IMG/VR virus record: IMGVR_UViG_3300006802_000165
Span: 1-45,289 of that record
Strand: one strand, 5' to 3'
Length of the DNA stretch: 45,289 nt
From: a virus
Made by a program: the position numbers and the translations under genes. Position 1 is the stretch's first letter, and each line of letters begins with the position of its first letter. Positions 1 through 45,289 of this stretch are shown here, piece by piece. The notes beneath the pieces are model-generated. The model was not told the DNA's origin. It made no database searches and was given only the letters and a program-made list of their open reading frames with translations.

Positions 1-912
1 GAAATCCCCTGCGGTCGTTGAAACAAAAAGTTCATCGCCAGCAGAGTACGTTCCCGAGGGAAGATCAATGCCTTCCAACGTGCCAAGCGTAGTGATATAC
101 ACCTCTGCTCCGGAGTTGCCTCCGGTACTGATTACGCCAAACGAAGGCATCTTCGCCGCGTCATCGGCATCAGCGAGATCGACATCAGGCGTGTTTCCGC
201 TGGTGTATCCAGAGATGTACACAACATCACCAACTGAAAGTGCAGATGCGTTCCCGTTCTTCGCTCGGAACATCACCGAGCCTTCGAGATCCCCGTGAAT
301 TTCAGCCCAGCGGAAATCGGCAGACCCAAGGTCCAAAGTCCCATCTGCGTTCGGGATCAAGTCAATGCTGAGACTGCCCGATGTCAAACCGCTCGCGGGC
401 AGAGACGATCCAGCAGATAAGTTTGTCAACTGCGAGCCATCAACCGCAGGCAACTTTGCATCGCCATCAAGTTGGACAATCTGGTTTGCTGATGTGCCGG
501 GTACAAGCCCAAGATCAGTGCGAATTGCAGCAAGGTTGTTGTAGGAAACCGTAAGGGCACCGCTGACATCTGCAACGGAATAGCCCGAAGGCATTGTGAC
601 ACCCGTCACCGTTCCCAACTTTGTATTGGTAATAGATACTGCACCCGCTGCATCGGTTAGGACGTTCATCCCCGTCAAACCAGTTACTGATTGAACAGGA
701 GCAGCCGCAGAAGCACGAGCATTGGTGTAGTAGAGGTTGCTACTTCCCTCATTCAAGGAGTCGGTGGTTTGCCCGCTAAGGTTTACAGCCCCAACTCCCA
801 AAGCCACTGTCACCGTATTTGAGACAGGCGAACTAAGCGTCACGGTATTGCTGCCTGCAGGCGTAATCGTGACGTTATCGGTAGTCGTCGAAATTGTGAC
901 AGTATCAGCCAT
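1..912 (-). CDS. Tail fibre / receptor-binding protein, N-terminal part (cut by window start)
   Basis: The ATG at 912 overlaps the stop of the upstream gene (TAATG), and the frame stays open to base 1, giving 304 residues with no stop. The N-terminus is Thr/Val/Ser-rich and low in charge, like virion beta-structure. Further on are fibre-like phrases: LPAVDGSQLTNL, GTLDLGSADFRWAEIHGD, and an ALSVGDVVYISG segment, typical of phage tail fibre and structural repeat modules. It is the last gene of the leftward virion arm before the window edge. The fragment at 44642-45289 is in the same phase and probably carries the C-terminus. Fibre assignment is inferred from composition and phrases, not from a named family. 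Confidence 0.75.
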   Translation of the reverse strand, partial: MADTVTISTTTDNVTITPAGSNTVTLSSPVSNTVTVALGVGAVNLSGQTTDSLNEGSSNLYYTNARASAAAPVQSVTGLTGMNVLTDAAGAVSITNTKLGTVTGVTMPSGYSVADVSGALTVSYNNLAAIRTDLGLVPGTSANQIVQLDGDAKLPAVDGSQLTNLSAGSSLPASGLTSGSLSIDLIPNADGTLDLGSADFRWAEIHGDLEGSVMFRAKNGNASALSVGDVVYISGYTSGNTPDVDLADADDAAKMPSFGVISTGGNSGAEVYITTLGTLEGIDLPSGTYSAGDELFVSTTAGDF

Positions 913-1313
913 TAGGTCGTAACCTCAGGAGTAACGATCAAAGTCCCTTCAAGAACACGTTCAACAATAAGACCGTCAGAAGTGACATTTTCAATGTCGT
1001 AGACGTACTTTCCGGGAGCATCTATCAACGCAGACTTTGCCGCACTGACTTTGACCGTGAAAGTTTCACGATCGGTTGCAGTCGCACTAGCGGTGTTGCT
1101 TTCAAACTCGTCTGAGTTTGTATGCACGTCGTCAATCGAGTTGACGGTGAGCGAAAGAACTTCAGTGCCTCCATGCTTTGTCTTTGCCTTCATTCGGAAA
1201 GTGCTGTTCTGGGGAAATGCAGCATCTCCCGCACTACCGCCGTCACGACTTCGGGAATAAACAAGCGTGGTTGTTTCGCCTTGGTTGATAGTCCAATCGT
1301 ATCGAGCCGTCAT
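912..1313 (-). CDS. Virion-associated beta-sandwich protein, hypothetical
   Basis: Encodes 133 residues. I chose the ATG at 1313, which overlaps the upstream stop (ATGA) and has GGAG about 6 nt upstream; an upstream TTG at 1325 is possible. The protein opens with ARYDWTINQGETTTLVYS and later has GKYVYDIE and VLEGTLIVTPEVT. I recognise this pattern from small phage structural proteins with an Ig-like or baseplate-upper-protein-like fold, usually next to fibre genes. It sits between a neck/tail-like gene and the fibre, with overlapping start and stop codons that suggest translational coupling. Exact role unknown. Confidence 0.8.
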   Translation of the reverse strand: MTARYDWTINQGETTTLVYSRSRDGGSAGDAAFPQNSTFRMKAKTKHGGTEVLSLTVNSIDDVHTNSDEFESNTASATATDRETFTVKVSAAKSALIDAPGKYVYDIENVTSDGLIVERVLEGTLIVTPEVTT

Positions 1314-2227
1314 GGCGTTCTCCAAGATCCAGCGTAGAACAGATCGTCGTAAGCAGGGTTATCTACGGTCTTTCTCTTGAACGACTTGCCCGTTCGCATC
1401 TGCATATTAGCAAGGTTGTCAGTAGCAGTCTTGATCGCGGAGCGATACTGCTGGAGCACCATCTGGTAATGGGACCCACTGATTTTTCGATAGGCCCCCA
1501 ACTTCATGGCAGAGCCTGCGGAGATCGCTTCGTAGAGAGACTGCATACCAATCGGTGCAATTTCGTACTGGACACCTGTCGTGAGGTTTGTGTTGAAGGG
1601 GATCCGCGTCGTCACTTCATTGAGATCAACATCGTGACTTGCGATGACACGTTCTTCTACCATGCCCGTGGCAGGGATGACTCTAAGGATCTGGCCGCAA
1701 TAAGAGTTCTCTCGCCGATCCAAAGCACCCAGATTTGGGGTCGTGTCCAAGACGAAGGTCTGGCGATCGCCTCTCATAGTCCCCCCGTTGGTGGAGTAGT
1801 GAGGCATCACGTCTCCGCTGGGGATGTAGTAGATCGTCCAGTCGTAGGTCTCATTTCCGTACTTGGGCTCGAAGCGTACGGTGTTGCCTTCCAACGCCCA
1901 GCCTACACCACGAGGGTTGAACTCGTTTCGAGGTTTGATTTCTTCCCAAAGATTGCCGTCCGTATCTCGACGGCCAATGCGGATGACTTCTCCAACCGCA
2001 TTGGGAAGTTGGTAGTACTCGTCAGTAGCGTTGGGCCTGAAGTCCATCCGCATGATGGTGGGGTTGTCCGCATTCATGTTGATGCGAGACAGCACATCCA
2101 CCATCGACGGGCTGATGATGTGGCGTACAAGAAAATCGTTGTCGTACTTGGCGTCGAAGTCAGGATCATCGAGGTAGCCTCGGATCCGTTCAATGACGGT
2201 GTACAGAAATGAGCCGGTGCTGTGCAT
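1310..2227 (-). CDS. Head-tail / tail structural protein, putative
   Basis: Encodes 305 residues from an ATG with a strong GGAGG ribosome site about 7 nt upstream. The N-terminal half is acidic and helical (ERIRGYLDDPDFDAKYDNDFLVRHI), followed by beta-rich segments with many Tyr and Trp. The C-terminal third is helical (an SLYEAISAGSAMKLGAYR region). Size, position before the fibre genes and this helix-beta-helix pattern fit a podovirus neck or tail adaptor (gp4-like) protein, but no diagnostic motif is visible, so that role is inferred from position. Confidence 0.75.
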   Translation of the reverse strand: MHSTGSFLYTVIERIRGYLDDPDFDAKYDNDFLVRHIISPSMVDVLSRINMNADNPTIMRMDFRPNATDEYYQLPNAVGEVIRIGRRDTDGNLWEEIKPRNEFNPRGVGWALEGNTVRFEPKYGNETYDWTIYYIPSGDVMPHYSTNGGTMRGDRQTFVLDTTPNLGALDRRENSYCGQILRVIPATGMVEERVIASHDVDLNEVTTRIPFNTNLTTGVQYEIAPIGMQSLYEAISAGSAMKLGAYRKISGSHYQMVLQQYRSAIKTATDNLANMQMRTGKSFKRKTVDNPAYDDLFYAGSWRTP

Positions 2228-2529
2228 TATTTACCTCCTCCACGCCTGTGCATGACATTTGCCATGATGTCCCGGATGTCTTCCATATGCTCGTAGTTAA
2301 CATCCCCGCCCATCTCTTCAAAGAGTTCGAGGATGTCATGGGTCTTTCTACTGCTTTCTTTGGCTCTCTTCAGAGACCTTTTAGGATTTAGCCCCAACGA
2401 GAGATCTCGGAAAATACTCCCATTATGAAGACCTTCGCCCTTGAGAGAAAGGATAAGACGCTTTGCCTCAGATCGAGGCATGTTGCGAATAATAGGGCTT
2501 AGCATTTGAAGAAGGGTGAGTGGGTTCAT
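2227..2529 (-). CDS. Small hypothetical protein of the virion arm
   Basis: Encodes 100 residues and is predominantly helical and basic, with a Lys/Arg-rich middle (PKRSLKRAKESSRKTHD) and a Gly/Lys tail (RRGGGK). It is coupled at both ends: its start overlaps the stop of the 183-residue gene (TAATG) and its stop overlaps the next ATG. No family recognised. The tight coupling argues that it is a real structural or assembly component. Confidence 0.7.
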   Translation of the reverse strand: MNPLTLLQMLSPIIRNMPRSEAKRLILSLKGEGLHNGSIFRDLSLGLNPKRSLKRAKESSRKTHDILELFEEMGGDVNYEHMEDIRDIMANVMHRRGGGK

Positions 2530-3080
2530 TAGGTGCCACCTGTGATGATTCGACCCTTGGCCGAGTTCATGAGATCCTTCTTAAATTCTTCAGTTTCAGC
2601 GGTCTCGGTTCCAGACCATTTCTTGGATCGAAGGGAATTAGCCGCTGCTTGATCCCCAGTGGTTCTACCCACCCAATCGGCCACCCGGTGCTTCTCTTCG
2701 ATGTTGTCTCGCTCCATACTACGCTTGGCCTTGGCCCTGTCTCGAATCCCCTTCTTCATGGATTCTGCCATCTCTTGGGCAGGACGAAGCCGGTTCCGGA
2801 GCCAATCCTGAGTGGGGGGATGCCAGTTGGGAGGCGTCGGGAAAGCCTCCAACTCCATGACGATCCCAATCCCATCTCGCTTAGGATGGTAGATCCACTT
2901 TGACAGCACGAAGGTTTCGGCAATCTTGTGGTGGTAGACGAACAGATCGTCGATGCCGCTAAAACGCCGTGCCCAAAGAACCCATTCAGAGTCCGGCAGA
3001 ATCTCATGGTCTTCACCAAGAACAAGGCCCATGCCTGCGGCGTGGGCTCTTGCGTCAAATGTAATCTCGATCTCGCTCAA
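2529..3080 (-). CDS. Hypothetical virion-arm protein
   Basis: Encodes 183 residues. The N-terminal half is mixed alpha/beta with several aromatic residues (WVLWARRFSGIDDLFVYHH). The C-terminal half is strongly charged and helical (KKGIRDRAKAKRSMERD). The start lies 26 nt inside the end of the sigma-like gene. Some phages have a similar conserved protein near capsid and neck genes, but I cannot name a family. Role unknown. Confidence 0.7.
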   Translation of the reverse strand: MSEIEITFDARAHAAGMGLVLGEDHEILPDSEWVLWARRFSGIDDLFVYHHKIAETFVLSKWIYHPKRDGIGIVMELEAFPTPPNWHPPTQDWLRNRLRPAQEMAESMKKGIRDRAKAKRSMERDNIEEKHRVADWVGRTTGDQAAANSLRSKKWSGTETAETEEFKKDLMNSAKGRIITGGT

Positions 3081-3588
3081 TGAGACCTGCCCTTCTGAAT
3101 TTAGGAAGGATGTGGTTTTTTATCCAATAGGTGACTGTCGTCGGGGATTTGTACCCGTAAGCCTCGGCAATAGAGCGGTGGGTCATTCCCCCCACCTTCA
3201 TGAGGATAACGTCTATTTCTTTTTCTGTCAGATTCGGGGGCAACTCGGCCCTCGCGTAATCCTCAATGCCCCGGACAGACGTCTCCACAAACTCACTTTC
3301 GAGAATAACCCACTTGCTCTTGCGGTATCTCCATCCATGGAACTTGCCGTAAGCGTAAGCCACTCGGGGCCACAAGAAGTTTTTCAAGAACGTGATGACG
3401 GTAGCCTTTTCAGGGTCATACCGATCTACAAGAAGTTCGTGAGCAGTCAAATACGCCTGACTCAACAACTCTTCGTGAGTCCACAAAGCAAAGTGGCCCG
3501 ACTTCTTTACGTCGGCTACCCACTGCATCAAGAAACCAATATGGTCTCCAATGTCTTTACTTCGATTTCTTGGACTTCCAAGAGACAC
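3055..3588 (-). CDS. Sigma-70-like / HTH transcription factor
   Basis: Encodes 177 residues from a GTG at 3588 with AAGGG about 9 nt upstream. Residues about 36-80 resemble a sigma region 2 helix set (THEELLSQAYLTAHELL, then YDPEKATVITFLKNFLWPRV). Residues about 120-165 form a region-4-like helix-turn-helix: LTEKEIDVILMKVGGMTHRSIAEAYG followed by SPTTVTYWIKN. It is therefore a likely sigma or sigma-like factor that could redirect host RNA polymerase, or a related DNA-binding protein. It lies inside the virion arm, between small basic proteins and neck genes, overlapping both neighbours. Promoter specificity cannot be read from the window. Confidence 0.65.
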   Translation of the reverse strand: MSLGSPRNRSKDIGDHIGFLMQWVADVKKSGHFALWTHEELLSQAYLTAHELLVDRYDPEKATVITFLKNFLWPRVAYAYGKFHGWRYRKSKWVILESEFVETSVRGIEDYARAELPPNLTEKEIDVILMKVGGMTHRSIAEAYGYKSPTTVTYWIKNHILPKFRRAGLIERDRDYI

Positions 3589-3781
3589 GTCCGGGTCCCT
3601 TCTTTGCAGAGGTTCCCTTGCGTGTGCATTGAGACTTGGTGGGACGACAAGCAGGGTAAGGCCGCTTGCTTCCGCCCTTAGCCGACTTTCGACCGCACGC
3701 CTTACCAGTCTTACAGTCGATCCAGCCCTTGCCGTTGTTCTGAGAGAACCACTTCTTAAGACCAGTTTTCTTCTTAGCCAT
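3557..3781 (-). CDS. Small Lys/Cys-rich basic protein
   Basis: Encodes 74 residues from the ATG at 3781; a longer in-frame reading to 3802 adds only an unlikely hydrophobic leader. It begins MAKKKTGLKKWFSQNN and contains GWIDCKTGKACGRK and ACRPTKSQCTRKG, so four cysteines sit in a very basic protein ending in Lys/Ser. This matches short phage proteins of unknown function with a WFxQNxGxGWxDCKTGxxCGR pattern. It is the last member of a cluster of such proteins downstream of the capsid gene. DNA compaction or capsid-interior binding is a guess from charge. Confidence 0.8.
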   Translation of the reverse strand: MAKKKTGLKKWFSQNNGKGWIDCKTGKACGRKSAKGGSKRPYPACRPTKSQCTRKGTSAKKGPGRVSWKSKKSK

Positions 3782-3828
3782 CAGCAGCAGCACTCCCTCC
3801 ACGTCTTACCACAACGTGGACAAATCAT
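3781..3828 (-). CDS. Tiny Cys-rich ORF (15 residues), possible leader peptide
   Basis: Reads MICPRCGKTWRECCC and stops in a TGATG overlap with the next gene. It exactly fills the gap between two basic-protein genes. CPRCGKTW looks like half a zinc ribbon. No clear ribosome site precedes it; instead, the GGAGG that could serve the downstream gene lies within it. It may be a real micro-protein, a coupling leader, or an accidental open frame. Confidence 0.35.
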   Translation of the reverse strand: MICPRCGKTWRECCC

Positions 3829-3842
3829 CTCAGATGCCGGGG

Positions 3843-3998
3843 TCACTTCTTCTTGCCGCCGGTGCCCCAGTTCTTCGCACCCTTCTTGCGGCACTTGACG
3901 AGGGCTCCGCTGGCGTAGGCAGACGGCCACTTCTTGTAACGGCCCTTGACCTTGTGGTAGCAAGCGTCCTTCTTGCCGCCAGCCTTCTTCTTTGCCAT
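3843..3998 (-). CDS. Small basic protein, DUF5872-like
   Basis: Encodes 51 residues starting MAKKKAGGKKDACYHKVKGR and containing WPSAYASGALVKCRKKGAKNW. The pattern ACYxKVKxRYKxWPSAYASGALVxCRxxGAxNWG is one I recall from many phage and large-virus proteins of unknown function (DUF5872-like). The ATG overlaps the preceding stop (TAATG). The protein is rich in Lys with two cysteines. Likely a virion or DNA-associated protein; role unknown. Confidence 0.85.
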   Translation of the reverse strand: MAKKKAGGKKDACYHKVKGRYKKWPSAYASGALVKCRKKGAKNWGTGGKKK

Positions 3999-4120
3999 TA
4001 CTTCTTGCCTCGCTTCTTACCCTTCATCATCTTGCCACAACCACCGGGCTTCATAGCCTTCTTGGCAGCAGCCTTACCCTTCTTGGTGTAGGGATACTTC
4101 TTACCGTTCACGTTTGGCAT
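3998..4120 (-). CDS. Tiny Lys-rich protein (MPNVNGKKYPYT type)
   Basis: Encodes 40 residues, MPNVNGKKYPYTKKGKAAAK at the start, then GGCGKMMKGKK and a Lys-rich tail. About 40% of residues are Lys or Arg. The opening phrase is shared by small proteins in many aquatic phages. It ends in a TAATG overlap with the DUF5872-like gene and begins 2 nt after the stop of the 88-residue gene. Function unknown; the extreme charge suggests nucleic-acid or capsid-interior binding. Confidence 0.8.
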   Translation of the reverse strand: MPNVNGKKYPYTKKGKAAAKKAMKPGGCGKMMKGKKRGKK

Positions 4121-4121
4121 G

Positions 4122-4388
4122 TCAGCACTTCCATCTGCGGCGAGCCTTGCGGAGCCGACTGTTCGGATCCTTGGCAGCCTTGGGGAACTTCTTCATCTGC
4201 CCCGCCGACCGGGCACAGAAAGACTTCTTACGGGGACCACCTCCGGGCTGGGGAGCCTTGAGGTTGGAGCCCGTCTTTCGATTGATGGAGGCGCGGCCCT
4301 TGGCAGTAAGCCCGCCCTTCTTGGACTTGCAGCCGCTCTTGATTGAGCAGCCTTTCATCGCGCCCTTCTTTTTGACTTTCTTAGCCAC
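4122..4388 (-). CDS. Small basic protein, DUF6321-like
   Basis: Encodes 88 residues from a GTG at 4388, overlapping the upstream gene by 8 nt, with a G-rich ribosome site. Key phrases are GLTAKGRASINRKTGSNLKA, PQPGGGPRKKSFCARSAG, DPNSRLRKARRRWKC. This SINRxTGSxLKxPxP / KSFCAR / DPxSRxxxARRxWxC pattern matches, from memory, a viral domain of unknown function (DUF6321) found in phages and giant viruses. It opens the basic-protein cluster. A DNA-binding or packaging-associated role is plausible from charge but not shown. Confidence 0.85.
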   Translation of the reverse strand: MAKKVKKKGAMKGCSIKSGCKSKKGGLTAKGRASINRKTGSNLKAPQPGGGPRKKSFCARSAGQMKKFPKAAKDPNSRLRKARRRWKC

Positions 4389-5112
4389 CCAAACCCCCAG
4401 TCAAAAGAGGAAGAATTCTGGACATAGGACCCTGCATGAGCCCAAAATTCTTTGCGGCACTAGCAGCCTTGCGTTTTGCTTTGTTTTCAGTGCCGTAGAG
4501 TTGATCATGGATTGCACCCAATCCCCCAGCCCCTACCGTGCTGTTTGCAAGACGCCCCGTAATGTTTTCCATAGTTCCGGAAGTAGTTCCTCGGGTAAAT
4601 GACGGGTCAATAGCCCTCGCAACTCTTTGCGTTTGTGCTACACCCGGAACACGGTTTACGAACTGTAGTGGTCTCGAAGCCGCAACTACAGGAGCAACTC
4701 TATTAAACACTGCGTAAGGCCCTGCAAAAGCCAAGGCATCTTGGGGGGCATTAAGAAGGCCTTGGTTTCCATGCAGGGCGTCTGCCCTCTGGGTGTTCAC
4801 AGAAATCATCTGCCCCATGCTCGGCTGTGCAGACCCGTACCTCATTGTGTTGTCGTACCTAGACCGTTGGGCATTTCCAATCTGACCGGGGCTCATCCCT
4901 CGGGCGGCCATGCCTTCAGCCTGACGGTCGGCCCCGATCTGGGGGCCTCTTGGAACAAACATATTCGGGGCAGGGGGAGTCGCTTGACTACCGCGTATAA
5001 GATCTTGGAGTTCTTCGACGCTAAGACCAGTCCGTCTTGCTTCTTGTTCAAGAAGAGAGGGAGCCGGTCGTGGGGCCGGAGCATTCGGGTTTTGAGGTCC
5101 ATACTGCTGCAT
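4381..5112 (-). CDS. Hypothetical Pro/Gln-rich virion-arm protein
   Basis: Encodes 243 residues starting at an ATG with GAGGAA upstream. The N-terminus is Pro/Gln/Asn-rich and probably disordered (GPQNPNAPAPRPAPS). A Gly/Ala-rich helical C-terminus ends in LLTGGLGG. There are no cysteines or catalytic motifs that I can see. It lies directly downstream of the capsid gene after a strong hairpin. Possibly a minor capsid or internal protein; no family recognised. Confidence 0.7.
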   Translation of the reverse strand: MQQYGPQNPNAPAPRPAPSLLEQEARRTGLSVEELQDLIRGSQATPPAPNMFVPRGPQIGADRQAEGMAARGMSPGQIGNAQRSRYDNTMRYGSAQPSMGQMISVNTQRADALHGNQGLLNAPQDALAFAGPYAVFNRVAPVVAASRPLQFVNRVPGVAQTQRVARAIDPSFTRGTTSGTMENITGRLANSTVGAGGLGAIHDQLYGTENKAKRKAASAAKNFGLMQGPMSRILPLLTGGLGG

Positions 5113-5130
5113 GAGTTTCCTCGGAAGTCG

Positions 5131-5156
5131 GGGAGGGGGGACTATGCCCCCCTCCC
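5131..5156. terminator. 10-bp G/C hairpin after the capsid gene
   Basis: The bases gggagggggg and cccccctccc form a perfect 10-bp stem with a 6-nt loop in the gap between the capsid stop (5170) and the next start (5112). No T-run follows on either strand. It may therefore be a weak terminator, an mRNA 3'-end stabiliser that raises capsid message, or an RNase barrier. Confidence 0.6.
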
Positions 5157-5169
5157 ATGACTACTGAGA

Positions 5170-6747
5170 TCAGTCGCCGTAGACCGTATCGGTCGTGACG
5201 CCAGTCAACTTCATGCCCGCGGCCTGATCCGGGATCAACTGCATTCGCAGCATACCGGGCATCTGAACGGCTTCCGTCATCTGGTTGCCGTTGTTGAGCA
5301 GGTACGGGAACTTCACGCTGCTACCGCCGGTGAGGGCCGGGACCACGAACCGGAACGGAACGTGAGCGTCGGCTTCACCCATCGACTGAAGGCCAGCGTA
5401 ATCAGGCGGCACATACCGCTTCCAGTTCGAACCGGAAGTCTTGAGTCCGTAGACCGTGCCGTCTTCGATGTACTGCGAGGAGTGGCCCTTGTAGGTCCGA
5501 CCCTCGAAGGTCATCGCGAAGCCCTCCGCCGAACCTTCGTTGTTGAGGCTCGACAGGTTGTTGGTGCGGTCAATCTGGTACTGACCGATCTTCTGGGCTT
5601 CGTAAGCGAGCCACACACCGTCCGACGCGGTAAGAGCGTCGATGGTCTGACCCAACTTGCTCTTCGCCGCGTGGAAGCGACGGAGGTACTGACGCAACTT
5701 GTGTTCCGTCAGAACGCCGACGCTGCCCTTGAAGAACGACTTGAACTCAGGGTGGTCGGTAACGCTGATGGAAGCACCACTGATGGCCTCGTCACCGAGC
5801 AGGTCGCCCGTAGACTTGAGCCACGAGTTGATACCCGCGATGCCGGTGAACGACGCCGATCCGGTGCCAGCAGCGTTTTCACCACTGTTGGCGTACACGA
5901 GAGCATCGCCAGCAGCAATCGCAACCGAACCGGGAGCCGTTCCCGCAAAGACGTTATCTGTGGAGACGAGGGTGATTTCACCCTTGAGATCGTCAACGCT
6001 GTCAACCCACACGGAGTAACGACCGGCACCGGCGTTCGAGTTGCTTCGAAGGCCGTTGCCCGAATCCTCGGACTCGTCGTAGATGTCGATCCGCTGACCA
6101 GTGAAGAACCGATCGTAGGTACCTTCGGTGATCGAAACCTTCGAGTAGTACGGGCCAGATCCCGAGTTCGTCGGGGTACCGCTGATGGTGCCCAACTTGT
6201 AGGAATCGTTCTGGCTGACGTACCAGTAGTTGCAGAGCGTGTGGCTCAGGTTCTGAGCAAAGCCCTGAAGGATCGGCGACACCACATCACCAATGACCGC
6301 CGGGGTGGCGTCCATCTGAAGTTCACCAAGGGTGAGCGACAGGTTGGTGTACATGGCCCGCATCGGAACCGTAAGACGGAACGTCTTCGGCTTGGCACCG
6401 TCCATCGGATCCGGGAAAGACTTGCCCGGAGCGTTCTGCTTCAGAAGGCGGTTGCCAAGAGACGAAGCAGGGCCAGTGCCGTCAAAATCCTCGCCGTACA
6501 GCATGAAGTCATCGACAGGGCCGCCCTGTTCAATGACGCCGGTCATGCCGGTGCGGTACAACTTGTTGACCTGAAAGTCCTTCGAGAATTCGCTGACATT
6601 GCCAACGCCCTGCGAAGAAACAACGGTATCACGCCAGATTGGATCCAGCGTAGGCAGAATCGTGTCGATCTGCTTCGACAGGATTTCTTCGATACGGGTG
6701 TTATCCTTATCGAAGAGGGTACCCACCGAGTTGGGAGAAAGTCCCAT
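5170..6747 (-). CDS. Major capsid protein
   Basis: Encodes 525 residues. The N-terminal helix-rich region (TRIEEILSKQIDTILPTLD) is followed by beta-rich insertions and a C-terminal segment, GSAEGFAMTFEGRTYKGHSS and GTVYGLKTSGSNWKRYV, that resembles the A-domain end of HK97-fold capsid proteins of short-tailed phages. It lies immediately after the portal and scaffold genes, the usual order. GTGAGGT about 9 nt upstream of the ATG is a reasonable ribosome site. The extended scaffold frame overlaps this start by 41 nt. The length is large for HK97-fold capsids, consistent with an insertion around residues 200-300. Confidence 0.9.
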   Translation of the reverse strand: MGLSPNSVGTLFDKDNTRIEEILSKQIDTILPTLDPIWRDTVVSSQGVGNVSEFSKDFQVNKLYRTGMTGVIEQGGPVDDFMLYGEDFDGTGPASSLGNRLLKQNAPGKSFPDPMDGAKPKTFRLTVPMRAMYTNLSLTLGELQMDATPAVIGDVVSPILQGFAQNLSHTLCNYWYVSQNDSYKLGTISGTPTNSGSGPYYSKVSITEGTYDRFFTGQRIDIYDESEDSGNGLRSNSNAGAGRYSVWVDSVDDLKGEITLVSTDNVFAGTAPGSVAIAAGDALVYANSGENAAGTGSASFTGIAGINSWLKSTGDLLGDEAISGASISVTDHPEFKSFFKGSVGVLTEHKLRQYLRRFHAAKSKLGQTIDALTASDGVWLAYEAQKIGQYQIDRTNNLSSLNNEGSAEGFAMTFEGRTYKGHSSQYIEDGTVYGLKTSGSNWKRYVPPDYAGLQSMGEADAHVPFRFVVPALTGGSSVKFPYLLNNGNQMTEAVQMPGMLRMQLIPDQAAGMKLTGVTTDTVYGD

Positions 6748-7654
6748 TGTGAATTACCTCACGCTTTAGAGTCGCCACCGGGATCGGAGAGCGACCGGAG
6801 CAGTTGATCGGAAGTCCAGTCACGCAACTGGGCTTCAACATCACCGAAAGACTTGCCCTTGGTGTCTGGCACCTTGACGGCTCCTTACGGTGAAGAATCT
6901 CGGTCTGCCCCGCCGTTTCCGGAACTCGTCCAATCTTGGACGTATCTCCGATTACCGTGAGCATATCCTTTGCAACCTTGTTGGCTGCCTTTTGAACTTC
7001 TTCGCCGAGCCACGAATCATCGAAGGTCCCGGCTGCATTCCGACGCTGTCGAAGGTTTTCGAGGGCTTGAGCCCTGACTCTCTCAGACAGGCTGGTCTTA
7101 ACGGACTCCGCTTCATCAGGAGTGCGGTTCTGTGCGACCCATTCCATTAGAAGTTTCCCATCAGAGTCTTCTTCAATCGAAGAAGAAACTGCATTTTCCA
7201 TATTTTGATGGAGGAGTTGGGCACGGAGACGAGTAATTTCTTCGTTGTTCTTTTGAGTCGCCTGCTCAAGTGCGGGGTTAGTGGGAGGCACTTCTGGCTG
7301 TGACGGTGTGTTTTCAGCCACGGGGGCCTCCTGATCGTAAATCTTCACCCATTCTTCAACCTTCTCTTGCGGGTAGTTAGAGGCCAGAAGGATGTTCTTG
7401 GCATCCTGCTTTCTGGTCTCGTTGTCTGTTGCGGGATCCATGAGACGAACAGTCGCCTGCTGGAATGCTTCAAGACTCTGGGCGTATTCCTGAAGTTCGC
7501 CGTAGTTTTTTGCTACTTCGGCGAGATCGGTCGCGGAATACTCTTCTCCCCCCACTTTGATCGTCTGGTCCAGATCAATGGGGGGCGGAGTTTGACTTCC
7601 GTCCGGGGTTGAAGCCTCAGAAGTCTCTTCTACGGATGTCGTCTCTTCAGCCAA
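6707..7654 (-). CDS. Scaffolding protein, apparent C-terminal frameshift
   Basis: The annotated frame gives 315 residues. Residues 1-255 look like a scaffold: acidic N-terminus (MAEETTSVEETSEAS), long charged helices and coiled-coil-like segments. After about residue 256 composition changes to a Cys/Pro/Ser tail that runs 41 nt into the capsid gene. In the -1 frame, 6872-6759 encodes a natural-looking charged helix ending 12 nt before the capsid start. One extra G in the AAGGAG at 6881-6886 would join both parts into about 298 residues. Position between portal and capsid supports the scaffold role. See the separate ORF entry. Confidence 0.8.
   Translation of the reverse strand: MAEETTSVEETSEASTPDGSQTPPPIDLDQTIKVGGEEYSATDLAEVAKNYGELQEYAQSLEAFQQATVRLMDPATDNETRKQDAKNILLASNYPQEKVEEWVKIYDQEAPVAENTPSQPEVPPTNPALEQATQKNNEEITRLRAQLLHQNMENAVSSSIEEDSDGKLLMEWVAQNRTPDEAESVKTSLSERVRAQALENLRQRRNAAGTFDDSWLGEEVQKAANKVAKDMLTVIGDTSKIGRVPETAGQTEILHRKEPSRCQTPRASLSVMLKPSCVTGLPINCSGRSPIPVATLKREVIHNGTFSQLGGYPLR
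6759..6872 (-). CDS. Alternate-frame C-terminal scaffold segment or restart ORF
   Basis: A GTG at 6872 is preceded by AAGGAG at exactly 8 nt, and a TAA in the same frame overlaps that ribosome site. The 37-residue product has KSFGDVEAQLRDWTSDQLLR, then SLSDPGGDSKA, an amphipathic charged helix of the sort with which scaffolds bind capsid protein. It may be (a) the true scaffold C-terminus displaced by a one-base sequencing deletion, (b) a separately initiated peptide, or (c) reached by ribosomal frameshifting. No classical slippery heptamer is visible, so (c) is least favoured. Confidence 0.6.
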   Translation of the reverse strand: MPDTKGKSFGDVEAQLRDWTSDQLLRSLSDPGGDSKA

Positions 7655-9644
7655 GGTTGGCTCCTTGCATCATGCCGGGACCCGGTTGTGGACCGGCGGG
7701 TTGTGGGGCTTGCTCTGCAAACGCTGCAATTGAATCTGGATTCGGAACCATCGCAGGAAGCGAAGCACCCATGAATTGAATCAATGCTTCACGATACTTC
7801 TTGAACTCATCGACAATCCGAGGATCCGCCTTCGTCATCAGAGGCCCAGACATAAACGAACTAAGGACTCTCAACTGCAACTCAGGCTTGCTGGTGTGTG
7901 GGGTAATGACAATCTCACCCGGCTCTGTACCATTGCCGAAAAGATTCAGAATGTTTTGAACGACCTGTTCATATCCAGACTGATCTTCGTCCATCCACAT
8001 TGCAAAGTCAAGTCCCTCCTTCAGGGCAAACAACTTGAAGGCTTCTGGGTCCATGAGCCCCGACTGGAGAAGTTGAAGTGCCTCCTGCTTCCTAGCCACC
8101 TCAGACCGGGGATTGACTTGCTTAACTGCGAATGTCAGGTGAGAAACATTGGGGATTGGATTGTTCTGGAAGGAGATCTGGCTGTTGTCAAAGTCGATGA
8201 CCGCCCCTGCAAGATTGAGATCAAGACTCTTTACTGGGATGGCTCTAGGGGAGATGAAGAGTTCTCGGCTGGCGTTAGCAACCATGCTTCGATACATCCG
8301 GCCCCAAGCCTGAACAACACCCATAGTCGGGTTGGTCATGGCCTTGTTGATCTGCTCATCAAGGAACTGAAGCCCAGAAGCAGAGTCAACTCGCCCCTTC
8401 TCCTGAAGAAGGTCTTGGACCGGGTTGATGCCTTGCATGAGTTGCTTGGCGAATGCAGCGGTCTTGCCGGGGATGTCACCCGCATTGTGGGGCGAGATCG
8501 TGAACGGACTGAACTTCTCGTTCAGCGGGTCCGGAGCATAGGAAATCATCCTCAGACCATCGCCGACTTCTCGGAGGATCGAGCGTTCGTTGAAAGAACC
8601 TTGGGGCATAACGACAACCCCGTACCGATCCATCTCTCTCACGTTGTTGAAGAGAGCCTTCAGCATCTTCTCCATCTCACGATTGATGGAGAACAAGAGA
8701 TCGAAAAGACCGGCACCATGGAACGAACCGTTCTCCATGAACCGAGCGAAGCCGATGGGGCAGTAGGTCTGAGTGGAAGTAAGGTCTTGATCGTCAATCA
8801 GGTAATCACCAGAACAGATGATGTAACGCTCGCAAGTGCCCCTGACCCCATCAATCCAAAGTTCACGGACCCTCACAACGGTCATCGAATCAGTGGCCGA
8901 GGAGTTGTATCCCTTGTTGTTGAAAGGGTTGACGCTATGACCACTGCCCTGAGTGTCGTCCTCTCGAGGATCTTCAAGAGGGTCCCCGACTTGGATGTCG
9001 TAGTACTCCATCTCCTCGAGGTTGCTCTTGATGCGGGGACCGAATTTCTCAATCAGGGTTTCAAGAGGAACAATCCTCTGGCGGATGATTCCGGACTGCT
9101 TCGTGTAATCCTGTCCCAAGGACGGGAACGGAAGAATCTCCTTCGGGTGAATGACCTCCAGATCACCTGTCAAGCCAATCGTCTCGTGTTCTGTGATATG
9201 CCCCTGAATGCCACAAGACCCCAGAGATGTGAACAGGTGGGCAAACTTAGTCGAGACTTCTGCAATCTGCTCGTCTGATACAAGAGCATCTGCAAGTACC
9301 TGAGCCGTAGCACGCTGCCTGATCATTGGCAGGCTGGTCCCAGTACGAAGAACCTTTGGCCGAAGATCCATGCTGGCAAGCCGGGCCGAAACCCGGTCAA
9401 TCGCAGACAGCATCTCCTGACTCTGGAACTCCATGTTCCCCTCTTCGTCAAGATAGTGGGGGGACAGATGGCCCGAGGCGGGATCAAAAACGTCGAATCG
9501 ACGCATCCCGTTGAGGTAGTAGTAAGTCAAAAGCCAAGTGATTCGCCGGTACTGGAGACGGGAGATCTCCTTTTCGGCGTGGTCACGAATGACCTGACAG
9601 ATTTCAATCTTCTTCTTGGGAAGTTTGAACTGGTGCTGAGGCAT
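7647..9644 (-). CDS. Portal protein
   Basis: Encodes 665 residues. An N-terminal helical region (RDHAEKEISRLQYRRITWLL) is followed by a beta/alpha core and the phrase FSINREMEKMLKALFNNVRE. A helical crown region has SGLQFLDEQINKAMTNPT, typical of podovirus-like portal stems. The C-terminus is Pro/Gln/Gly-rich and probably disordered. It lies between terminase and scaffold, and its length fits large portals of short-tailed phages. It forms the dodecameric DNA channel at the capsid vertex. The stop overlaps the scaffold start. Confidence 0.85.
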   Translation of the reverse strand: MPQHQFKLPKKKIEICQVIRDHAEKEISRLQYRRITWLLTYYYLNGMRRFDVFDPASGHLSPHYLDEEGNMEFQSQEMLSAIDRVSARLASMDLRPKVLRTGTSLPMIRQRATAQVLADALVSDEQIAEVSTKFAHLFTSLGSCGIQGHITEHETIGLTGDLEVIHPKEILPFPSLGQDYTKQSGIIRQRIVPLETLIEKFGPRIKSNLEEMEYYDIQVGDPLEDPREDDTQGSGHSVNPFNNKGYNSSATDSMTVVRVRELWIDGVRGTCERYIICSGDYLIDDQDLTSTQTYCPIGFARFMENGSFHGAGLFDLLFSINREMEKMLKALFNNVREMDRYGVVVMPQGSFNERSILREVGDGLRMISYAPDPLNEKFSPFTISPHNAGDIPGKTAAFAKQLMQGINPVQDLLQEKGRVDSASGLQFLDEQINKAMTNPTMGVVQAWGRMYRSMVANASRELFISPRAIPVKSLDLNLAGAVIDFDNSQISFQNNPIPNVSHLTFAVKQVNPRSEVARKQEALQLLQSGLMDPEAFKLFALKEGLDFAMWMDEDQSGYEQVVQNILNLFGNGTEPGEIVITPHTSKPELQLRVLSSFMSGPLMTKADPRIVDEFKKYREALIQFMGASLPAMVPNPDSIAAFAEQAPQPAGPQPGPGMMQGANLG

Positions 9645-9906
9645 TACGAAGGTCCTTCGCGGCTAGGCCACCGGGCTTCCAATTTGGAGGTACGTCAAAA
9701 GGGTTGAAATGAATGTCCGAAAGATTCAGATTATTAGTTGCTTTCGGCGGTTGTTGGACCGGAAGATCCACATTCTTGTCGTGGGCGTAGTAAGCCCTAG
9801 CCATTGCTTCGTACAGGAAGTACGGAATCGTGACTGGCTGGTGGGCAGGATCAGACTCTGCTCCCCCCACTTGGGGGGTCTGCGGCGGCTCTTGCGAGTA
9901 GTTCAT
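9604..9906 (-). CDS. Small Pro/Asn-rich protein between terminase and portal
   Basis: Encodes 100 residues. The ATG at 9906 lies inside the terminase end (56-nt overlap) with GGAG about 8 nt upstream, and the stop lies 41 nt inside the portal gene. Key phrases are VTIPYFLYEAMARAYYAHD and NLSDIHFNPFDVPPNW. No known family. The overlaps and good ribosome site support a real gene; its position suggests a head-assembly or portal-associated role. Confidence 0.65.
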   Translation of the reverse strand: MNYSQEPPQTPQVGGAESDPAHQPVTIPYFLYEAMARAYYAHDKNVDLPVQQPPKATNNLNLSDIHFNPFDVPPNWKPGGLAAKDLRNASAPVQTSQEED

Positions 9907-11791
9907 TTACAAACTCCGGGCTAATGGACCCCAACTTGTAAGCCAAGGGGGTTCCTGCGTCATCTGTCAGTTCACCGTCAAGCATCTTCTCCTCGACGGT
10001 TCTTTCATCCTCTATATCCTCTGGGTTTCGGTGGATCCTGCCTTTGAGGATGTTGCCCGACATCGAAACGGTGTCGAGGTGGTCATCCTTGGCAAGGCCA
10101 CCGTCAGCGACCTCCGGATTGAACTGCTCGATCTGGTCGAATAGGTTCGTCCAGTGGCGGTCCATCCGGCGTTCCAGCGGGAACTTGATAAGGCCGTTCT
10201 CGAACCGGAACTGGAGAGCCCCGATCCGGGCGGACTTCGAGATCATGCCCACCTTGAGGGGCACGATCTTGGGCATGTGGGCTACCCCGAACATCTCGGA
10301 CGCCCGCTGCTTCACCAGACTATCGAGGTTCTGGTACAGGGCGATGCTCTGGCGGACCACTTCCGGGTGAATGGAAGGGACCCTCCACTTGTCTGCAATC
10401 TGAAAGATGTTCTTGATCAGGGTGTTCTCGTCGCACTGGGCACCCCAGATATCCAACACGAACAACTCGTTTTCAGGGGTGGCAGCCATCACAGTTGCAA
10501 CCTTGAAGTCCGAGTCGCCGGTAGCCGTCCAAGAAGTGTCGACCGTCATGAAGACCCACGATTCCTTCAAGAAATCGCAGATCGGCATCTTCTTGGCGTT
10601 GCCCTCCGGATCCTTCCAATTGATGAGGGTCGCGGATTCTCGGGGATTGAGGCCATAGTCGGCATCGACGCTGGTCAACCACCAACGATGGCTGTCGTCT
10701 AGTTCGGGGAAGAACTGGTCTTCACTACTGCCGGGATCCGCCATGTACTCCGACGCGAAGTTGGCTGACCCGATCTGCTCCTTGATCTCCTCAAGGCTGA
10801 TCCGCTCTTTGAGCCGAGGATCTTCTTCCTTCTGCTTCCTGTCTACCGGCCACATCTCCGGCCAGCAAGAAATCAGTTTGTCTTGCTTGTCCTTGTAGGC
10901 GGCCTTGATGATCATCCGGGACCAGTGGTCGAACCGGGGATCCCGTGCCTTCAAACCCTCTTGGCTTTCCTGAGTCTCCATGGCGTACCACGCATAGTGG
11001 CGACGACTCACGAAAGTAGCGAGCCACCGGAGGCTGGTGCCGGGCCTTGTGATCATGGGCATGACCACCTTGAAGAGCAGGGTGTCCATGTACGAACGGA
11101 GGACGGACATCGATGTCGATGCACGCGGATCGTACTCAGGGTCATCAAGGACGTAGCAGCGGGGGCGACCACCACGCTGACGAGACTCTGACGAGATCGC
11201 CCGGAACCACGAGCCGTTCTTCAGATACATTAACTCGATGCCGAAGGACGCTTCGCCACGACGAGGCACAATTCGCTCATCAGGAAACTCAGGGCTCCAA
11301 TCGTCGAAGATACGAGCGTTCTCTTGGAACTGCGTCTTGATGATCTGGCCGGTCTGCTTGGCGTTGTCGTTGGTTGAGGTCGCGTAGATGAAGGAGTAGC
11401 CGGGTCTCGTCAACATCTGAAGAAGGATCGACTTCCGGATGCAGTTGGACTTGGCAAAGCCTCGCGGTGCGATGGCAATGGATGCTCGGTTCTGTGCCCA
11501 CTCCTTATAGATGCCCAAGTGACCGTCCGGTAGGGGGACTGGATCCTCGTCGTAGAACATCGGATTGAAGTCGTCGGCTTCGTCGGGGCACAAGTACCAA
11601 TGATCAAAGAACAACATGGCCCCAATAAAACGATCCGCCTTGTCTTGCGGACTCGTTACAGGAACCAACCATTGGCGACAGGCATTGACTCGGGCTTCAC
11701 GTTGACCATCTTCCGTCAACTCCATGTAGTCAGGAGGCAACGGAAACAGTTCGTTGCCCTCAGCCCTTGTCTCTATCCTTTTGACTCGCAT
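9851..11791 (-). CDS. terL: Terminase large subunit
   Basis: Encodes 646 residues. The ATPase domain has a Walker A-like loop at residues 108-115 (APRGFAKS, with the non-classical A-P-R start seen in phage terminases). Walker B VLDD is at 214-217. The RNase H-like nuclease domain begins with the acidic strand VFMTVDTSWTATGDSD (D418) and ends with a DDHLD cluster. It pumps and cuts DNA at the portal. It sits just upstream of the portal and overlaps the 101-residue gene by 32 nt. The start ATG at 11791 has only a weak ribosome site, so translation is probably coupled. Confidence 0.93.
   Translation of the reverse strand: MRVKRIETRAEGNELFPLPPDYMELTEDGQREARVNACRQWLVPVTSPQDKADRFIGAMLFFDHWYLCPDEADDFNPMFYDEDPVPLPDGHLGIYKEWAQNRASIAIAPRGFAKSNCIRKSILLQMLTRPGYSFIYATSTNDNAKQTGQIIKTQFQENARIFDDWSPEFPDERIVPRRGEASFGIELMYLKNGSWFRAISSESRQRGGRPRCYVLDDPEYDPRASTSMSVLRSYMDTLLFKVVMPMITRPGTSLRWLATFVSRRHYAWYAMETQESQEGLKARDPRFDHWSRMIIKAAYKDKQDKLISCWPEMWPVDRKQKEEDPRLKERISLEEIKEQIGSANFASEYMADPGSSEDQFFPELDDSHRWWLTSVDADYGLNPRESATLINWKDPEGNAKKMPICDFLKESWVFMTVDTSWTATGDSDFKVATVMAATPENELFVLDIWGAQCDENTLIKNIFQIADKWRVPSIHPEVVRQSIALYQNLDSLVKQRASEMFGVAHMPKIVPLKVGMISKSARIGALQFRFENGLIKFPLERRMDRHWTNLFDQIEQFNPEVADGGLAKDDHLDTVSMSGNILKGRIHRNPEDIEDERTVEEKMLDGELTDDAGTPLAYKLGSISPEFVNELLARAAADPPSGGSRV
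9863..9878. repeat. C6-ACTT-G6 perfect hairpin
   Basis: CCCCCCACTTGGGGGG is a perfect 6-bp stem with a 4-nt loop near the terminase 3' end, inside the overlap with the 100-residue gene. It includes one copy of the genome-wide CCCCCCAC motif. It could act as a pause or as an mRNA structure near the translation start at 9906. Confidence 0.5.
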
Positions 11792-12065
11792 TCAGAGTCC
11801 CATTGGCAAGGAGTTCAATAGTGGCGATTCTTGCCATGATTGCCACGAACGAAACCGTGTTGTTCTTGAGGAGGCTGTAGGCATGCACGTTTTCCCACAC
11901 ACGAAAGAAGTCGCTGGTAGGCTCGTCCTTCTTGATGTATCGGTCATACAGCAAGGCACCAAAGCGTTCCCTGCTGCCGATCAGACCATCAACATCATTA
12001 ATCGCCAAGTCGAATAGTGCTTGACCCGCCGATCTCGCCAGTCCCATCGGTCCCGACCCCTTCAT
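11760..12065 (-). CDS. Hypothetical protein, terminase-associated
   Basis: Encodes 101 residues if started at the ATG at 12065, which has GGAGG about 11 nt upstream. A longer in-frame reading to 12248 exists, but its extra N-terminus is Ser/Thr/Lys/Pro-rich and overlaps the 152-residue gene, so I reject it. The protein is helical with FDLAINDVDGLIGSRERFGA and FFRVWENVHAYSLLKNN. It precedes the large terminase, so it could be the small terminase subunit or a partner; no HTH is obvious. Confidence 0.65.
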   Translation of the reverse strand: MKGSGPMGLARSAGQALFDLAINDVDGLIGSRERFGALLYDRYIKKDEPTSDFFRVWENVHAYSLLKNNTVSFVAIMARIATIELLANGTLNASQKDRDKG

Positions 12066-12456
12066 CGTCTTCAGTGCCTCCGCCTGAAGGGGGGAGATAC
12101 TGAGCGGCGAAGTCGGGGTTTTCAGGGAGTTGACTGCGGTGGGTCGTGGCTTTGAGGTTCGAGAGTAGTTTTTGGTTGCGGGTGATGCGGACACTCTTGT
12201 TTCCTTCTTGGTTTGTTGCTGTAAATTCTTGGGTTGCGATGAGTCCATTGGCCTTTGCTACCTCATTGAGTACACGACGAAGTTGGTTGTGGGCTCTCAG
12301 AGCGATCTTAGCGTCTGGGTCCCGCATGTGCTGAACAAGAGTAGACACTTCTTCTTCGATGCTGAACGAGTTCATCTCCAATGCCTTTGAAGCAGCATCA
12401 GCATCAAAGAACGAAAGAACCTTACCGGCGTCAGCCTGATGTTCCCATTCGCTCAT
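11998..12456 (-). CDS. Candidate terminase small subunit
   Basis: Encodes 152 residues. The central helices (IEEEVSTLVQHMRDPDAK, ALRAHNQLRRVLNEVAKANG) followed by a basic segment (KSVRITRNQKLLSNLK) resemble the DNA-binding and oligomerisation helices of small terminases. The C-terminal tail is acidic and Gly-rich (GGGTEDDEGVGTDGTGE). It is two genes upstream of the large terminase. Assignment rests on position and architecture only; the 101-residue neighbour is the alternative. Confidence 0.5.
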   Translation of the reverse strand: MSEWEHQADAGKVLSFFDADAASKALEMNSFSIEEEVSTLVQHMRDPDAKIALRAHNQLRRVLNEVAKANGLIATQEFTATNQEGNKSVRITRNQKLLSNLKATTHRSQLPENPDFAAQYLPPSGGGTEDDEGVGTDGTGEIGGSSTIRLGD

Positions 12457-14195
12457 AGTCCCCCCTTGAGCCCCTTCTGGGCAAGGGCGGCTACAACGCG
12501 AGCAAGGGGATGGCGAATGACAGACCCACGAGTCGCCTTGAACTGACGACTTCTCGGCATACCCCTTGAAAACTTAGGAGATCTGATCGAACCGACAGAG
12601 GGCTCCCTGAATCCTCTTGTCGCCTTTGCCGTTCCGATTGCATTGAGTTCGCGTCTCAATGCAGCCAATTGCCTGTTGGTGTTCACGGGTTGAGCCCGCG
12701 AGAAACCTTGGGCTCTTCCGATGGCGTCCTTCACCTCTTCAATAGTTGCTGGTCCAGCGATAGCGGCTGCCTTTCTGCCGGGACTAAGTCCTTGGATCCT
12801 AGTGACGTTCGCGGCGTTTCTTTGTAGACGTTCTCTGACCTTGGGGTCCGCCAGCATTTCTGGGGTGACGGCGTCACCATTGTAGTTTGTGACGTTGCCA
12901 CCAGAAGCAAACGTTTGGATAAGAGGCTTTTTACCTTCTCTGCCCACAAAGAAGTCTTCGTGAGGAATAAGGAGAGGAGCCCTGAAGTTAGGGTTGTTCT
13001 TGCCTCTTACGATTTTCTTGACTTGATCGTCGGTAAGGCCCAGTTCTTTCTGGAAGAACTCTCCTTGCTCAGGAGAAAGCCCGAAGGAACCATCAACCGT
13101 TTTGAATTTTCTCTTGCTTTGCTGGACTCTTCGAACTTCCATGTAGCCGGGGTGTTTCTTCGAGTTGACGATCGTCAAGTCGTAAGGAGCATTGGGCTTT
13201 TTGCCGGGACTACTACCCTTGGTGGGCGTAATTGCAACTTGGAAGTTTGCTGCTTTTGATTGTCGTGAGAACGTGGAAGAAGCAGGAGTTTCCGGGTCAG
13301 TGAAAACCGGCCCGATCTCAGTCATCTTTTCAGACGGCTTGTAGTTAGCAGCCGTTTTGTAATCGCCTGCTTTTATGTATTCATCGGTGAGATTGTCTAC
13401 CGAGTCCGCCGCTTCATTAGGAATTCGAGACTTACCCCTCGGATCATCTGGAGTAAACATCAAGGCTTTATCAACCGACGGGGAACGCCGGAGTTTTTCT
13501 GGCGTCTTTCCGGTGCTGCTGCTCATTGTCCCTGTGCCGACAATGCCTTCCTCGAAATCAGCCGCGTTCTTTGCCTTGTCGAAGACTTCCTTGAAGTCGC
13601 GGCTAACTTCTTCCGCAGCCTCTCTTGCTCGCTGGGGGTCTAGCCCAGACTTCACAAGGTCATCCATAAACAGGTTGTTTATTTCTTCCGTTGCAGCAAG
13701 CCCATCCTTGTACTGGAAGATGGCTGCAAGTTTTCCGGGGTCAACCGAATCCTTGAGCAACTCAGCCGCAGCAGCGGCTCGACCGCTACGACTCGTTGCC
13801 TTGTAATCAGCGAAGAGGCGGTCTCTGAGTCTTCGTGCCTTCTGCTCGGTGATGTCTTCTCGTTGACGCAGCCTCTTGAATCCGTGTTGTCTTTTTTCGG
13901 CAGCCTTTCGCTTCTTTGTTTTTGCTTTGGGGTTGATGGGCTGTTCTTCAATCATCCTCAACGCCGCAGCAACGTCGCTCTGCTTTGCACCGCCCATACC
14001 CGATTGACGTATTCTCTCGATTAGTTCTTCAAGGATTTGAAGATCAGGGGCTTCGGGGCTTAAGACTCTTGCTGCTTCAAAAAGCCCCTTTGAAGGCGGG
14101 GCGATAAACCCCCGCCTCAGAGAGTCTCTCATTACTTCTCTAGAGAAGAGCGGGAACTCGTGGTCGTTGTAGGGTGCGACTCTACGGATTGCCAT
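12453..14195 (-). CDS. Large hypothetical basic virion-arm protein
   Basis: Encodes 580 residues. It is Arg/Lys-rich throughout, with helical N-terminal segments (DLQILEELIERIRQSGMGG), a Lys-rich stretch (NPKAKTKKRKAAEKRQ), a central extended region and a basic C-terminus (TRGSVIRHPLARVV). No catalytic motif recognised. It is the second gene of the leftward arm and overlaps the candidate small terminase by one ATGA-type junction. Could be an internal capsid or DNA-bound protein; unknown. Confidence 0.75.
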   Translation of the reverse strand: MAIRRVAPYNDHEFPLFSREVMRDSLRRGFIAPPSKGLFEAARVLSPEAPDLQILEELIERIRQSGMGGAKQSDVAAALRMIEEQPINPKAKTKKRKAAEKRQHGFKRLRQREDITEQKARRLRDRLFADYKATSRSGRAAAAAELLKDSVDPGKLAAIFQYKDGLAATEEINNLFMDDLVKSGLDPQRAREAAEEVSRDFKEVFDKAKNAADFEEGIVGTGTMSSSTGKTPEKLRRSPSVDKALMFTPDDPRGKSRIPNEAADSVDNLTDEYIKAGDYKTAANYKPSEKMTEIGPVFTDPETPASSTFSRQSKAANFQVAITPTKGSSPGKKPNAPYDLTIVNSKKHPGYMEVRRVQQSKRKFKTVDGSFGLSPEQGEFFQKELGLTDDQVKKIVRGKNNPNFRAPLLIPHEDFFVGREGKKPLIQTFASGGNVTNYNGDAVTPEMLADPKVRERLQRNAANVTRIQGLSPGRKAAAIAGPATIEEVKDAIGRAQGFSRAQPVNTNRQLAALRRELNAIGTAKATRGFREPSVGSIRSPKFSRGMPRSRQFKATRGSVIRHPLARVVAALAQKGLKGGL

Positions 14196-14206
14196 GCTGT
14201 TAACCC

Positions 14207-15751
14207 TTATCGGGGATAGGAACCCACGGTGTATCCGTGCGAGTAGGGATCAACCATGATCGGCTGACCGTTACCGAACCCAAGGAAGTGACCGATTCTC
14301 TGGAGAGGGTTGGGACCGAAGAAGCCTCGGTTGGAGTCGCTTGCAGTAAACGGCCTTCGGTTCCCCTGAGCGTCAACCGGCATCATCGCCAGAGGGTTTG
14401 CTGCTTCCTCGGGAGTAAGACCACGAACTCCAATCATGGGGTTTGCCTGTGCGCCTGTGAGGTATCCCCCCACTGCGTCCATGGCCCCTCCATACTGAGG
14501 AACAGGGACTCCACCCGCTGGCGGGTATCCCATTCGTTGACGAAGGTTTGCTTCGTTCAAAGAAGGGTCGTGTCCCTGCCTTGCGGTTGCGTCATCGAAG
14601 TCAGCGTAGTTGTAACCGGGGACTCCTCCGGTCATGGCTCCGGGTGGAGCGGCAGGAGGGGCCGCATTCAGTGCGTTGTTGTCGTCCACCGCCTCAACGA
14701 AACGCCGCTCTCGCTGTGCTTGGCCCGCCGCATCATATTGATTTTGGATATGGGCTCCGCGAGCATCAGATCCCTGCTGGTACATGGGCTGATTCTGAGC
14801 CCCGTAACCACTGTTATACGGCATTCCAACAGGAGCCGGAAGCATCGGTGTTGGAAGCGTGCCGGGAGTTGCCTGACCATAGTGAGTCACCGTGGGCAGG
14901 TACGGTGCTGGTGCTGGGCCAAGACCCGAGCCTTCAAAACCCGGAGGGTTGTAAGGGGTCGGGGGAGGAAGTTCATCGGCATATGGCCCGCCGCCACGCT
15001 GGTCCGTTGAGAAGGGACCGGGGTTGGGACGCATCGAGGGGTAGTGAGCGTAGACCACCGCCTGAAGAGGATTCGGCCCAAGTTCCTGCTGAACAGGAGG
15101 AGCCTGTGCAGGCATGAGGGTCGGGGCGGGAGCGGCGGGCACAGGAGACTCGACGATCTCCGATCCTTGCCCCCCACCATATACCTCTTCCTCGACGGGC
15201 TGAGGAAGCACGGGCGGGGTGTTTCGGCGGGCTTCGGCCTCTGCTTCTGCCGCACGGGTCTCTGCAACAAGTGCTTCTACGTCTTTTCGGTCTTGTGCAA
15301 GTTTTTCTTCGAGACGGTCTAGGTCTCGCTCAACCCGTGCGAACTTCTTGTCTTTGTTCCGACGCTTGGTCGCTTCTCTGGACGCCTCATCGCGTTCTAT
15401 CTGACCCTTGGTGCGACCACGACTTGACACGACATTCATTTCTCGTCGCCGATCGTCGATCGTCTTTGTTCTCGCGGGGTTCCGGCCACCAAACGGTCCC
15501 GCGTTTACGCGGTAGTTGGCGATTTCAGTCGCCTTCAGTGCATCGTTTGTAGGCGAGTACTCGTTTCGCGGAGCATTTTGCATCATTGTCATGAGAAGTC
15601 GCATGACATCGTCGAAACTTGTGGTACTCTGCTTGGTGCGGGAATCCTGACCCTGCTTCGTCGAATCCTTGCCCTTGAGTTCCTCGCCCTTTTTGGTCGT
15701 GGGATCTTTCTTGTCCGTCGTGGAATCTTTCTTGGCCTTGTCCTTTAGCAT
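14207..15751 (-). CDS. Large low-complexity virion-arm protein
   Basis: Encodes 514 residues. The N-terminus is a Lys/Asp/Ser/Thr low-complexity run (KAKKDSTTDKKDPTTKKG). A coiled-coil segment around residues 120-170 (ERDLDRLEEKLAQDRKDVEA) is followed by a long Pro/Gly/Gln/Tyr-rich region and a C-terminus with PLQRIGHFLGFGNG. AAAGGT about 8 nt before the ATG is the ribosome site. It is the first leftward gene at the divergent centre of the genome. Function unknown; composition suggests a flexible virion or internal protein. Confidence 0.75.
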   Translation of the reverse strand: MLKDKAKKDSTTDKKDPTTKKGEELKGKDSTKQGQDSRTKQSTTSFDDVMRLLMTMMQNAPRNEYSPTNDALKATEIANYRVNAGPFGGRNPARTKTIDDRRREMNVVSSRGRTKGQIERDEASREATKRRNKDKKFARVERDLDRLEEKLAQDRKDVEALVAETRAAEAEAEARRNTPPVLPQPVEEEVYGGGQGSEIVESPVPAAPAPTLMPAQAPPVQQELGPNPLQAVVYAHYPSMRPNPGPFSTDQRGGGPYADELPPPTPYNPPGFEGSGLGPAPAPYLPTVTHYGQATPGTLPTPMLPAPVGMPYNSGYGAQNQPMYQQGSDARGAHIQNQYDAAGQAQRERRFVEAVDDNNALNAAPPAAPPGAMTGGVPGYNYADFDDATARQGHDPSLNEANLRQRMGYPPAGGVPVPQYGGAMDAVGGYLTGAQANPMIGVRGLTPEEAANPLAMMPVDAQGNRRPFTASDSNRGFFGPNPLQRIGHFLGFGNGQPIMVDPYSHGYTVGSYPR

Positions 15752-15785
15752 GAAATTGACCTTTATGAGTCTGGAGACTTAAAGC
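15752..15785. other. Divergent gap between the two genome arms
   Basis: Only 34 bp separate the leftward start (15751) and the rightward start (15786). The gap holds both ribosome sites (AAAGGT on minus, GGAG on plus). A TTGACC at about 15757 is followed 17 nt later by TTAAAG, a weak plus-strand promoter look-alike, but its start point would fall at or after the ATG. Divergent promoters must therefore lie inside coding DNA or elsewhere. Confidence 0.5.
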
Positions 15786-17186
15786 ATGACCACCCAAACG
15801 CAGACGCAGACCCTTGCGTCTCCCGAACCCTTGCAAGTGGCACGATACCTCTTGGGTACGAGGTTCTCTACTCCAAACAATCGAAACGGATTGTGGTATT
15901 GGCGAGGCAATTTCTTCGAATGGTACGGAGAAAGGTGGCAAAAGCGAGATCTTGAGTGGGTTGAGTCCGCATTGTGGGTGTCTTTGGAGAACGTCACCTA
16001 CAACCAAGCCACCCAAAACGGCCAGAGGCAGGTTCGTTACGCGCCCGACATTAACAAGATAAAGGGGGTTGTGCGTGCGTTGCAGGCGTTGCAGACGCTT
16101 CCGCACGAACACACCCCCGCTTGGATCACAGCACCCAAGACCAAGGAGACCAGAACCCTTGTGTCTTTTGCCGACGCCGTTCTTGACGCCAAGACTGGTG
16201 ACAAGTTTGATCGTGACGAAACATTCTTCGACCCGAACGTGCTTCCCTGCAACTTCGACCCCTCCGCAAAGTGCCCTATCTGGCACCAGTGCTTGAGGGA
16301 GTGGAGTGGCGGCGACCCGGAGTGGAGCAATCTACTCCAAAGGATGTTCGGGTATTGCCTGCTCCCGCACCGCGATTATGCCAAATGGTTCCTGATGTAC
16401 GGCAAGATTCGTGGGGGCAAGGGTACCATCATGACGATCCTCAAAGCCCTACTTGGGGAGGGCTATATGGGCACCTGCCTTGAGGATATCGCTGGTCAGT
16501 TCGGGCTCTGGGGCATCGAACAAGCAAGGGTCATGGCGATCAATGAAGTATCCGAGATATCGAATCGTGAAGGAGAGGCTGCGTGCCGTGTCCTCAAGTC
16601 AATCGTGGGGCGGGACCCGATCTCCATCAATCGTAAATTCGAGCAGCCACTCCGGAACGTGGTCGTGGATGCCGTCCCGATCATGCAGTCAAACGAGATT
16701 CCGCGTCTCCCCAACAAGGGGCTCGGGCTGTCTGGGAAGATGGTTCTACTTCCCTTCACGGTGAGTTTCGCGGGGCGAGAGAACTACCGGCTGGCAGAAC
16801 AGTTGCTGGCCGAATTGCCCGGTATTGCGTACTGGGCATGGCAGGGGGCCAAGTTCATAGAGGCAGAATCGGACCCCAAGCGTAAGTTCCCCATGCCGGA
16901 TCGGTCCTTGGCGTTGATTGACGAGTACCACGCCGTCAACAACCCTATCGACGAGTTCCTGTCTGCCCGGTTTGAGGAGAAGGAAGGCAGTTTTGTGTCT
17001 TCCGAGGCCCTCTTTACCCACTGGAAAGAGTGGAGTAAGGAGTTGCGAGTGCCCCCAATGAGCCAAAACCAGTTGATCTACCGGCTTGTTGAAGGCACCA
17101 CGTGGAACCTTACAAGGGCTCGTATTGGGTCTAAGCGGACCCGTGGGCTGCGTGGGCTAGCAATGCGACCACAAGCGACCAGTTGA
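15786..17186 (+). CDS. Replicative SF3 helicase (D5/P4 primase-family C-terminal type)
   Basis: Encodes 466 residues. Walker A is at residues 206-213 (GKIRGGKGT within WFLMYGKIRGGKG). The Walker B-like strand is VMAINEVSEI, and a sensor-type Asn appears in PIMQSNEIPRLP. This is the layout of the D5/P4-type phage/plasmid primase C-terminus: a D5_N-like region, then a superfamily 3 helicase. The N-terminal archaeo-eukaryotic primase domain usually fused in this family is not visible, so it is probably helicase only and needs a separate primase. It opens the rightward arm and is followed at once by iteron-like repeats, fitting origin unwinding. Confidence 0.85.
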   Translation: MTTQTQTQTLASPEPLQVARYLLGTRFSTPNNRNGLWYWRGNFFEWYGERWQKRDLEWVESALWVSLENVTYNQATQNGQRQVRYAPDINKIKGVVRALQALQTLPHEHTPAWITAPKTKETRTLVSFADAVLDAKTGDKFDRDETFFDPNVLPCNFDPSAKCPIWHQCLREWSGGDPEWSNLLQRMFGYCLLPHRDYAKWFLMYGKIRGGKGTIMTILKALLGEGYMGTCLEDIAGQFGLWGIEQARVMAINEVSEISNREGEAACRVLKSIVGRDPISINRKFEQPLRNVVVDAVPIMQSNEIPRLPNKGLGLSGKMVLLPFTVSFAGRENYRLAEQLLAELPGIAYWAWQGAKFIEAESDPKRKFPMPDRSLALIDEYHAVNNPIDEFLSARFEEKEGSFVSSEALFTHWKEWSKELRVPPMSQNQLIYRLVEGTTWNLTRARIGSKRTRGLRGLAMRPQATS

Positions 17187-17379
17187 CGACCACAACATGC
17201 GGTCTACCCAGAGGGGGCTTCCTGATGGCAGGAGGCCCCTTCTGACCATACTGACCACACCCTTTCGAGAAGTAGGGTGAGATATAAATAGGTATAAGGT
17301 ATAGGCCCCGTGTGGTCACTGCGGTCACTGCGGTCATATCGGCGTTCTTGACACCGAAACGGCGACCACACCCGACCAG
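17167..17379 (+). other. Putative replication origin: GACCAC iterons around an AT-rich core
   Basis: GACCAC occurs on plus at 17167, 17188, 17253 and 17364, the last two within a 10-bp direct repeat (GACCACACCC). An inverted copy GTGTGGTC is at 17310-17317, followed by two copies of TGCGGTCA (17320, 17329). Variants GACCAG and GACCAT occur at 17177, 17244 and 17374. Between 17281 and 17304 is the most AT-rich stretch nearby (gatataaataggtataaggt). Spaced repeats in both orientations beside AT-rich DNA, directly after a replicative helicase gene, are typical of iteron origins. No experiment supports this; an operator array is the alternative. Confidence 0.5.
17214..17239 (+). terminator. Hairpin after helicase gene, terminator-like
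   Basis: Arms 17214-17224 and 17229-17239 pair over 11 bp (one U-G) with an ATGG loop, followed by TTCT only. Located 28 nt after the helicase stop. Weak as an intrinsic terminator because the T-run is short. Confidence 0.55.
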
Positions 17380-17609
17380 ACTACCCAGCCGCAGAATTTT
17401 GATACGGGAGGGGTCTTTCTACTGTGTGGAGAACAGCCGACGTGGGGCCACAGGGGGGGTCCCCTCAAAACCGATGCCACCAGACCGGCTCAGTCTTTTT
17501 AGGTACTCCGACCCCACCTAGTCTAACCATTAACCGCGTGCCTGCTGCCCCGTCCAAAGCGACGGGGCTGACGCAGTCCCGCACATTACTCACGCTCAAG
17601 GAGATTACC
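17380..17609 (+). promoter_or_regulatory. Noncoding leader region upstream of the 112-residue gene
   Basis: No gene is supported here; one frame is open from 17424 but lacks codon character. It contains G-rich and C-rich stretches near 17440-17465 and an 8-bp hairpin (17547-17554 with 17561-17568, loop CAAAGC) in the likely leader. A perfect AAGGAG ribosome site at about 17598 precedes the gene at 17610. No convincing -35/-10 pair; TTGACA at 17348 has no matching -10. Confidence 0.5.
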
Positions 17610-17948
17610 ATGAGCCGTTCACACCCTTCGTCGTCCGATCTTCTCGCTCTCGTGCAGTCCGAGCAGGTCGCCTTCATTCTCACCGCCACCGTCCGCAAGC
17701 GTCGTGTGGTTGAGATGTCCAACGGAGAGTCCAAGACCGTTGTCACCGCGAGTGTCTTGCCCACCAAGACCAAACTGCCCGTCATGATTGACGGCGACGA
17801 GTGGACTCTCAAGTACGACGACTTCTCCAAGTCTGTCGTCCTCGAACGCTGGGACGAAACCGACGCTCAGGCGAAGGCCAATGCCAAGATTCGGGCGAAG
17901 GCCGATGCCAAGAAGTCCGATGAGGCTTCCGGCGATCTCCCCGTCTGA
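17610..17948 (+). CDS. Small hypothetical protein, probably highly expressed
   Basis: Encodes 112 residues starting MSRSHPSSSDLLALVQSEQV, with AAGGAG about 7 nt before the ATG. The middle is beta-rich (FILTATVRKRRVVEM, WTLKYDDFSKSVVLERWDE) and the tail is an Ala/Lys helix (AKANAKIRAKADAKK). It has its own hairpin leader and a textbook terminator, so it is a monocistronic unit just after the putative origin. Family unknown; an early regulatory or host-takeover protein is a guess from position. Confidence 0.75.
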   Translation: MSRSHPSSSDLLALVQSEQVAFILTATVRKRRVVEMSNGESKTVVTASVLPTKTKLPVMIDGDEWTLKYDDFSKSVVLERWDETDAQAKANAKIRAKADAKKSDEASGDLPV

Positions 17949-17967
17949 CTCCTCCCTCCCCTCTCTC

Positions 17968-18002
17968 CCCAGTCTCCGCTTCGGCGGGGGCTGGGTTTTT
18001 TT
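17968..18002 (+). terminator. Rho-independent terminator, UUCG loop
   Basis: A 12-bp stem (17968-17979 with 17984-17995, two G-U pairs), a TTCG tetraloop, then seven T. Ends the 112-residue gene's transcript. Confidence 0.92.
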
Positions 18003-18071
18003 CTGCGCCGCTCCCCCCTGTCGTCGGCTCCCCCCCTGCTTGCTCTACGACATAGCCCACAGTTCTTCTTG

Positions 18072-18123
18072 GACGTCGGTGGCGGGTCTGCGGAGGCGGC
18101 AGCGCAGACACCGCCACCACGTC
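18072..18123 (+). repeat. Long imperfect hairpin (about 20 bp) in leader of SLOG gene
   Basis: GACGT (18072-76), GGTGGCGG (78-85) and GTCTGCG (86-92) pair with CGCAGAC (103-109), CCGCCACC (111-118) and ACGTC (119-123), with one-base bulges at 18077 and 18110 and a 10-nt loop. There is no T-run. It lies 36 nt before the start at 18160, downstream of a terminator, so it probably folds in the leader RNA. Regulation, RNase processing or insulation are options. Confidence 0.6.
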
Positions 18124-18159
18124 GGTTGTGGTGTACTCATTTGCCTTTTGGAGATTCAC

Positions 18160-18528
18160 ATGCGTCTCATTATTGCTGGCGGTCGGGACTTCACTGACCT
18201 TGTTTTTCTTCGGCAGTCCATGTCCTTCTTCACTGATGTGTACCACGATGACCCCATCACTGAGGTTGTCTGTGGCATGGCTCGTGGTGCTGATCTCGCT
18301 GGTCGGCGTTGGGCTGGTGAGCAGGGCATTGCTGTTAAGGAGTTCCCTGCTGACTGGGTTCGTCATGGTCGCAGGGCTGGCCCTATTCGTAACGGCGTCA
18401 TGGGTGACTACGCAGATCAGGCTGTTGTCTTCTGGGATGGTAAGTCCCGTGGCACTAAGCACATGATTGACTACATGGGTGCTGTTGATAAGCCCGTCTT
18501 TATCTTTAACTACGGAGGTGACTCATGA
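18160..18528 (+). CDS. SLOG-family nucleotide-binding protein (DUF2493-like)
   Basis: Encodes 122 residues with a GGAG site about 8 nt before the ATG. Starts MRLIIAGGRDFTD, has VVCGMARGADLAGRRWAGEQ and ends with QAVVFWDGKSRGTKHMI. The IAGGRDF / GxARGAD / FWDGxSxGTxxMI pattern is the DUF2493 (YspA, SLOG superfamily) Rossmann-like fold, related to DprA and LOG proteins that bind nucleotides or nucleotide derivatives. Many phages carry it; its substrate is not established here. It heads an operon with an ATGA overlap to the next gene. Confidence 0.85.
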   Translation: MRLIIAGGRDFTDLVFLRQSMSFFTDVYHDDPITEVVCGMARGADLAGRRWAGEQGIAVKEFPADWVRHGRRAGPIRNGVMGDYADQAVVFWDGKSRGTKHMIDYMGAVDKPVFIFNYGGDS

Positions 18529-18683
18529 GATTTCTCAGGCGTTGGATCGTGCGTTGGCTGGAAGATGATCTTCGTTGGTTCATTATGGAGGAGGTGAGCA
18601 ATCAAGAACTCATCTCCGACTGGGAGGTGGCGGAGAAGATTGAGGATTTGAGAATCGAGATCGAAGAAAGGAGCGTCCGATGA
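18525..18683 (+). CDS. Small charged hypothetical protein
   Basis: Encodes 52 residues, starting with an ATGA overlap on the SLOG gene and ending in an overlap with the RHH gene. Arg/Trp-rich start (MRFLRRWIVRWLEDDLRW), then an acidic helix (VAEKIEDLRIEIEERS). Probably a real operon member; function unknown. Confidence 0.65.
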   Translation: MRFLRRWIVRWLEDDLRWFIMEEVSNQELISDWEVAEKIEDLRIEIEERSVR

Positions 18684-18844
18684 AGGATGATGAATTCATG
18701 ATGTCTGTTCGTTTGACTCAGGAGATCAAAGAGTCTCTTGATCGTTACTGCAAAGAGGAGGATCGCACTCGTGCTGCTGCGGTCCGACGGTTCATTCGTT
18801 TCGCACTCGCTGAATGGGAGAAGGTCAATGACTCATCGTGGTAA
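18680..18844 (+). CDS. Ribbon-helix-helix DNA-binding protein
   Basis: Encodes 54 residues. MMSVRLTQEIKESLDRYCKE followed by RTRAAAVRRFIRFALAEWEK gives one beta strand and two helices, the CopG/Arc-type ribbon-helix-helix fold, which binds DNA as a dimer. It overlaps the preceding gene at ATGA and the kinase-like gene by 17 nt. A candidate regulator of this accessory operon; the nearby inverted repeats are possible operators (inference). Confidence 0.75.
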   Translation: MKDDEFMMSVRLTQEIKESLDRYCKEEDRTRAAAVRRFIRFALAEWEKVNDSSW

Positions 18845-19286
18845 GTTGGTAATCGTGAGGGGGCTTCCCGGCAGCGGGAAGTCCTCTCTGGCCCGTGCAA
18901 TCTCGCATCCCAGTTGTCATTGGGAGGCGGACATGTACTTCTGTCGTACCTTCGATGAGTTCGGCAACGAAGATGGGTACGACGGACCATATATGTTTGA
19001 CCCCAGTCGTCTTGCTGATGCACACGCTTGGTGTCTCAAGATGACCGAGTCATTCATGGACAACACCAACAACATGGTGGTAGTCAGCAACACTTTCTCC
19101 CGTCTTTGGGAGATGAAACCCTACCTTGACCTTGCAGAACGCAAGCGTTGGGCTGTCTCTGTCATCAAGGTGGTTGGTTCTCATGGGTCCATCCATTCGG
19201 TTCCCGTTGAAACCATCGCTCGTATGCGTGATGGCTGGGAACACTTCCCCGGTGAGATCACCGTGGAAACATGTGGTCTGGGATAG
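18828..19286 (+). CDS. P-loop kinase-like ATPase (AAA_33 / polynucleotide-kinase-like)
   Basis: Encodes 152 residues. Walker A GLPGSGKSS at residues 12-20 directly follows strand LVIVR. A later strand NMVVVSNTFSRLWEMKPYL resembles the lid/strand of small P-loop kinases such as polynucleotide kinase or zeta-toxin-like proteins. GGGAGAAGG precedes the ATG. It may phosphorylate a nucleic acid end or small molecule; substrate unknown. The pairing with a SLOG nucleotide-binding protein is notable. Confidence 0.75.
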   Translation: MTHRGKLVIVRGLPGSGKSSLARAISHPSCHWEADMYFCRTFDEFGNEDGYDGPYMFDPSRLADAHAWCLKMTESFMDNTNNMVVVSNTFSRLWEMKPYLDLAERKRWAVSVIKVVGSHGSIHSVPVETIARMRDGWEHFPGEITVETCGLG

Positions 19287-19289
19287 CCT

Positions 19290-19332
19290 ACGACGCTGGC
19301 CGCCCGCAGAGCCGGGGCGGCTGGCGCGTCGT
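19290..19332. repeat. Two-part GC-rich inverted repeat
   Basis: ACGACGC pairs with GCGTCGT, and inside it GCCGCCC pairs with GGGCGGC, separated by a small internal loop, with a 9-nt apical loop. It lies just after the kinase stop and 37 nt before the next start. The downstream bases are T-rich (cttcttctat), so it may end the operon or act on both strands. Confidence 0.6.
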
Positions 19333-19368
19333 GCATCCTTCTTCTATATCGTGATTGGAGATTTCGAT

Positions 19369-19869
19369 ATGCGTATGATTTGGATTTCTTGTTCTGAGTT
19401 TCTCAAGTCCGATCGACTCGGACGGCTTCGTCAGGCTTGGTATTGGCCCGGTGAGCGGGGTCATCCTCAGCCCGAAGGTTGGTACCACGGTGACAACATC
19501 GGTCCTTTCTCTGAACAGACTGATTGTTGGAGAGACGCTGCGATCCGTGATGCTGTTCAGAAGCACGTTGTCGGCAAGGCAGTGTGGGGGTACAAGGGTG
19601 ATGGAGTTCTTCTTGTGGAGTGGATTGACCACGAGAACAACGTCGAACACTGGATCGCTGGCCGCCCGGTCAACGATACGCCCGGTGACATCATCTCCTT
19701 TCGTATGTACCACGAAGAGTTCATGAAGTTCATGAACGGCGAGTTGATTCAGACTGCTATGCCCAATGCATCTGATACCGAGCGTGAGTTCCTGCTGTCA
19801 GGCATCTGGGCACCCGGCAATGTCTGGGATGAGTTGATGAGTGGTGAGGTGGAACTCAACGTCGAATGA
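19369..19869 (+). CDS. Hypothetical protein, Trp-rich
   Basis: Encodes 166 residues with a GGAG site 9 nt before the ATG. A tryptophan-rich protein (WYWPGERGHPQPEGWYHGDN; VLLVEWIDHENNVEHWIAG) with an acidic C-terminus. No family recognised. It stands as a separate cistron between a GC hairpin and a UUCG terminator, which suggests individual regulation. Confidence 0.75.
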   Translation: MRMIWISCSEFLKSDRLGRLRQAWYWPGERGHPQPEGWYHGDNIGPFSEQTDCWRDAAIRDAVQKHVVGKAVWGYKGDGVLLVEWIDHENNVEHWIAGRPVNDTPGDIISFRMYHEEFMKFMNGELIQTAMPNASDTEREFLLSGIWAPGNVWDELMSGEVELNVE

Positions 19870-19886
19870 TCTGCAATCTCCTGCGA

Positions 19887-19921
19887 CTGGGGGGGACTTC
19901 GGTCCTCCCCGGTTGTTTTTT
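19887..19921 (+). terminator. Rho-independent terminator, UUCG loop
   Basis: An 11-bp stem (19887-19897 with 19902-19912, two G-U pairs), TTCG loop, then TTGTTTTTT. Ends the 166-residue gene. Confidence 0.9.
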
Positions 19922-19955
19922 ATCTGTCTCCGTTACACAAGCCAAGGACTTAGAT

Positions 19956-20213
19956 ATGGTCGCATCAAACAAATCGTATGACATCAAGGACTACGAGGCA
20001 CACCCGTTGTTTGCTCTCGGTGTTCCCATCTTGCAGAAGCACTTCGACAAGATGAGAGAAGCCATGGAAGAAGGCGACATCATGAAGGTCGCCATGGAAG
20101 AGCATTCTCTTACTGGCCTTGACCTGTACGCCATGGCGTACTCATTCAAGACTCTTCTCGATATCAACCAAGAAATCATCTCGAAGAAAGAGAATGATGG
20201 TGAGGAATGGTGA
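19956..20213 (+). CDS. Small acidic helical hypothetical protein
   Basis: Encodes 85 residues from the ATG at 19956 (AAGGAC about 8 nt upstream). The open frame extends further upstream, but that part crosses the terminator. Mostly helical, Glu/Met/Lys-rich (KMREAMEEGDIMKVAMEEHS). Flanked by two strong terminators, so a monocistronic unit. Function unknown. Confidence 0.75.
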   Translation: MVASNKSYDIKDYEAHPLFALGVPILQKHFDKMREAMEEGDIMKVAMEEHSLTGLDLYAMAYSFKTLLDINQEIISKKENDGEEW

Positions 20214-20220
20214 ACGAACG

Positions 20221-20274
20221 CCACCCACCGGCACGTTCGTGCCGCCGGTGGGCGGCGGTTCTTCTTTTTTTTCT
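20221..20274 (+). terminator. GC hairpin with T-rich tail
   Basis: CCCACC (20224-20229) pairs with GGTGGG (20247-20252), with further GC pairing inside around a TTCG, followed by a T-rich run at 20259-20273. Intrinsic terminator for the 85-residue gene. Confidence 0.85.
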
Positions 20275-20290
20275 TGGTATGTATGCCAAG
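20273..20290. promoter_or_regulatory. Imperfect 18-bp palindrome, possible operator
   Basis: CTTGGTATGTATGCCAAG is a near-perfect dyad lying 35 nt before the start at 20325, directly after a terminator. It is short, and function is inferred from position only. A TTGACC at about 20299 is a possible -35 without a clear -10. Confidence 0.3.
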
Positions 20291-20324
20291 AGTTTATTGA
20301 CCTGCATTCAGTGAAAGGAATGCG

Positions 20325-20954
20325 ATGGATATTTACGAGCGTCTTAACCAGACGGCGTTGATGGTTCCCAACGTGACTACGGTTGCCCTGACCGCAGTCG
20401 TCCCCGGTTCGAAGCCCGCTGTCAGCGTGTGCTTGTTCTCCCATCCCGACGACGTTTCGACTGGTGTTCAGAAGTACGAGAACATCGGCATGGTGTATGC
20501 CCCGAACGCCAAGTTGCGTCCGCAGAGGGTGACGCAGTCTGATGGCGAGGTGCGTTCTGTTTCCATCAACATTGGTGGTCTGCATCTCACCTCGTTCCTT
20601 GAGGCTGCTGGTGCTACCGAGGATGAGATGGTTGCGATCTTCACGGCTGATCGTGATGACCGCATCGCTCTTCTTCAGCAGTTCGTTGGTGTCTGTGTTG
20701 ACTGTCCGATGACTGGCCGCGTCAAGGGTGACGACGGTCAGACTCGCATCAACTTCAAGTTTGACAAGTTGGATGAATCGGCGTTTGCCGACTTCACTTC
20801 CTTTGTCGAGCGGCAGAAGTGTGCCTTCTCTGCTTGTGACGACCAGACTCTTGGTGACACTCTCACCAAGGAGGCTGCTCGTAGCAGGATGACTCGTCCC
20901 GATGAGGGTGTTGTCCCGACTGGTGTGCAGGAAGGTGATGAACTGTTGGCGTGA
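20325..20954 (+). CDS. Hypothetical protein
   Basis: Encodes 209 residues with AAAGGAA about 6 nt before the ATG. The N-terminal half has alternating beta strands (VTTVALTAVVPGSKPAVSVC). The middle has SINIGGLHLTSFLEAAGATE and IFTADRDDRIALLQQFVGV. The C-terminus is Glu/Asp-rich. Two cysteines in CVDCP hint at a metal or redox site but are not part of a full motif. Own cistron between terminator-like hairpins. Unknown function. Confidence 0.75.
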   Translation: MDIYERLNQTALMVPNVTTVALTAVVPGSKPAVSVCLFSHPDDVSTGVQKYENIGMVYAPNAKLRPQRVTQSDGEVRSVSINIGGLHLTSFLEAAGATEDEMVAIFTADRDDRIALLQQFVGVCVDCPMTGRVKGDDGQTRINFKFDKLDESAFADFTSFVERQKCAFSACDDQTLGDTLTKEAARSRMTRPDEGVVPTGVQEGDELLA

Positions 20955-20977
20955 CACTTCTGTCACTCCCGTCGCAT

Positions 20978-21007
20978 GGGGGGAGGTGGGTACGCCTGCC
21001 TCCCCCC
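20978..21007. terminator. 9-bp G/C hairpin
   Basis: GGGGGGAGG (20978-20986) pairs with CCTCCCCCC (20999-21007) with a 12-nt loop; no long T-run. It contains one CCCCCCAC copy and lies between the 209-residue and 194-residue genes. Confidence 0.6.
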
Positions 21008-21026
21008 ACTTTGTGGAAGGAATCAC

Positions 21027-21611
21027 ATGACACTTATCAGAGTCAGCGACATACGGGACAATGATGTTCACCCGGATGCAGGGATGTCCAACATCCCATG
21101 GGAAACAGAGTATGGATACCAGCGATCACCCAACGAGTTGGATGAGCAGGGTGACATACTCTCTGAGATTCTTTGGTATGACAGTGACACGCGGGACGAG
21201 TCTGTACTCGACGGCTTGTCTCCTGATCGACCGACTTACCGTGGCAACCAGAAGGTATCGGAAGGCACCTTCATCACTCGCATATCTGTACGCAGTGGTG
21301 ACAAGATCGTGCAACGATCTGTTCGGCGTGAATGGCTCATCGAGCAGGCGAATGCTTTGCTTCGTGCTGCCGCTGAACTACACAGTGTTGAAGTCCAGCG
21401 TGAGTACATTCACGAAGCCGAGGGCGAGGTGGCTGGCACGATGCCGGGAGAGACTTTGTACTCTGGCCGGTGCATTCATGTCGTCTACGAAGTTCATCCC
21501 GACAAGATGCTTTGCCTTGTTGTCGATGACGTGGTCTTTCCTGTCAAGCAGTTGACAGATCTTCGTGGCTTCGAGTGCATTGGAAAGTTGGTATTCGAGG
21601 ATGATAGTTGA
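21027..21611 (+). CDS. Hypothetical protein
   Basis: Encodes 194 residues from the ATG at 21027 (GGAAGGA upstream). The longer open frame from 20976 would translate the hairpin and is rejected. An acidic N-terminus (LIRVSDIRDNDVHPDAG) is followed by a basic helix (VQRSVRREWLIEQANALLRA) and a hydrophobic beta end (CLVVDDVVFPVKQL). No family recognised. Its last codons overlap the next gene. Confidence 0.7.
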   Translation: MTLIRVSDIRDNDVHPDAGMSNIPWETEYGYQRSPNELDEQGDILSEILWYDSDTRDESVLDGLSPDRPTYRGNQKVSEGTFITRISVRSGDKIVQRSVRREWLIEQANALLRAAAELHSVEVQREYIHEAEGEVAGTMPGETLYSGRCIHVVYEVHPDKMLCLVVDDVVFPVKQLTDLRGFECIGKLVFEDDS

Positions 21612-21801
21612 ATTCAAAGTGGTTCGACTTGACGACAAGATCATCCAAGTGAGTTCAAACAGAACGGATTACCCTACTGTTGGTACTCTTCCTCTTGTGT
21701 CAACCAAACGAATCGAAGTTTCGGTGTACCCTCAGTTGCCTGCAATGGCTAAACAGTTTTACCAGTCACTCTTGAGACAGATGAAAGGAAGTATCCAATG
21801 A
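21601..21801 (+). CDS. Small hypothetical protein
   Basis: Encodes 66 residues. Starts at an ATG 11 nt inside the previous gene and ends in an ATGA overlap with the next. Beta-rich N-terminus (VEFKVVRLDDKIIQVSSN) and a helical C-terminus (AMAKQFYQSLLRQMKGS). Coupled operon member; unknown function. Confidence 0.65.
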   Translation: MIVEFKVVRLDDKIIQVSSNRTDYPTVGTLPLVSTKRIEVSVYPQLPAMAKQFYQSLLRQMKGSIQ

Positions 21802-21953
21802 AGCGTTCCGAACGTAAAGCAATGCGTGTTCGTGAGGCTGAGGAGCGACTCGCCAGATGGCGGTCCCTCACCGACGAACAACGACTGGCTGAACTCGACA
21901 AGCGTCGAGGCAACAGCACCAAGCAGAAGGCTCGCATCAAAGCGGGCATGTGA
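21798..21953 (+). CDS. Small Arg/Lys-rich helical protein
   Basis: Encodes 51 residues, MKRSERKAMRVREAEERLAR then WRSLTDEQRLAELDKRRGN and a Lys-rich tail. AAGGA lies about 9 nt before the ATG. Strongly basic helices suggest nucleic-acid binding. Last gene of its operon; a terminator follows about 90 nt later. Confidence 0.7.
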   Translation: MKRSERKAMRVREAEERLARWRSLTDEQRLAELDKRRGNSTKQKARIKAGM

Positions 21954-22040
21954 TACACGCATGGGAGGCACCTGAAGTAACGGGAATAAGACCTCCGCTC
22001 ACTTTGTCCCTTTAAAAAGCGAGGTGCGTGATGCAACTGG

Positions 22041-22075
22041 GTGGCACTGGCTTCGGCCAGTGTCACTCTTTTTTT
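22041..22075 (+). terminator. Rho-independent terminator, UUCG loop
   Basis: An 11-bp stem (22041-22051 with 22056-22066, one G-U), TTCG loop, then TCTTTTTTT. Confidence 0.92.
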
Positions 22076-22122
22076 ATGTGGAGCCAGCAGTTTAGACGCC
22101 GACATTTAATTGAATAATGGGA

Positions 22123-22153
22123 GCGTCCCGCCCGCAAGCGGGCGGCGGGACGC
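22123..22153. repeat. Two-part GC-rich hairpin in leader region
   Basis: GCGTCCC pairs with GGGACGC, and inside it GCCCGC pairs with GCGGGC across an AA loop, with a GGC bulge on one side. It sits between the terminator and the start at 22223, and no T-run follows. The AT-rich stretch tttaattgaataat just before it (22106-22119) is the best promoter-like spot in this 269-bp gap. Confidence 0.6.
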
Positions 22154-22222
22154 CCCAGTACTTGTGGTTCTGTTGTTTACCACGGGTAGATGTTTCGATT
22201 CTATCCATGGGAAAGGTGAACC

Positions 22223-22486
22223 ATGGAGACCCCAATGATCGGTGAAGAAGTTGCAGCGAACTTTGAAACATTCATGCGTGCAGCCAAGAACGGCGACATT
22301 GCACTTGTTTCATGCAAGGACAAGAAGGGGCGGGAGTATCAAGTGTTGTCTGTTGTTGCAACAGGGGTAGAGAAGTATGCCTACCTGCCTTTCGCAATGA
22401 TGATCACGCCTGCTTTCTATCCACTCGTCAACAAGTTAAATCCCCCCACCAAACTGAAAGGAGAGTGGCTTTGGGATGACGACTGA
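22223..22486 (+). CDS. DUF6117-like small protein
   Basis: Encodes 87 residues, METPMIGEEVAANFETFMRA then AKNGDIALVSCKDKKGREYQ, LPFAMMITPAFYPL. The METPMxGEEVAxNFExFMxAAxNGDxALVSCxDxxT pattern matches, from memory, a family of small phage and bacterial proteins of unknown function (DUF6117). AAAGGTGAACC precedes the ATG. First gene of the DNA-replication operon; overlaps the glycosylase gene by 11 nt. Confidence 0.8.
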   Translation: METPMIGEEVAANFETFMRAAKNGDIALVSCKDKKGREYQVLSVVATGVEKYAYLPFAMMITPAFYPLVNKLNPPTKLKGEWLWDDD

Positions 22487-23162
22487 CATATCACTTCCAA
22501 CCTTTTCTTCGCAGCCCTCATGCACGCGATGTGACTTGCATCAGGGAGCCAAGAATCCGGGGGTTCCGACACGGTTCTTTGAACAGTCGGAGCCCTCTTC
22601 TACTAGGCCACCACTCATCGTGGTCGGCATGAACCCCGGATACCAAGAGGACGCCAAGAACAAATGCTTCGTGGGACCAAGTGGAGACCTGCTTACCAAG
22701 GTCTACCTCAATCACGAAAACATTCTCAAGTCCCCCATCTATTTCACAAACGCAGCAAGATGTGCAACGCTGGAGAAAAACGCAACACCCAAACGAAAGC
22801 ACTACAAAGAATGCTTTGTGTATCTGCACGAAGACATTGAATCAATCGTCAACCACCATGGCTCTGCCTTCATGCTGTGTTTAGGTAGCCATTCCTACGC
22901 GACGATCAGTCAGTTCCTGCTTGGCAAGCAGAGGTCCTTGCGACATGGCTTTGCAAACCAAGGCCAGCCTGCTGAACTCCTGTTCAACAACAAGATCAAC
23001 ATCTATACAACCTTTCACCCTGCCGCAGTGCTGCGTGAGAAGAAGTATCTCTATCCAGTTTCGGATCACATTGACTTGCTTGGCCGTGCAATGTCAGGCA
23101 AACTACCCACCCCCTCAACCCCGGACATCATTGAACCGATGTTCTTTGGAGTAAACAAATGA
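22476..23162 (+). CDS. Uracil-DNA glycosylase, family 4-like with Fe-S cysteines
   Basis: Encodes 228 residues. Motif A is VVGMNPGYQED (residues 49-59), followed by CFVGPSGDLL; motif B is TFHPAAVLRE near the C-terminus. Cysteines C16, C19, C96 and C113 sit where family 4 uracil-DNA glycosylases bind a 4Fe-4S cluster (CxxC, then C...C). The enzyme removes uracil from DNA. It lies upstream of the polymerase in one operon, suggesting a role in phage DNA integrity or recycling of host DNA. A relaxed UDG-superfamily member of other specificity is possible. Confidence 0.85.
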   Translation: MTTDISLPTFSSQPSCTRCDLHQGAKNPGVPTRFFEQSEPSSTRPPLIVVGMNPGYQEDAKNKCFVGPSGDLLTKVYLNHENILKSPIYFTNAARCATLEKNATPKRKHYKECFVYLHEDIESIVNHHGSAFMLCLGSHSYATISQFLLGKQRSLRHGFANQGQPAELLFNNKINIYTTFHPAAVLREKKYLYPVSDHIDLLGRAMSGKLPTPSTPDIIEPMFFGVNK

Positions 23163-23407
23163 AGAAGACGAAAAAGACCACGAAGAAGAAGGTCGTTCGG
23201 AACACATACACCCGAGCCACCAAGTCCACGCCCTACATGATCAACCGTTCTTACATTCTCCACGTTGGCTTCAACAAGGAGAAGGGTGGAATCAAGGTCC
23301 TTAAGGCTTTGGAAGAATTCATGGATGACTACGGTCTTGAGACCAAGGGTCCTGCCTGTCGTGTAATCATCAAGCGATTCCTTCGAGACAACGGATACCT
23401 CAAGTGA
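23159..23407 (+). CDS. Small basic hypothetical protein
   Basis: Encodes 82 residues starting with a Lys-rich tail (MKKTKKTTKKKVVRNTYTRA) then alpha/beta (YILHVGFNKEKGGIKVLKAL). ATGA overlap at its start and GTGA overlap at its end. Possibly DNA-binding (CopG-like length) but no clear fold signature. Confidence 0.7.
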   Translation: MKKTKKTTKKKVVRNTYTRATKSTPYMINRSYILHVGFNKEKGGIKVLKALEEFMDDYGLETKGPACRVIIKRFLRDNGYLK

Positions 23408-23676
23408 AAAGAACCTGCGACCGAGACTTCACGATCGACACCGAGTACTGCGAACTCAAAGGGACGGTTACTCTCGACATCACCGACGATGTCACGACCG
23501 TCATTTCCGTTGGGTTTGAAGGAGGAGGAGTCTTCATCCTTCATGCTTTGGAAGACTTCGTAAAGGAGTACATCCCCACCCTCGAAGAGTACGACGCCTT
23601 CAACCTACGCCAAGAGGAGAAGGAGTGGGACCAATCCCAAGATGCGGATGCTTGGCGTAAAGAGAGGCATGAATGA
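23404..23676 (+). CDS. Small acidic hypothetical protein
   Basis: Encodes 90 residues from a GTG overlapping the previous stop (GTGA). Beta-rich start (CELKGTVTLDITDDVTTVIS) and a charged helical end (LRQEEKEWDQSQDADAWRKE). The previous gene shares a similar I/V-HxLE-F pattern (KVLKALEEFMDDYG versus FILHALEDFVKEY), so the two may be diverged relatives. Confidence 0.65.
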   Translation: MKRTCDRDFTIDTEYCELKGTVTLDITDDVTTVISVGFEGGGVFILHALEDFVKEYIPTLEEYDAFNLRQEEKEWDQSQDADAWRKERHE

Positions 23677-23996
23677 ACAAACTCAACGCCCGAGAACGAC
23701 GGGATCTAGAGGACGGAATCAGACGTGCCACCGCTCTGTTGACCTATCGGGCTGAGTGGGCGTGGTTTCAGAAACGACGTTCGTGCGACATTCTGATCCG
23801 TGCGATAGAACATTCAAAGTCTGCCAAAGAACTGTCTTACCTTACGGGGATAGCCAGTGGTAGCATCACGCAACTCAAGAGAGGCATCACCAAAATGAAG
23901 CCTGAGCAATACTTCAAGATCATCGCCAAGGTGTACCCCGAATACGCCAAGTTGATTGAAGCGGAACTCCGTGACATAGAAAGGCTGGAAGATTGA
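23673..23996 (+). CDS. Helix-turn-helix-like regulator
   Basis: Encodes 107 residues with an ATGA overlap. Residues about 50-75 (KSAKELSYLTGIASGSITQL, then KRGITKMKPEQYFKI) fit an XRE-type helix-turn-helix: helix, Gly turn, recognition helix with S-x-x-x-x-x-K/R-x-G. A candidate DNA-binding regulator just upstream of the polymerase. Confidence 0.65.
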   Translation: MNKLNARERRDLEDGIRRATALLTYRAEWAWFQKRRSCDILIRAIEHSKSAKELSYLTGIASGSITQLKRGITKMKPEQYFKIIAKVYPEYAKLIEAELRDIERLED

Positions 23997-26129
23997 ATGA
24001 ACCTAATCAGCCTCGACATCGAGACGTACGGAGCAGCAAAGGCCAACCACATCGGCCTACTTCTGCCACAGCAGACAGTGTTCCACCCACGCAAGTCGGA
24101 GTACATCGACGAAGTAGCAAAGGAGAACTTGATTCTGACTGCGGCAGTGACACTGCCAAAGACTCCCCCCACATCGAGCGAATTGAACTTCGACTTGCTT
24201 GCTGGGCTGGAGCCCGGTTCGACGATGGTCTTCCAACTCCATCTCGAAGAACATAGGAAGATGCTGGCGTCTTGGATCTGGAATGCAGATCTCATCCTCG
24301 GCATGAACCTGCCGTTCGACATCCAGTATCTCAAGTACTGCGGGTACGCTTTTCATAACTGGACGAAACTCGTAGACCTGTCTGTACTGAACTACCTGCA
24401 CTCAGAGTTGCGGGAAGAGCGTAGCCTCAAGGCTCTCGGCCCTATCCTTGGGGCGTACTCATACTCCGAGACACTGAAGACCGTCAGGTACAAGCGGCCT
24501 ACCGACGCCAAACTGCTTCAGTACAACGCTCAAGACACACACAACACGATGCTTGCGATCAGCGAACTGTCCAAGCGTTTGATTGAGGAAAAGTTTGACT
24601 CCCATTACGACTACTTCCGTGGTGCTTACGCCCTTGGGTTTTATTCAAAGAGCCTCAAGGTCAGCATCGAAATGTCAGAGTCCGGAGTGCCCATGTCTTC
24701 GCATCAACTTCTCCGTCTCATGGACAAGTGCAAAGCAGAGACAGCAGAGGCAGAAGAAGAGGCTCGAGAGTACGACCTTATTCTTTACGGTCCCGGTTCC
24801 GCGAAGAGCAAGGACAAGTTTATCGGCGAAGTCATCAAGTTGATCGAGGAAGTATCGAACCCCGACATCATGGATGCACTGGACGTGACCCCCAAAAGCA
24901 AGAAGGTCTCGTTCTCCGACAAGAACCGGACCACCCTGTACGAAGCACTGCCTGAGGGCATCGACGCCGACATGTACCGACGCTGCCTTGATGCAGCCAA
25001 GAAGCACAGCAAGGCAATGAAGTTGATGTCGTCGTACTGCTATCCGTTGCTTTACCACCGACGCAACAAGCCGGAGGACATGTCATCCATCATCATTCCG
25101 CCTGACATGAAGACGGCAACGCACGTCACAATGGAAGTTCCTGTCTACAAAACTCCTGCCGACAGAGTGGATGCAGCCGACAAGAACCTGAGTGATGAGA
25201 AGATCAAGTTGATGAAGGGGAGGTTCAGCGGGGTGAGGCTACCGGGGAGTGGCGATGCCATCGCCTACCCGACGTGGTACGTCACACCATCCCACATCAA
25301 GAACGACACGGGCAGTAGTGGCGGCACCATTCAGGGCCGCATTACCTGCAAGCAGCCGTCCGCCCAGACATTCCCGAAGCCCATCAAGGCATGTATCCGT
25401 AGCCGGTGGGACCGGGGCAGCATCGTGGCGATGGACCTGTCGCAGGCAGAACTACGGGTGGCAGCCCTCCTATCGGGCGAGGCCAGCATGATCGACGCCT
25501 ACCAGAACGACCGTGATCTCCACGCAGAGAGGGCACGCACACTCTGGGGGGACTACGACGTTGACGCTACCTCGCAGCATCAACGCAGGCAGGTCGGCAA
25601 GATGATGAACTTCGCCGACTTGTTCTTGAGTAGTGCCAACACCATGCGTGAGCAGGTGTACGCACAATCCGGAGGTGACATCCTACTTCCTTTGTCTTTC
25701 TACCAGAAGGTTGTGAAGGAGAGGAGCAAAGTTCGACCATCCCTTACCAAGTGGCAGCAGGGACTACTTGAAAAAGTGAAGACCGAACGCAGAATCATGT
25801 TGCCACGCACCGGGCAATCAAGGACTTTTCTTGGAGACCTTGGTGCAATCAAGTCAGAAGTCGTCAACTTCCCCGTGCAAACCACGGCAGGCAACGTGAC
25901 TTTGGCAATCCAACACTTTCTTCTTGACGAGTTGGATCCGAATGTCAAGATGTTCCTACAGATTTACGACGCGGTGTACCTTGACTGCCCGCCTAATCTC
26001 GTGGATCATGCGAAAGACTGCATCGACAGAGCAGTGAACCACGTTGCAACCGTGGGATACTGGCATTCGCTTCAAGTTATCTATAAGAACAAGGTTCCTC
26101 TGAAGCACGACGTGGAGACTTGGGACTGA
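23997..26129 (+). CDS. Family A DNA polymerase with 3'-5' exonuclease
   Basis: Encodes 710 residues. The proofreading domain has Exo I (LISLDIETYG, D7/E9), Exo II (LGMNLPFDIQYL) and Exo III (YNAQDTHNT). The polymerase domain has motif A DLSQAELRVA (D480), motif B RRQVGKMMNFADLFLSS (K535, F539, F543) and motif C QIYDAVYLD (D658). There is no 5'-3' exonuclease domain. Motif B and C deviate from the usual K...F/Y-G...Y-G and HDE patterns: Y of the O-helix is F543, and HDE reads YDA. Catalytic aspartates remain, so it should be active. Starts 1 nt after the preceding stop. Confidence 0.92.
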   Translation: MNLISLDIETYGAAKANHIGLLLPQQTVFHPRKSEYIDEVAKENLILTAAVTLPKTPPTSSELNFDLLAGLEPGSTMVFQLHLEEHRKMLASWIWNADLILGMNLPFDIQYLKYCGYAFHNWTKLVDLSVLNYLHSELREERSLKALGPILGAYSYSETLKTVRYKRPTDAKLLQYNAQDTHNTMLAISELSKRLIEEKFDSHYDYFRGAYALGFYSKSLKVSIEMSESGVPMSSHQLLRLMDKCKAETAEAEEEAREYDLILYGPGSAKSKDKFIGEVIKLIEEVSNPDIMDALDVTPKSKKVSFSDKNRTTLYEALPEGIDADMYRRCLDAAKKHSKAMKLMSSYCYPLLYHRRNKPEDMSSIIIPPDMKTATHVTMEVPVYKTPADRVDAADKNLSDEKIKLMKGRFSGVRLPGSGDAIAYPTWYVTPSHIKNDTGSSGGTIQGRITCKQPSAQTFPKPIKACIRSRWDRGSIVAMDLSQAELRVAALLSGEASMIDAYQNDRDLHAERARTLWGDYDVDATSQHQRRQVGKMMNFADLFLSSANTMREQVYAQSGGDILLPLSFYQKVVKERSKVRPSLTKWQQGLLEKVKTERRIMLPRTGQSRTFLGDLGAIKSEVVNFPVQTTAGNVTLAIQHFLLDELDPNVKMFLQIYDAVYLDCPPNLVDHAKDCIDRAVNHVATVGYWHSLQVIYKNKVPLKHDVETWD

Positions 26130-26653
26130 AACGCGAGTGGGTCATCCTTCAAGACAGCAGAGAGAAGAAGCCACTGCTTTTTCCTGAGACGCTGTCGTTT
26201 CTTGACCCCACCAAGCCACCATGGTTCCGACGCTCCGTTCGGGTACGTCTGCGTGTTGAGAAATACCCTCTTAAGACAGGGGATTACTGCCTTCTCGGCC
26301 ACGAAAAGACGGCTCTCATTGAGCGTAAGGGATCATTGAGGGAGGTAGCAGGGTACTGCCTCACCAAGGATGGATGCCGCCGGTTCACCTCACAGGTGGA
26401 TCGCCTCAAGGACGAGGCTGCCCTGCCCTACCTTCTTCTCGAAGGCACCCCCGTAGATCTTCAAAGACCCACAAAATATGTGGAGAAACCGGGATTGGCT
26501 TTGGATTCTTTCCAGCGGATCCTGTTTCAAAAAGGGGTGCCCCTGATCTTGTTGCCTTCTGCAACGACTACGGCTCGTAAAGCCGTGGGCGAATGGGCGG
26601 CCCGATTGATGATCAACGGAGCAATAACCCATGGCATGGATGACGACGGATAG
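26120..26653 (+). CDS. ERCC4-type nuclease
   Basis: Encodes up to 177 residues from a TTG at 26120 overlapping the polymerase end; a CTG at 26126 is the alternative, and no ATG lies near. WVILQDSREKKPLLFP carries the DxRE signature, and LKTGDYCL ... LIERKGSL gives the GDY and ERK catalytic motifs of ERCC4/Mus81-family endonucleases. The C-terminal part is helical. The family cleaves branched or structured DNA, fitting a replication/recombination operon. Confidence 0.85.
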   Translation: MGLKREWVILQDSREKKPLLFPETLSFLDPTKPPWFRRSVRVRLRVEKYPLKTGDYCLLGHEKTALIERKGSLREVAGYCLTKDGCRRFTSQVDRLKDEAALPYLLLEGTPVDLQRPTKYVEKPGLALDSFQRILFQKGVPLILLPSATTTARKAVGEWAARLMINGAITHGMDDDG

Positions 26654-26906
26654 TGGATCAATCGCAAATGGTGCGACTTATACGTACAACACCATTGGGG
26701 ATGCGACCCACAAGATTTGGATACTGACTGCTCAAAGCAGCATCACATACAAAAGAGGTTGTGGAGATACTTTTGCTGGACTTGGAGCGGGCATTACTGC
26801 CAACACGCCTAAGGAAGAAGTTACTGCTCCCCAAATTGAAATCACCAATGGGTCAGGCGGAGTAGCAACAGTGAAATTTATTGAGTGGGTCCGAGACCCT
26901 GCCTGA
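26631..26906 (+). CDS. Small beta-rich hypothetical protein
   Basis: Encodes 91 residues with GGAG about 10 nt before the ATG; overlaps the nuclease by 23 nt. Ser/Thr/Gly/Ala-rich with alternating beta strands (THKIWILTAQSSITYKRG; GGVATVKFIEWV). It resembles virion or head-decoration proteins more than an enzyme, though it sits among replication genes. TGATG coupling to the next gene. Confidence 0.65.
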   Translation: MAWMTTDSGSIANGATYTYNTIGDATHKIWILTAQSSITYKRGCGDTFAGLGAGITANTPKEEVTAPQIEITNGSGGVATVKFIEWVRDPA

Positions 26907-27559
26907 TGGCACGAGTCCTCGTCATCGGAGACCTTCATTGTCCTGCCGACCTGACCCGGTATCGGCAGCACTGTCAGCGTGTCCGCGATAAGTACAAGAC
27001 CACGAAGACCGTCTTCATCGGTGACATCGTGGATGCACACAGGTGGGGTAGATGGGATCCCCATCACGAGTCAGACTCTCCCCCCACTGAGTACAAGAAA
27101 ACACTCAAGCGGGTGGAGTGGTGGCACAAAAATTTCCCTGACGCTCATGTCACCATTGGCAACCACGACATGCGGTCGGTGAAGCAGGCTCGCACTGTCG
27201 GCATTCCTGACAACATGGTGAAGTCCTACGCTGACGCATGGCAAACCCCGTCATGGGAGTGGGTGAACAATGTCGAGATCGACAATGTCCGATACTTCCA
27301 TGGCGAGGGTTACTCCGGTAAATCCCCCCACCTCAATGCAGCCATGAACTCCATGAAGTCCACGGTCATGGGCCATATCCATGGCGTGTCAGGAATCCAG
27401 TGGTTTGCGAGGCCGGGTGGGAGGCACTTTGGAATGGCGGTGGGATGTGGGGTTGATGTGTCCCACCCCTACATGGCTTATGCCGAGAAGCATCCCACTA
27501 AACCCGTGCTATCATGCGGCGTAGTGATTGACAGGCACCCACACCTTGAGGTGATGTAA
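26906..27559 (+). CDS. Metallophosphoesterase
   Basis: Encodes 217 residues from the ATG at 26906, which overlaps the preceding stop. Calcineurin-like metal-binding motifs in order are GDLH (8-11), GDIVD (39-43), GNHD (85-88), and GHIHG further on. This is a full set for a two-metal phosphoesterase. Targets of phage relatives include nucleotides, 2',3'-cyclic phosphates or nucleic acid ends; the substrate cannot be told here. A TAATG overlap joins it to the next gene. Confidence 0.88.
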   Translation: MARVLVIGDLHCPADLTRYRQHCQRVRDKYKTTKTVFIGDIVDAHRWGRWDPHHESDSPPTEYKKTLKRVEWWHKNFPDAHVTIGNHDMRSVKQARTVGIPDNMVKSYADAWQTPSWEWVNNVEIDNVRYFHGEGYSGKSPHLNAAMNSMKSTVMGHIHGVSGIQWFARPGGRHFGMAVGCGVDVSHPYMAYAEKHPTKPVLSCGVVIDRHPHLEVM

Positions 27560-27789
27560 TGGCAACCAAGAAAAACTTTGCACTTCTTCACAATGTCATT
27601 GGAACTTTCATTGAAGAAGCAGGGGCAGACGCAATGGTCGTCGTCTACTCCAAGGTACACAAGGGTAAGACAGAGACTTACTTGATTCCGTACGGCAACG
27701 CACACACCTGCAATGCCTTGATTGATTACGCCTACGAAAACTACGATCCTCCCGAGGTCGAGGAAGTTGAAGAAGAAGCCGATGACTGA
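27559..27789 (+). CDS. Small acidic hypothetical protein
   Basis: Encodes 76 residues. Alpha/beta fold-like (NFALLHNVIGTFIEEAGADA; VVVYSKVHKGKTETYLIPYG) with an acidic tail (PPEVEEVEEEADD). Coupled at both ends. Unknown function. Confidence 0.7.
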   Translation: MATKKNFALLHNVIGTFIEEAGADAMVVVYSKVHKGKTETYLIPYGNAHTCNALIDYAYENYDPPEVEEVEEEADD

Positions 27790-28048
27790 TTACTCAACCC
27801 AGAAAGTTTCTGCCGTGACCGGGGTTCTTCAACTTGTAGTGCTTGTTGTGGGGGTCGGAGGTTTGTTCTTCACTGTGGGCCAGAGACAGGAGACCCTCAA
27901 TGTCACCCAGCAAGAAGTCTCGGATCTCAAAGCGATCTCTGCGGATCTTGTCAAAGCACAAGTCTTATCTTCGGCTAAGGACGGAGAACACGATCGCGCC
28001 CTCGAAGACATCCTTCGGCGACTCGCACAACTCGAAGCCTCACGATGA
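27782..28048 (+). CDS. Small membrane protein, holin- or spanin-like
   Basis: Encodes 88 residues from the ATG at 27782. One transmembrane helix (residues about 13-32, VTGVLQLVVLVVGVGGLFFT) precedes a predicted coiled coil (QQEVSDLKAISADLVKAQ and after). This N-in or N-out single-span plus coiled-coil design fits an inner-membrane spanin subunit or a small holin. It starts a cluster of membrane proteins; no endolysin is recognisable nearby. Confidence 0.65.
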   Translation: MTDYSTQKVSAVTGVLQLVVLVVGVGGLFFTVGQRQETLNVTQQEVSDLKAISADLVKAQVLSSAKDGEHDRALEDILRRLAQLEASR

Positions 28049-28058
28049 GTGGGAAGGG

Positions 28059-28670
28059 TTGGAACGACGATTGGCCGTTGCACAAATACTTGCAGTGGCG
28101 GCTCTTGTCATACTACTACTGGCAAGTTGTTCAGCATCAAAGCAGATCTCGTCGCAGACGACGGCCATCTCAGAGGCGGCGTCGTCATCGAGCGAACGCT
28201 TTGCCTACATCCAGTCCGAGTCGGTCAAGACATCGCCGGACCTACCGAGAATAGAGCAAGCGGCACAGGGGGGACTGCAAGAGCAGGCGGATATTATCAG
28301 CCGCTCTTCCAAGATACACTATGCACTGACGGGAGTGGAAGACCGCATCCCGGAGTGGGTCTATCTTCTGGAATACATCACGATCGCTTTGATCATATTG
28401 GGAGTAGGTTGGATCCTTTGGTATACGGGCATTGGGGCAGTCGTGAAACGACTACTTGGTTTCATACCCAGAGCCAAAAGGCAGGAAGCGGATCTTGCTT
28501 ACGACGTAATGGATACAAACAGCCCTGCTACCATGAGAGAATTCGTGGCAGCAAAGAGGGCTTCGGACGCAGAGTTTGATAGAGCCTATGAGCGAACAAG
28601 AACTCAAAGAACTGGAGAGGTTCGCACAGATGAGCGACCCTCTTCCCGGATCAGATCTTTGGATGCTTGA
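28059..28670 (+). CDS. Putative lipoprotein with second membrane segment
   Basis: Encodes about 203 residues if started at TTG 28059 (28071 is an alternative); no ATG fits. The start ERRLAVAQILAVAALVILLL then ASC is a lipoprotein signal with a lipobox L-A-S-C. A Ser/Gln-rich linker follows, then a second membrane helix (YITIALIILGVGWILWY) and a charged C-terminus. A lipobox plus a C-terminal membrane span is unusual: outer-membrane spanins lack the second span. Possibly a lysis or envelope-bridging protein. Confidence 0.6.
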   Translation: MERRLAVAQILAVAALVILLLASCSASKQISSQTTAISEAASSSSERFAYIQSESVKTSPDLPRIEQAAQGGLQEQADIISRSSKIHYALTGVEDRIPEWVYLLEYITIALIILGVGWILWYTGIGAVVKRLLGFIPRAKRQEADLAYDVMDTNSPATMREFVAAKRASDAEFDRAYERTRTQRTGEVRTDERPSSRIRSLDA

Positions 28671-28776
28671 AGCATCCTCAGTAATCGTTTTTCTCGTTTC
28701 AAGAATAAGGAAAATGCAATGCTCACTATCGCATCAATCGAAAGCCTCCTCGGGTCCATCTGGTTTGCAGGACTGA
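28588..28776 (+). CDS. Small helical hypothetical protein
   Basis: Encodes 62 residues beginning MSEQELKELERFAQMSDPLP, then SDLWMLEASSVIVFLVSRIR. The pattern ELxxLExxA...LLEAAxVIxxLVxRxRxLE recurs in small phage proteins of unknown function. It overlaps the lipoprotein gene by 83 nt and the 45-residue gene by 58 nt, and its ribosome site is weak, so it is less certain than its neighbours. Confidence 0.5.
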   Translation: MSEQELKELERFAQMSDPLPGSDLWMLEASSVIVFLVSRIRKMQCSLSHQSKASSGPSGLQD

Positions 28777-28856
28777 TGTGCGTCGTTGGTTATGTGGGAG
28801 GCCACGTCTTCCCAATCAGCAAGATTGCATCCCTGATCAGCAAGAGCGATGCTTGA
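28719..28856 (+). CDS. Tiny membrane protein (45 residues)
   Basis: AAGGAAAA precedes an ATG giving MLTIASIESLLGSIWFAGLM, then CVVGYVGGHVFPISKIASLI and SKSDA. One hydrophobic segment, suited to a single transmembrane helix. The stop overlaps the next ATG (ATGCTTGA). A small holin or pinholin-like lysis protein is possible by size and location; not proven. Confidence 0.6.
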   Translation: MLTIASIESLLGSIWFAGLMCVVGYVGGHVFPISKIASLISKSDA

Positions 28857-30054
28857 AGATCCACTAGGGCTTCTTGACCAGACGGGTCCTTCGAGAGTCC
28901 AGCCTGTGGCTCCCCCTCCGGGGAAGTTCCACAAAGAGTTTGGCTCTATCTATACCCGTCTCTTTGGCAAGAACCCCATCAGTGACGACCAACTCAAAAC
29001 GCTAGAGAAGTTTCTTAGTGCCAGTGATGAAGACATTCTGGAACTACAGAAACTGATTGAAACGCAGGAACGGGTCAGGCCAAAGCCGAGCGAAGTCCCT
29101 TACTTCGATAATGAAGTAAGGACAATCGACAAGCCTGCACCGAATGTGATCCGGTCCAACACCCGCATTTCTCCTATTCGGGGGTTGACTCCTGCGACCA
29201 ATACCTTTGAACGTGTTGGTTTTCTAAACACACCGTTCATTGATATTGACTTCCCATCTGCATCGCACCACAAGGATGCCGTTACTTCGACGGGACTTCG
29301 CGGTGCTATTGAACAACTGCAAGACTATCAAAGACGAGTCAAGGCCAAAGGGTTCAACCCGATAGGCAATGTCTACATGACTCCCGCAGGTGTTCATTAC
29401 ATTGAACAGGGGTTCGAAATGAACCCCCGTACTTTCGACAGGATGGGGTTCAATAAACACACCGATCCTTTCTATCGTTCATTCTCCATGAACCCGACAC
29501 CCATTGAGATGGCAAAGCATCCCAGTGATTTCGGCATCATGGCGGGAGGCAAGGAAGGATTTGGTCGTATTGAAGTTGATGAGTTCTTGAGGAGGAACAA
29601 CCCTCGAGACCCCGGAATGATGTCGAGGAGAGACGTCGCTGGTTTGTTGCGGCCCAACTTCTCAATCCGCACGGCCCCCAAGAGAATGCTGGATGGCAGC
29701 ATACGGATAGAGAGACAGCCGGGGGGACTAGTGGGCGACTTCGTGAAGATGCGGCTTGGCACGCTGGGGACAGGGAAGCCCCTCGAATCAGCGTTGGAAG
29801 CCACACGGATTCACGACGAAGAAATCAAGAACGCTTTGATGCGGACATTCCAAGAAAAGCATGGCATGGAAGGTGCCATGAAGGTAAGTAGAGAAAGAGC
29901 ATCTCTTCCTGCTGCGATTCTGCCGAAGGAACAAAAGAAACTTCTGGGCATTGATGCGGCAAGGCTCAAGAAGATGACTCGACTTGGTATCCCCGGTCTA
30001 GCATTGCTGCTACTTGGGGTTGCCGCATCGAGCATGGATAGCCAAGAGGCTTGA
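28849..30054 (+). CDS. Hypothetical protein with weak archaeo-eukaryotic-primase-like motifs and C-terminal membrane helix
   Basis: Encodes 401 residues. FIDIDFPSASHH (residues 130-141) looks like an hDhD strand followed by His. VYMTPAGVHYIEQGF (175-189) resembles a T-P-x-G-x-H/R motif, and HTDPFY (204-209) and SIRTAPKR (about 273-280) follow. I recall this order from primase-fold-like proteins in bacteria and phages. The N-terminal 100 residues are helical, and residues about 380-396 form a hydrophobic helix. Against a primase: the membrane helix and the lysis-like neighbourhood. The family remains unassigned. Confidence 0.7.
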   Translation: MLEDPLGLLDQTGPSRVQPVAPPPGKFHKEFGSIYTRLFGKNPISDDQLKTLEKFLSASDEDILELQKLIETQERVRPKPSEVPYFDNEVRTIDKPAPNVIRSNTRISPIRGLTPATNTFERVGFLNTPFIDIDFPSASHHKDAVTSTGLRGAIEQLQDYQRRVKAKGFNPIGNVYMTPAGVHYIEQGFEMNPRTFDRMGFNKHTDPFYRSFSMNPTPIEMAKHPSDFGIMAGGKEGFGRIEVDEFLRRNNPRDPGMMSRRDVAGLLRPNFSIRTAPKRMLDGSIRIERQPGGLVGDFVKMRLGTLGTGKPLESALEATRIHDEEIKNALMRTFQEKHGMEGAMKVSRERASLPAAILPKEQKKLLGIDAARLKKMTRLGIPGLALLLLGVAASSMDSQEA

Positions 30055-30074
30055 TATAGATCAACACTTGCCAC

Positions 30075-30104
30075 CCCCGGCCCCGCGTTCGCGGGGGGCC
30101 GGGG
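30075..30104 (+). terminator. Very GC-rich hairpin after 401-residue gene
   Basis: CCCCGGCCCCGCG pairs with CGCGGGG...CCGGGG with a two-base bulge. Only TTGTC follows, so termination efficiency is uncertain. It lies between the stop at 30054 and the start at 30132. Confidence 0.65.
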
Positions 30105-30131
30105 TTGTCACATTCCTTTCTGGAGGTACAC

Positions 30132-30455
30132 ATGTACATTTCACTCAGTGGTAGTTCCCTTAGTTCACTCTCTTCTGCCTTGGAAGAGTATGTCCGAGAC
30201 CATCTCCTTCACTACGAACGCGAGACTTACGACAAGTTGCACGCCCATGAGTTCGGTGGAGAATACGCCACCGATCTTGCCGTGGAAGAAACGGCATCTG
30301 ACATGGCGGAAGAGTTCCACGGCGACATCGAAGCCATCGTTACCGACTACTTCGAACGGAACACTCACTGGCAAGCAGAGGCCCTTGAGAAGTTGGAAGA
30401 TAAGTTGAAAGAAGCCGACGAAGAAGAAGAAGCAAACAAGGAGGACGAAGAATGA
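30132..30455 (+). CDS. Small acidic hypothetical protein
   Basis: Encodes 107 residues from the ATG at 30132 with an excellent GGAGG site. A Ser-rich N-terminus (YISLSGSSLSSLSSALEEYV), then acidic helices (GDIEAIVTDYFERNTHW) and a Glu/Asp/Lys tail. ATGA overlap with the next gene. Such acidic proteins can mimic DNA, but there is no specific evidence. Confidence 0.75.
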   Translation: MYISLSGSSLSSLSSALEEYVRDHLLHYERETYDKLHAHEFGGEYATDLAVEETASDMAEEFHGDIEAIVTDYFERNTHWQAEALEKLEDKLKEADEEEEANKEDEE

Positions 30456-30757
30456 CATGGGATACCGAAAGTGTTCATCCCCCCACTGATGACCCTGACC
30501 CCCAGTGGGAGGCCGCAAAGCGAGCAGATCCCGAAGCCCTGCGGCTGGAGTTGGAATCACTTGCTAGTCTTGTAGACTCAATCGACACCGCCATTCACGC
30601 AATGCAGAGGCAGATCCATGGACTTAGAGACGGACTGGAACAACACTCCTCCCCCCACCCCCAACGGGATTCCGTGGACAAAGAGCATGTCTCGGGAGGG
30701 CTACGAGTATCTTCAAGCGTTCGGGATCAACGCGATCATTCCTCCCCTCCGTTCTAG
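30452..30757 (+). CDS. Small coiled-coil-like hypothetical protein
   Basis: Encodes 101 residues. An acidic Pro-rich start (VHPPTDDPDPQWEAAKR), then a helix DPEALRLELESLASLVDSID and AIHAMQRQIHGLRDGLEQH. The last 45 residues overlap the nuclease gene in another frame and look less natural. The ATGA overlap with the previous gene supports translation. Confidence 0.6.
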   Translation: MTWDTESVHPPTDDPDPQWEAAKRADPEALRLELESLASLVDSIDTAIHAMQRQIHGLRDGLEQHSSPHPQRDSVDKEHVSGGLRVSSSVRDQRDHSSPPF

Positions 30758-31943
30758 TGACTACGGCACCTGCCTGTCAGACCCCTTTGCCTACTTCATG
30801 GCACGACGGCTTGGTGTAGTGCCCGCCGTTAAATGGTCGAAGGCCATGAACCGTGGCACTTGGATGCACCTCAGATTCCAGCACTACCACAGATCTCTGG
30901 CGGACGCCCGTGACCGGATGGAACGGGCACTGGCTGATAGGCTTTCAGAACTTTCTGAAAGTTGCAAAGACGCAGGCATGGTGGGTTCTGCGTTGAGCAA
31001 GATCCTCGAACGCGAGGAGCGTGACATGCGTTCCTCTTTGGCTTGGTATGAAGCAGCACGAGCCCTACCCTGCTTGGACGGCCAGTCGTTCGAAGATGTA
31101 CTTCTCAGCCCCCGCTGGCACCGAATGGGTACCGAGTACCGGCTCGTTACGTCTATCAAGACCGACGACCGGGCTCGGCCTATTCGGTGTATCTGTCAGC
31201 CGGACCTCCTCCTTTACAACAAGGAGGACAACACCGTCTGGATCGTGGACCTGAAGACCACCGCCATTTCCCCCAAGATGCGGTTGGCTAGTGTGCCCAT
31301 CGAATTCCAATGCGAACACTACATGTTTAGTGTCAATGAGTTGCTGAAGACTGGACAAATACAGCAAGCCTTTAAGATCCCTAAAGACGCAACCCTTGGT
31401 GGTATGATGCACCTAGCCATCAGAAAACCAAGCATTGAGTTCGGGATGAAGGACCGAGACTACACGCTGGACATGTCGCCGTTGAAGTCTGGACCCCGCA
31501 AGGGCTTGCCCCGTAACACCAAGATCTACGAGGGCGAACCACGGTTCGACAACTACCTCGACAGATGCGATGACTGGTATCAAGCACGGAAAGACTACAT
31601 CGACAAGGCACCGGAGTGGGCCGAAGATCCACCCGTCAACATTTCAATGACAAAGGCGTCCCTAGTACTTGACCCCGCCATCAACAAACGGTATCGTGAC
31701 CGTGTAAGGCTGGTCCAACACTACGCCCTCTGCAAGCCATACCCAGAGAACTTCCCGATGTCCGATCGGGTCGCCCACATGGGCAGGTTCTCTACCTACT
31801 CCCCCTTCATGCTGTCGCCTGTAGGGGATTGGCCGTCGCTGATTCAGAGCGAGGGCTTCACGCTTCGTCGTCGGGATGATCCCATCCCCGAGGAGGTGGA
31901 GTTTGACGTGATCACGGAACCCGGCTCGGAGTTCGAGGAATGA
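30618..31943 (+). CDS. RecB/Cas4-like PD-(D/E)XK nuclease
   Basis: Encodes 441 residues; GAGG lies about 8 nt before the ATG. The nuclease motifs in order are G80-x3-H84 (MNRGTWMHLRF), D196 (CQPDLLLY), D211-x-K213 (WIVDLKTTA) and Q231-x3-Y235 (EFQCEHYMF). These match the RecB-like nuclease fold, as in phage Cas4-like exonucleases. No Cys cluster of true Cas4 is obvious. It lies upstream of a RecA-like ATPase and an SSB-like protein, suggesting 5' or 3' end resection in recombination. Confidence 0.85.
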   Translation: MDLETDWNNTPPPTPNGIPWTKSMSREGYEYLQAFGINAIIPPLRSSDYGTCLSDPFAYFMARRLGVVPAVKWSKAMNRGTWMHLRFQHYHRSLADARDRMERALADRLSELSESCKDAGMVGSALSKILEREERDMRSSLAWYEAARALPCLDGQSFEDVLLSPRWHRMGTEYRLVTSIKTDDRARPIRCICQPDLLLYNKEDNTVWIVDLKTTAISPKMRLASVPIEFQCEHYMFSVNELLKTGQIQQAFKIPKDATLGGMMHLAIRKPSIEFGMKDRDYTLDMSPLKSGPRKGLPRNTKIYEGEPRFDNYLDRCDDWYQARKDYIDKAPEWAEDPPVNISMTKASLVLDPAINKRYRDRVRLVQHYALCKPYPENFPMSDRVAHMGRFSTYSPFMLSPVGDWPSLIQSEGFTLRRRDDPIPEEVEFDVITEPGSEFEE

Positions 31944-32083
31944 AAGCACGCAACAGCAACAAGAGCAAGTTCACACAGGACGCTCTTTACCGAGCAGCAA
32001 AAGGTACGCATTCCAGTCCCAAAGACCGAACCAAGGCCAAGGCACAGCCGAGACCCGGCTACAAGAAAAGGCCCAAGAAATGA
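31940..32083 (+). CDS. Tiny basic protein (47 residues)
   Basis: MKARNSNKSKFTQDALYRAA, then KGTHSSPKDRTKAK and a KKRPKK tail. ATGA overlaps at both ends place it firmly in the operon between nuclease and wHTH genes. Highly basic; nucleic-acid contact likely. No family recognised. Confidence 0.65.
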   Translation: MKARNSNKSKFTQDALYRAAKGTHSSPKDRTKAKAQPRPGYKKRPKK

Positions 32084-32391
32084 CATCAAAAAGCAGGCAG
32101 GTATCGAACGAGGCATACAGAAACAGTGCGCCCACACGAGTCAAACTGAAGAGCAAGATCCTCGCTCTCCTTAAGGAATCCGCACACACGGATGACCACA
32201 TGGAGCAGTTGCTTGATGCCCCCCACCAATCAGTCTCGTCTACACGGAGACACTTGGTGAAGGACGGGCTGGTCGAAGCAACAGGAGATCTTGAAGTAAC
32301 GAGAAGCGGGCATCGTGCCCAACTCTGGAGACTTACCGAAAGCGGTAAGAAACTCTTTCACCCTTGGAGGAAATACCCCGATGTCGGATGA
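32080..32391 (+). CDS. Winged-helix DNA-binding protein
   Basis: Encodes 103 residues. Residues about 24-85: VKLKSKILALLKESAHTDDH, then SVSSTRRHLVKDGLVEATGD and RAQLWRLTESGKKLF. This is the helix-turn-helix plus wing of MarR/ArsR-like or replication-initiator-like folds, with a TESG-K wing end. ATGA overlap at the start. A regulator or replication accessory protein. Confidence 0.75.
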   Translation: MTSKSRQVSNEAYRNSAPTRVKLKSKILALLKESAHTDDHMEQLLDAPHQSVSSTRRHLVKDGLVEATGDLEVTRSGHRAQLWRLTESGKKLFHPWRKYPDVG

Positions 32392-32731
32392 CACATTCGA
32401 ACAGGACATTGCAGAGGCAGTGATCCGCCCGAAGTTGCAGAGGGTCTGCGAGAACTACGGTGCCCTCAACACGAAGGCGGATCTCCGCAAGGCGTTCATC
32501 GACCAAGAAGGCGTAAGCATGTCGGCTGCCAAGTTTGAAAGTTACCTCAACATGCTCAACATCACCTTCGTGAAGAAGGTTGAGATCAAGGGCCTTTATC
32601 CCGATGCACCGCCCCCGGCAGTGGCCGGGGCGGATGCCTCGGAAGAAGAAGTCGTATTTGATAATGAAGATGTTGAACCGTCAAGGTTCAGAAGCCAGCA
32701 ACGACGTAACGACATGTTCGGATTGGCATGA
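32381..32731 (+). CDS. Hypothetical acidic protein of the recombination operon
   Basis: Encodes 116 residues from the ATG at 32381, with GGAGG about 10 nt upstream; the longer frame from 32315 lies in the wHTH gene. Helical N-terminus (QDIAEAVIRPKLQRVCENYG), DNA-binding-like middle (KAFIDQEGVSMSAAKFESYL) and an acidic tail. Possibly a small HTH-type protein; not recognised. Confidence 0.7.
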   Translation: MSDDTFEQDIAEAVIRPKLQRVCENYGALNTKADLRKAFIDQEGVSMSAAKFESYLNMLNITFVKKVEIKGLYPDAPPPAVAGADASEEEVVFDNEDVEPSRFRSQQRRNDMFGLA

Positions 32732-32760
32732 CTCACACAACTCTTATGAAGGGACAACCG

Positions 32761-33627
32761 ATGGGCTTTACCAAACTCGGTTTCTCAGGACAGCGGATGA
32801 AGTATCCGCTCAACGCATTGTTCGGCATGGTGGTTGGAGAACAGAACACGGGCAAGTCGTACCTGTTCCAGTCCAACCCCGACGCTTTCATCATCAACCT
32901 TGATCTCTCGTCCACCGTGACGCCTGAGTGTCGTGCCACCATCTGGCCCGGCGTTGACGAAAGCGGCCTGCCGATCGACATCGACAACAAGCATCTGGTC
33001 CTGACTTGGGACAAGGTGCTGGAGAAGAAGCAGCAACTCATCGACATGGCAAAGGCTGACGAACCCCGGCCCAAGTGCGTGGTGCTTGACACCATCACGC
33101 CCTGCGTCCGACTTCTCAAGCCGTACATCGCCAAGAAGATGGACCGCTCCTCCTTCGATCAGGCTCACGGCCCAGCCGCCTACGACAAACTCTTCGACGA
33201 GATCCTGTCGTTCGCGTTTGACCTACGCCAAGTAGGTTACGGGGTGTGGTTCATTGCCCACCTCAGCCGTGAGTTTCTGCAAGTCTCCGACGATGGAGCC
33301 AAGCAGGAAGAGTTGACTCTCAATCTCTCGGCAGGCATGGTCCGTCGCCTGACGCCAGCCGTCGAGATGATTGCTCCCGTGTGCTGCGATCGACGCTCCA
33401 CCACAGTGATGGAGAAGAAGATTGTGAAATCCGGCACGAAGGAGATCGAACGGAAGATCCCGAAGGAGCAGATTGTCTACGATCGCAAGTTGGCATTTGA
33501 CGATCCCAGATTCTCCCGTATCATCCGTACCCGTACCACCAACCGTATGCCCAACATCCCTCTGGATCCTGTTGATCCTTGGGGTTCATTCGAGTCCGCG
33601 TTCGATAACGCAAACAAGGAATCCTGA
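32761..33627 (+). CDS. RecA-like (Sak4-type) ATPase
   Basis: Encodes 288 residues from the ATG at 32761 (AAGGGA 8 nt upstream); an ATG at 32728 in an ATGA overlap adds 11 residues and is the alternative. Walker A is GEQNTGKS (26-33), and Walker B is CVVLDTITP. The short RecA core without N- or C-terminal RecA domains is the Sak4-like phage recombinase/annealing helper design. Its neighbours (Cas4-like nuclease before, SSB-like protein after) match known Sak4-SSB modules. Confidence 0.8.
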   Translation: MGFTKLGFSGQRMKYPLNALFGMVVGEQNTGKSYLFQSNPDAFIINLDLSSTVTPECRATIWPGVDESGLPIDIDNKHLVLTWDKVLEKKQQLIDMAKADEPRPKCVVLDTITPCVRLLKPYIAKKMDRSSFDQAHGPAAYDKLFDEILSFAFDLRQVGYGVWFIAHLSREFLQVSDDGAKQEELTLNLSAGMVRRLTPAVEMIAPVCCDRRSTTVMEKKIVKSGTKEIERKIPKEQIVYDRKLAFDDPRFSRIIRTRTTNRMPNIPLDPVDPWGSFESAFDNANKES

Positions 33628-33628
33628 C

Positions 33629-34141
33629 ATGAGTATCAAGCGAGCCGTCTTCGACAACTTCGAGTCCGACTTCAACGAGACTGAGGTCTCGCAGGGCTAC
33701 AACGACTGGTTCCCCGAAGACGGGACCTACGAGTGCCTGATGACCAGCATGGTGCAGGTTGACTGTCCCTTCAAGGAGAAGGACGGCACCACCCACGACG
33801 GCACTCTCATCAAGTTCAACTACCGTCTCCTTCAGGACGACGACCAGCCCGACAACCCCCGCTCCTTCGAGGGTGGTCCCATGGTCTTCCCCGACTGTGG
33901 CAAGGCTGGCCTCAAGACTGACGGCGGTCAGATCCGTGTGGACATCGCCCTCAAGCGGATGAAGCAGACGCTCACCGTGGCCCTCGGCGATGTGCCCTCC
34001 ATGGGTGCTGGCCTGATGCAGATGGAGGAACTCCTTGGTACCGAGGAGATCCCCGTCCTTGTCCGCTGCAAGTCCCGTGAGGGTGGCAACGGCAAGGTCT
34101 ACGGTGAAGAGATGGTTCTCCGTCGCCTCGAAGAGTCCTGA
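33629..34141 (+). CDS. Single-stranded DNA-binding-like protein (DUF669-like)
   Basis: Encodes 170 residues, with AAGGAA about 8 nt before the ATG. GTYECLMTSMVQVDCPFKEK, FNYRLLQDDDQPDNPRSFEG, then EIPVLVRCKSREGGNGKVYG. The OB-like succession of strands (GxYxxxI, LxFxYRLLxDD, VLVRxKxxEGxNGKVY) is that of phage DUF669-like proteins thought to bind ssDNA beside RecA-like ATPases. Codon use is markedly C-ending, consistent with high expression. Confidence 0.75.
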   Translation: MSIKRAVFDNFESDFNETEVSQGYNDWFPEDGTYECLMTSMVQVDCPFKEKDGTTHDGTLIKFNYRLLQDDDQPDNPRSFEGGPMVFPDCGKAGLKTDGGQIRVDIALKRMKQTLTVALGDVPSMGAGLMQMEELLGTEEIPVLVRCKSREGGNGKVYGEEMVLRRLEES

Positions 34142-34155
34142 ACCAATTCAGTCCT

Positions 34156-34199
34156 CTCCCCCCACTAAGACCTCATGGGCCACATAAGGTCGGGGGGAG
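34156..34199. terminator. Two-part hairpin after SSB-like gene
   Basis: CTCCCCCC pairs with GGGGGGAG, and inside it GACCT pairs with AGGTC with a 13-nt loop. It holds a CCCCCCAC copy. There is no T-run; it may protect the 3' end or attenuate. Confidence 0.6.
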
Positions 34200-34220
34200 G
34201 GGGCATTCCTCCTTTCACTG

Positions 34221-34262
34221 GACCCGACGTTGTTTCATCCATGGGCAGCGTCGGGTCTTTTT
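34221..34262 (+). terminator. Rho-independent terminator
   Basis: GACCCGACG (34221-34229) pairs with CGTCGGGTC (34249-34257), 9 bp, with a 19-nt loop and then five T. The stretch 34263-34422 holds no supported gene; it includes an AT-rich GATACTCTATATACC (about 34296-34310) that could belong to a promoter for the next gene. Confidence 0.85.
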
Positions 34263-34422
34263 CGTATTCTCTTGGATGTCCAGTCTGGGACGCTGGATAC
34301 TCTATATACCAAACTAGTCCCCCCACTTCCGGCATGGGGATACCGTTGCCACGGACCCCATGCCTTCATCTCTTTCTCCTTGGCCCTATACTCCTTCCAC
34401 CAAAGGGGTATGGGGCTTTCTT

Positions 34423-34881
34423 ATGGCGGATTCCTTGACAGAAGTCCCTGTGTGGGCTACTCTCACTCCGGCTCGTAAACACGACGGGCTGGATGCGGCT
34501 GTCAGGATCCGCATCACTCAAGACCTCTCGTCAGTACCGCTGCCTCCGTTGGACCTAATGAATCCCTCGCCTCGAGGATTCTGGAGACAAACGGGAACAC
34601 TGAGCGTCATCGGCCCATGGCTGGTGGCAAAGGTCGGGGAAGGCCCCGGACCTGTTGAGAGTCTACGGCGTCCACTCACCGTAGCCTTTAGACAGGTCCG
34701 GGGCTCTCTCAAATTCATAGACCTGATCGTAACTCGAGACCACAAATCAGAACTGGCGGAGTTGATCTCAACACCCCAGTTGCAACGCTTGACCCCCGGT
34801 CGGATACCGGCGGGTATTCGCCACACAGACCCCGACAACTACGAGGTCTGGTTTCCACTAGGAGGACCCGATGCACACTGA
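34423..34881 (+). CDS. Hypothetical protein with internal RNA hairpin
   Basis: Encodes 152 residues from the ATG at 34423 (GGGG about 8 nt upstream). Beta-rich with Arg and Pro (VWATLTPARKHDGLDAAVRI; GFWRQTGTLSVIGPWLVAKV). No family recognised. It follows a terminator, so it has its own promoter or is rarely read. A long perfect hairpin lies inside it at 34643-34704. Confidence 0.65.
   Translation: MADSLTEVPVWATLTPARKHDGLDAAVRIRITQDLSSVPLPPLDLMNPSPRGFWRQTGTLSVIGPWLVAKVGEGPGPVESLRRPLTVAFRQVRGSLKFIDLIVTRDHKSELAELISTPQLQRLTPGRIPAGIRHTDPDNYEVWFPLGGPDAH
34643..34704 (+). repeat. Symmetrical inverted repeat inside a coding region
   Basis: GCCCCGGACCTGT (34643-34655) pairs perfectly with ACAGGTCCGGGGC (34692-34704), 13 bp. 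Inside, CTACGG (34663-34668) pairs with CCGTAG (34679-34684), with 7 nt on both sides between the stems and a 10-nt loop. It could form in RNA or as a cruciform. Confidence 0.7.
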
Positions 34882-35098
34882 CAACATCACATGCGAAGAC
34901 GTTCACATCAGCCCGGCTATGACTAGTCAGGTTTTTCATTGGGAGCATCTCTCACAAGAAACCCGAGACAACATACAAAGTCTCATCAACAATGCGATCG
35001 ACAACGAGATCGCAGATAATCTGTCCCCCGGCTCCGACATCGTGGAGGCGGAGGTCGTCGTTCAAGTCACCATTCACACCCAGATTGCGGAGTATTGA
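34871..35098 (+). CDS. Small acidic hypothetical protein
   Basis: Encodes 75 residues: a helical middle (LSQETRDNIQSLINNAIDNE) and a C-terminal strand (IVEAEVVVQVTIHTQIAEY). ATG overlaps the previous gene by 11 nt, with AGGAGG upstream. It lies 2 nt before the DUF932 gene, so the two are coupled. Unknown function. Confidence 0.7.
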   Translation: MHTDNITCEDVHISPAMTSQVFHWEHLSQETRDNIQSLINNAIDNEIADNLSPGSDIVEAEVVVQVTIHTQIAEY

Positions 35099-35100
35099 AA

Positions 35101-36096
35101 ATGCACGAAATTACCAGTACCGACAACATCGTTCTCCACAAGGAGAAGGCATGGCACGGCCTCGGCACCGTCGTCGAAGAAGCACCCACCCCAGAGGAAG
35201 CACTGAAGATTGCTGACATGGACTGGGTCGTCAACAAGACCATGGGCGTTCGGGGCGGCACCTCCAATGGTGACGTCTTCCACTCGGACAAGTGGGTTCT
35301 CAATGTACGCAGCGACACCAGCGAAGTGCTGGGCTGCGTGTCAGAGAACTTCAGCCCCATCCAGAACAGGGAACTCGCCCACTTCTGCACGGAACTGTCG
35401 ATGGATTCCGTGGTCAAGGTGGAGTCAGCAGGCAGCCTGCTGGGGGGACGCAAGGTCTGGTTCCTGCTGAAGTCGGACACCTTCAACGTCGGACCCAACG
35501 AAGACCCCGTCACCCCCTACATCCTCGTCGCCAACGGCCACGACGGATCGCTGGCTTTCACGGGTATGACGACCTCCGTCCGTGTCGTCTGCAACAACAC
35601 GCTGTCGTGGGCCATGCATGGCAGTGGCAAGGTGTTCTCCTACAAGCACTCTTCAGGTATCTGGGGCAAGTTGCCCGCCGCCAAGGTTGCCATGCGTAAG
35701 GCACTCGTCGGTAGACAGGAGTTCGTGGATGCGTGCCGACACCTCCGCAACGTCAACATGACGCGGGATCAGGTGCAAGCCTTCTTCCTCGACATGTACG
35801 CCAAGGTCGTGGACCCCATCGTCAAGATGAACAGTGCCGAGCGTACTAATGCGGAAGAGTCGGATTGTCGTTACAACAACGCACTCAGCAACATCTACGA
35901 GATCTCGGCGAACTTCGACTACGAGTCGTCGATCGCCGGTGCCACCTACTGGAATGCATTCAATGCTTGCAGTCGCTGGCTTCAGACTCGCGGACGCAAG
36001 GGTGGAGATCACGCCGCCGTCAACAAGGTTCTTGGCAATGCGTCCGAGAACACCAGCAAGGCGTTCAAGTTGGCTCTTGCCGCCGCTGGAAACTGA
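35101..36096 (+). CDS. DUF932 phage/plasmid protein
   Basis: Encodes 331 residues. AWHGLGTVVEEAPTPEEALK near the N-terminus, then LGCVSENFSPIQNRELAHFC, ILVANGHDGSLAFTGMTTSV and RVVCNNTLSWAM. These phrases are the hallmark of DUF932 (TIGR03299-type phage/plasmid proteins). Family length fits, and the biochemical role is unknown. It is the last rightward gene and ends just before the convergent hairpin; C-ending codon use suggests strong expression. Confidence 0.88.
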   Translation: MHEITSTDNIVLHKEKAWHGLGTVVEEAPTPEEALKIADMDWVVNKTMGVRGGTSNGDVFHSDKWVLNVRSDTSEVLGCVSENFSPIQNRELAHFCTELSMDSVVKVESAGSLLGGRKVWFLLKSDTFNVGPNEDPVTPYILVANGHDGSLAFTGMTTSVRVVCNNTLSWAMHGSGKVFSYKHSSGIWGKLPAAKVAMRKALVGRQEFVDACRHLRNVNMTRDQVQAFFLDMYAKVVDPIVKMNSAERTNAEESDCRYNNALSNIYEISANFDYESSIAGATYWNAFNACSRWLQTRGRKGGDHAAVNKVLGNASENTSKAFKLALAAAGN

Positions 36097-36109
36097 TCAC
36101 CTTTCCCAG

Positions 36110-36143
36110 CCCCCTACCCCCTTGCGACCGCAGGGGGTGGGGG
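36110..36143. terminator. Bidirectional terminator-like hairpin at arm convergence
   Basis: CCCCC-T-ACCCCCT (36110-36122) pairs with AGGGGGTGGGGG (36132-36143) with one bulged T. A short T-run (CTTTA) follows on plus. It lies in the 51 bp between the DUF932 stop and the stop of the 1310-residue gene, the only convergent junction of the genome. Confidence 0.75.
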
Positions 36144-36147
36144 TGCT

Positions 36148-39100
36148 TTAGTCAGTCACCACAGAGTACGGATCAAACGCATCAAAGGTCGAAGGTAGGA
36201 CTCTTGCCTTCTGAGCGGTGCTGAGATCTAGTTCTTCTGGGGTGCGGGACTTCAGAGTCTCAAGACGCTCGGCGAGATACGGTCGAGCAACAGGACGGAA
36301 GTCCCTTGGAAGTCTCTGGTACATCCGCTCCTTGAGCGGGACTTCCCTGAGTTGGAGAGCCCTGTCCATCTGGGACTTGTCCACCGAAAGGGGGTACTTG
36401 AACCGCTTCTCGAATGCAGCCTTGATTTGGTTGGCCTTACCCATGTTGTTGGAGAGGACGGCGTCAACATACTTACGGCGTTCGTTAACTACCGCCTGCC
36501 TGTTCTTGACGAGGAAGGAGTTCAACTCCTGATCCGTCTTGAACATGTAAGAGTTCAGGCCGAGGCTGCCCAGAATCGTACGGGGGGCACTCCGATACTC
36601 AAGGAGACTGCCGTCTGAACGGTAGATTGGGACAGTGCCGTTCTCTCGGATGTTGCCCCAGTCAGCAAACTCTCTCTGGATCCCGCCAAGATATCCCTGC
36701 GGGGTGGTGATCCGGGGTGCCATGTTGAGGGCACGAGTAAGAGCAATGCCGCCGGGAACAAAGCGGGGGGCTATGACGCCGAGGAGACTCTGGTCTTCGT
36801 TGGTAAGAGCCTGTGCTGCCTCACGGACAATAGAAAGGGCGGGAGACAGGGGCAGGTTGTATCCCACCTCGGAGTCAGGGGCCAAAAGGAGTGGACCGAC
36901 AATCGTCGAATCCCTCATCGTCTGGGCTGTCAGACCCCTGCTGAGATCCAAGCCAAGGGTGTTCTTGCCCAGTTCATAGACGATGGCACTGGTGCCCATC
37001 ATCCTCATGAAGTCGTGGCCCATCGCGGCAAAGCGACCCTCGGTAGTGAACCCCGTTGCCCCCCACGTTCTTCGACCCTGATCAATCATCGGGGCCGTAT
37101 CCGTCCACGAAGTCAGCGTTCGGATTGGGAACGTAAAGAACTGGCGGACCCAAGGGATCCCGAGGAAACTGCTCTGGAACGCACGCGGGCTGTTGATCAG
37201 GTCAGATCCAAACTGTGTGTTCTGGACCATGTCCTTGACGTTTTCTACAACCTCAATATCTCCGCGATCAGCAGTCCCCTTGACGACCTGAAAGACGCCA
37301 TCCTTGGTGGGTTTGATTCCTTTGATTCGACCAGAAGCCTGCATGGAAGCAAGCATCGCTTCCCCAGTCACCGTCCGGTTGAAGACTTCAGTGTGCGTAA
37401 ACAACTTCAGGGGGAGTTCGCTTGCCCAGAAGCGGAATCCACCCTTCTTGCCTGCACGGTTGAGTGCGGCCTCAGCAGCAAAAGCCTGTTGATCTATGAG
37501 TTCAAAGTCCGTTGCACGGATATCAAGTAGATCAATGCCGTTTGGATACTGCTCGGTAGCAAAGTTTGAAAGCCGGAAATGCTTGGCTCTCAACTGGTCA
37601 ACCTTCATGGGGTCAGGCCGAAGACCCATGCCCATACGCTCTTGGATGTACCCAAAGTACTGTTTGAGTGCATTGCCATAGCCCTTGATCATGGCGGGGG
37701 CACCCATCCACGATTGAGCAAACATCAACGGCTGCATCAGGTTCAGCATCGCCGAACCAAGATTGAATCCAAGGTGAGAACTATAGAGAAGCGTGGTCAG
37801 GCCACGCCCCAATTCAGCACCCTGTGCTTCGCTGAGAGTCATGCCGCCGTAACGACGTAGCGACTGAACGAACTTGGCGGGGATTTCTCCCATGCCTTCC
37901 AGAGCCTTGAACGCCCTGCTGTTCGCCATCATGTCAGCGAGTTCCATCGACCGAAGAGTCGCGTTCTCACTTAGCAGATCCTGCATGGGCTTGTATCCAC
38001 GCATCCGATCAATGAGAGTACCCATGATGTACTCTCTGGCTCTTTCCCCCCCACGACGGCCTGCCTTCTCCGAAGCGTTGGCAATGCCGTCCGTGGCAAA
38101 AGACAGCATTTGATACCGGGTGTTGCCTATCTCCGGCCCACCGAGAACCCGCTTCTCCATCTTTGCCGTAGCAGAGGGCTTCCCCTCCCTCAGCATGAAA
38201 GCCCACTCTTCAGACTTTGCAGCGTTCTTGATGAACTCGTCATCTACTGCATTGTCGATATGCAGGACGACATCGTTTCTCGTTGACTTCAAGTATCGCC
38301 CAAGAGAAGTCTCGAAGTCAAGGTCCATGACCTGACCCCGTCCATTCGGTGCATTCTTAGCAACATTATTTTCGTAGTCAAAACTACGTTTAATGACTTC
38401 ACTAAGCCGTTGGTTTCGACGGCCACCATACTCATCAGCCAAGACAAGAAGATCGTCGGTGTTGTAGAAGGGGTCAGCAAGGTTTCGTTCTTGAGCCCTG
38501 CCCGAGAGAGCGTTTTCTCGGAGTTCCTTGTTCAGGACAATACTGTCTGTCCGGGTCTTCTCGATCTTGCCGCCGACTTCCTCGACGTAAGACCAAACAT
38601 TCCGGGACATGTAATTGTCTAGATCATCGCTGGTTGTACGGACGCTCGTGAGGAGTTCCTTGAATTGATCCAAGGTCATTTTCACGCGACCCTTGTCATC
38701 CGGCGTCATGGCCTCGATGATCTTTTTGTACCCGTCAGCACCGACGTATCCCTGCAACTCCTTGCTCAACACATTGGAGACTTCAGCAGAACTCTTGGCT
38801 CCCTGCGTCGTCGACAAACTCCGGAAGATGCGAAGCAACTTGCCGTCGTCGTACTCCAACCTTCCGGTGGCATCCCAAACGTCTCGCTTGCCGAACATAT
38901 CGACGTAGCGAGTCTTCATCATGTCACGGCTCTGGTCGAGCAGAGGCATGAACCCCTCTTGCCTCAGCCACTTGGCCGCAAGTCCATCGGGATCCAAGGA
39001 CTCCTGACGGATTTCATTGGTGTAGACCTTTAGCGGAGTCTCTCCCGGAACGTAAGACAACTTGTCTGCACGGGTAGCGGACATGGTGACAGCCTTGTCA

Positions 39101-40080
39101 AACGACAGTTCAAGGTCATCACCCTCGTGGATGTACTTCTTGATGTAAGCAGCACGGTCTTCGAGGATCTTCTTGGCACTACCAAATGCACTTGTGGCAC
39201 GCTTGAAGTCACCAGACTTCTGCAATGCCTCGCCCTCCATGACCTTTCCAATGTAAGAATTGTTCTTCTTGGATAGGACTTCGGCTTGGTGTGGGGTGAG
39301 GTCGTAAGTCTGACGAACGCCGTTGTCATCCTTCAGCATCAACTTGACGTTGTCTGCAAGGATGCCCTGTCGGCGGGTCATTGTCTTATCGAGGCCCGCC
39401 ATGTGGAGGTGGCTGAAGACCCCGAACTTCTTGAGGTACTCCTTGAGCGTAATAGACTCGCCGTTGATTATGGCTGTTGCATTTGCAGCCTGATCAGGGT
39501 CAAGGCTTTTAACCGGCACGCCGAACTTAGTTGCAATCCGATCAAGTGCTTCCACGACAAGAGGCTGACGAGCCTCGGTATCAGCGCGAAGCAACGAAGA
39601 AAAGCGATGGCTTGCACTGTTGACCATCGAACCCAATGGGGTTCCTGCTCCATACTGATGGGCGTTCAGAAGACCAAGACTCTCGAGGATCGAGTACCTG
39701 CCAGTAAGAAAAGACAGATACTCCGATCCTTCGGAGTCAATCATCTTCTTGGACATCCCCCTGAAGACTTTCCCCCCACGACTCAGGGCAGCACCTGCGG
39801 CTGGGCTCGTGATGAACATGAACCAGACGAAGGGGTTGGTGCCAATGTCAACAAAGGCGTTTGTGAGAGGGTTGTTGCCAAGAGACTCTTTGAGTTTGCC
39901 TGCGAAGGAATCCCGCTCCGCCGGTGAAAGCGAAGCAGGATCAAGGAACGTATCCTTCAGGCTCCGAAACGACGCCTGATCCGTGAACATCTGAGACAAC
40001 GCAACCATGGGCGCGTCGTATATCCGAACAGGATCAAACGAGCCAGCGACGAAACCCTCATCGTCAAGGGCTTCAGCCAT
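36148..40080 (-). CDS. Giant internal virion / ejection protein
   Basis: Encodes 1310 residues, mostly helical. An N-terminal hydrophobic segment (TNPFVWFMFITSPAAGAA) is present. A mid-C-terminal module LLYSSHLGFNLGSAMLNLMQ precedes QPLMFAQSWMGAPAMI, a pattern I associate with large phage internal proteins that are ejected into the host. It lies at the far end of the virion arm, as podovirus ejection proteins often do. No transglycosylase or polymerase motif was seen. Length is far above typical tail proteins, so internal core or tape-measure-like function is the best call. Confidence 0.75.
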   Translation of the reverse strand: MAEALDDEGFVAGSFDPVRIYDAPMVALSQMFTDQASFRSLKDTFLDPASLSPAERDSFAGKLKESLGNNPLTNAFVDIGTNPFVWFMFITSPAAGAALSRGGKVFRGMSKKMIDSEGSEYLSFLTGRYSILESLGLLNAHQYGAGTPLGSMVNSASHRFSSLLRADTEARQPLVVEALDRIATKFGVPVKSLDPDQAANATAIINGESITLKEYLKKFGVFSHLHMAGLDKTMTRRQGILADNVKLMLKDDNGVRQTYDLTPHQAEVLSKKNNSYIGKVMEGEALQKSGDFKRATSAFGSAKKILEDRAAYIKKYIHEGDDLELSFDKAVTMSATRADKLSYVPGETPLKVYTNEIRQESLDPDGLAAKWLRQEGFMPLLDQSRDMMKTRYVDMFGKRDVWDATGRLEYDDGKLLRIFRSLSTTQGAKSSAEVSNVLSKELQGYVGADGYKKIIEAMTPDDKGRVKMTLDQFKELLTSVRTTSDDLDNYMSRNVWSYVEEVGGKIEKTRTDSIVLNKELRENALSGRAQERNLADPFYNTDDLLVLADEYGGRRNQRLSEVIKRSFDYENNVAKNAPNGRGQVMDLDFETSLGRYLKSTRNDVVLHIDNAVDDEFIKNAAKSEEWAFMLREGKPSATAKMEKRVLGGPEIGNTRYQMLSFATDGIANASEKAGRRGGERAREYIMGTLIDRMRGYKPMQDLLSENATLRSMELADMMANSRAFKALEGMGEIPAKFVQSLRRYGGMTLSEAQGAELGRGLTTLLYSSHLGFNLGSAMLNLMQPLMFAQSWMGAPAMIKGYGNALKQYFGYIQERMGMGLRPDPMKVDQLRAKHFRLSNFATEQYPNGIDLLDIRATDFELIDQQAFAAEAALNRAGKKGGFRFWASELPLKLFTHTEVFNRTVTGEAMLASMQASGRIKGIKPTKDGVFQVVKGTADRGDIEVVENVKDMVQNTQFGSDLINSPRAFQSSFLGIPWVRQFFTFPIRTLTSWTDTAPMIDQGRRTWGATGFTTEGRFAAMGHDFMRMMGTSAIVYELGKNTLGLDLSRGLTAQTMRDSTIVGPLLLAPDSEVGYNLPLSPALSIVREAAQALTNEDQSLLGVIAPRFVPGGIALTRALNMAPRITTPQGYLGGIQREFADWGNIRENGTVPIYRSDGSLLEYRSAPRTILGSLGLNSYMFKTDQELNSFLVKNRQAVVNERRKYVDAVLSNNMGKANQIKAAFEKRFKYPLSVDKSQMDRALQLREVPLKERMYQRLPRDFRPVARPYLAERLETLKSRTPEELDLSTAQKARVLPSTFDAFDPYSVVTD

Positions 40081-40469
40081 CAGCCGGTAACTCGGGTCCG
40101 AATCCGCATCTGAATAACGACCATGTCATTGTTAGACGCAGAACTAAAATCGGCAGTAATAGTCGTACCAGCAGGAACCAAGTTGTTCGCAGGGTCAACA
40201 GTCGCCGCAGCAAAACTGGTCGTAATGGTGTGGGCGTTAGTAATAGCGGGAGTGCCAGACGCAGTCGTCTTCAGCGTGAGAGTGCCGCTAGCAACAGCAG
40301 CAGTAATAAACACTGCATCAACGATGGTGTCCCGCTCAGCGTAGAAAAACGGCTTGTTGTCAAGCGGATCGTTCTGGTCGTTAAGAATGACCACGACATC
40401 CTGAAAGTGATCAGGGACGCTGTGGTTGCGGCCATCGGATTCAATGAGAAGAGGGGTGTAGCCTGCCAT
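40080..40469 (-). CDS. Small beta-rich virion protein
   Basis: Encodes 129 residues with TAAGGAATT upstream of the ATG. Thr/Ala/Val-rich with repeated strands (FITAAVASGTLTLKTTASGT; TITTSFAAATVDPANNLVP). This matches small phage decoration or head-fibre-like proteins in composition. Its stop overlaps the start of the giant protein. Role inferred from composition and location. Confidence 0.7.
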   Translation of the reverse strand: MAGYTPLLIESDGRNHSVPDHFQDVVVILNDQNDPLDNKPFFYAERDTIVDAVFITAAVASGTLTLKTTASGTPAITNAHTITTSFAAATVDPANNLVPAGTTITADFSSASNNDMVVIQMRIRTRVTG

Positions 40470-40480
40470 GATTCAATTCC

Positions 40481-40963
40481 TTACTGGATGAGGGATGAGA
40501 ACTCGTCAAGAGATTCGGAAGTGCCCATGTTGTATGCGACTTCTTCCAAAAGATCGGTGCGGGGGTTGCCACCCAGAACGACGGCACCCTGCGGGAGAAT
40601 GCGGCCCGCGAGAATCTGGTTGTGCATGTGGGGGGACATACGCTCGATGGCGGCGATGTTCCGCTGCACCATCTCTTCTATACGGGCGGTCTTCAATCTA
40701 TCGGAAGTGAGCCCTTGAAGAGATTCCATTTCTCTCTTCGCCTGCTCTTCGACAGAAGGCATTCCAATCCTGTCAAGACCAGATCCTCGAGCAAATCCTC
40801 CCGTAAGAGGAGACGCAATATCTTCAGCCAAAAAAGCAGCCGTAGGTGCAAGAAGCCCGAACGTCGCAAAGGGGTTCTCCTTCGCAAAACTCTTGATGCT
40901 GTCTTTCTGGGCAAACCCAGAAGCGGACTTTAAAAGAGATTTAAGGGCTTTCAAAGCACTCAT
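40481..40963 (-). CDS. Internal virion protein, hypothetical
   Basis: Encodes 160 residues. An amphipathic N-terminus (MSALKALKSLLKSASGFAQK), a hydrophobic patch (PFATFGLLAPTAAFLAED) and a charged C-terminus. Similar in build to the 240-residue neighbour, with which its start overlaps. Likely an ejected or core protein; no family recognised. Confidence 0.65.
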   Translation of the reverse strand: MSALKALKSLLKSASGFAQKDSIKSFAKENPFATFGLLAPTAAFLAEDIASPLTGGFARGSGLDRIGMPSVEEQAKREMESLQGLTSDRLKTARIEEMVQRNIAAIERMSPHMHNQILAGRILPQGAVVLGGNPRTDLLEEVAYNMGTSESLDEFSSLIQ

Positions 40964-41682
40964 GCACTAAGTCCTGCTCTGGCGTAAGCCTCCTTCAAGG
41001 AAGCAGGTCGTGTTGACTGCCTAAACTTGAAGATCTGATTTGGATCGGTCGCAAGAATGTCTTGCAATTCGCGGGACATAGGAATCGGATTACGATCCCC
41101 CATTGCAGCAAGTCGTCGTGCTTCACTAGAAGCATTCAATCTGCTTGTGGCGCTTGGCCTCATTGAGTTTTGGAGGTTCTGGGCGAACTCGGCGGGAGCA
41201 GAGGCACGGGCAAGACTCTTGCCTTCTTTTTCTTGGCCCTCACTAAGAAGCCTCATGAATTCCATAGCCATGAAAATGCCGCCAAGTGTACCACCGCCAA
41301 CAAGGAGGCTCTTTCCTAGTCCCCCCTTGAAGAAGCCCTTGCCCTTCTCGACAAGACTCTTTGGTGCTTTGGAGGCATCCTCTGCGAGTCGCCGGGCAGT
41401 TGCACCTCGTCCGGTAGCCTTTGCCTGAGATCGCTTGAGTTCCCTCTGGAGTTCCTCGATGACATCATCGTTGACAGAAGTCCTACGAGACCCATAGGCA
41501 TCGCCGCGAAAGAGATCCGCATCAAGATCCTGCCGAATGCGTTCGAGTAGTTCGGCCTGAGTAGCCCCACTACGGGAAGCAGGGCCAAATCCCGACATTC
41601 GAGGGATCGGAGCAGCACCTTCTTCGCTCAGCATTGCGATGAGGTTTGCGAGTTCAGTGGATGTAAGAGATCTAGATGCCAT
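40960..41682 (-). CDS. Internal virion protein with one membrane-like segment
   Basis: Encodes 240 residues. A Lys-rich basic region then GKSLLVGGGTLGGIFMAMEF, a Gly-rich hydrophobic span around residues 122-145, fits a membrane-inserting helix in an ejected protein. The C-terminus is Arg/Ser-rich. Overlaps the 107-residue gene by 11 nt. Unknown family. Confidence 0.65.
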   Translation of the reverse strand: MASRSLTSTELANLIAMLSEEGAAPIPRMSGFGPASRSGATQAELLERIRQDLDADLFRGDAYGSRRTSVNDDVIEELQRELKRSQAKATGRGATARRLAEDASKAPKSLVEKGKGFFKGGLGKSLLVGGGTLGGIFMAMEFMRLLSEGQEKEGKSLARASAPAEFAQNLQNSMRPSATSRLNASSEARRLAAMGDRNPIPMSRELQDILATDPNQIFKFRQSTRPASLKEAYARAGLSA

Positions 41683-41995
41683 TAGTCAGCCTCTCGACAA
41701 CAGGAACCACCGTAAGGGTACCAAGTCCTACCGTAGAAGTTTCCAACTCAGAGTCGTACTTCTTCCAAAGAAAAGCCCGATCTCTAGTCAGGACCCGCTT
41801 GTTGCGGTGTTCCCACAGAAACTGGCGGATCGCCTTGGGAGACGGAGTGCCCTCGACCTTGAGTTGGGGGGACGGATGCTCGTAAGGAGCGACCCACTCC
41901 GGCATATCCCCCCACTCCATATCGGGGTGGTCGAGCAGGATCATGTCGGACTCCGATTCAACGAAGTCCTTTGAGATCTTCTTCCAGTCCCTCAA
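41672..41995 (-). CDS. Small acidic/aromatic hypothetical protein
   Basis: Encodes 107 residues. Trp-rich acidic start (MRDWKKISKDFVESESDMIL; DMEWGDMPEWVAPYEHP) and a basic helix (KAIRQFLWEHRNKRVLTRD). It is linked by ATGA-type overlap to the 543-residue gene. Possibly a chaperone or small core protein; unknown. Confidence 0.65.
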   Translation of the reverse strand: MRDWKKISKDFVESESDMILLDHPDMEWGDMPEWVAPYEHPSPQLKVEGTPSPKAIRQFLWEHRNKRVLTRDRAFLWKKYDSELETSTVGLGTLTVVPVVERLTNGI

Positions 41996-43623
41996 GGTGC
42001 AAGCCTTTCAAGTTCCGCGATCAACGCTTCGCTGGCGTCAAGACCGGCTTGGTTCATGCCCCTAGCCCTATTGAATCCAGCACGGTCAACGCCCATGCGT
42101 TCCTTGAGTTCAAACCTCTGCATATCGCGAGCAAGATTTTCAACGGTGTCTTCAGATGCAATCAGAGCATCCAAGGGATCTTGGAGTCTTGCACCAAACC
42201 CAGAAGTGTCTCTCGAAATCACATCGGTAAGTGCTTGGGTGGTAAGGCCCGATGCAGGATCAATGTAGTCCCTAAAGGACCGGAGTTGGTCAAGGCTAGG
42301 GCCGCCTGCAACAAGACGATTCAAGCCTACAGCATTATCCCTTGAGAAAATTACTGAGTTCAAGAACGCTTGATCCGCTCGCATTGTGCGACTATTGATT
42401 TGAGCCCCTGTCTCAGGATCAAAGATAGGAACCTCAACTACATCGGAGTAAGATTCTAGATCCGAGATCTCTCGGGGCATGCCAAGAGATCGGTAAGATG
42501 TCGAGTTGCCTTTGACCGTTTGAGCAGCAGCACGAAGACCCTCGAAAATAGCGAGGGTGTTTCCAATGCCCGCCTCAGTAAACGCCCGGTTCAAATCAGA
42601 ACGAAGTTGAATAACTCCTTCTTCATCCAAAGTAGAAGCCCTACGCATACCGGCACTTAGAAGACTTTCTACGGTCCCTCGTTGCTCAGGGGTAAGGTTC
42701 AACCCATCTGCCACGCTTGTAGCAATACGTTGTTCAAGAACTTCGGTAGGACTTTTTCGTTCAAGGTTTACCTTGTCGCCGATCACTCCCGGAGTTTCTT
42801 GACCCATGTATTCAAGGGTCGCAATCACTCGAGGATCAAACTGCTCGTCAGTAATCCCAATGAGTCCTCCCACAGACATCGCCGCGTAAACCAAGTTCTT
42901 TCCCAAAGCATCAATAGATTCATAGGCGGTTTTATCGCGACCAATGATCGACTTAAGATCAGTAGAAAACGCGGCATCAGTCAAGTCGCCAGCAATGCCT
43001 AGACGAACATCATCAACAAGACTCTCTGAAGCGACAATGAACCTGTCCAATTCACCGTGGACTTGATTCCTTTTGTCTCCAAAACCCCGTTCGTTGCCCT
43101 GATTGATTTCGTTTGCATCCGCAAGCGCGAGATCTAGTTGATTTGCCTGTTCTCTAAGAGCATTAAGTGCATCGCCTTCTTCGTTCTGGGCATTCAGAGA
43201 CCCCGAAAGATAAGCGTGTTCGGCCTTTGCCTGAGCAATTTCAATCCCAAATCTACGCTGCTCAATGCCCTTCTTGAGATTCATCTCTTCTTGATGCTGC
43301 TGGGCATCAACGGACATCCTCTGTCTGGCAAGGTCTTGTTCTACGCTTGCCTTTTCCCGCAAGAAGTCGCGGTACTCAGACTGCGAACGTGCCTGTTCAT
43401 AGACGCCAGCCAGTTGGACTGCACGGTTCCCCTGTGCAATCTGCTGCTGGTTCTGCATTTGCTCACGCTGGACCTGCTGCTGTTGCTGGGCAATCTGCCC
43501 TCGCTGTGCAATCTGAGCCTGCTGAATGGCCTGCTGGTTACGGACATTGGCCTGCTGACCACCAGCCTGAACCATCTGTGCGACATCAGGAGTAATCGGA
43601 GAGATGGGCTGCATACGGCTCAT
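41992..43623 (-). CDS. Gln-rich coiled-coil internal virion protein
   Basis: Encodes 543 residues. The first 80 residues are extremely Gln-rich (VRNQQAIQQAQIAQRGQIAQ, then QQQQVQREQMQNQQQIAQG), followed by long helices and coiled coils. Such Q-rich, helix-heavy proteins next to fibre and giant core genes are typical internal or ejection proteins of short-tailed phages. The start overlaps the previous gene's stop. Confidence 0.7.
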   Translation of the reverse strand: MSRMQPISPITPDVAQMVQAGGQQANVRNQQAIQQAQIAQRGQIAQQQQQVQREQMQNQQQIAQGNRAVQLAGVYEQARSQSEYRDFLREKASVEQDLARQRMSVDAQQHQEEMNLKKGIEQRRFGIEIAQAKAEHAYLSGSLNAQNEEGDALNALREQANQLDLALADANEINQGNERGFGDKRNQVHGELDRFIVASESLVDDVRLGIAGDLTDAAFSTDLKSIIGRDKTAYESIDALGKNLVYAAMSVGGLIGITDEQFDPRVIATLEYMGQETPGVIGDKVNLERKSPTEVLEQRIATSVADGLNLTPEQRGTVESLLSAGMRRASTLDEEGVIQLRSDLNRAFTEAGIGNTLAIFEGLRAAAQTVKGNSTSYRSLGMPREISDLESYSDVVEVPIFDPETGAQINSRTMRADQAFLNSVIFSRDNAVGLNRLVAGGPSLDQLRSFRDYIDPASGLTTQALTDVISRDTSGFGARLQDPLDALIASEDTVENLARDMQRFELKERMGVDRAGFNRARGMNQAGLDASEALIAELERLAP

Positions 43624-44642
43624 GCGAGGGCTCCGAGAAGGTCTTCGTCAAGACCGGGGAAGTCACCAGATCCAGTCGTCATGCCAAACTGGAAGTAGGA
43701 AGCAAGGACAGGAAGGAACGAAACCGGAGAGAATGGATTAGCCGCAACCATGTTCGCGTAGTTGCTGAGGCCCTGAGCCTCGTAGTTGGCGGCGTTAGCG
43801 ATTGCAGACTGCTGCATCGCAGCACCCGCCTGATTCAAAGCAGCGGCCTGACTTTCAAACCCAGCCTGCAACTGACCGGCTTGGCCGTAGAGACCTGCAC
43901 GCTGCATCCCCAACCCCGCCAAAGCGTTGTTGTAGTTGGATGCCTGCTCCGTCATGATCTGAGCAGTCTTGGCTTGGCTCTGGAGTTCAAACTGCCGCTG
44001 AGCGGCAATAGCCTGAGGATCGCCCATCTTGGCTTGAGAACTGAGTTGCTGGTGGGTGGACCTGTTCTGGGCAGCGAGGCCCATTGAGATGCTGGACGCC
44101 TGCTGGGCACTCAGATCCTTGAAGTCGCTCACGGCTGTATCGGCAGCATCCTTAATCCCCCCAGCAACATCTGCTCCAAGGCCGGACATTTGAGAAGCCT
44201 GTCCCGTCATGAAGTCAAAGGCGTCCTGTCCTCCAGCACGGATAGCGTCAGCGTTGGTGCCAATGGCAGTCCCATAGTTGCCCATGGCATCCATGAAGTT
44301 GCCGTAGTTCATATCATTCGCATTGAGGAGATTCTGGTAGTCCTGCAAAGCGGCGGCTTGAAACTGCTGCATCCCCTGCTGTTGGCCGGGGGCAACCACA
44401 GGAGCCTGACTGTAGGTAATCCCAGACCCCGCCATAACGCCGCCCATGCTGTTGGGAACGTAATTCTCGTTCATGCCAGAGGCGGGGTTGTAGGTGTAGC
44501 CCGGCGGCGGAGGACCAAAAGAGCCCTCTCCAGTGGCGGGATTGATCAGGCTAGCAAAGTCGCCGAAACCACTGTTGCCACCGTCGCCGGGACCAAAGGT
44601 CCCGAACGATCCGCCTCCGCCAAATGCTCCGAATGAACTCAT
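43620..44642 (-). CDS. Internal virion protein, Ala/Gln-rich
   Basis: Encodes 340 residues. A Gly/Phe/Pro-rich flexible N-terminus (FGAFGGGGSFGTFGPGDGG) and long Ala/Gln/Asn-rich helices (MTEQASNYNNALAGLGMQRA; GLYGQAGQLQAGFESQAAAL). A hydrophobic patch near the end (FSPVSFLPVLASYFQFGM). It resembles podovirus internal proteins that enter the host. TGATG junction with the fibre gene. Confidence 0.7.
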   Translation of the reverse strand: MSSFGAFGGGGSFGTFGPGDGGNSGFGDFASLINPATGEGSFGPPPPGYTYNPASGMNENYVPNSMGGVMAGSGITYSQAPVVAPGQQQGMQQFQAAALQDYQNLLNANDMNYGNFMDAMGNYGTAIGTNADAIRAGGQDAFDFMTGQASQMSGLGADVAGGIKDAADTAVSDFKDLSAQQASSISMGLAAQNRSTHQQLSSQAKMGDPQAIAAQRQFELQSQAKTAQIMTEQASNYNNALAGLGMQRAGLYGQAGQLQAGFESQAAALNQAGAAMQQSAIANAANYEAQGLSNYANMVAANPFSPVSFLPVLASYFQFGMTTGSGDFPGLDEDLLGALA

Positions 44643-45289
44643 CAGGTGTTCCTTTCCGTAGTATCGGTCGAAGTTGTGCGACCCCTACAGATCATTGCCA
44701 TCAGTTTATAGTCTAGATCCGGGCAGAAGATCTCGATTCCGGGGTTCAGGGCAGAGTCCTGAATACCATGCCTTCCCGTAGTGCTTAGACCAGAAACCGT
44801 GAACGCGGCATAATCAGAAGACTCCCCGTTCTGAATAGAGTCTCCAATAATGGCCCCGGAAAAATCAGCAGGAAATGCTGAAACAGCAGGAGAATCAGAG
44901 GATGTGTTGTAGGCAAGGCCCCGGAAGAACTTGTAACCAGAAACCCCTCCCCACACATCAGAGAAGTGGCATCCCACTGACGACAACTGCTTGTTCTGGA
45001 ACAGATCAAACGAGGTAATGATCTGCTCATCCTTGGTTCGAACCATGGGGAGGGCTCCCCCGACATACCTGAAGAACATGGGGCTAAGAGCAAGCACATC
45101 GCCTTCAGAAAGGCTGGAGGATACATTTCCTCTTGGGGTAATGAAGGAACGGGTGCCAGAGCCACCGTAAGTACCGTCCACCGTGACGGTCCCCCCACTA
45201 GCCTTGAGGATCTGGAACTTCTGGCCCACCTTCGTCTGGTCGGTTGAGGACACCACATAGACGTAGGCCCCGCAAAGATCGAGGGCTGC
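44642..45289 (-). CDS. Tail fibre C-terminal part (open at window end)
   Basis: The frame is open from 45289 to the stop at 44642 (215 codons), with an internal ATG at 45256 that has no ribosome site. Residues include ALDLCGAYVYVVSSTDQTKV, GTRSFITPRGN and FFRYVGGALPMVRTKDEQII, a beta-rich virion style. Codon phase matches the fragment at 1-912 when base 45289 is joined to base 1, giving one 519-residue protein. If sequence is missing between the ends, the fibre is longer. Confidence 0.7.
   Translation of the reverse strand, partial: AALDLCGAYVYVVSSTDQTKVGQKFQILKASGGTVTVDGTYGGSGTRSFITPRGNVSSSLSEGDVLALSPMFFRYVGGALPMVRTKDEQIITSFDLFQNKQLSSVGCHFSDVWGGVSGYKFFRGLAYNTSSDSPAVSAFPADFSGAIIGDSIQNGESSDYAAFTVSGLSTTGRHGIQDSALNPGIEIFCPDLDYKLMAMICRGRTTSTDTTERNT

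Follow-up and report, generated by a model that had tools for sequence, protein, structure and literature searches.

The window, by which we mean the whole stretch of 45,289 nt analysed here, carries terminase, replication and recombination genes and 19 exact copies of the 9-mer TCCCCCCAC (Table 1). The AAA_24 ATPase, which we take from its family resemblance to be a Sak4-like recombinase, is encoded alongside the exonuclease by the window and its A-type relatives; both were undetected in most B contigs, as judged from crude ORFs. The replication and recombination proteins of A2 are ~39 to 54% identical to those of the window. The window has no tRNA gene, and neither do 49 of 60 relative stretches. 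Among named phages there was no DNA relative for positions 10001–18000 and no protein relative of the terminase, AAA_24 ATPase, exonuclease, 12453–14195 product or DUF6117, and all matches to the polymerase and helicase were below 60% identity. Gene order is common to the contigs of the group. Because the contigs are circular permutations of this order, they point to concatemers and headful packaging.

Table 1. Landmark genes and exact motif copies in the window. "Identical" gives the aligned relatives with the same 9-mer; copies at 14465, 40628, 41907 and 45190 had no aligned relative in the site comparison.
Feature	Position	Strand	Observation
TCCCCCCAC	2812..2820	-	identical 6/7
TCCCCCCAC	3187..3195	+	identical 1/1
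TCCCCCCAC within minus gene	7547..7555	+	identical 5/6
TCCCCCCAC	9456..9464	-	identical 7/8
Terminase large subunit, orientation reference	9851..11791	-	PHROG phrog_38, E 4.1e-43
TCCCCCCAC within terminase gene	9862..9870	+	identical 1/8
TCCCCCCAC within minus gene	14465..14473	+	exact match
D5-type primase/helicase	15786..17186	+	gene
TCCCCCCAC	21001..21009	+	identical 0/1
TCCCCCCAC within DUF6117 gene	22441..22449	+	identical 0/4
Family A DNA polymerase	23997..26129	+	gene
TCCCCCCAC within DNA polymerase gene	24164..24172	+	identical 1/5
ERCC4-like nuclease, weak match below Pfam cut-off	26120..26653	+	21.5 vs 24 bits
TCCCCCCAC within metallophosphoesterase gene	27079..27087	+	identical 4/6
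TCCCCCCAC, second copy in metallophosphoesterase gene	27323..27331	+	identical 2/6
TCCCCCCAC	30478..30486	+	identical 1/1
PD-(D/E)XK exonuclease	30618..31943	+	gene
TCCCCCCAC within exonuclease gene	30650..30658	+	identical 0/6
AAA_24 ATPase	32728..33627	+	gene
TCCCCCCAC outside called ORFs	34157..34165	+	identical 0/1
TCCCCCCAC outside called ORFs	34318..34326	+	identical 5/5
TCCCCCCAC within minus gene of 1310 aa	39771..39779	+	identical 1/2
TCCCCCCAC	40628..40636	-	exact match
TCCCCCCAC	41907..41915	+	exact match
TCCCCCCAC within minus gene	45190..45198	+	exact match

The initial annotation had counted 16 copies of TCCCCCCAC on the plus and 3 on the minus strand. These numbers were reproduced exactly, and compare with a dinucleotide expectation of 0.53 copies overall (mean of 100 shuffles of the window, maximum 3). 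TCCCCCCAC is the most frequent 9-mer of the window, and its strands differ more than expected for an even split (16:3, P ~0.004, two-sided binomial test). The core CCCCCCAC was found 20 times on the plus strand, as previously counted, and 3 times on the minus strand. According to a crude ORF caller, seven of the plus copies lie within plus genes, seven within minus genes and two, at 34157 and 34318, outside called ORFs; two minus copies are within minus genes and one is within a plus gene. Since the plus copies are equally split over plus and minus genes, gene direction fails to explain the strand bias, in line with the initial annotation. The near-matches mentioned earlier are present too, but without strand bias: for AGTCCCCCC not followed by C or AC, 3 plus and 4 minus copies were counted. 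Runs of exact length number 124, 29, 25 and 2 for C4, C5, C6 and C7, and 122, 27, 18 and 2 for the corresponding G runs; runs of six thus almost match runs of five in number, with a sharp drop beyond six.

Synonymous-codon shuffling of the window (n=100) gave on average 2.76 plus and 0.53 minus copies of TCCCCCCAC, with a largest total of 7. When the shuffle was repeated (n=60), 2.63 plus and 0.38 minus copies fell at old motif sites, and only 0.15 plus and 0.35 minus copies away from them. This concentration arises because the encoded residues at the old sites retain a footprint of the motif.

The comparison was extended to a single group of uncultured phages, represented by 22 contigs whose orientation was set by the terminase or polymerase (30 contigs were counted and 21 fetched; G001, G013, G016–G019, G021, G022 and G027 were left out). 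A C-rich asymmetric motif is scattered across both transcription blocks in this group, with 428 copies on the window-plus strand and 178 on the minus strand, 606 in total, so that a copy is met every 1 to 4 kb. Twenty-one of the 22 contigs lean towards plus and the remaining one is tied (G030, 6:6). The bias ranges from nil to 17:3, and is small or absent in G008 (8:7), G028 (7:6) and G030. Counted as 8-mers (plus:minus), the lean was 253:124 where transcription runs on the minus strand, 165:73 where it runs on the plus strand and 71:38 where it is mixed, with single-contig exceptions in G007 (minus-transcribed, 9:9), G025 (plus-transcribed, 5:6) and G028 (plus-transcribed, 1:3). In all 22 contigs codon shuffles yielded 5 to 21 times fewer copies than observed; away from old sites, all contigs summed, they gave 10.2 plus and 6.2 minus copies. 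The plus copies are spaced more evenly than random (Stouffer z -5.6 over the 22 contigs, which are related and not independent; P 0.10 for the window alone; sets of fewer than six copies omitted). About ten bases of the motif are informative, and no dyad symmetry was seen in it. In many of the relatives C6 runs outnumber C5 runs. The failure of codon shuffles to match the counts, together with the enrichment of relatives in the same orientation, makes a DNA-level function of the motif, as suggested by the initial annotation, well supported.

Individual sites are conserved as well. Copies of the window were identical in 34 of 67 alignments with 13 relatives; the corresponding rate is 0.150 when all 9-mers are taken together and 0.176 for the remaining C/G-rich ones. 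This figure uses 13 of 20 subjects, after dropping the near-identical L009 and L023, L012, L085 and L090, G002 (different dialect) and L087 (same record as G020); with the set of 20 minus L009 and L023 only, 42 of 92 copies were identical. L166, L167 and L168 represent a single phage. Plus copies were conserved at 1.9 to 6.1 times the all-word rate in seven of seven comparisons, and for minus copies conservation was clearly above background in five of seven. The conserved minus copies and the variable bias speak against polar protection alone.

The motif exists in branch dialects, namely TC6AC, C7AC, C5ACT, TTC4ACTA, TTC4GCTA and C4ACCAGC (loci below 9 kb omitted), and these track the terminase tree, which includes the window along with 44 of 74 terminase loci. 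TC6AC is maintained across a phage GC of 0.41 to 0.61. Read on the G-rich strand, the motif is GTGGGGGGA in the window and GGCTGGTGGGG, TAGCGGGGAA and CTAGTGGGGAA among other branches. RGYGG, a pattern picked post hoc, is contained in six of seven consensus forms, a score attained in 31 of 20000 letter shuffles; in dialect A2 the R is missing. E. coli Chi is GCTGGTGG (PMC8022716), and the whole of it is contained in dialect B (0.8% of letter shuffles). The Chi sequences given in PMC5959072 include AGCGG for B. subtilis, which is contained in dialect C, GAAGCGG for S. aureus and GCTGGCGC for P. syringae, and GCGGTGGT is given as the putative Chi of Caulobacter (PMC5443536). The form of the window itself has only the RGYGG core in common with proven Chi.

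Unrelated viral contigs were searched in four pair scans, each of which detects pairs at one spacing only, and non-members were assessed on the local stretch with a density cut. The TC6AC scans returned 20 + 18 stretches at 37 loci, eight of them members of the group; L227, L231 and L248 showed 1 to 18 weak protein matches. As unrelated carriers, L220 and L247 were rejected for close, evenly spaced arrays, G188, G199 and G201 for having four or five mostly clustered copies, and G195 since other words lead despite 7 copies in 50.6 kb. The CCCCACCAG scan gave 111 stretches with two group members and the TTCCCCGCT scan 32 with none. The B stretches L254, L259, L288, L322, L347 and L360 exceeded the density cut, but other words lead in L347 (0:11 in 11 kb) and L322. 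In the overlapping unrelated contigs G209 and G213, TCCCCGCT stands at 6:1 but outside the six leading words of G209. Of the 143 B/C loci, seven contigs were covered, G203, G204, G209 and G224 over their whole length and G205, G207 and G210 over most of it, and in none of the seven was the dialect among the leading words. Within the reach of these scans, a dispersed motif as leading word was found in this lineage only. If the host reads the signal, unrelated phages infecting it might carry the motif as well, and the lack of such phages in the pair scans speaks against a host Chi.

No enrichment was found in any cellular sequence examined, that is, a Myxococcales MAG, 139 other Myxococcota genomes and part of a Novosphingobium chromid. 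In the MAG, 29 of 36 motif copies lie on three contigs and 7 elsewhere. One of the three holds the sole terminase relative seen in cellular genomes (one short-peptide scan); as it forms with the other two a single misplaced phage of the group, the binning says little about the host. None of the 139 genomes stands out for AGTGGGGGGA (highest, 24 in 5.9 Mb vs 12 for the reversed control), and 400 of the 1320 kb of the chromid held a single GTGGGGGGA. Plasmids of Agrobacterium, Rhizobium, Neorhizobium and Novosphingobium hold the 13 plasmid-borne relatives of the DUF6117 gene, which hints weakly at Alphaproteobacteria; among 37 Myxococcota the gene has its only match on the phage contig of the MAG.

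Of the functions listed in the initial annotation (a Chi-like recombination hot-spot, a replication or packaging polarity signal, a protein-binding site, protection from a host nuclease), the Chi-like one fits best by sequence family, P1 precedent and polarity, while the lack of enrichment in the cellular sequence examined counts against it. Like Chi, the motif is an over-represented short asymmetric sequence of polarised orientation, although the polarity is incomplete and near-absent in three contigs. We therefore consider it a putative Chi-like site, with belief and doubt about evenly balanced. Its G-rich strand would be the signal that halts degradation of a phage DNA end by a helicase-nuclease of the RecBCD/AddAB type, presumably the host's, after which the enzyme would switch from degradation to recombination; this would benefit the phage. 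The open end would be left by the packaging cut on a concatemer. As a rule, packaging proceeds in the direction of terminase transcription. If it does so here, the majority orientation would present the 3' side of the G-rich strand to an enzyme entering there. The exonuclease and Sak4-like ATPase argue against the Chi reading, as A-type phages may not depend on host recombination.

Several other explanations were weighed. That the motif is a mutational or codon-usage by-product is barely credible: protein-preserving shuffles do reproduce the direction of the lean in most contigs, but mainly at old sites, the shuffled copies elsewhere totalling 16.4 against 606 observed copies, and neither the excess of C6 over C5 runs nor the site conservation fits. 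A codon artefact is refuted at the level of counts, and transcription-linked operators were rejected, as orientation is independent of gene direction and the lean is alike in both transcription blocks. The motif might also mark places where one strand of virion DNA is nicked in a programmed way, as happens in T5-like, phiKMV-like and tf phages; in length, spread and dialects it resembles the nick sites reported for phage tf (PMC3517423). A strict nick model expects all sites on one strand, as in tf, whereas 178 of 606 copies are on the other strand and conserved too, and we regard nicking as very unlikely. Lagging-strand primer start sites, or some other signal that gives unidirectional replication its polarity, would suit the pooled lean, alike in both transcription blocks, the fairly even spacing with a copy every 1 to 4 kb and the encoded D5-type primase/helicase. 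Primase recognition sites, however, usually comprise ~3 bases against ten in the motif, and minus copies are conserved, so this appears even more improbable.

A somewhat unlikely alternative is that the reader is a phage-encoded recombination, replication or packaging factor co-evolving with the motif, host Chi being uninvolved. The dialects tracking the terminase tree, the confinement of the dispersed leading-word motif to this lineage in the four pair scans, the persistence of TC6AC despite varying GC and the unenriched cellular sequence are consistent with this. Co-divergence with a host would yield the same tree, however, no phage protein stands out as candidate binder, and the motif is almost unchanged in A2 despite the divergence of its replication and recombination proteins. 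The exonuclease and ATPase, moreover, were undetected in most B contigs (crude ORFs), and the likeness to Chi, including the whole of GCTGGTGG, would become a coincidence. Unlikely, too, is a phage-owned Chi-like system, where a phage end-processing or recombination protein would read the polar ten-base signal dispersed over the genome, and joint drift of the two, independently of host Chi, would have produced the dialects, at least six in number. To our knowledge, no such system is known.

Few bacteria have a known Chi sequence, and in most Proteobacteria a survey failed to detect one (PMC8022716). Should host Chi be present in phage genomes, a k-mer test on uncultured phages could reveal it and narrow down the host, and if the phage itself reads the signal, the motif would represent a phage-owned Chi-like system. 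Either way, the dialects are related recognition sequences that differ by degrees, and thereby allow changes of specificity to be tested.

Among known systems, the nick sites of tf, phiKMV and T5 are likewise dispersed, strand-biased, variable between related phages and, in tf, of similar length. In tf, 14 nicks with a 9-base consensus are described on one strand, and related phages have a variant consensus at similar positions (PMC3517423); the motif here differs in being conserved on both strands. The stoperators of cluster A mycobacteriophages are also dispersed asymmetric sites. They are aligned with transcription and mainly intergenic, which the motif here is not. RecBCD/AddAB Chi sites share the RGYGG core with it, up to all of GCTGGTGG in dialect B and AGCGG in dialect C; they differ in that the motif has runs of four to seven G and A2 is without the R. 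The core is not universal among Chi sites, as P. syringae GCTGGCGC and Lactococcus GCGCGTG are without it (PMC5959072). P1-like and T5-like phages, which depend on concatemers and lack recombinases, are reported to over-represent Chi most (PMC3784561). With the same k-mer method, Chi ranked first among the 8-mers of phage P1 (NC_005856); the terminase strand has 31 copies and the opposite strand 19, a weak lean (P ~0.1). P1 Chi is thus, like the motif here, a short asymmetric G-rich octamer that is dispersed, leads the 8-mers and favours the terminase strand, but it is the Chi of a known host; the motif here comes in several dialects, and recombination genes are present in A-type members. Judged by sequence, this group-wide one-way signal with its branch dialects most resembles the Chi sites that restrain bacterial DNA-degrading machines, which would be its putative function.

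The 9-mer TCCCCCCAC is found 16 times on the plus strand of the window, a virus record, and three times on the minus strand, and its core CCCCCCAC 20 and three times, as the initial annotation had counted; dinucleotide shuffles of the window give 0.53 expected copies of TCCCCCCAC on both strands together. Exact runs of six C or G are about as frequent as runs of five, and longer ones fall to two. A second form, AGTCCCCCC, has AGT ahead of the C-run and mostly lacks AC behind it, the copy at 34316 having AC and that at 19890 seven C. It is without strand bias and occurs in A1 relatives too, G005 and G006 among them; its AGT and the ACT after C6 in the main form are reverse complements of each other. 

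Genes and second-form copies in the window
Feature	Position	Strand
Terminase	9851-11791	minus
D5-type helicase, family A polymerase, PD-(D/E)XK exonuclease, AAA_24 ATPase		plus
Uracil-DNA glycosylase	22476-23162	plus
DUF6117	22223-22486	
AGTCCCCCC	1778, 12457, 34316, 41318	plus
AGTCCCCCC	5135, 19890, 25546, 28268, 29721	minus

A tblastn search of the phage collection with the window terminase gave no matches, and thus no close named phage. Searches of viral contigs gave 74 loci for the terminase (100 to 43% identity) and 23 for the polymerase. Loci L009-L020, L022-L039 and some later ones carry TC6AC and six-C runs, at GC contents of 0.41 to 0.61; both are rare or missing in L040-L062. Terminase identity alone gives no clean cut for the motif, because L021 (at 76%) carries a form with seven C and L043-L049 (at 57-58%) are without it. 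In whole-record counts the 9-mer was found in 24 of 30 chosen contigs; G002, G015, G022-G024 and G029 have one to three copies only. Polarity, nulls and k-mers were analysed in 21 of these 30 plus the window. These 22 contigs share their gene order but differ in start point, so the genomes look circularly permuted.

In an unsupervised k-mer test, a form of the motif ranked first among 8-mers and 9-mers in all 22 contigs. It was also the top word in many of the shorter loci of at least 9 kb, with L009, L013, L019, L023, L055, L068 and L075 among the exceptions for the top 8-mer. In sequence logos about ten positions are informative, and no dyad is seen. In a terminase tree of 45 rows the branches match the dialects, E occurring in two lineages; L026, L062 and L069, which are short or have few copies, were left unclassed. 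B adjoins A2 with weak support (88/63), a join flagged by the tool as a possible long-branch artefact, and A may therefore or may not be one branch.

Dialects of the motif, spelled on the C-rich strand
Dialect	Spelling	Carriers
A1	TC6ACT	window
A2	GTC6ACG	
A3	C7AC	G002, G015
B	C4ACCAGC	G023, G024, G025, G029 and others
C	TTC4GCTA	G026, G030, L057
D	TTC4ACTA	G028, L050
E	C5ACT	L040, L041, L064, L065

The terminase set the orientation of the contigs; for G014, G015 and G020, where no terminase was found, the polymerase was used. The orientation seen in the window recurs in relatives: own-dialect copies number 428 on its plus strand and 178 on the minus strand. The plus lean is present in 21 of the 22 contigs, being near nil in G008 (8:7) and G028 (7:6), and G030 is tied at 6:6. 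The bias had been proposed to be independent of gene direction. In agreement with this, pooled 8-mers lean to plus in minus-transcribed (253:124), plus-transcribed (165:73) and mixed stretches (71:38), which ties the pooled bias to the genome strand rather than to transcription. Some blocks of single contigs have no or reversed bias (G007 9:9, G025 5:6, G028 1:3, G029 7:7).

The excess also withstood the codon-preserving shuffle suggested as a check by the initial annotation, protein-preserving shuffles yielding copy numbers lower by a factor of 5 to 21 in each of the 22 contigs. Some four in five of the copies made by shuffling lie at the positions of real copies, where Pro-Pro-Thr, Gly-Gly or like residues stay. 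Summed over contigs, these old sites hold 47.6 plus and 18.9 minus copies, with 10.2 and 6.2 elsewhere, and they account for the larger part of the shuffled plus lean. The real excess therefore lies above what the first codon null suggests. The encoded residues at motif sites may themselves be shaped by the motif.

Of 67 motif copies that aligned between the window and 13 relatives, 34 have the identical sequence; the background rate is 0.150 over all 9-mers and 0.176 over the remaining C- or G-rich ones. A same-composition control (68/212, 0.32) is too high, because shifted copies of the motif itself were counted in. A second test used seven reference sets, with words of the motif's length as controls. 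Plus copies are kept above both control rates in all seven sets; minus copies are clearly above in five (two with four copies each) and by a small margin in G009 and G007. Site turnover is frequent, exemplified by the window copy at 9862, identical in one of eight.

Copies kept and control rates by reference set
Reference	Plus	Minus	All words	Other C/G-rich
Window	7/25	2/4	0.099	0.104
G005	11/17	2/4	0.106	0.176
G004	47/73	10/14	0.196	0.234
G009	39/44	8/17	0.384	0.390
G003	4/7	4/7	0.149	0.141
G007	12/12	5/7	0.525	0.566
G025 (dialect B)	39/64	29/40	0.239	0.286

The motif is well supported as real, polar, selected and present throughout the lineage. A Chi-like working is the best single reading, and we give it an even chance; strict nicking sites and operators linked to transcription fit less well. 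That a host enzyme reads the motif as its Chi site stays a hypothesis. Among the papers listed by literature searches, none was on the motif.

The Chi reading is weakest on the side of the host. A single scan of cellular genomes gave one relative, in the Myxococcales MAG G031 of the species collection, where contigs C7, C18 and C72 (L169, L167, L168) are one phage of the group, probably a binning error; these carry 29 of the MAG's 36 TC6AC copies, with seven elsewhere. Among 140 Myxococcota genomes, this MAG has 21 copies of AGTGGGGGGA versus one of the reversed control, and the highest of the others, G168, has 24 versus 12 in 5.9 Mb, far under phage density. One GTGGGGGGA was counted in 400 kb of a Novosphingobium chromid. 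Plasmid relatives of the DUF6117 gene are from Rhizobiales and Novosphingobium, a weak taxonomic hint to the host.

In pair scans, with partial follow-up of non-members, dispersed copies were a leading word in group members only. Members made up 8 of the 37 loci for TC6AC; for two further dialects they were 2 of 111 and none of 32. The restriction to members leans to a phage-owned reader or a little-sampled host. Different words were seen in unrelated viral contigs: G203 (IMGVR_UViG_3300037461_000559; L408-L410) has the strongly strand-biased GGGCCCGCT (46:4) and CCCGCTGGG (40:7), and G224 (L411-L412) has CCCCGCAGG (0:18) plus further one-sided words, possibly a repeat. The viral stretch L347, a non-member by protein hits, has CCCCACCA (0:11 in 11 kb) among further Cys-poor C-rich repeats, e.g. 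CCACCACC (1:17).

Chi acts on approach from the 3' side; its orientation relative to the packaging cut is the subject of the lambda rule. In phage P1, our positive control, GCTGGTGG was ranked first by the same k-mer method and leans weakly to the pacA/pacB strand (31 versus 19). Six of the seven consensus forms, all except A2, share RGYGG on the G-rich strand; six or more did so in 31 of 20000 letter-shuffle trials, the pattern having been picked after the forms were seen. Dialect B contains the whole of GCTGGTGG, the E. coli Chi (0.8% of letter shuffles), and dialect C the Chi sequence AGCGG (3.6%). Known Chi sequences were taken from PMC5959072, PMC5443536 and PMC8022716; among these, P. 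syringae GCTGGCGC and Lactococcus GCGCGTG are without the RGYGG core. According to PMC5959072, P. syringae RecBCD is attenuated on entry from the 3' end. Bobay and colleagues (PMC3784561) report Chi to be over-represented in phages needing concatemers, and most strongly in those of the P1-like and T5-like kinds that have no recombinases.
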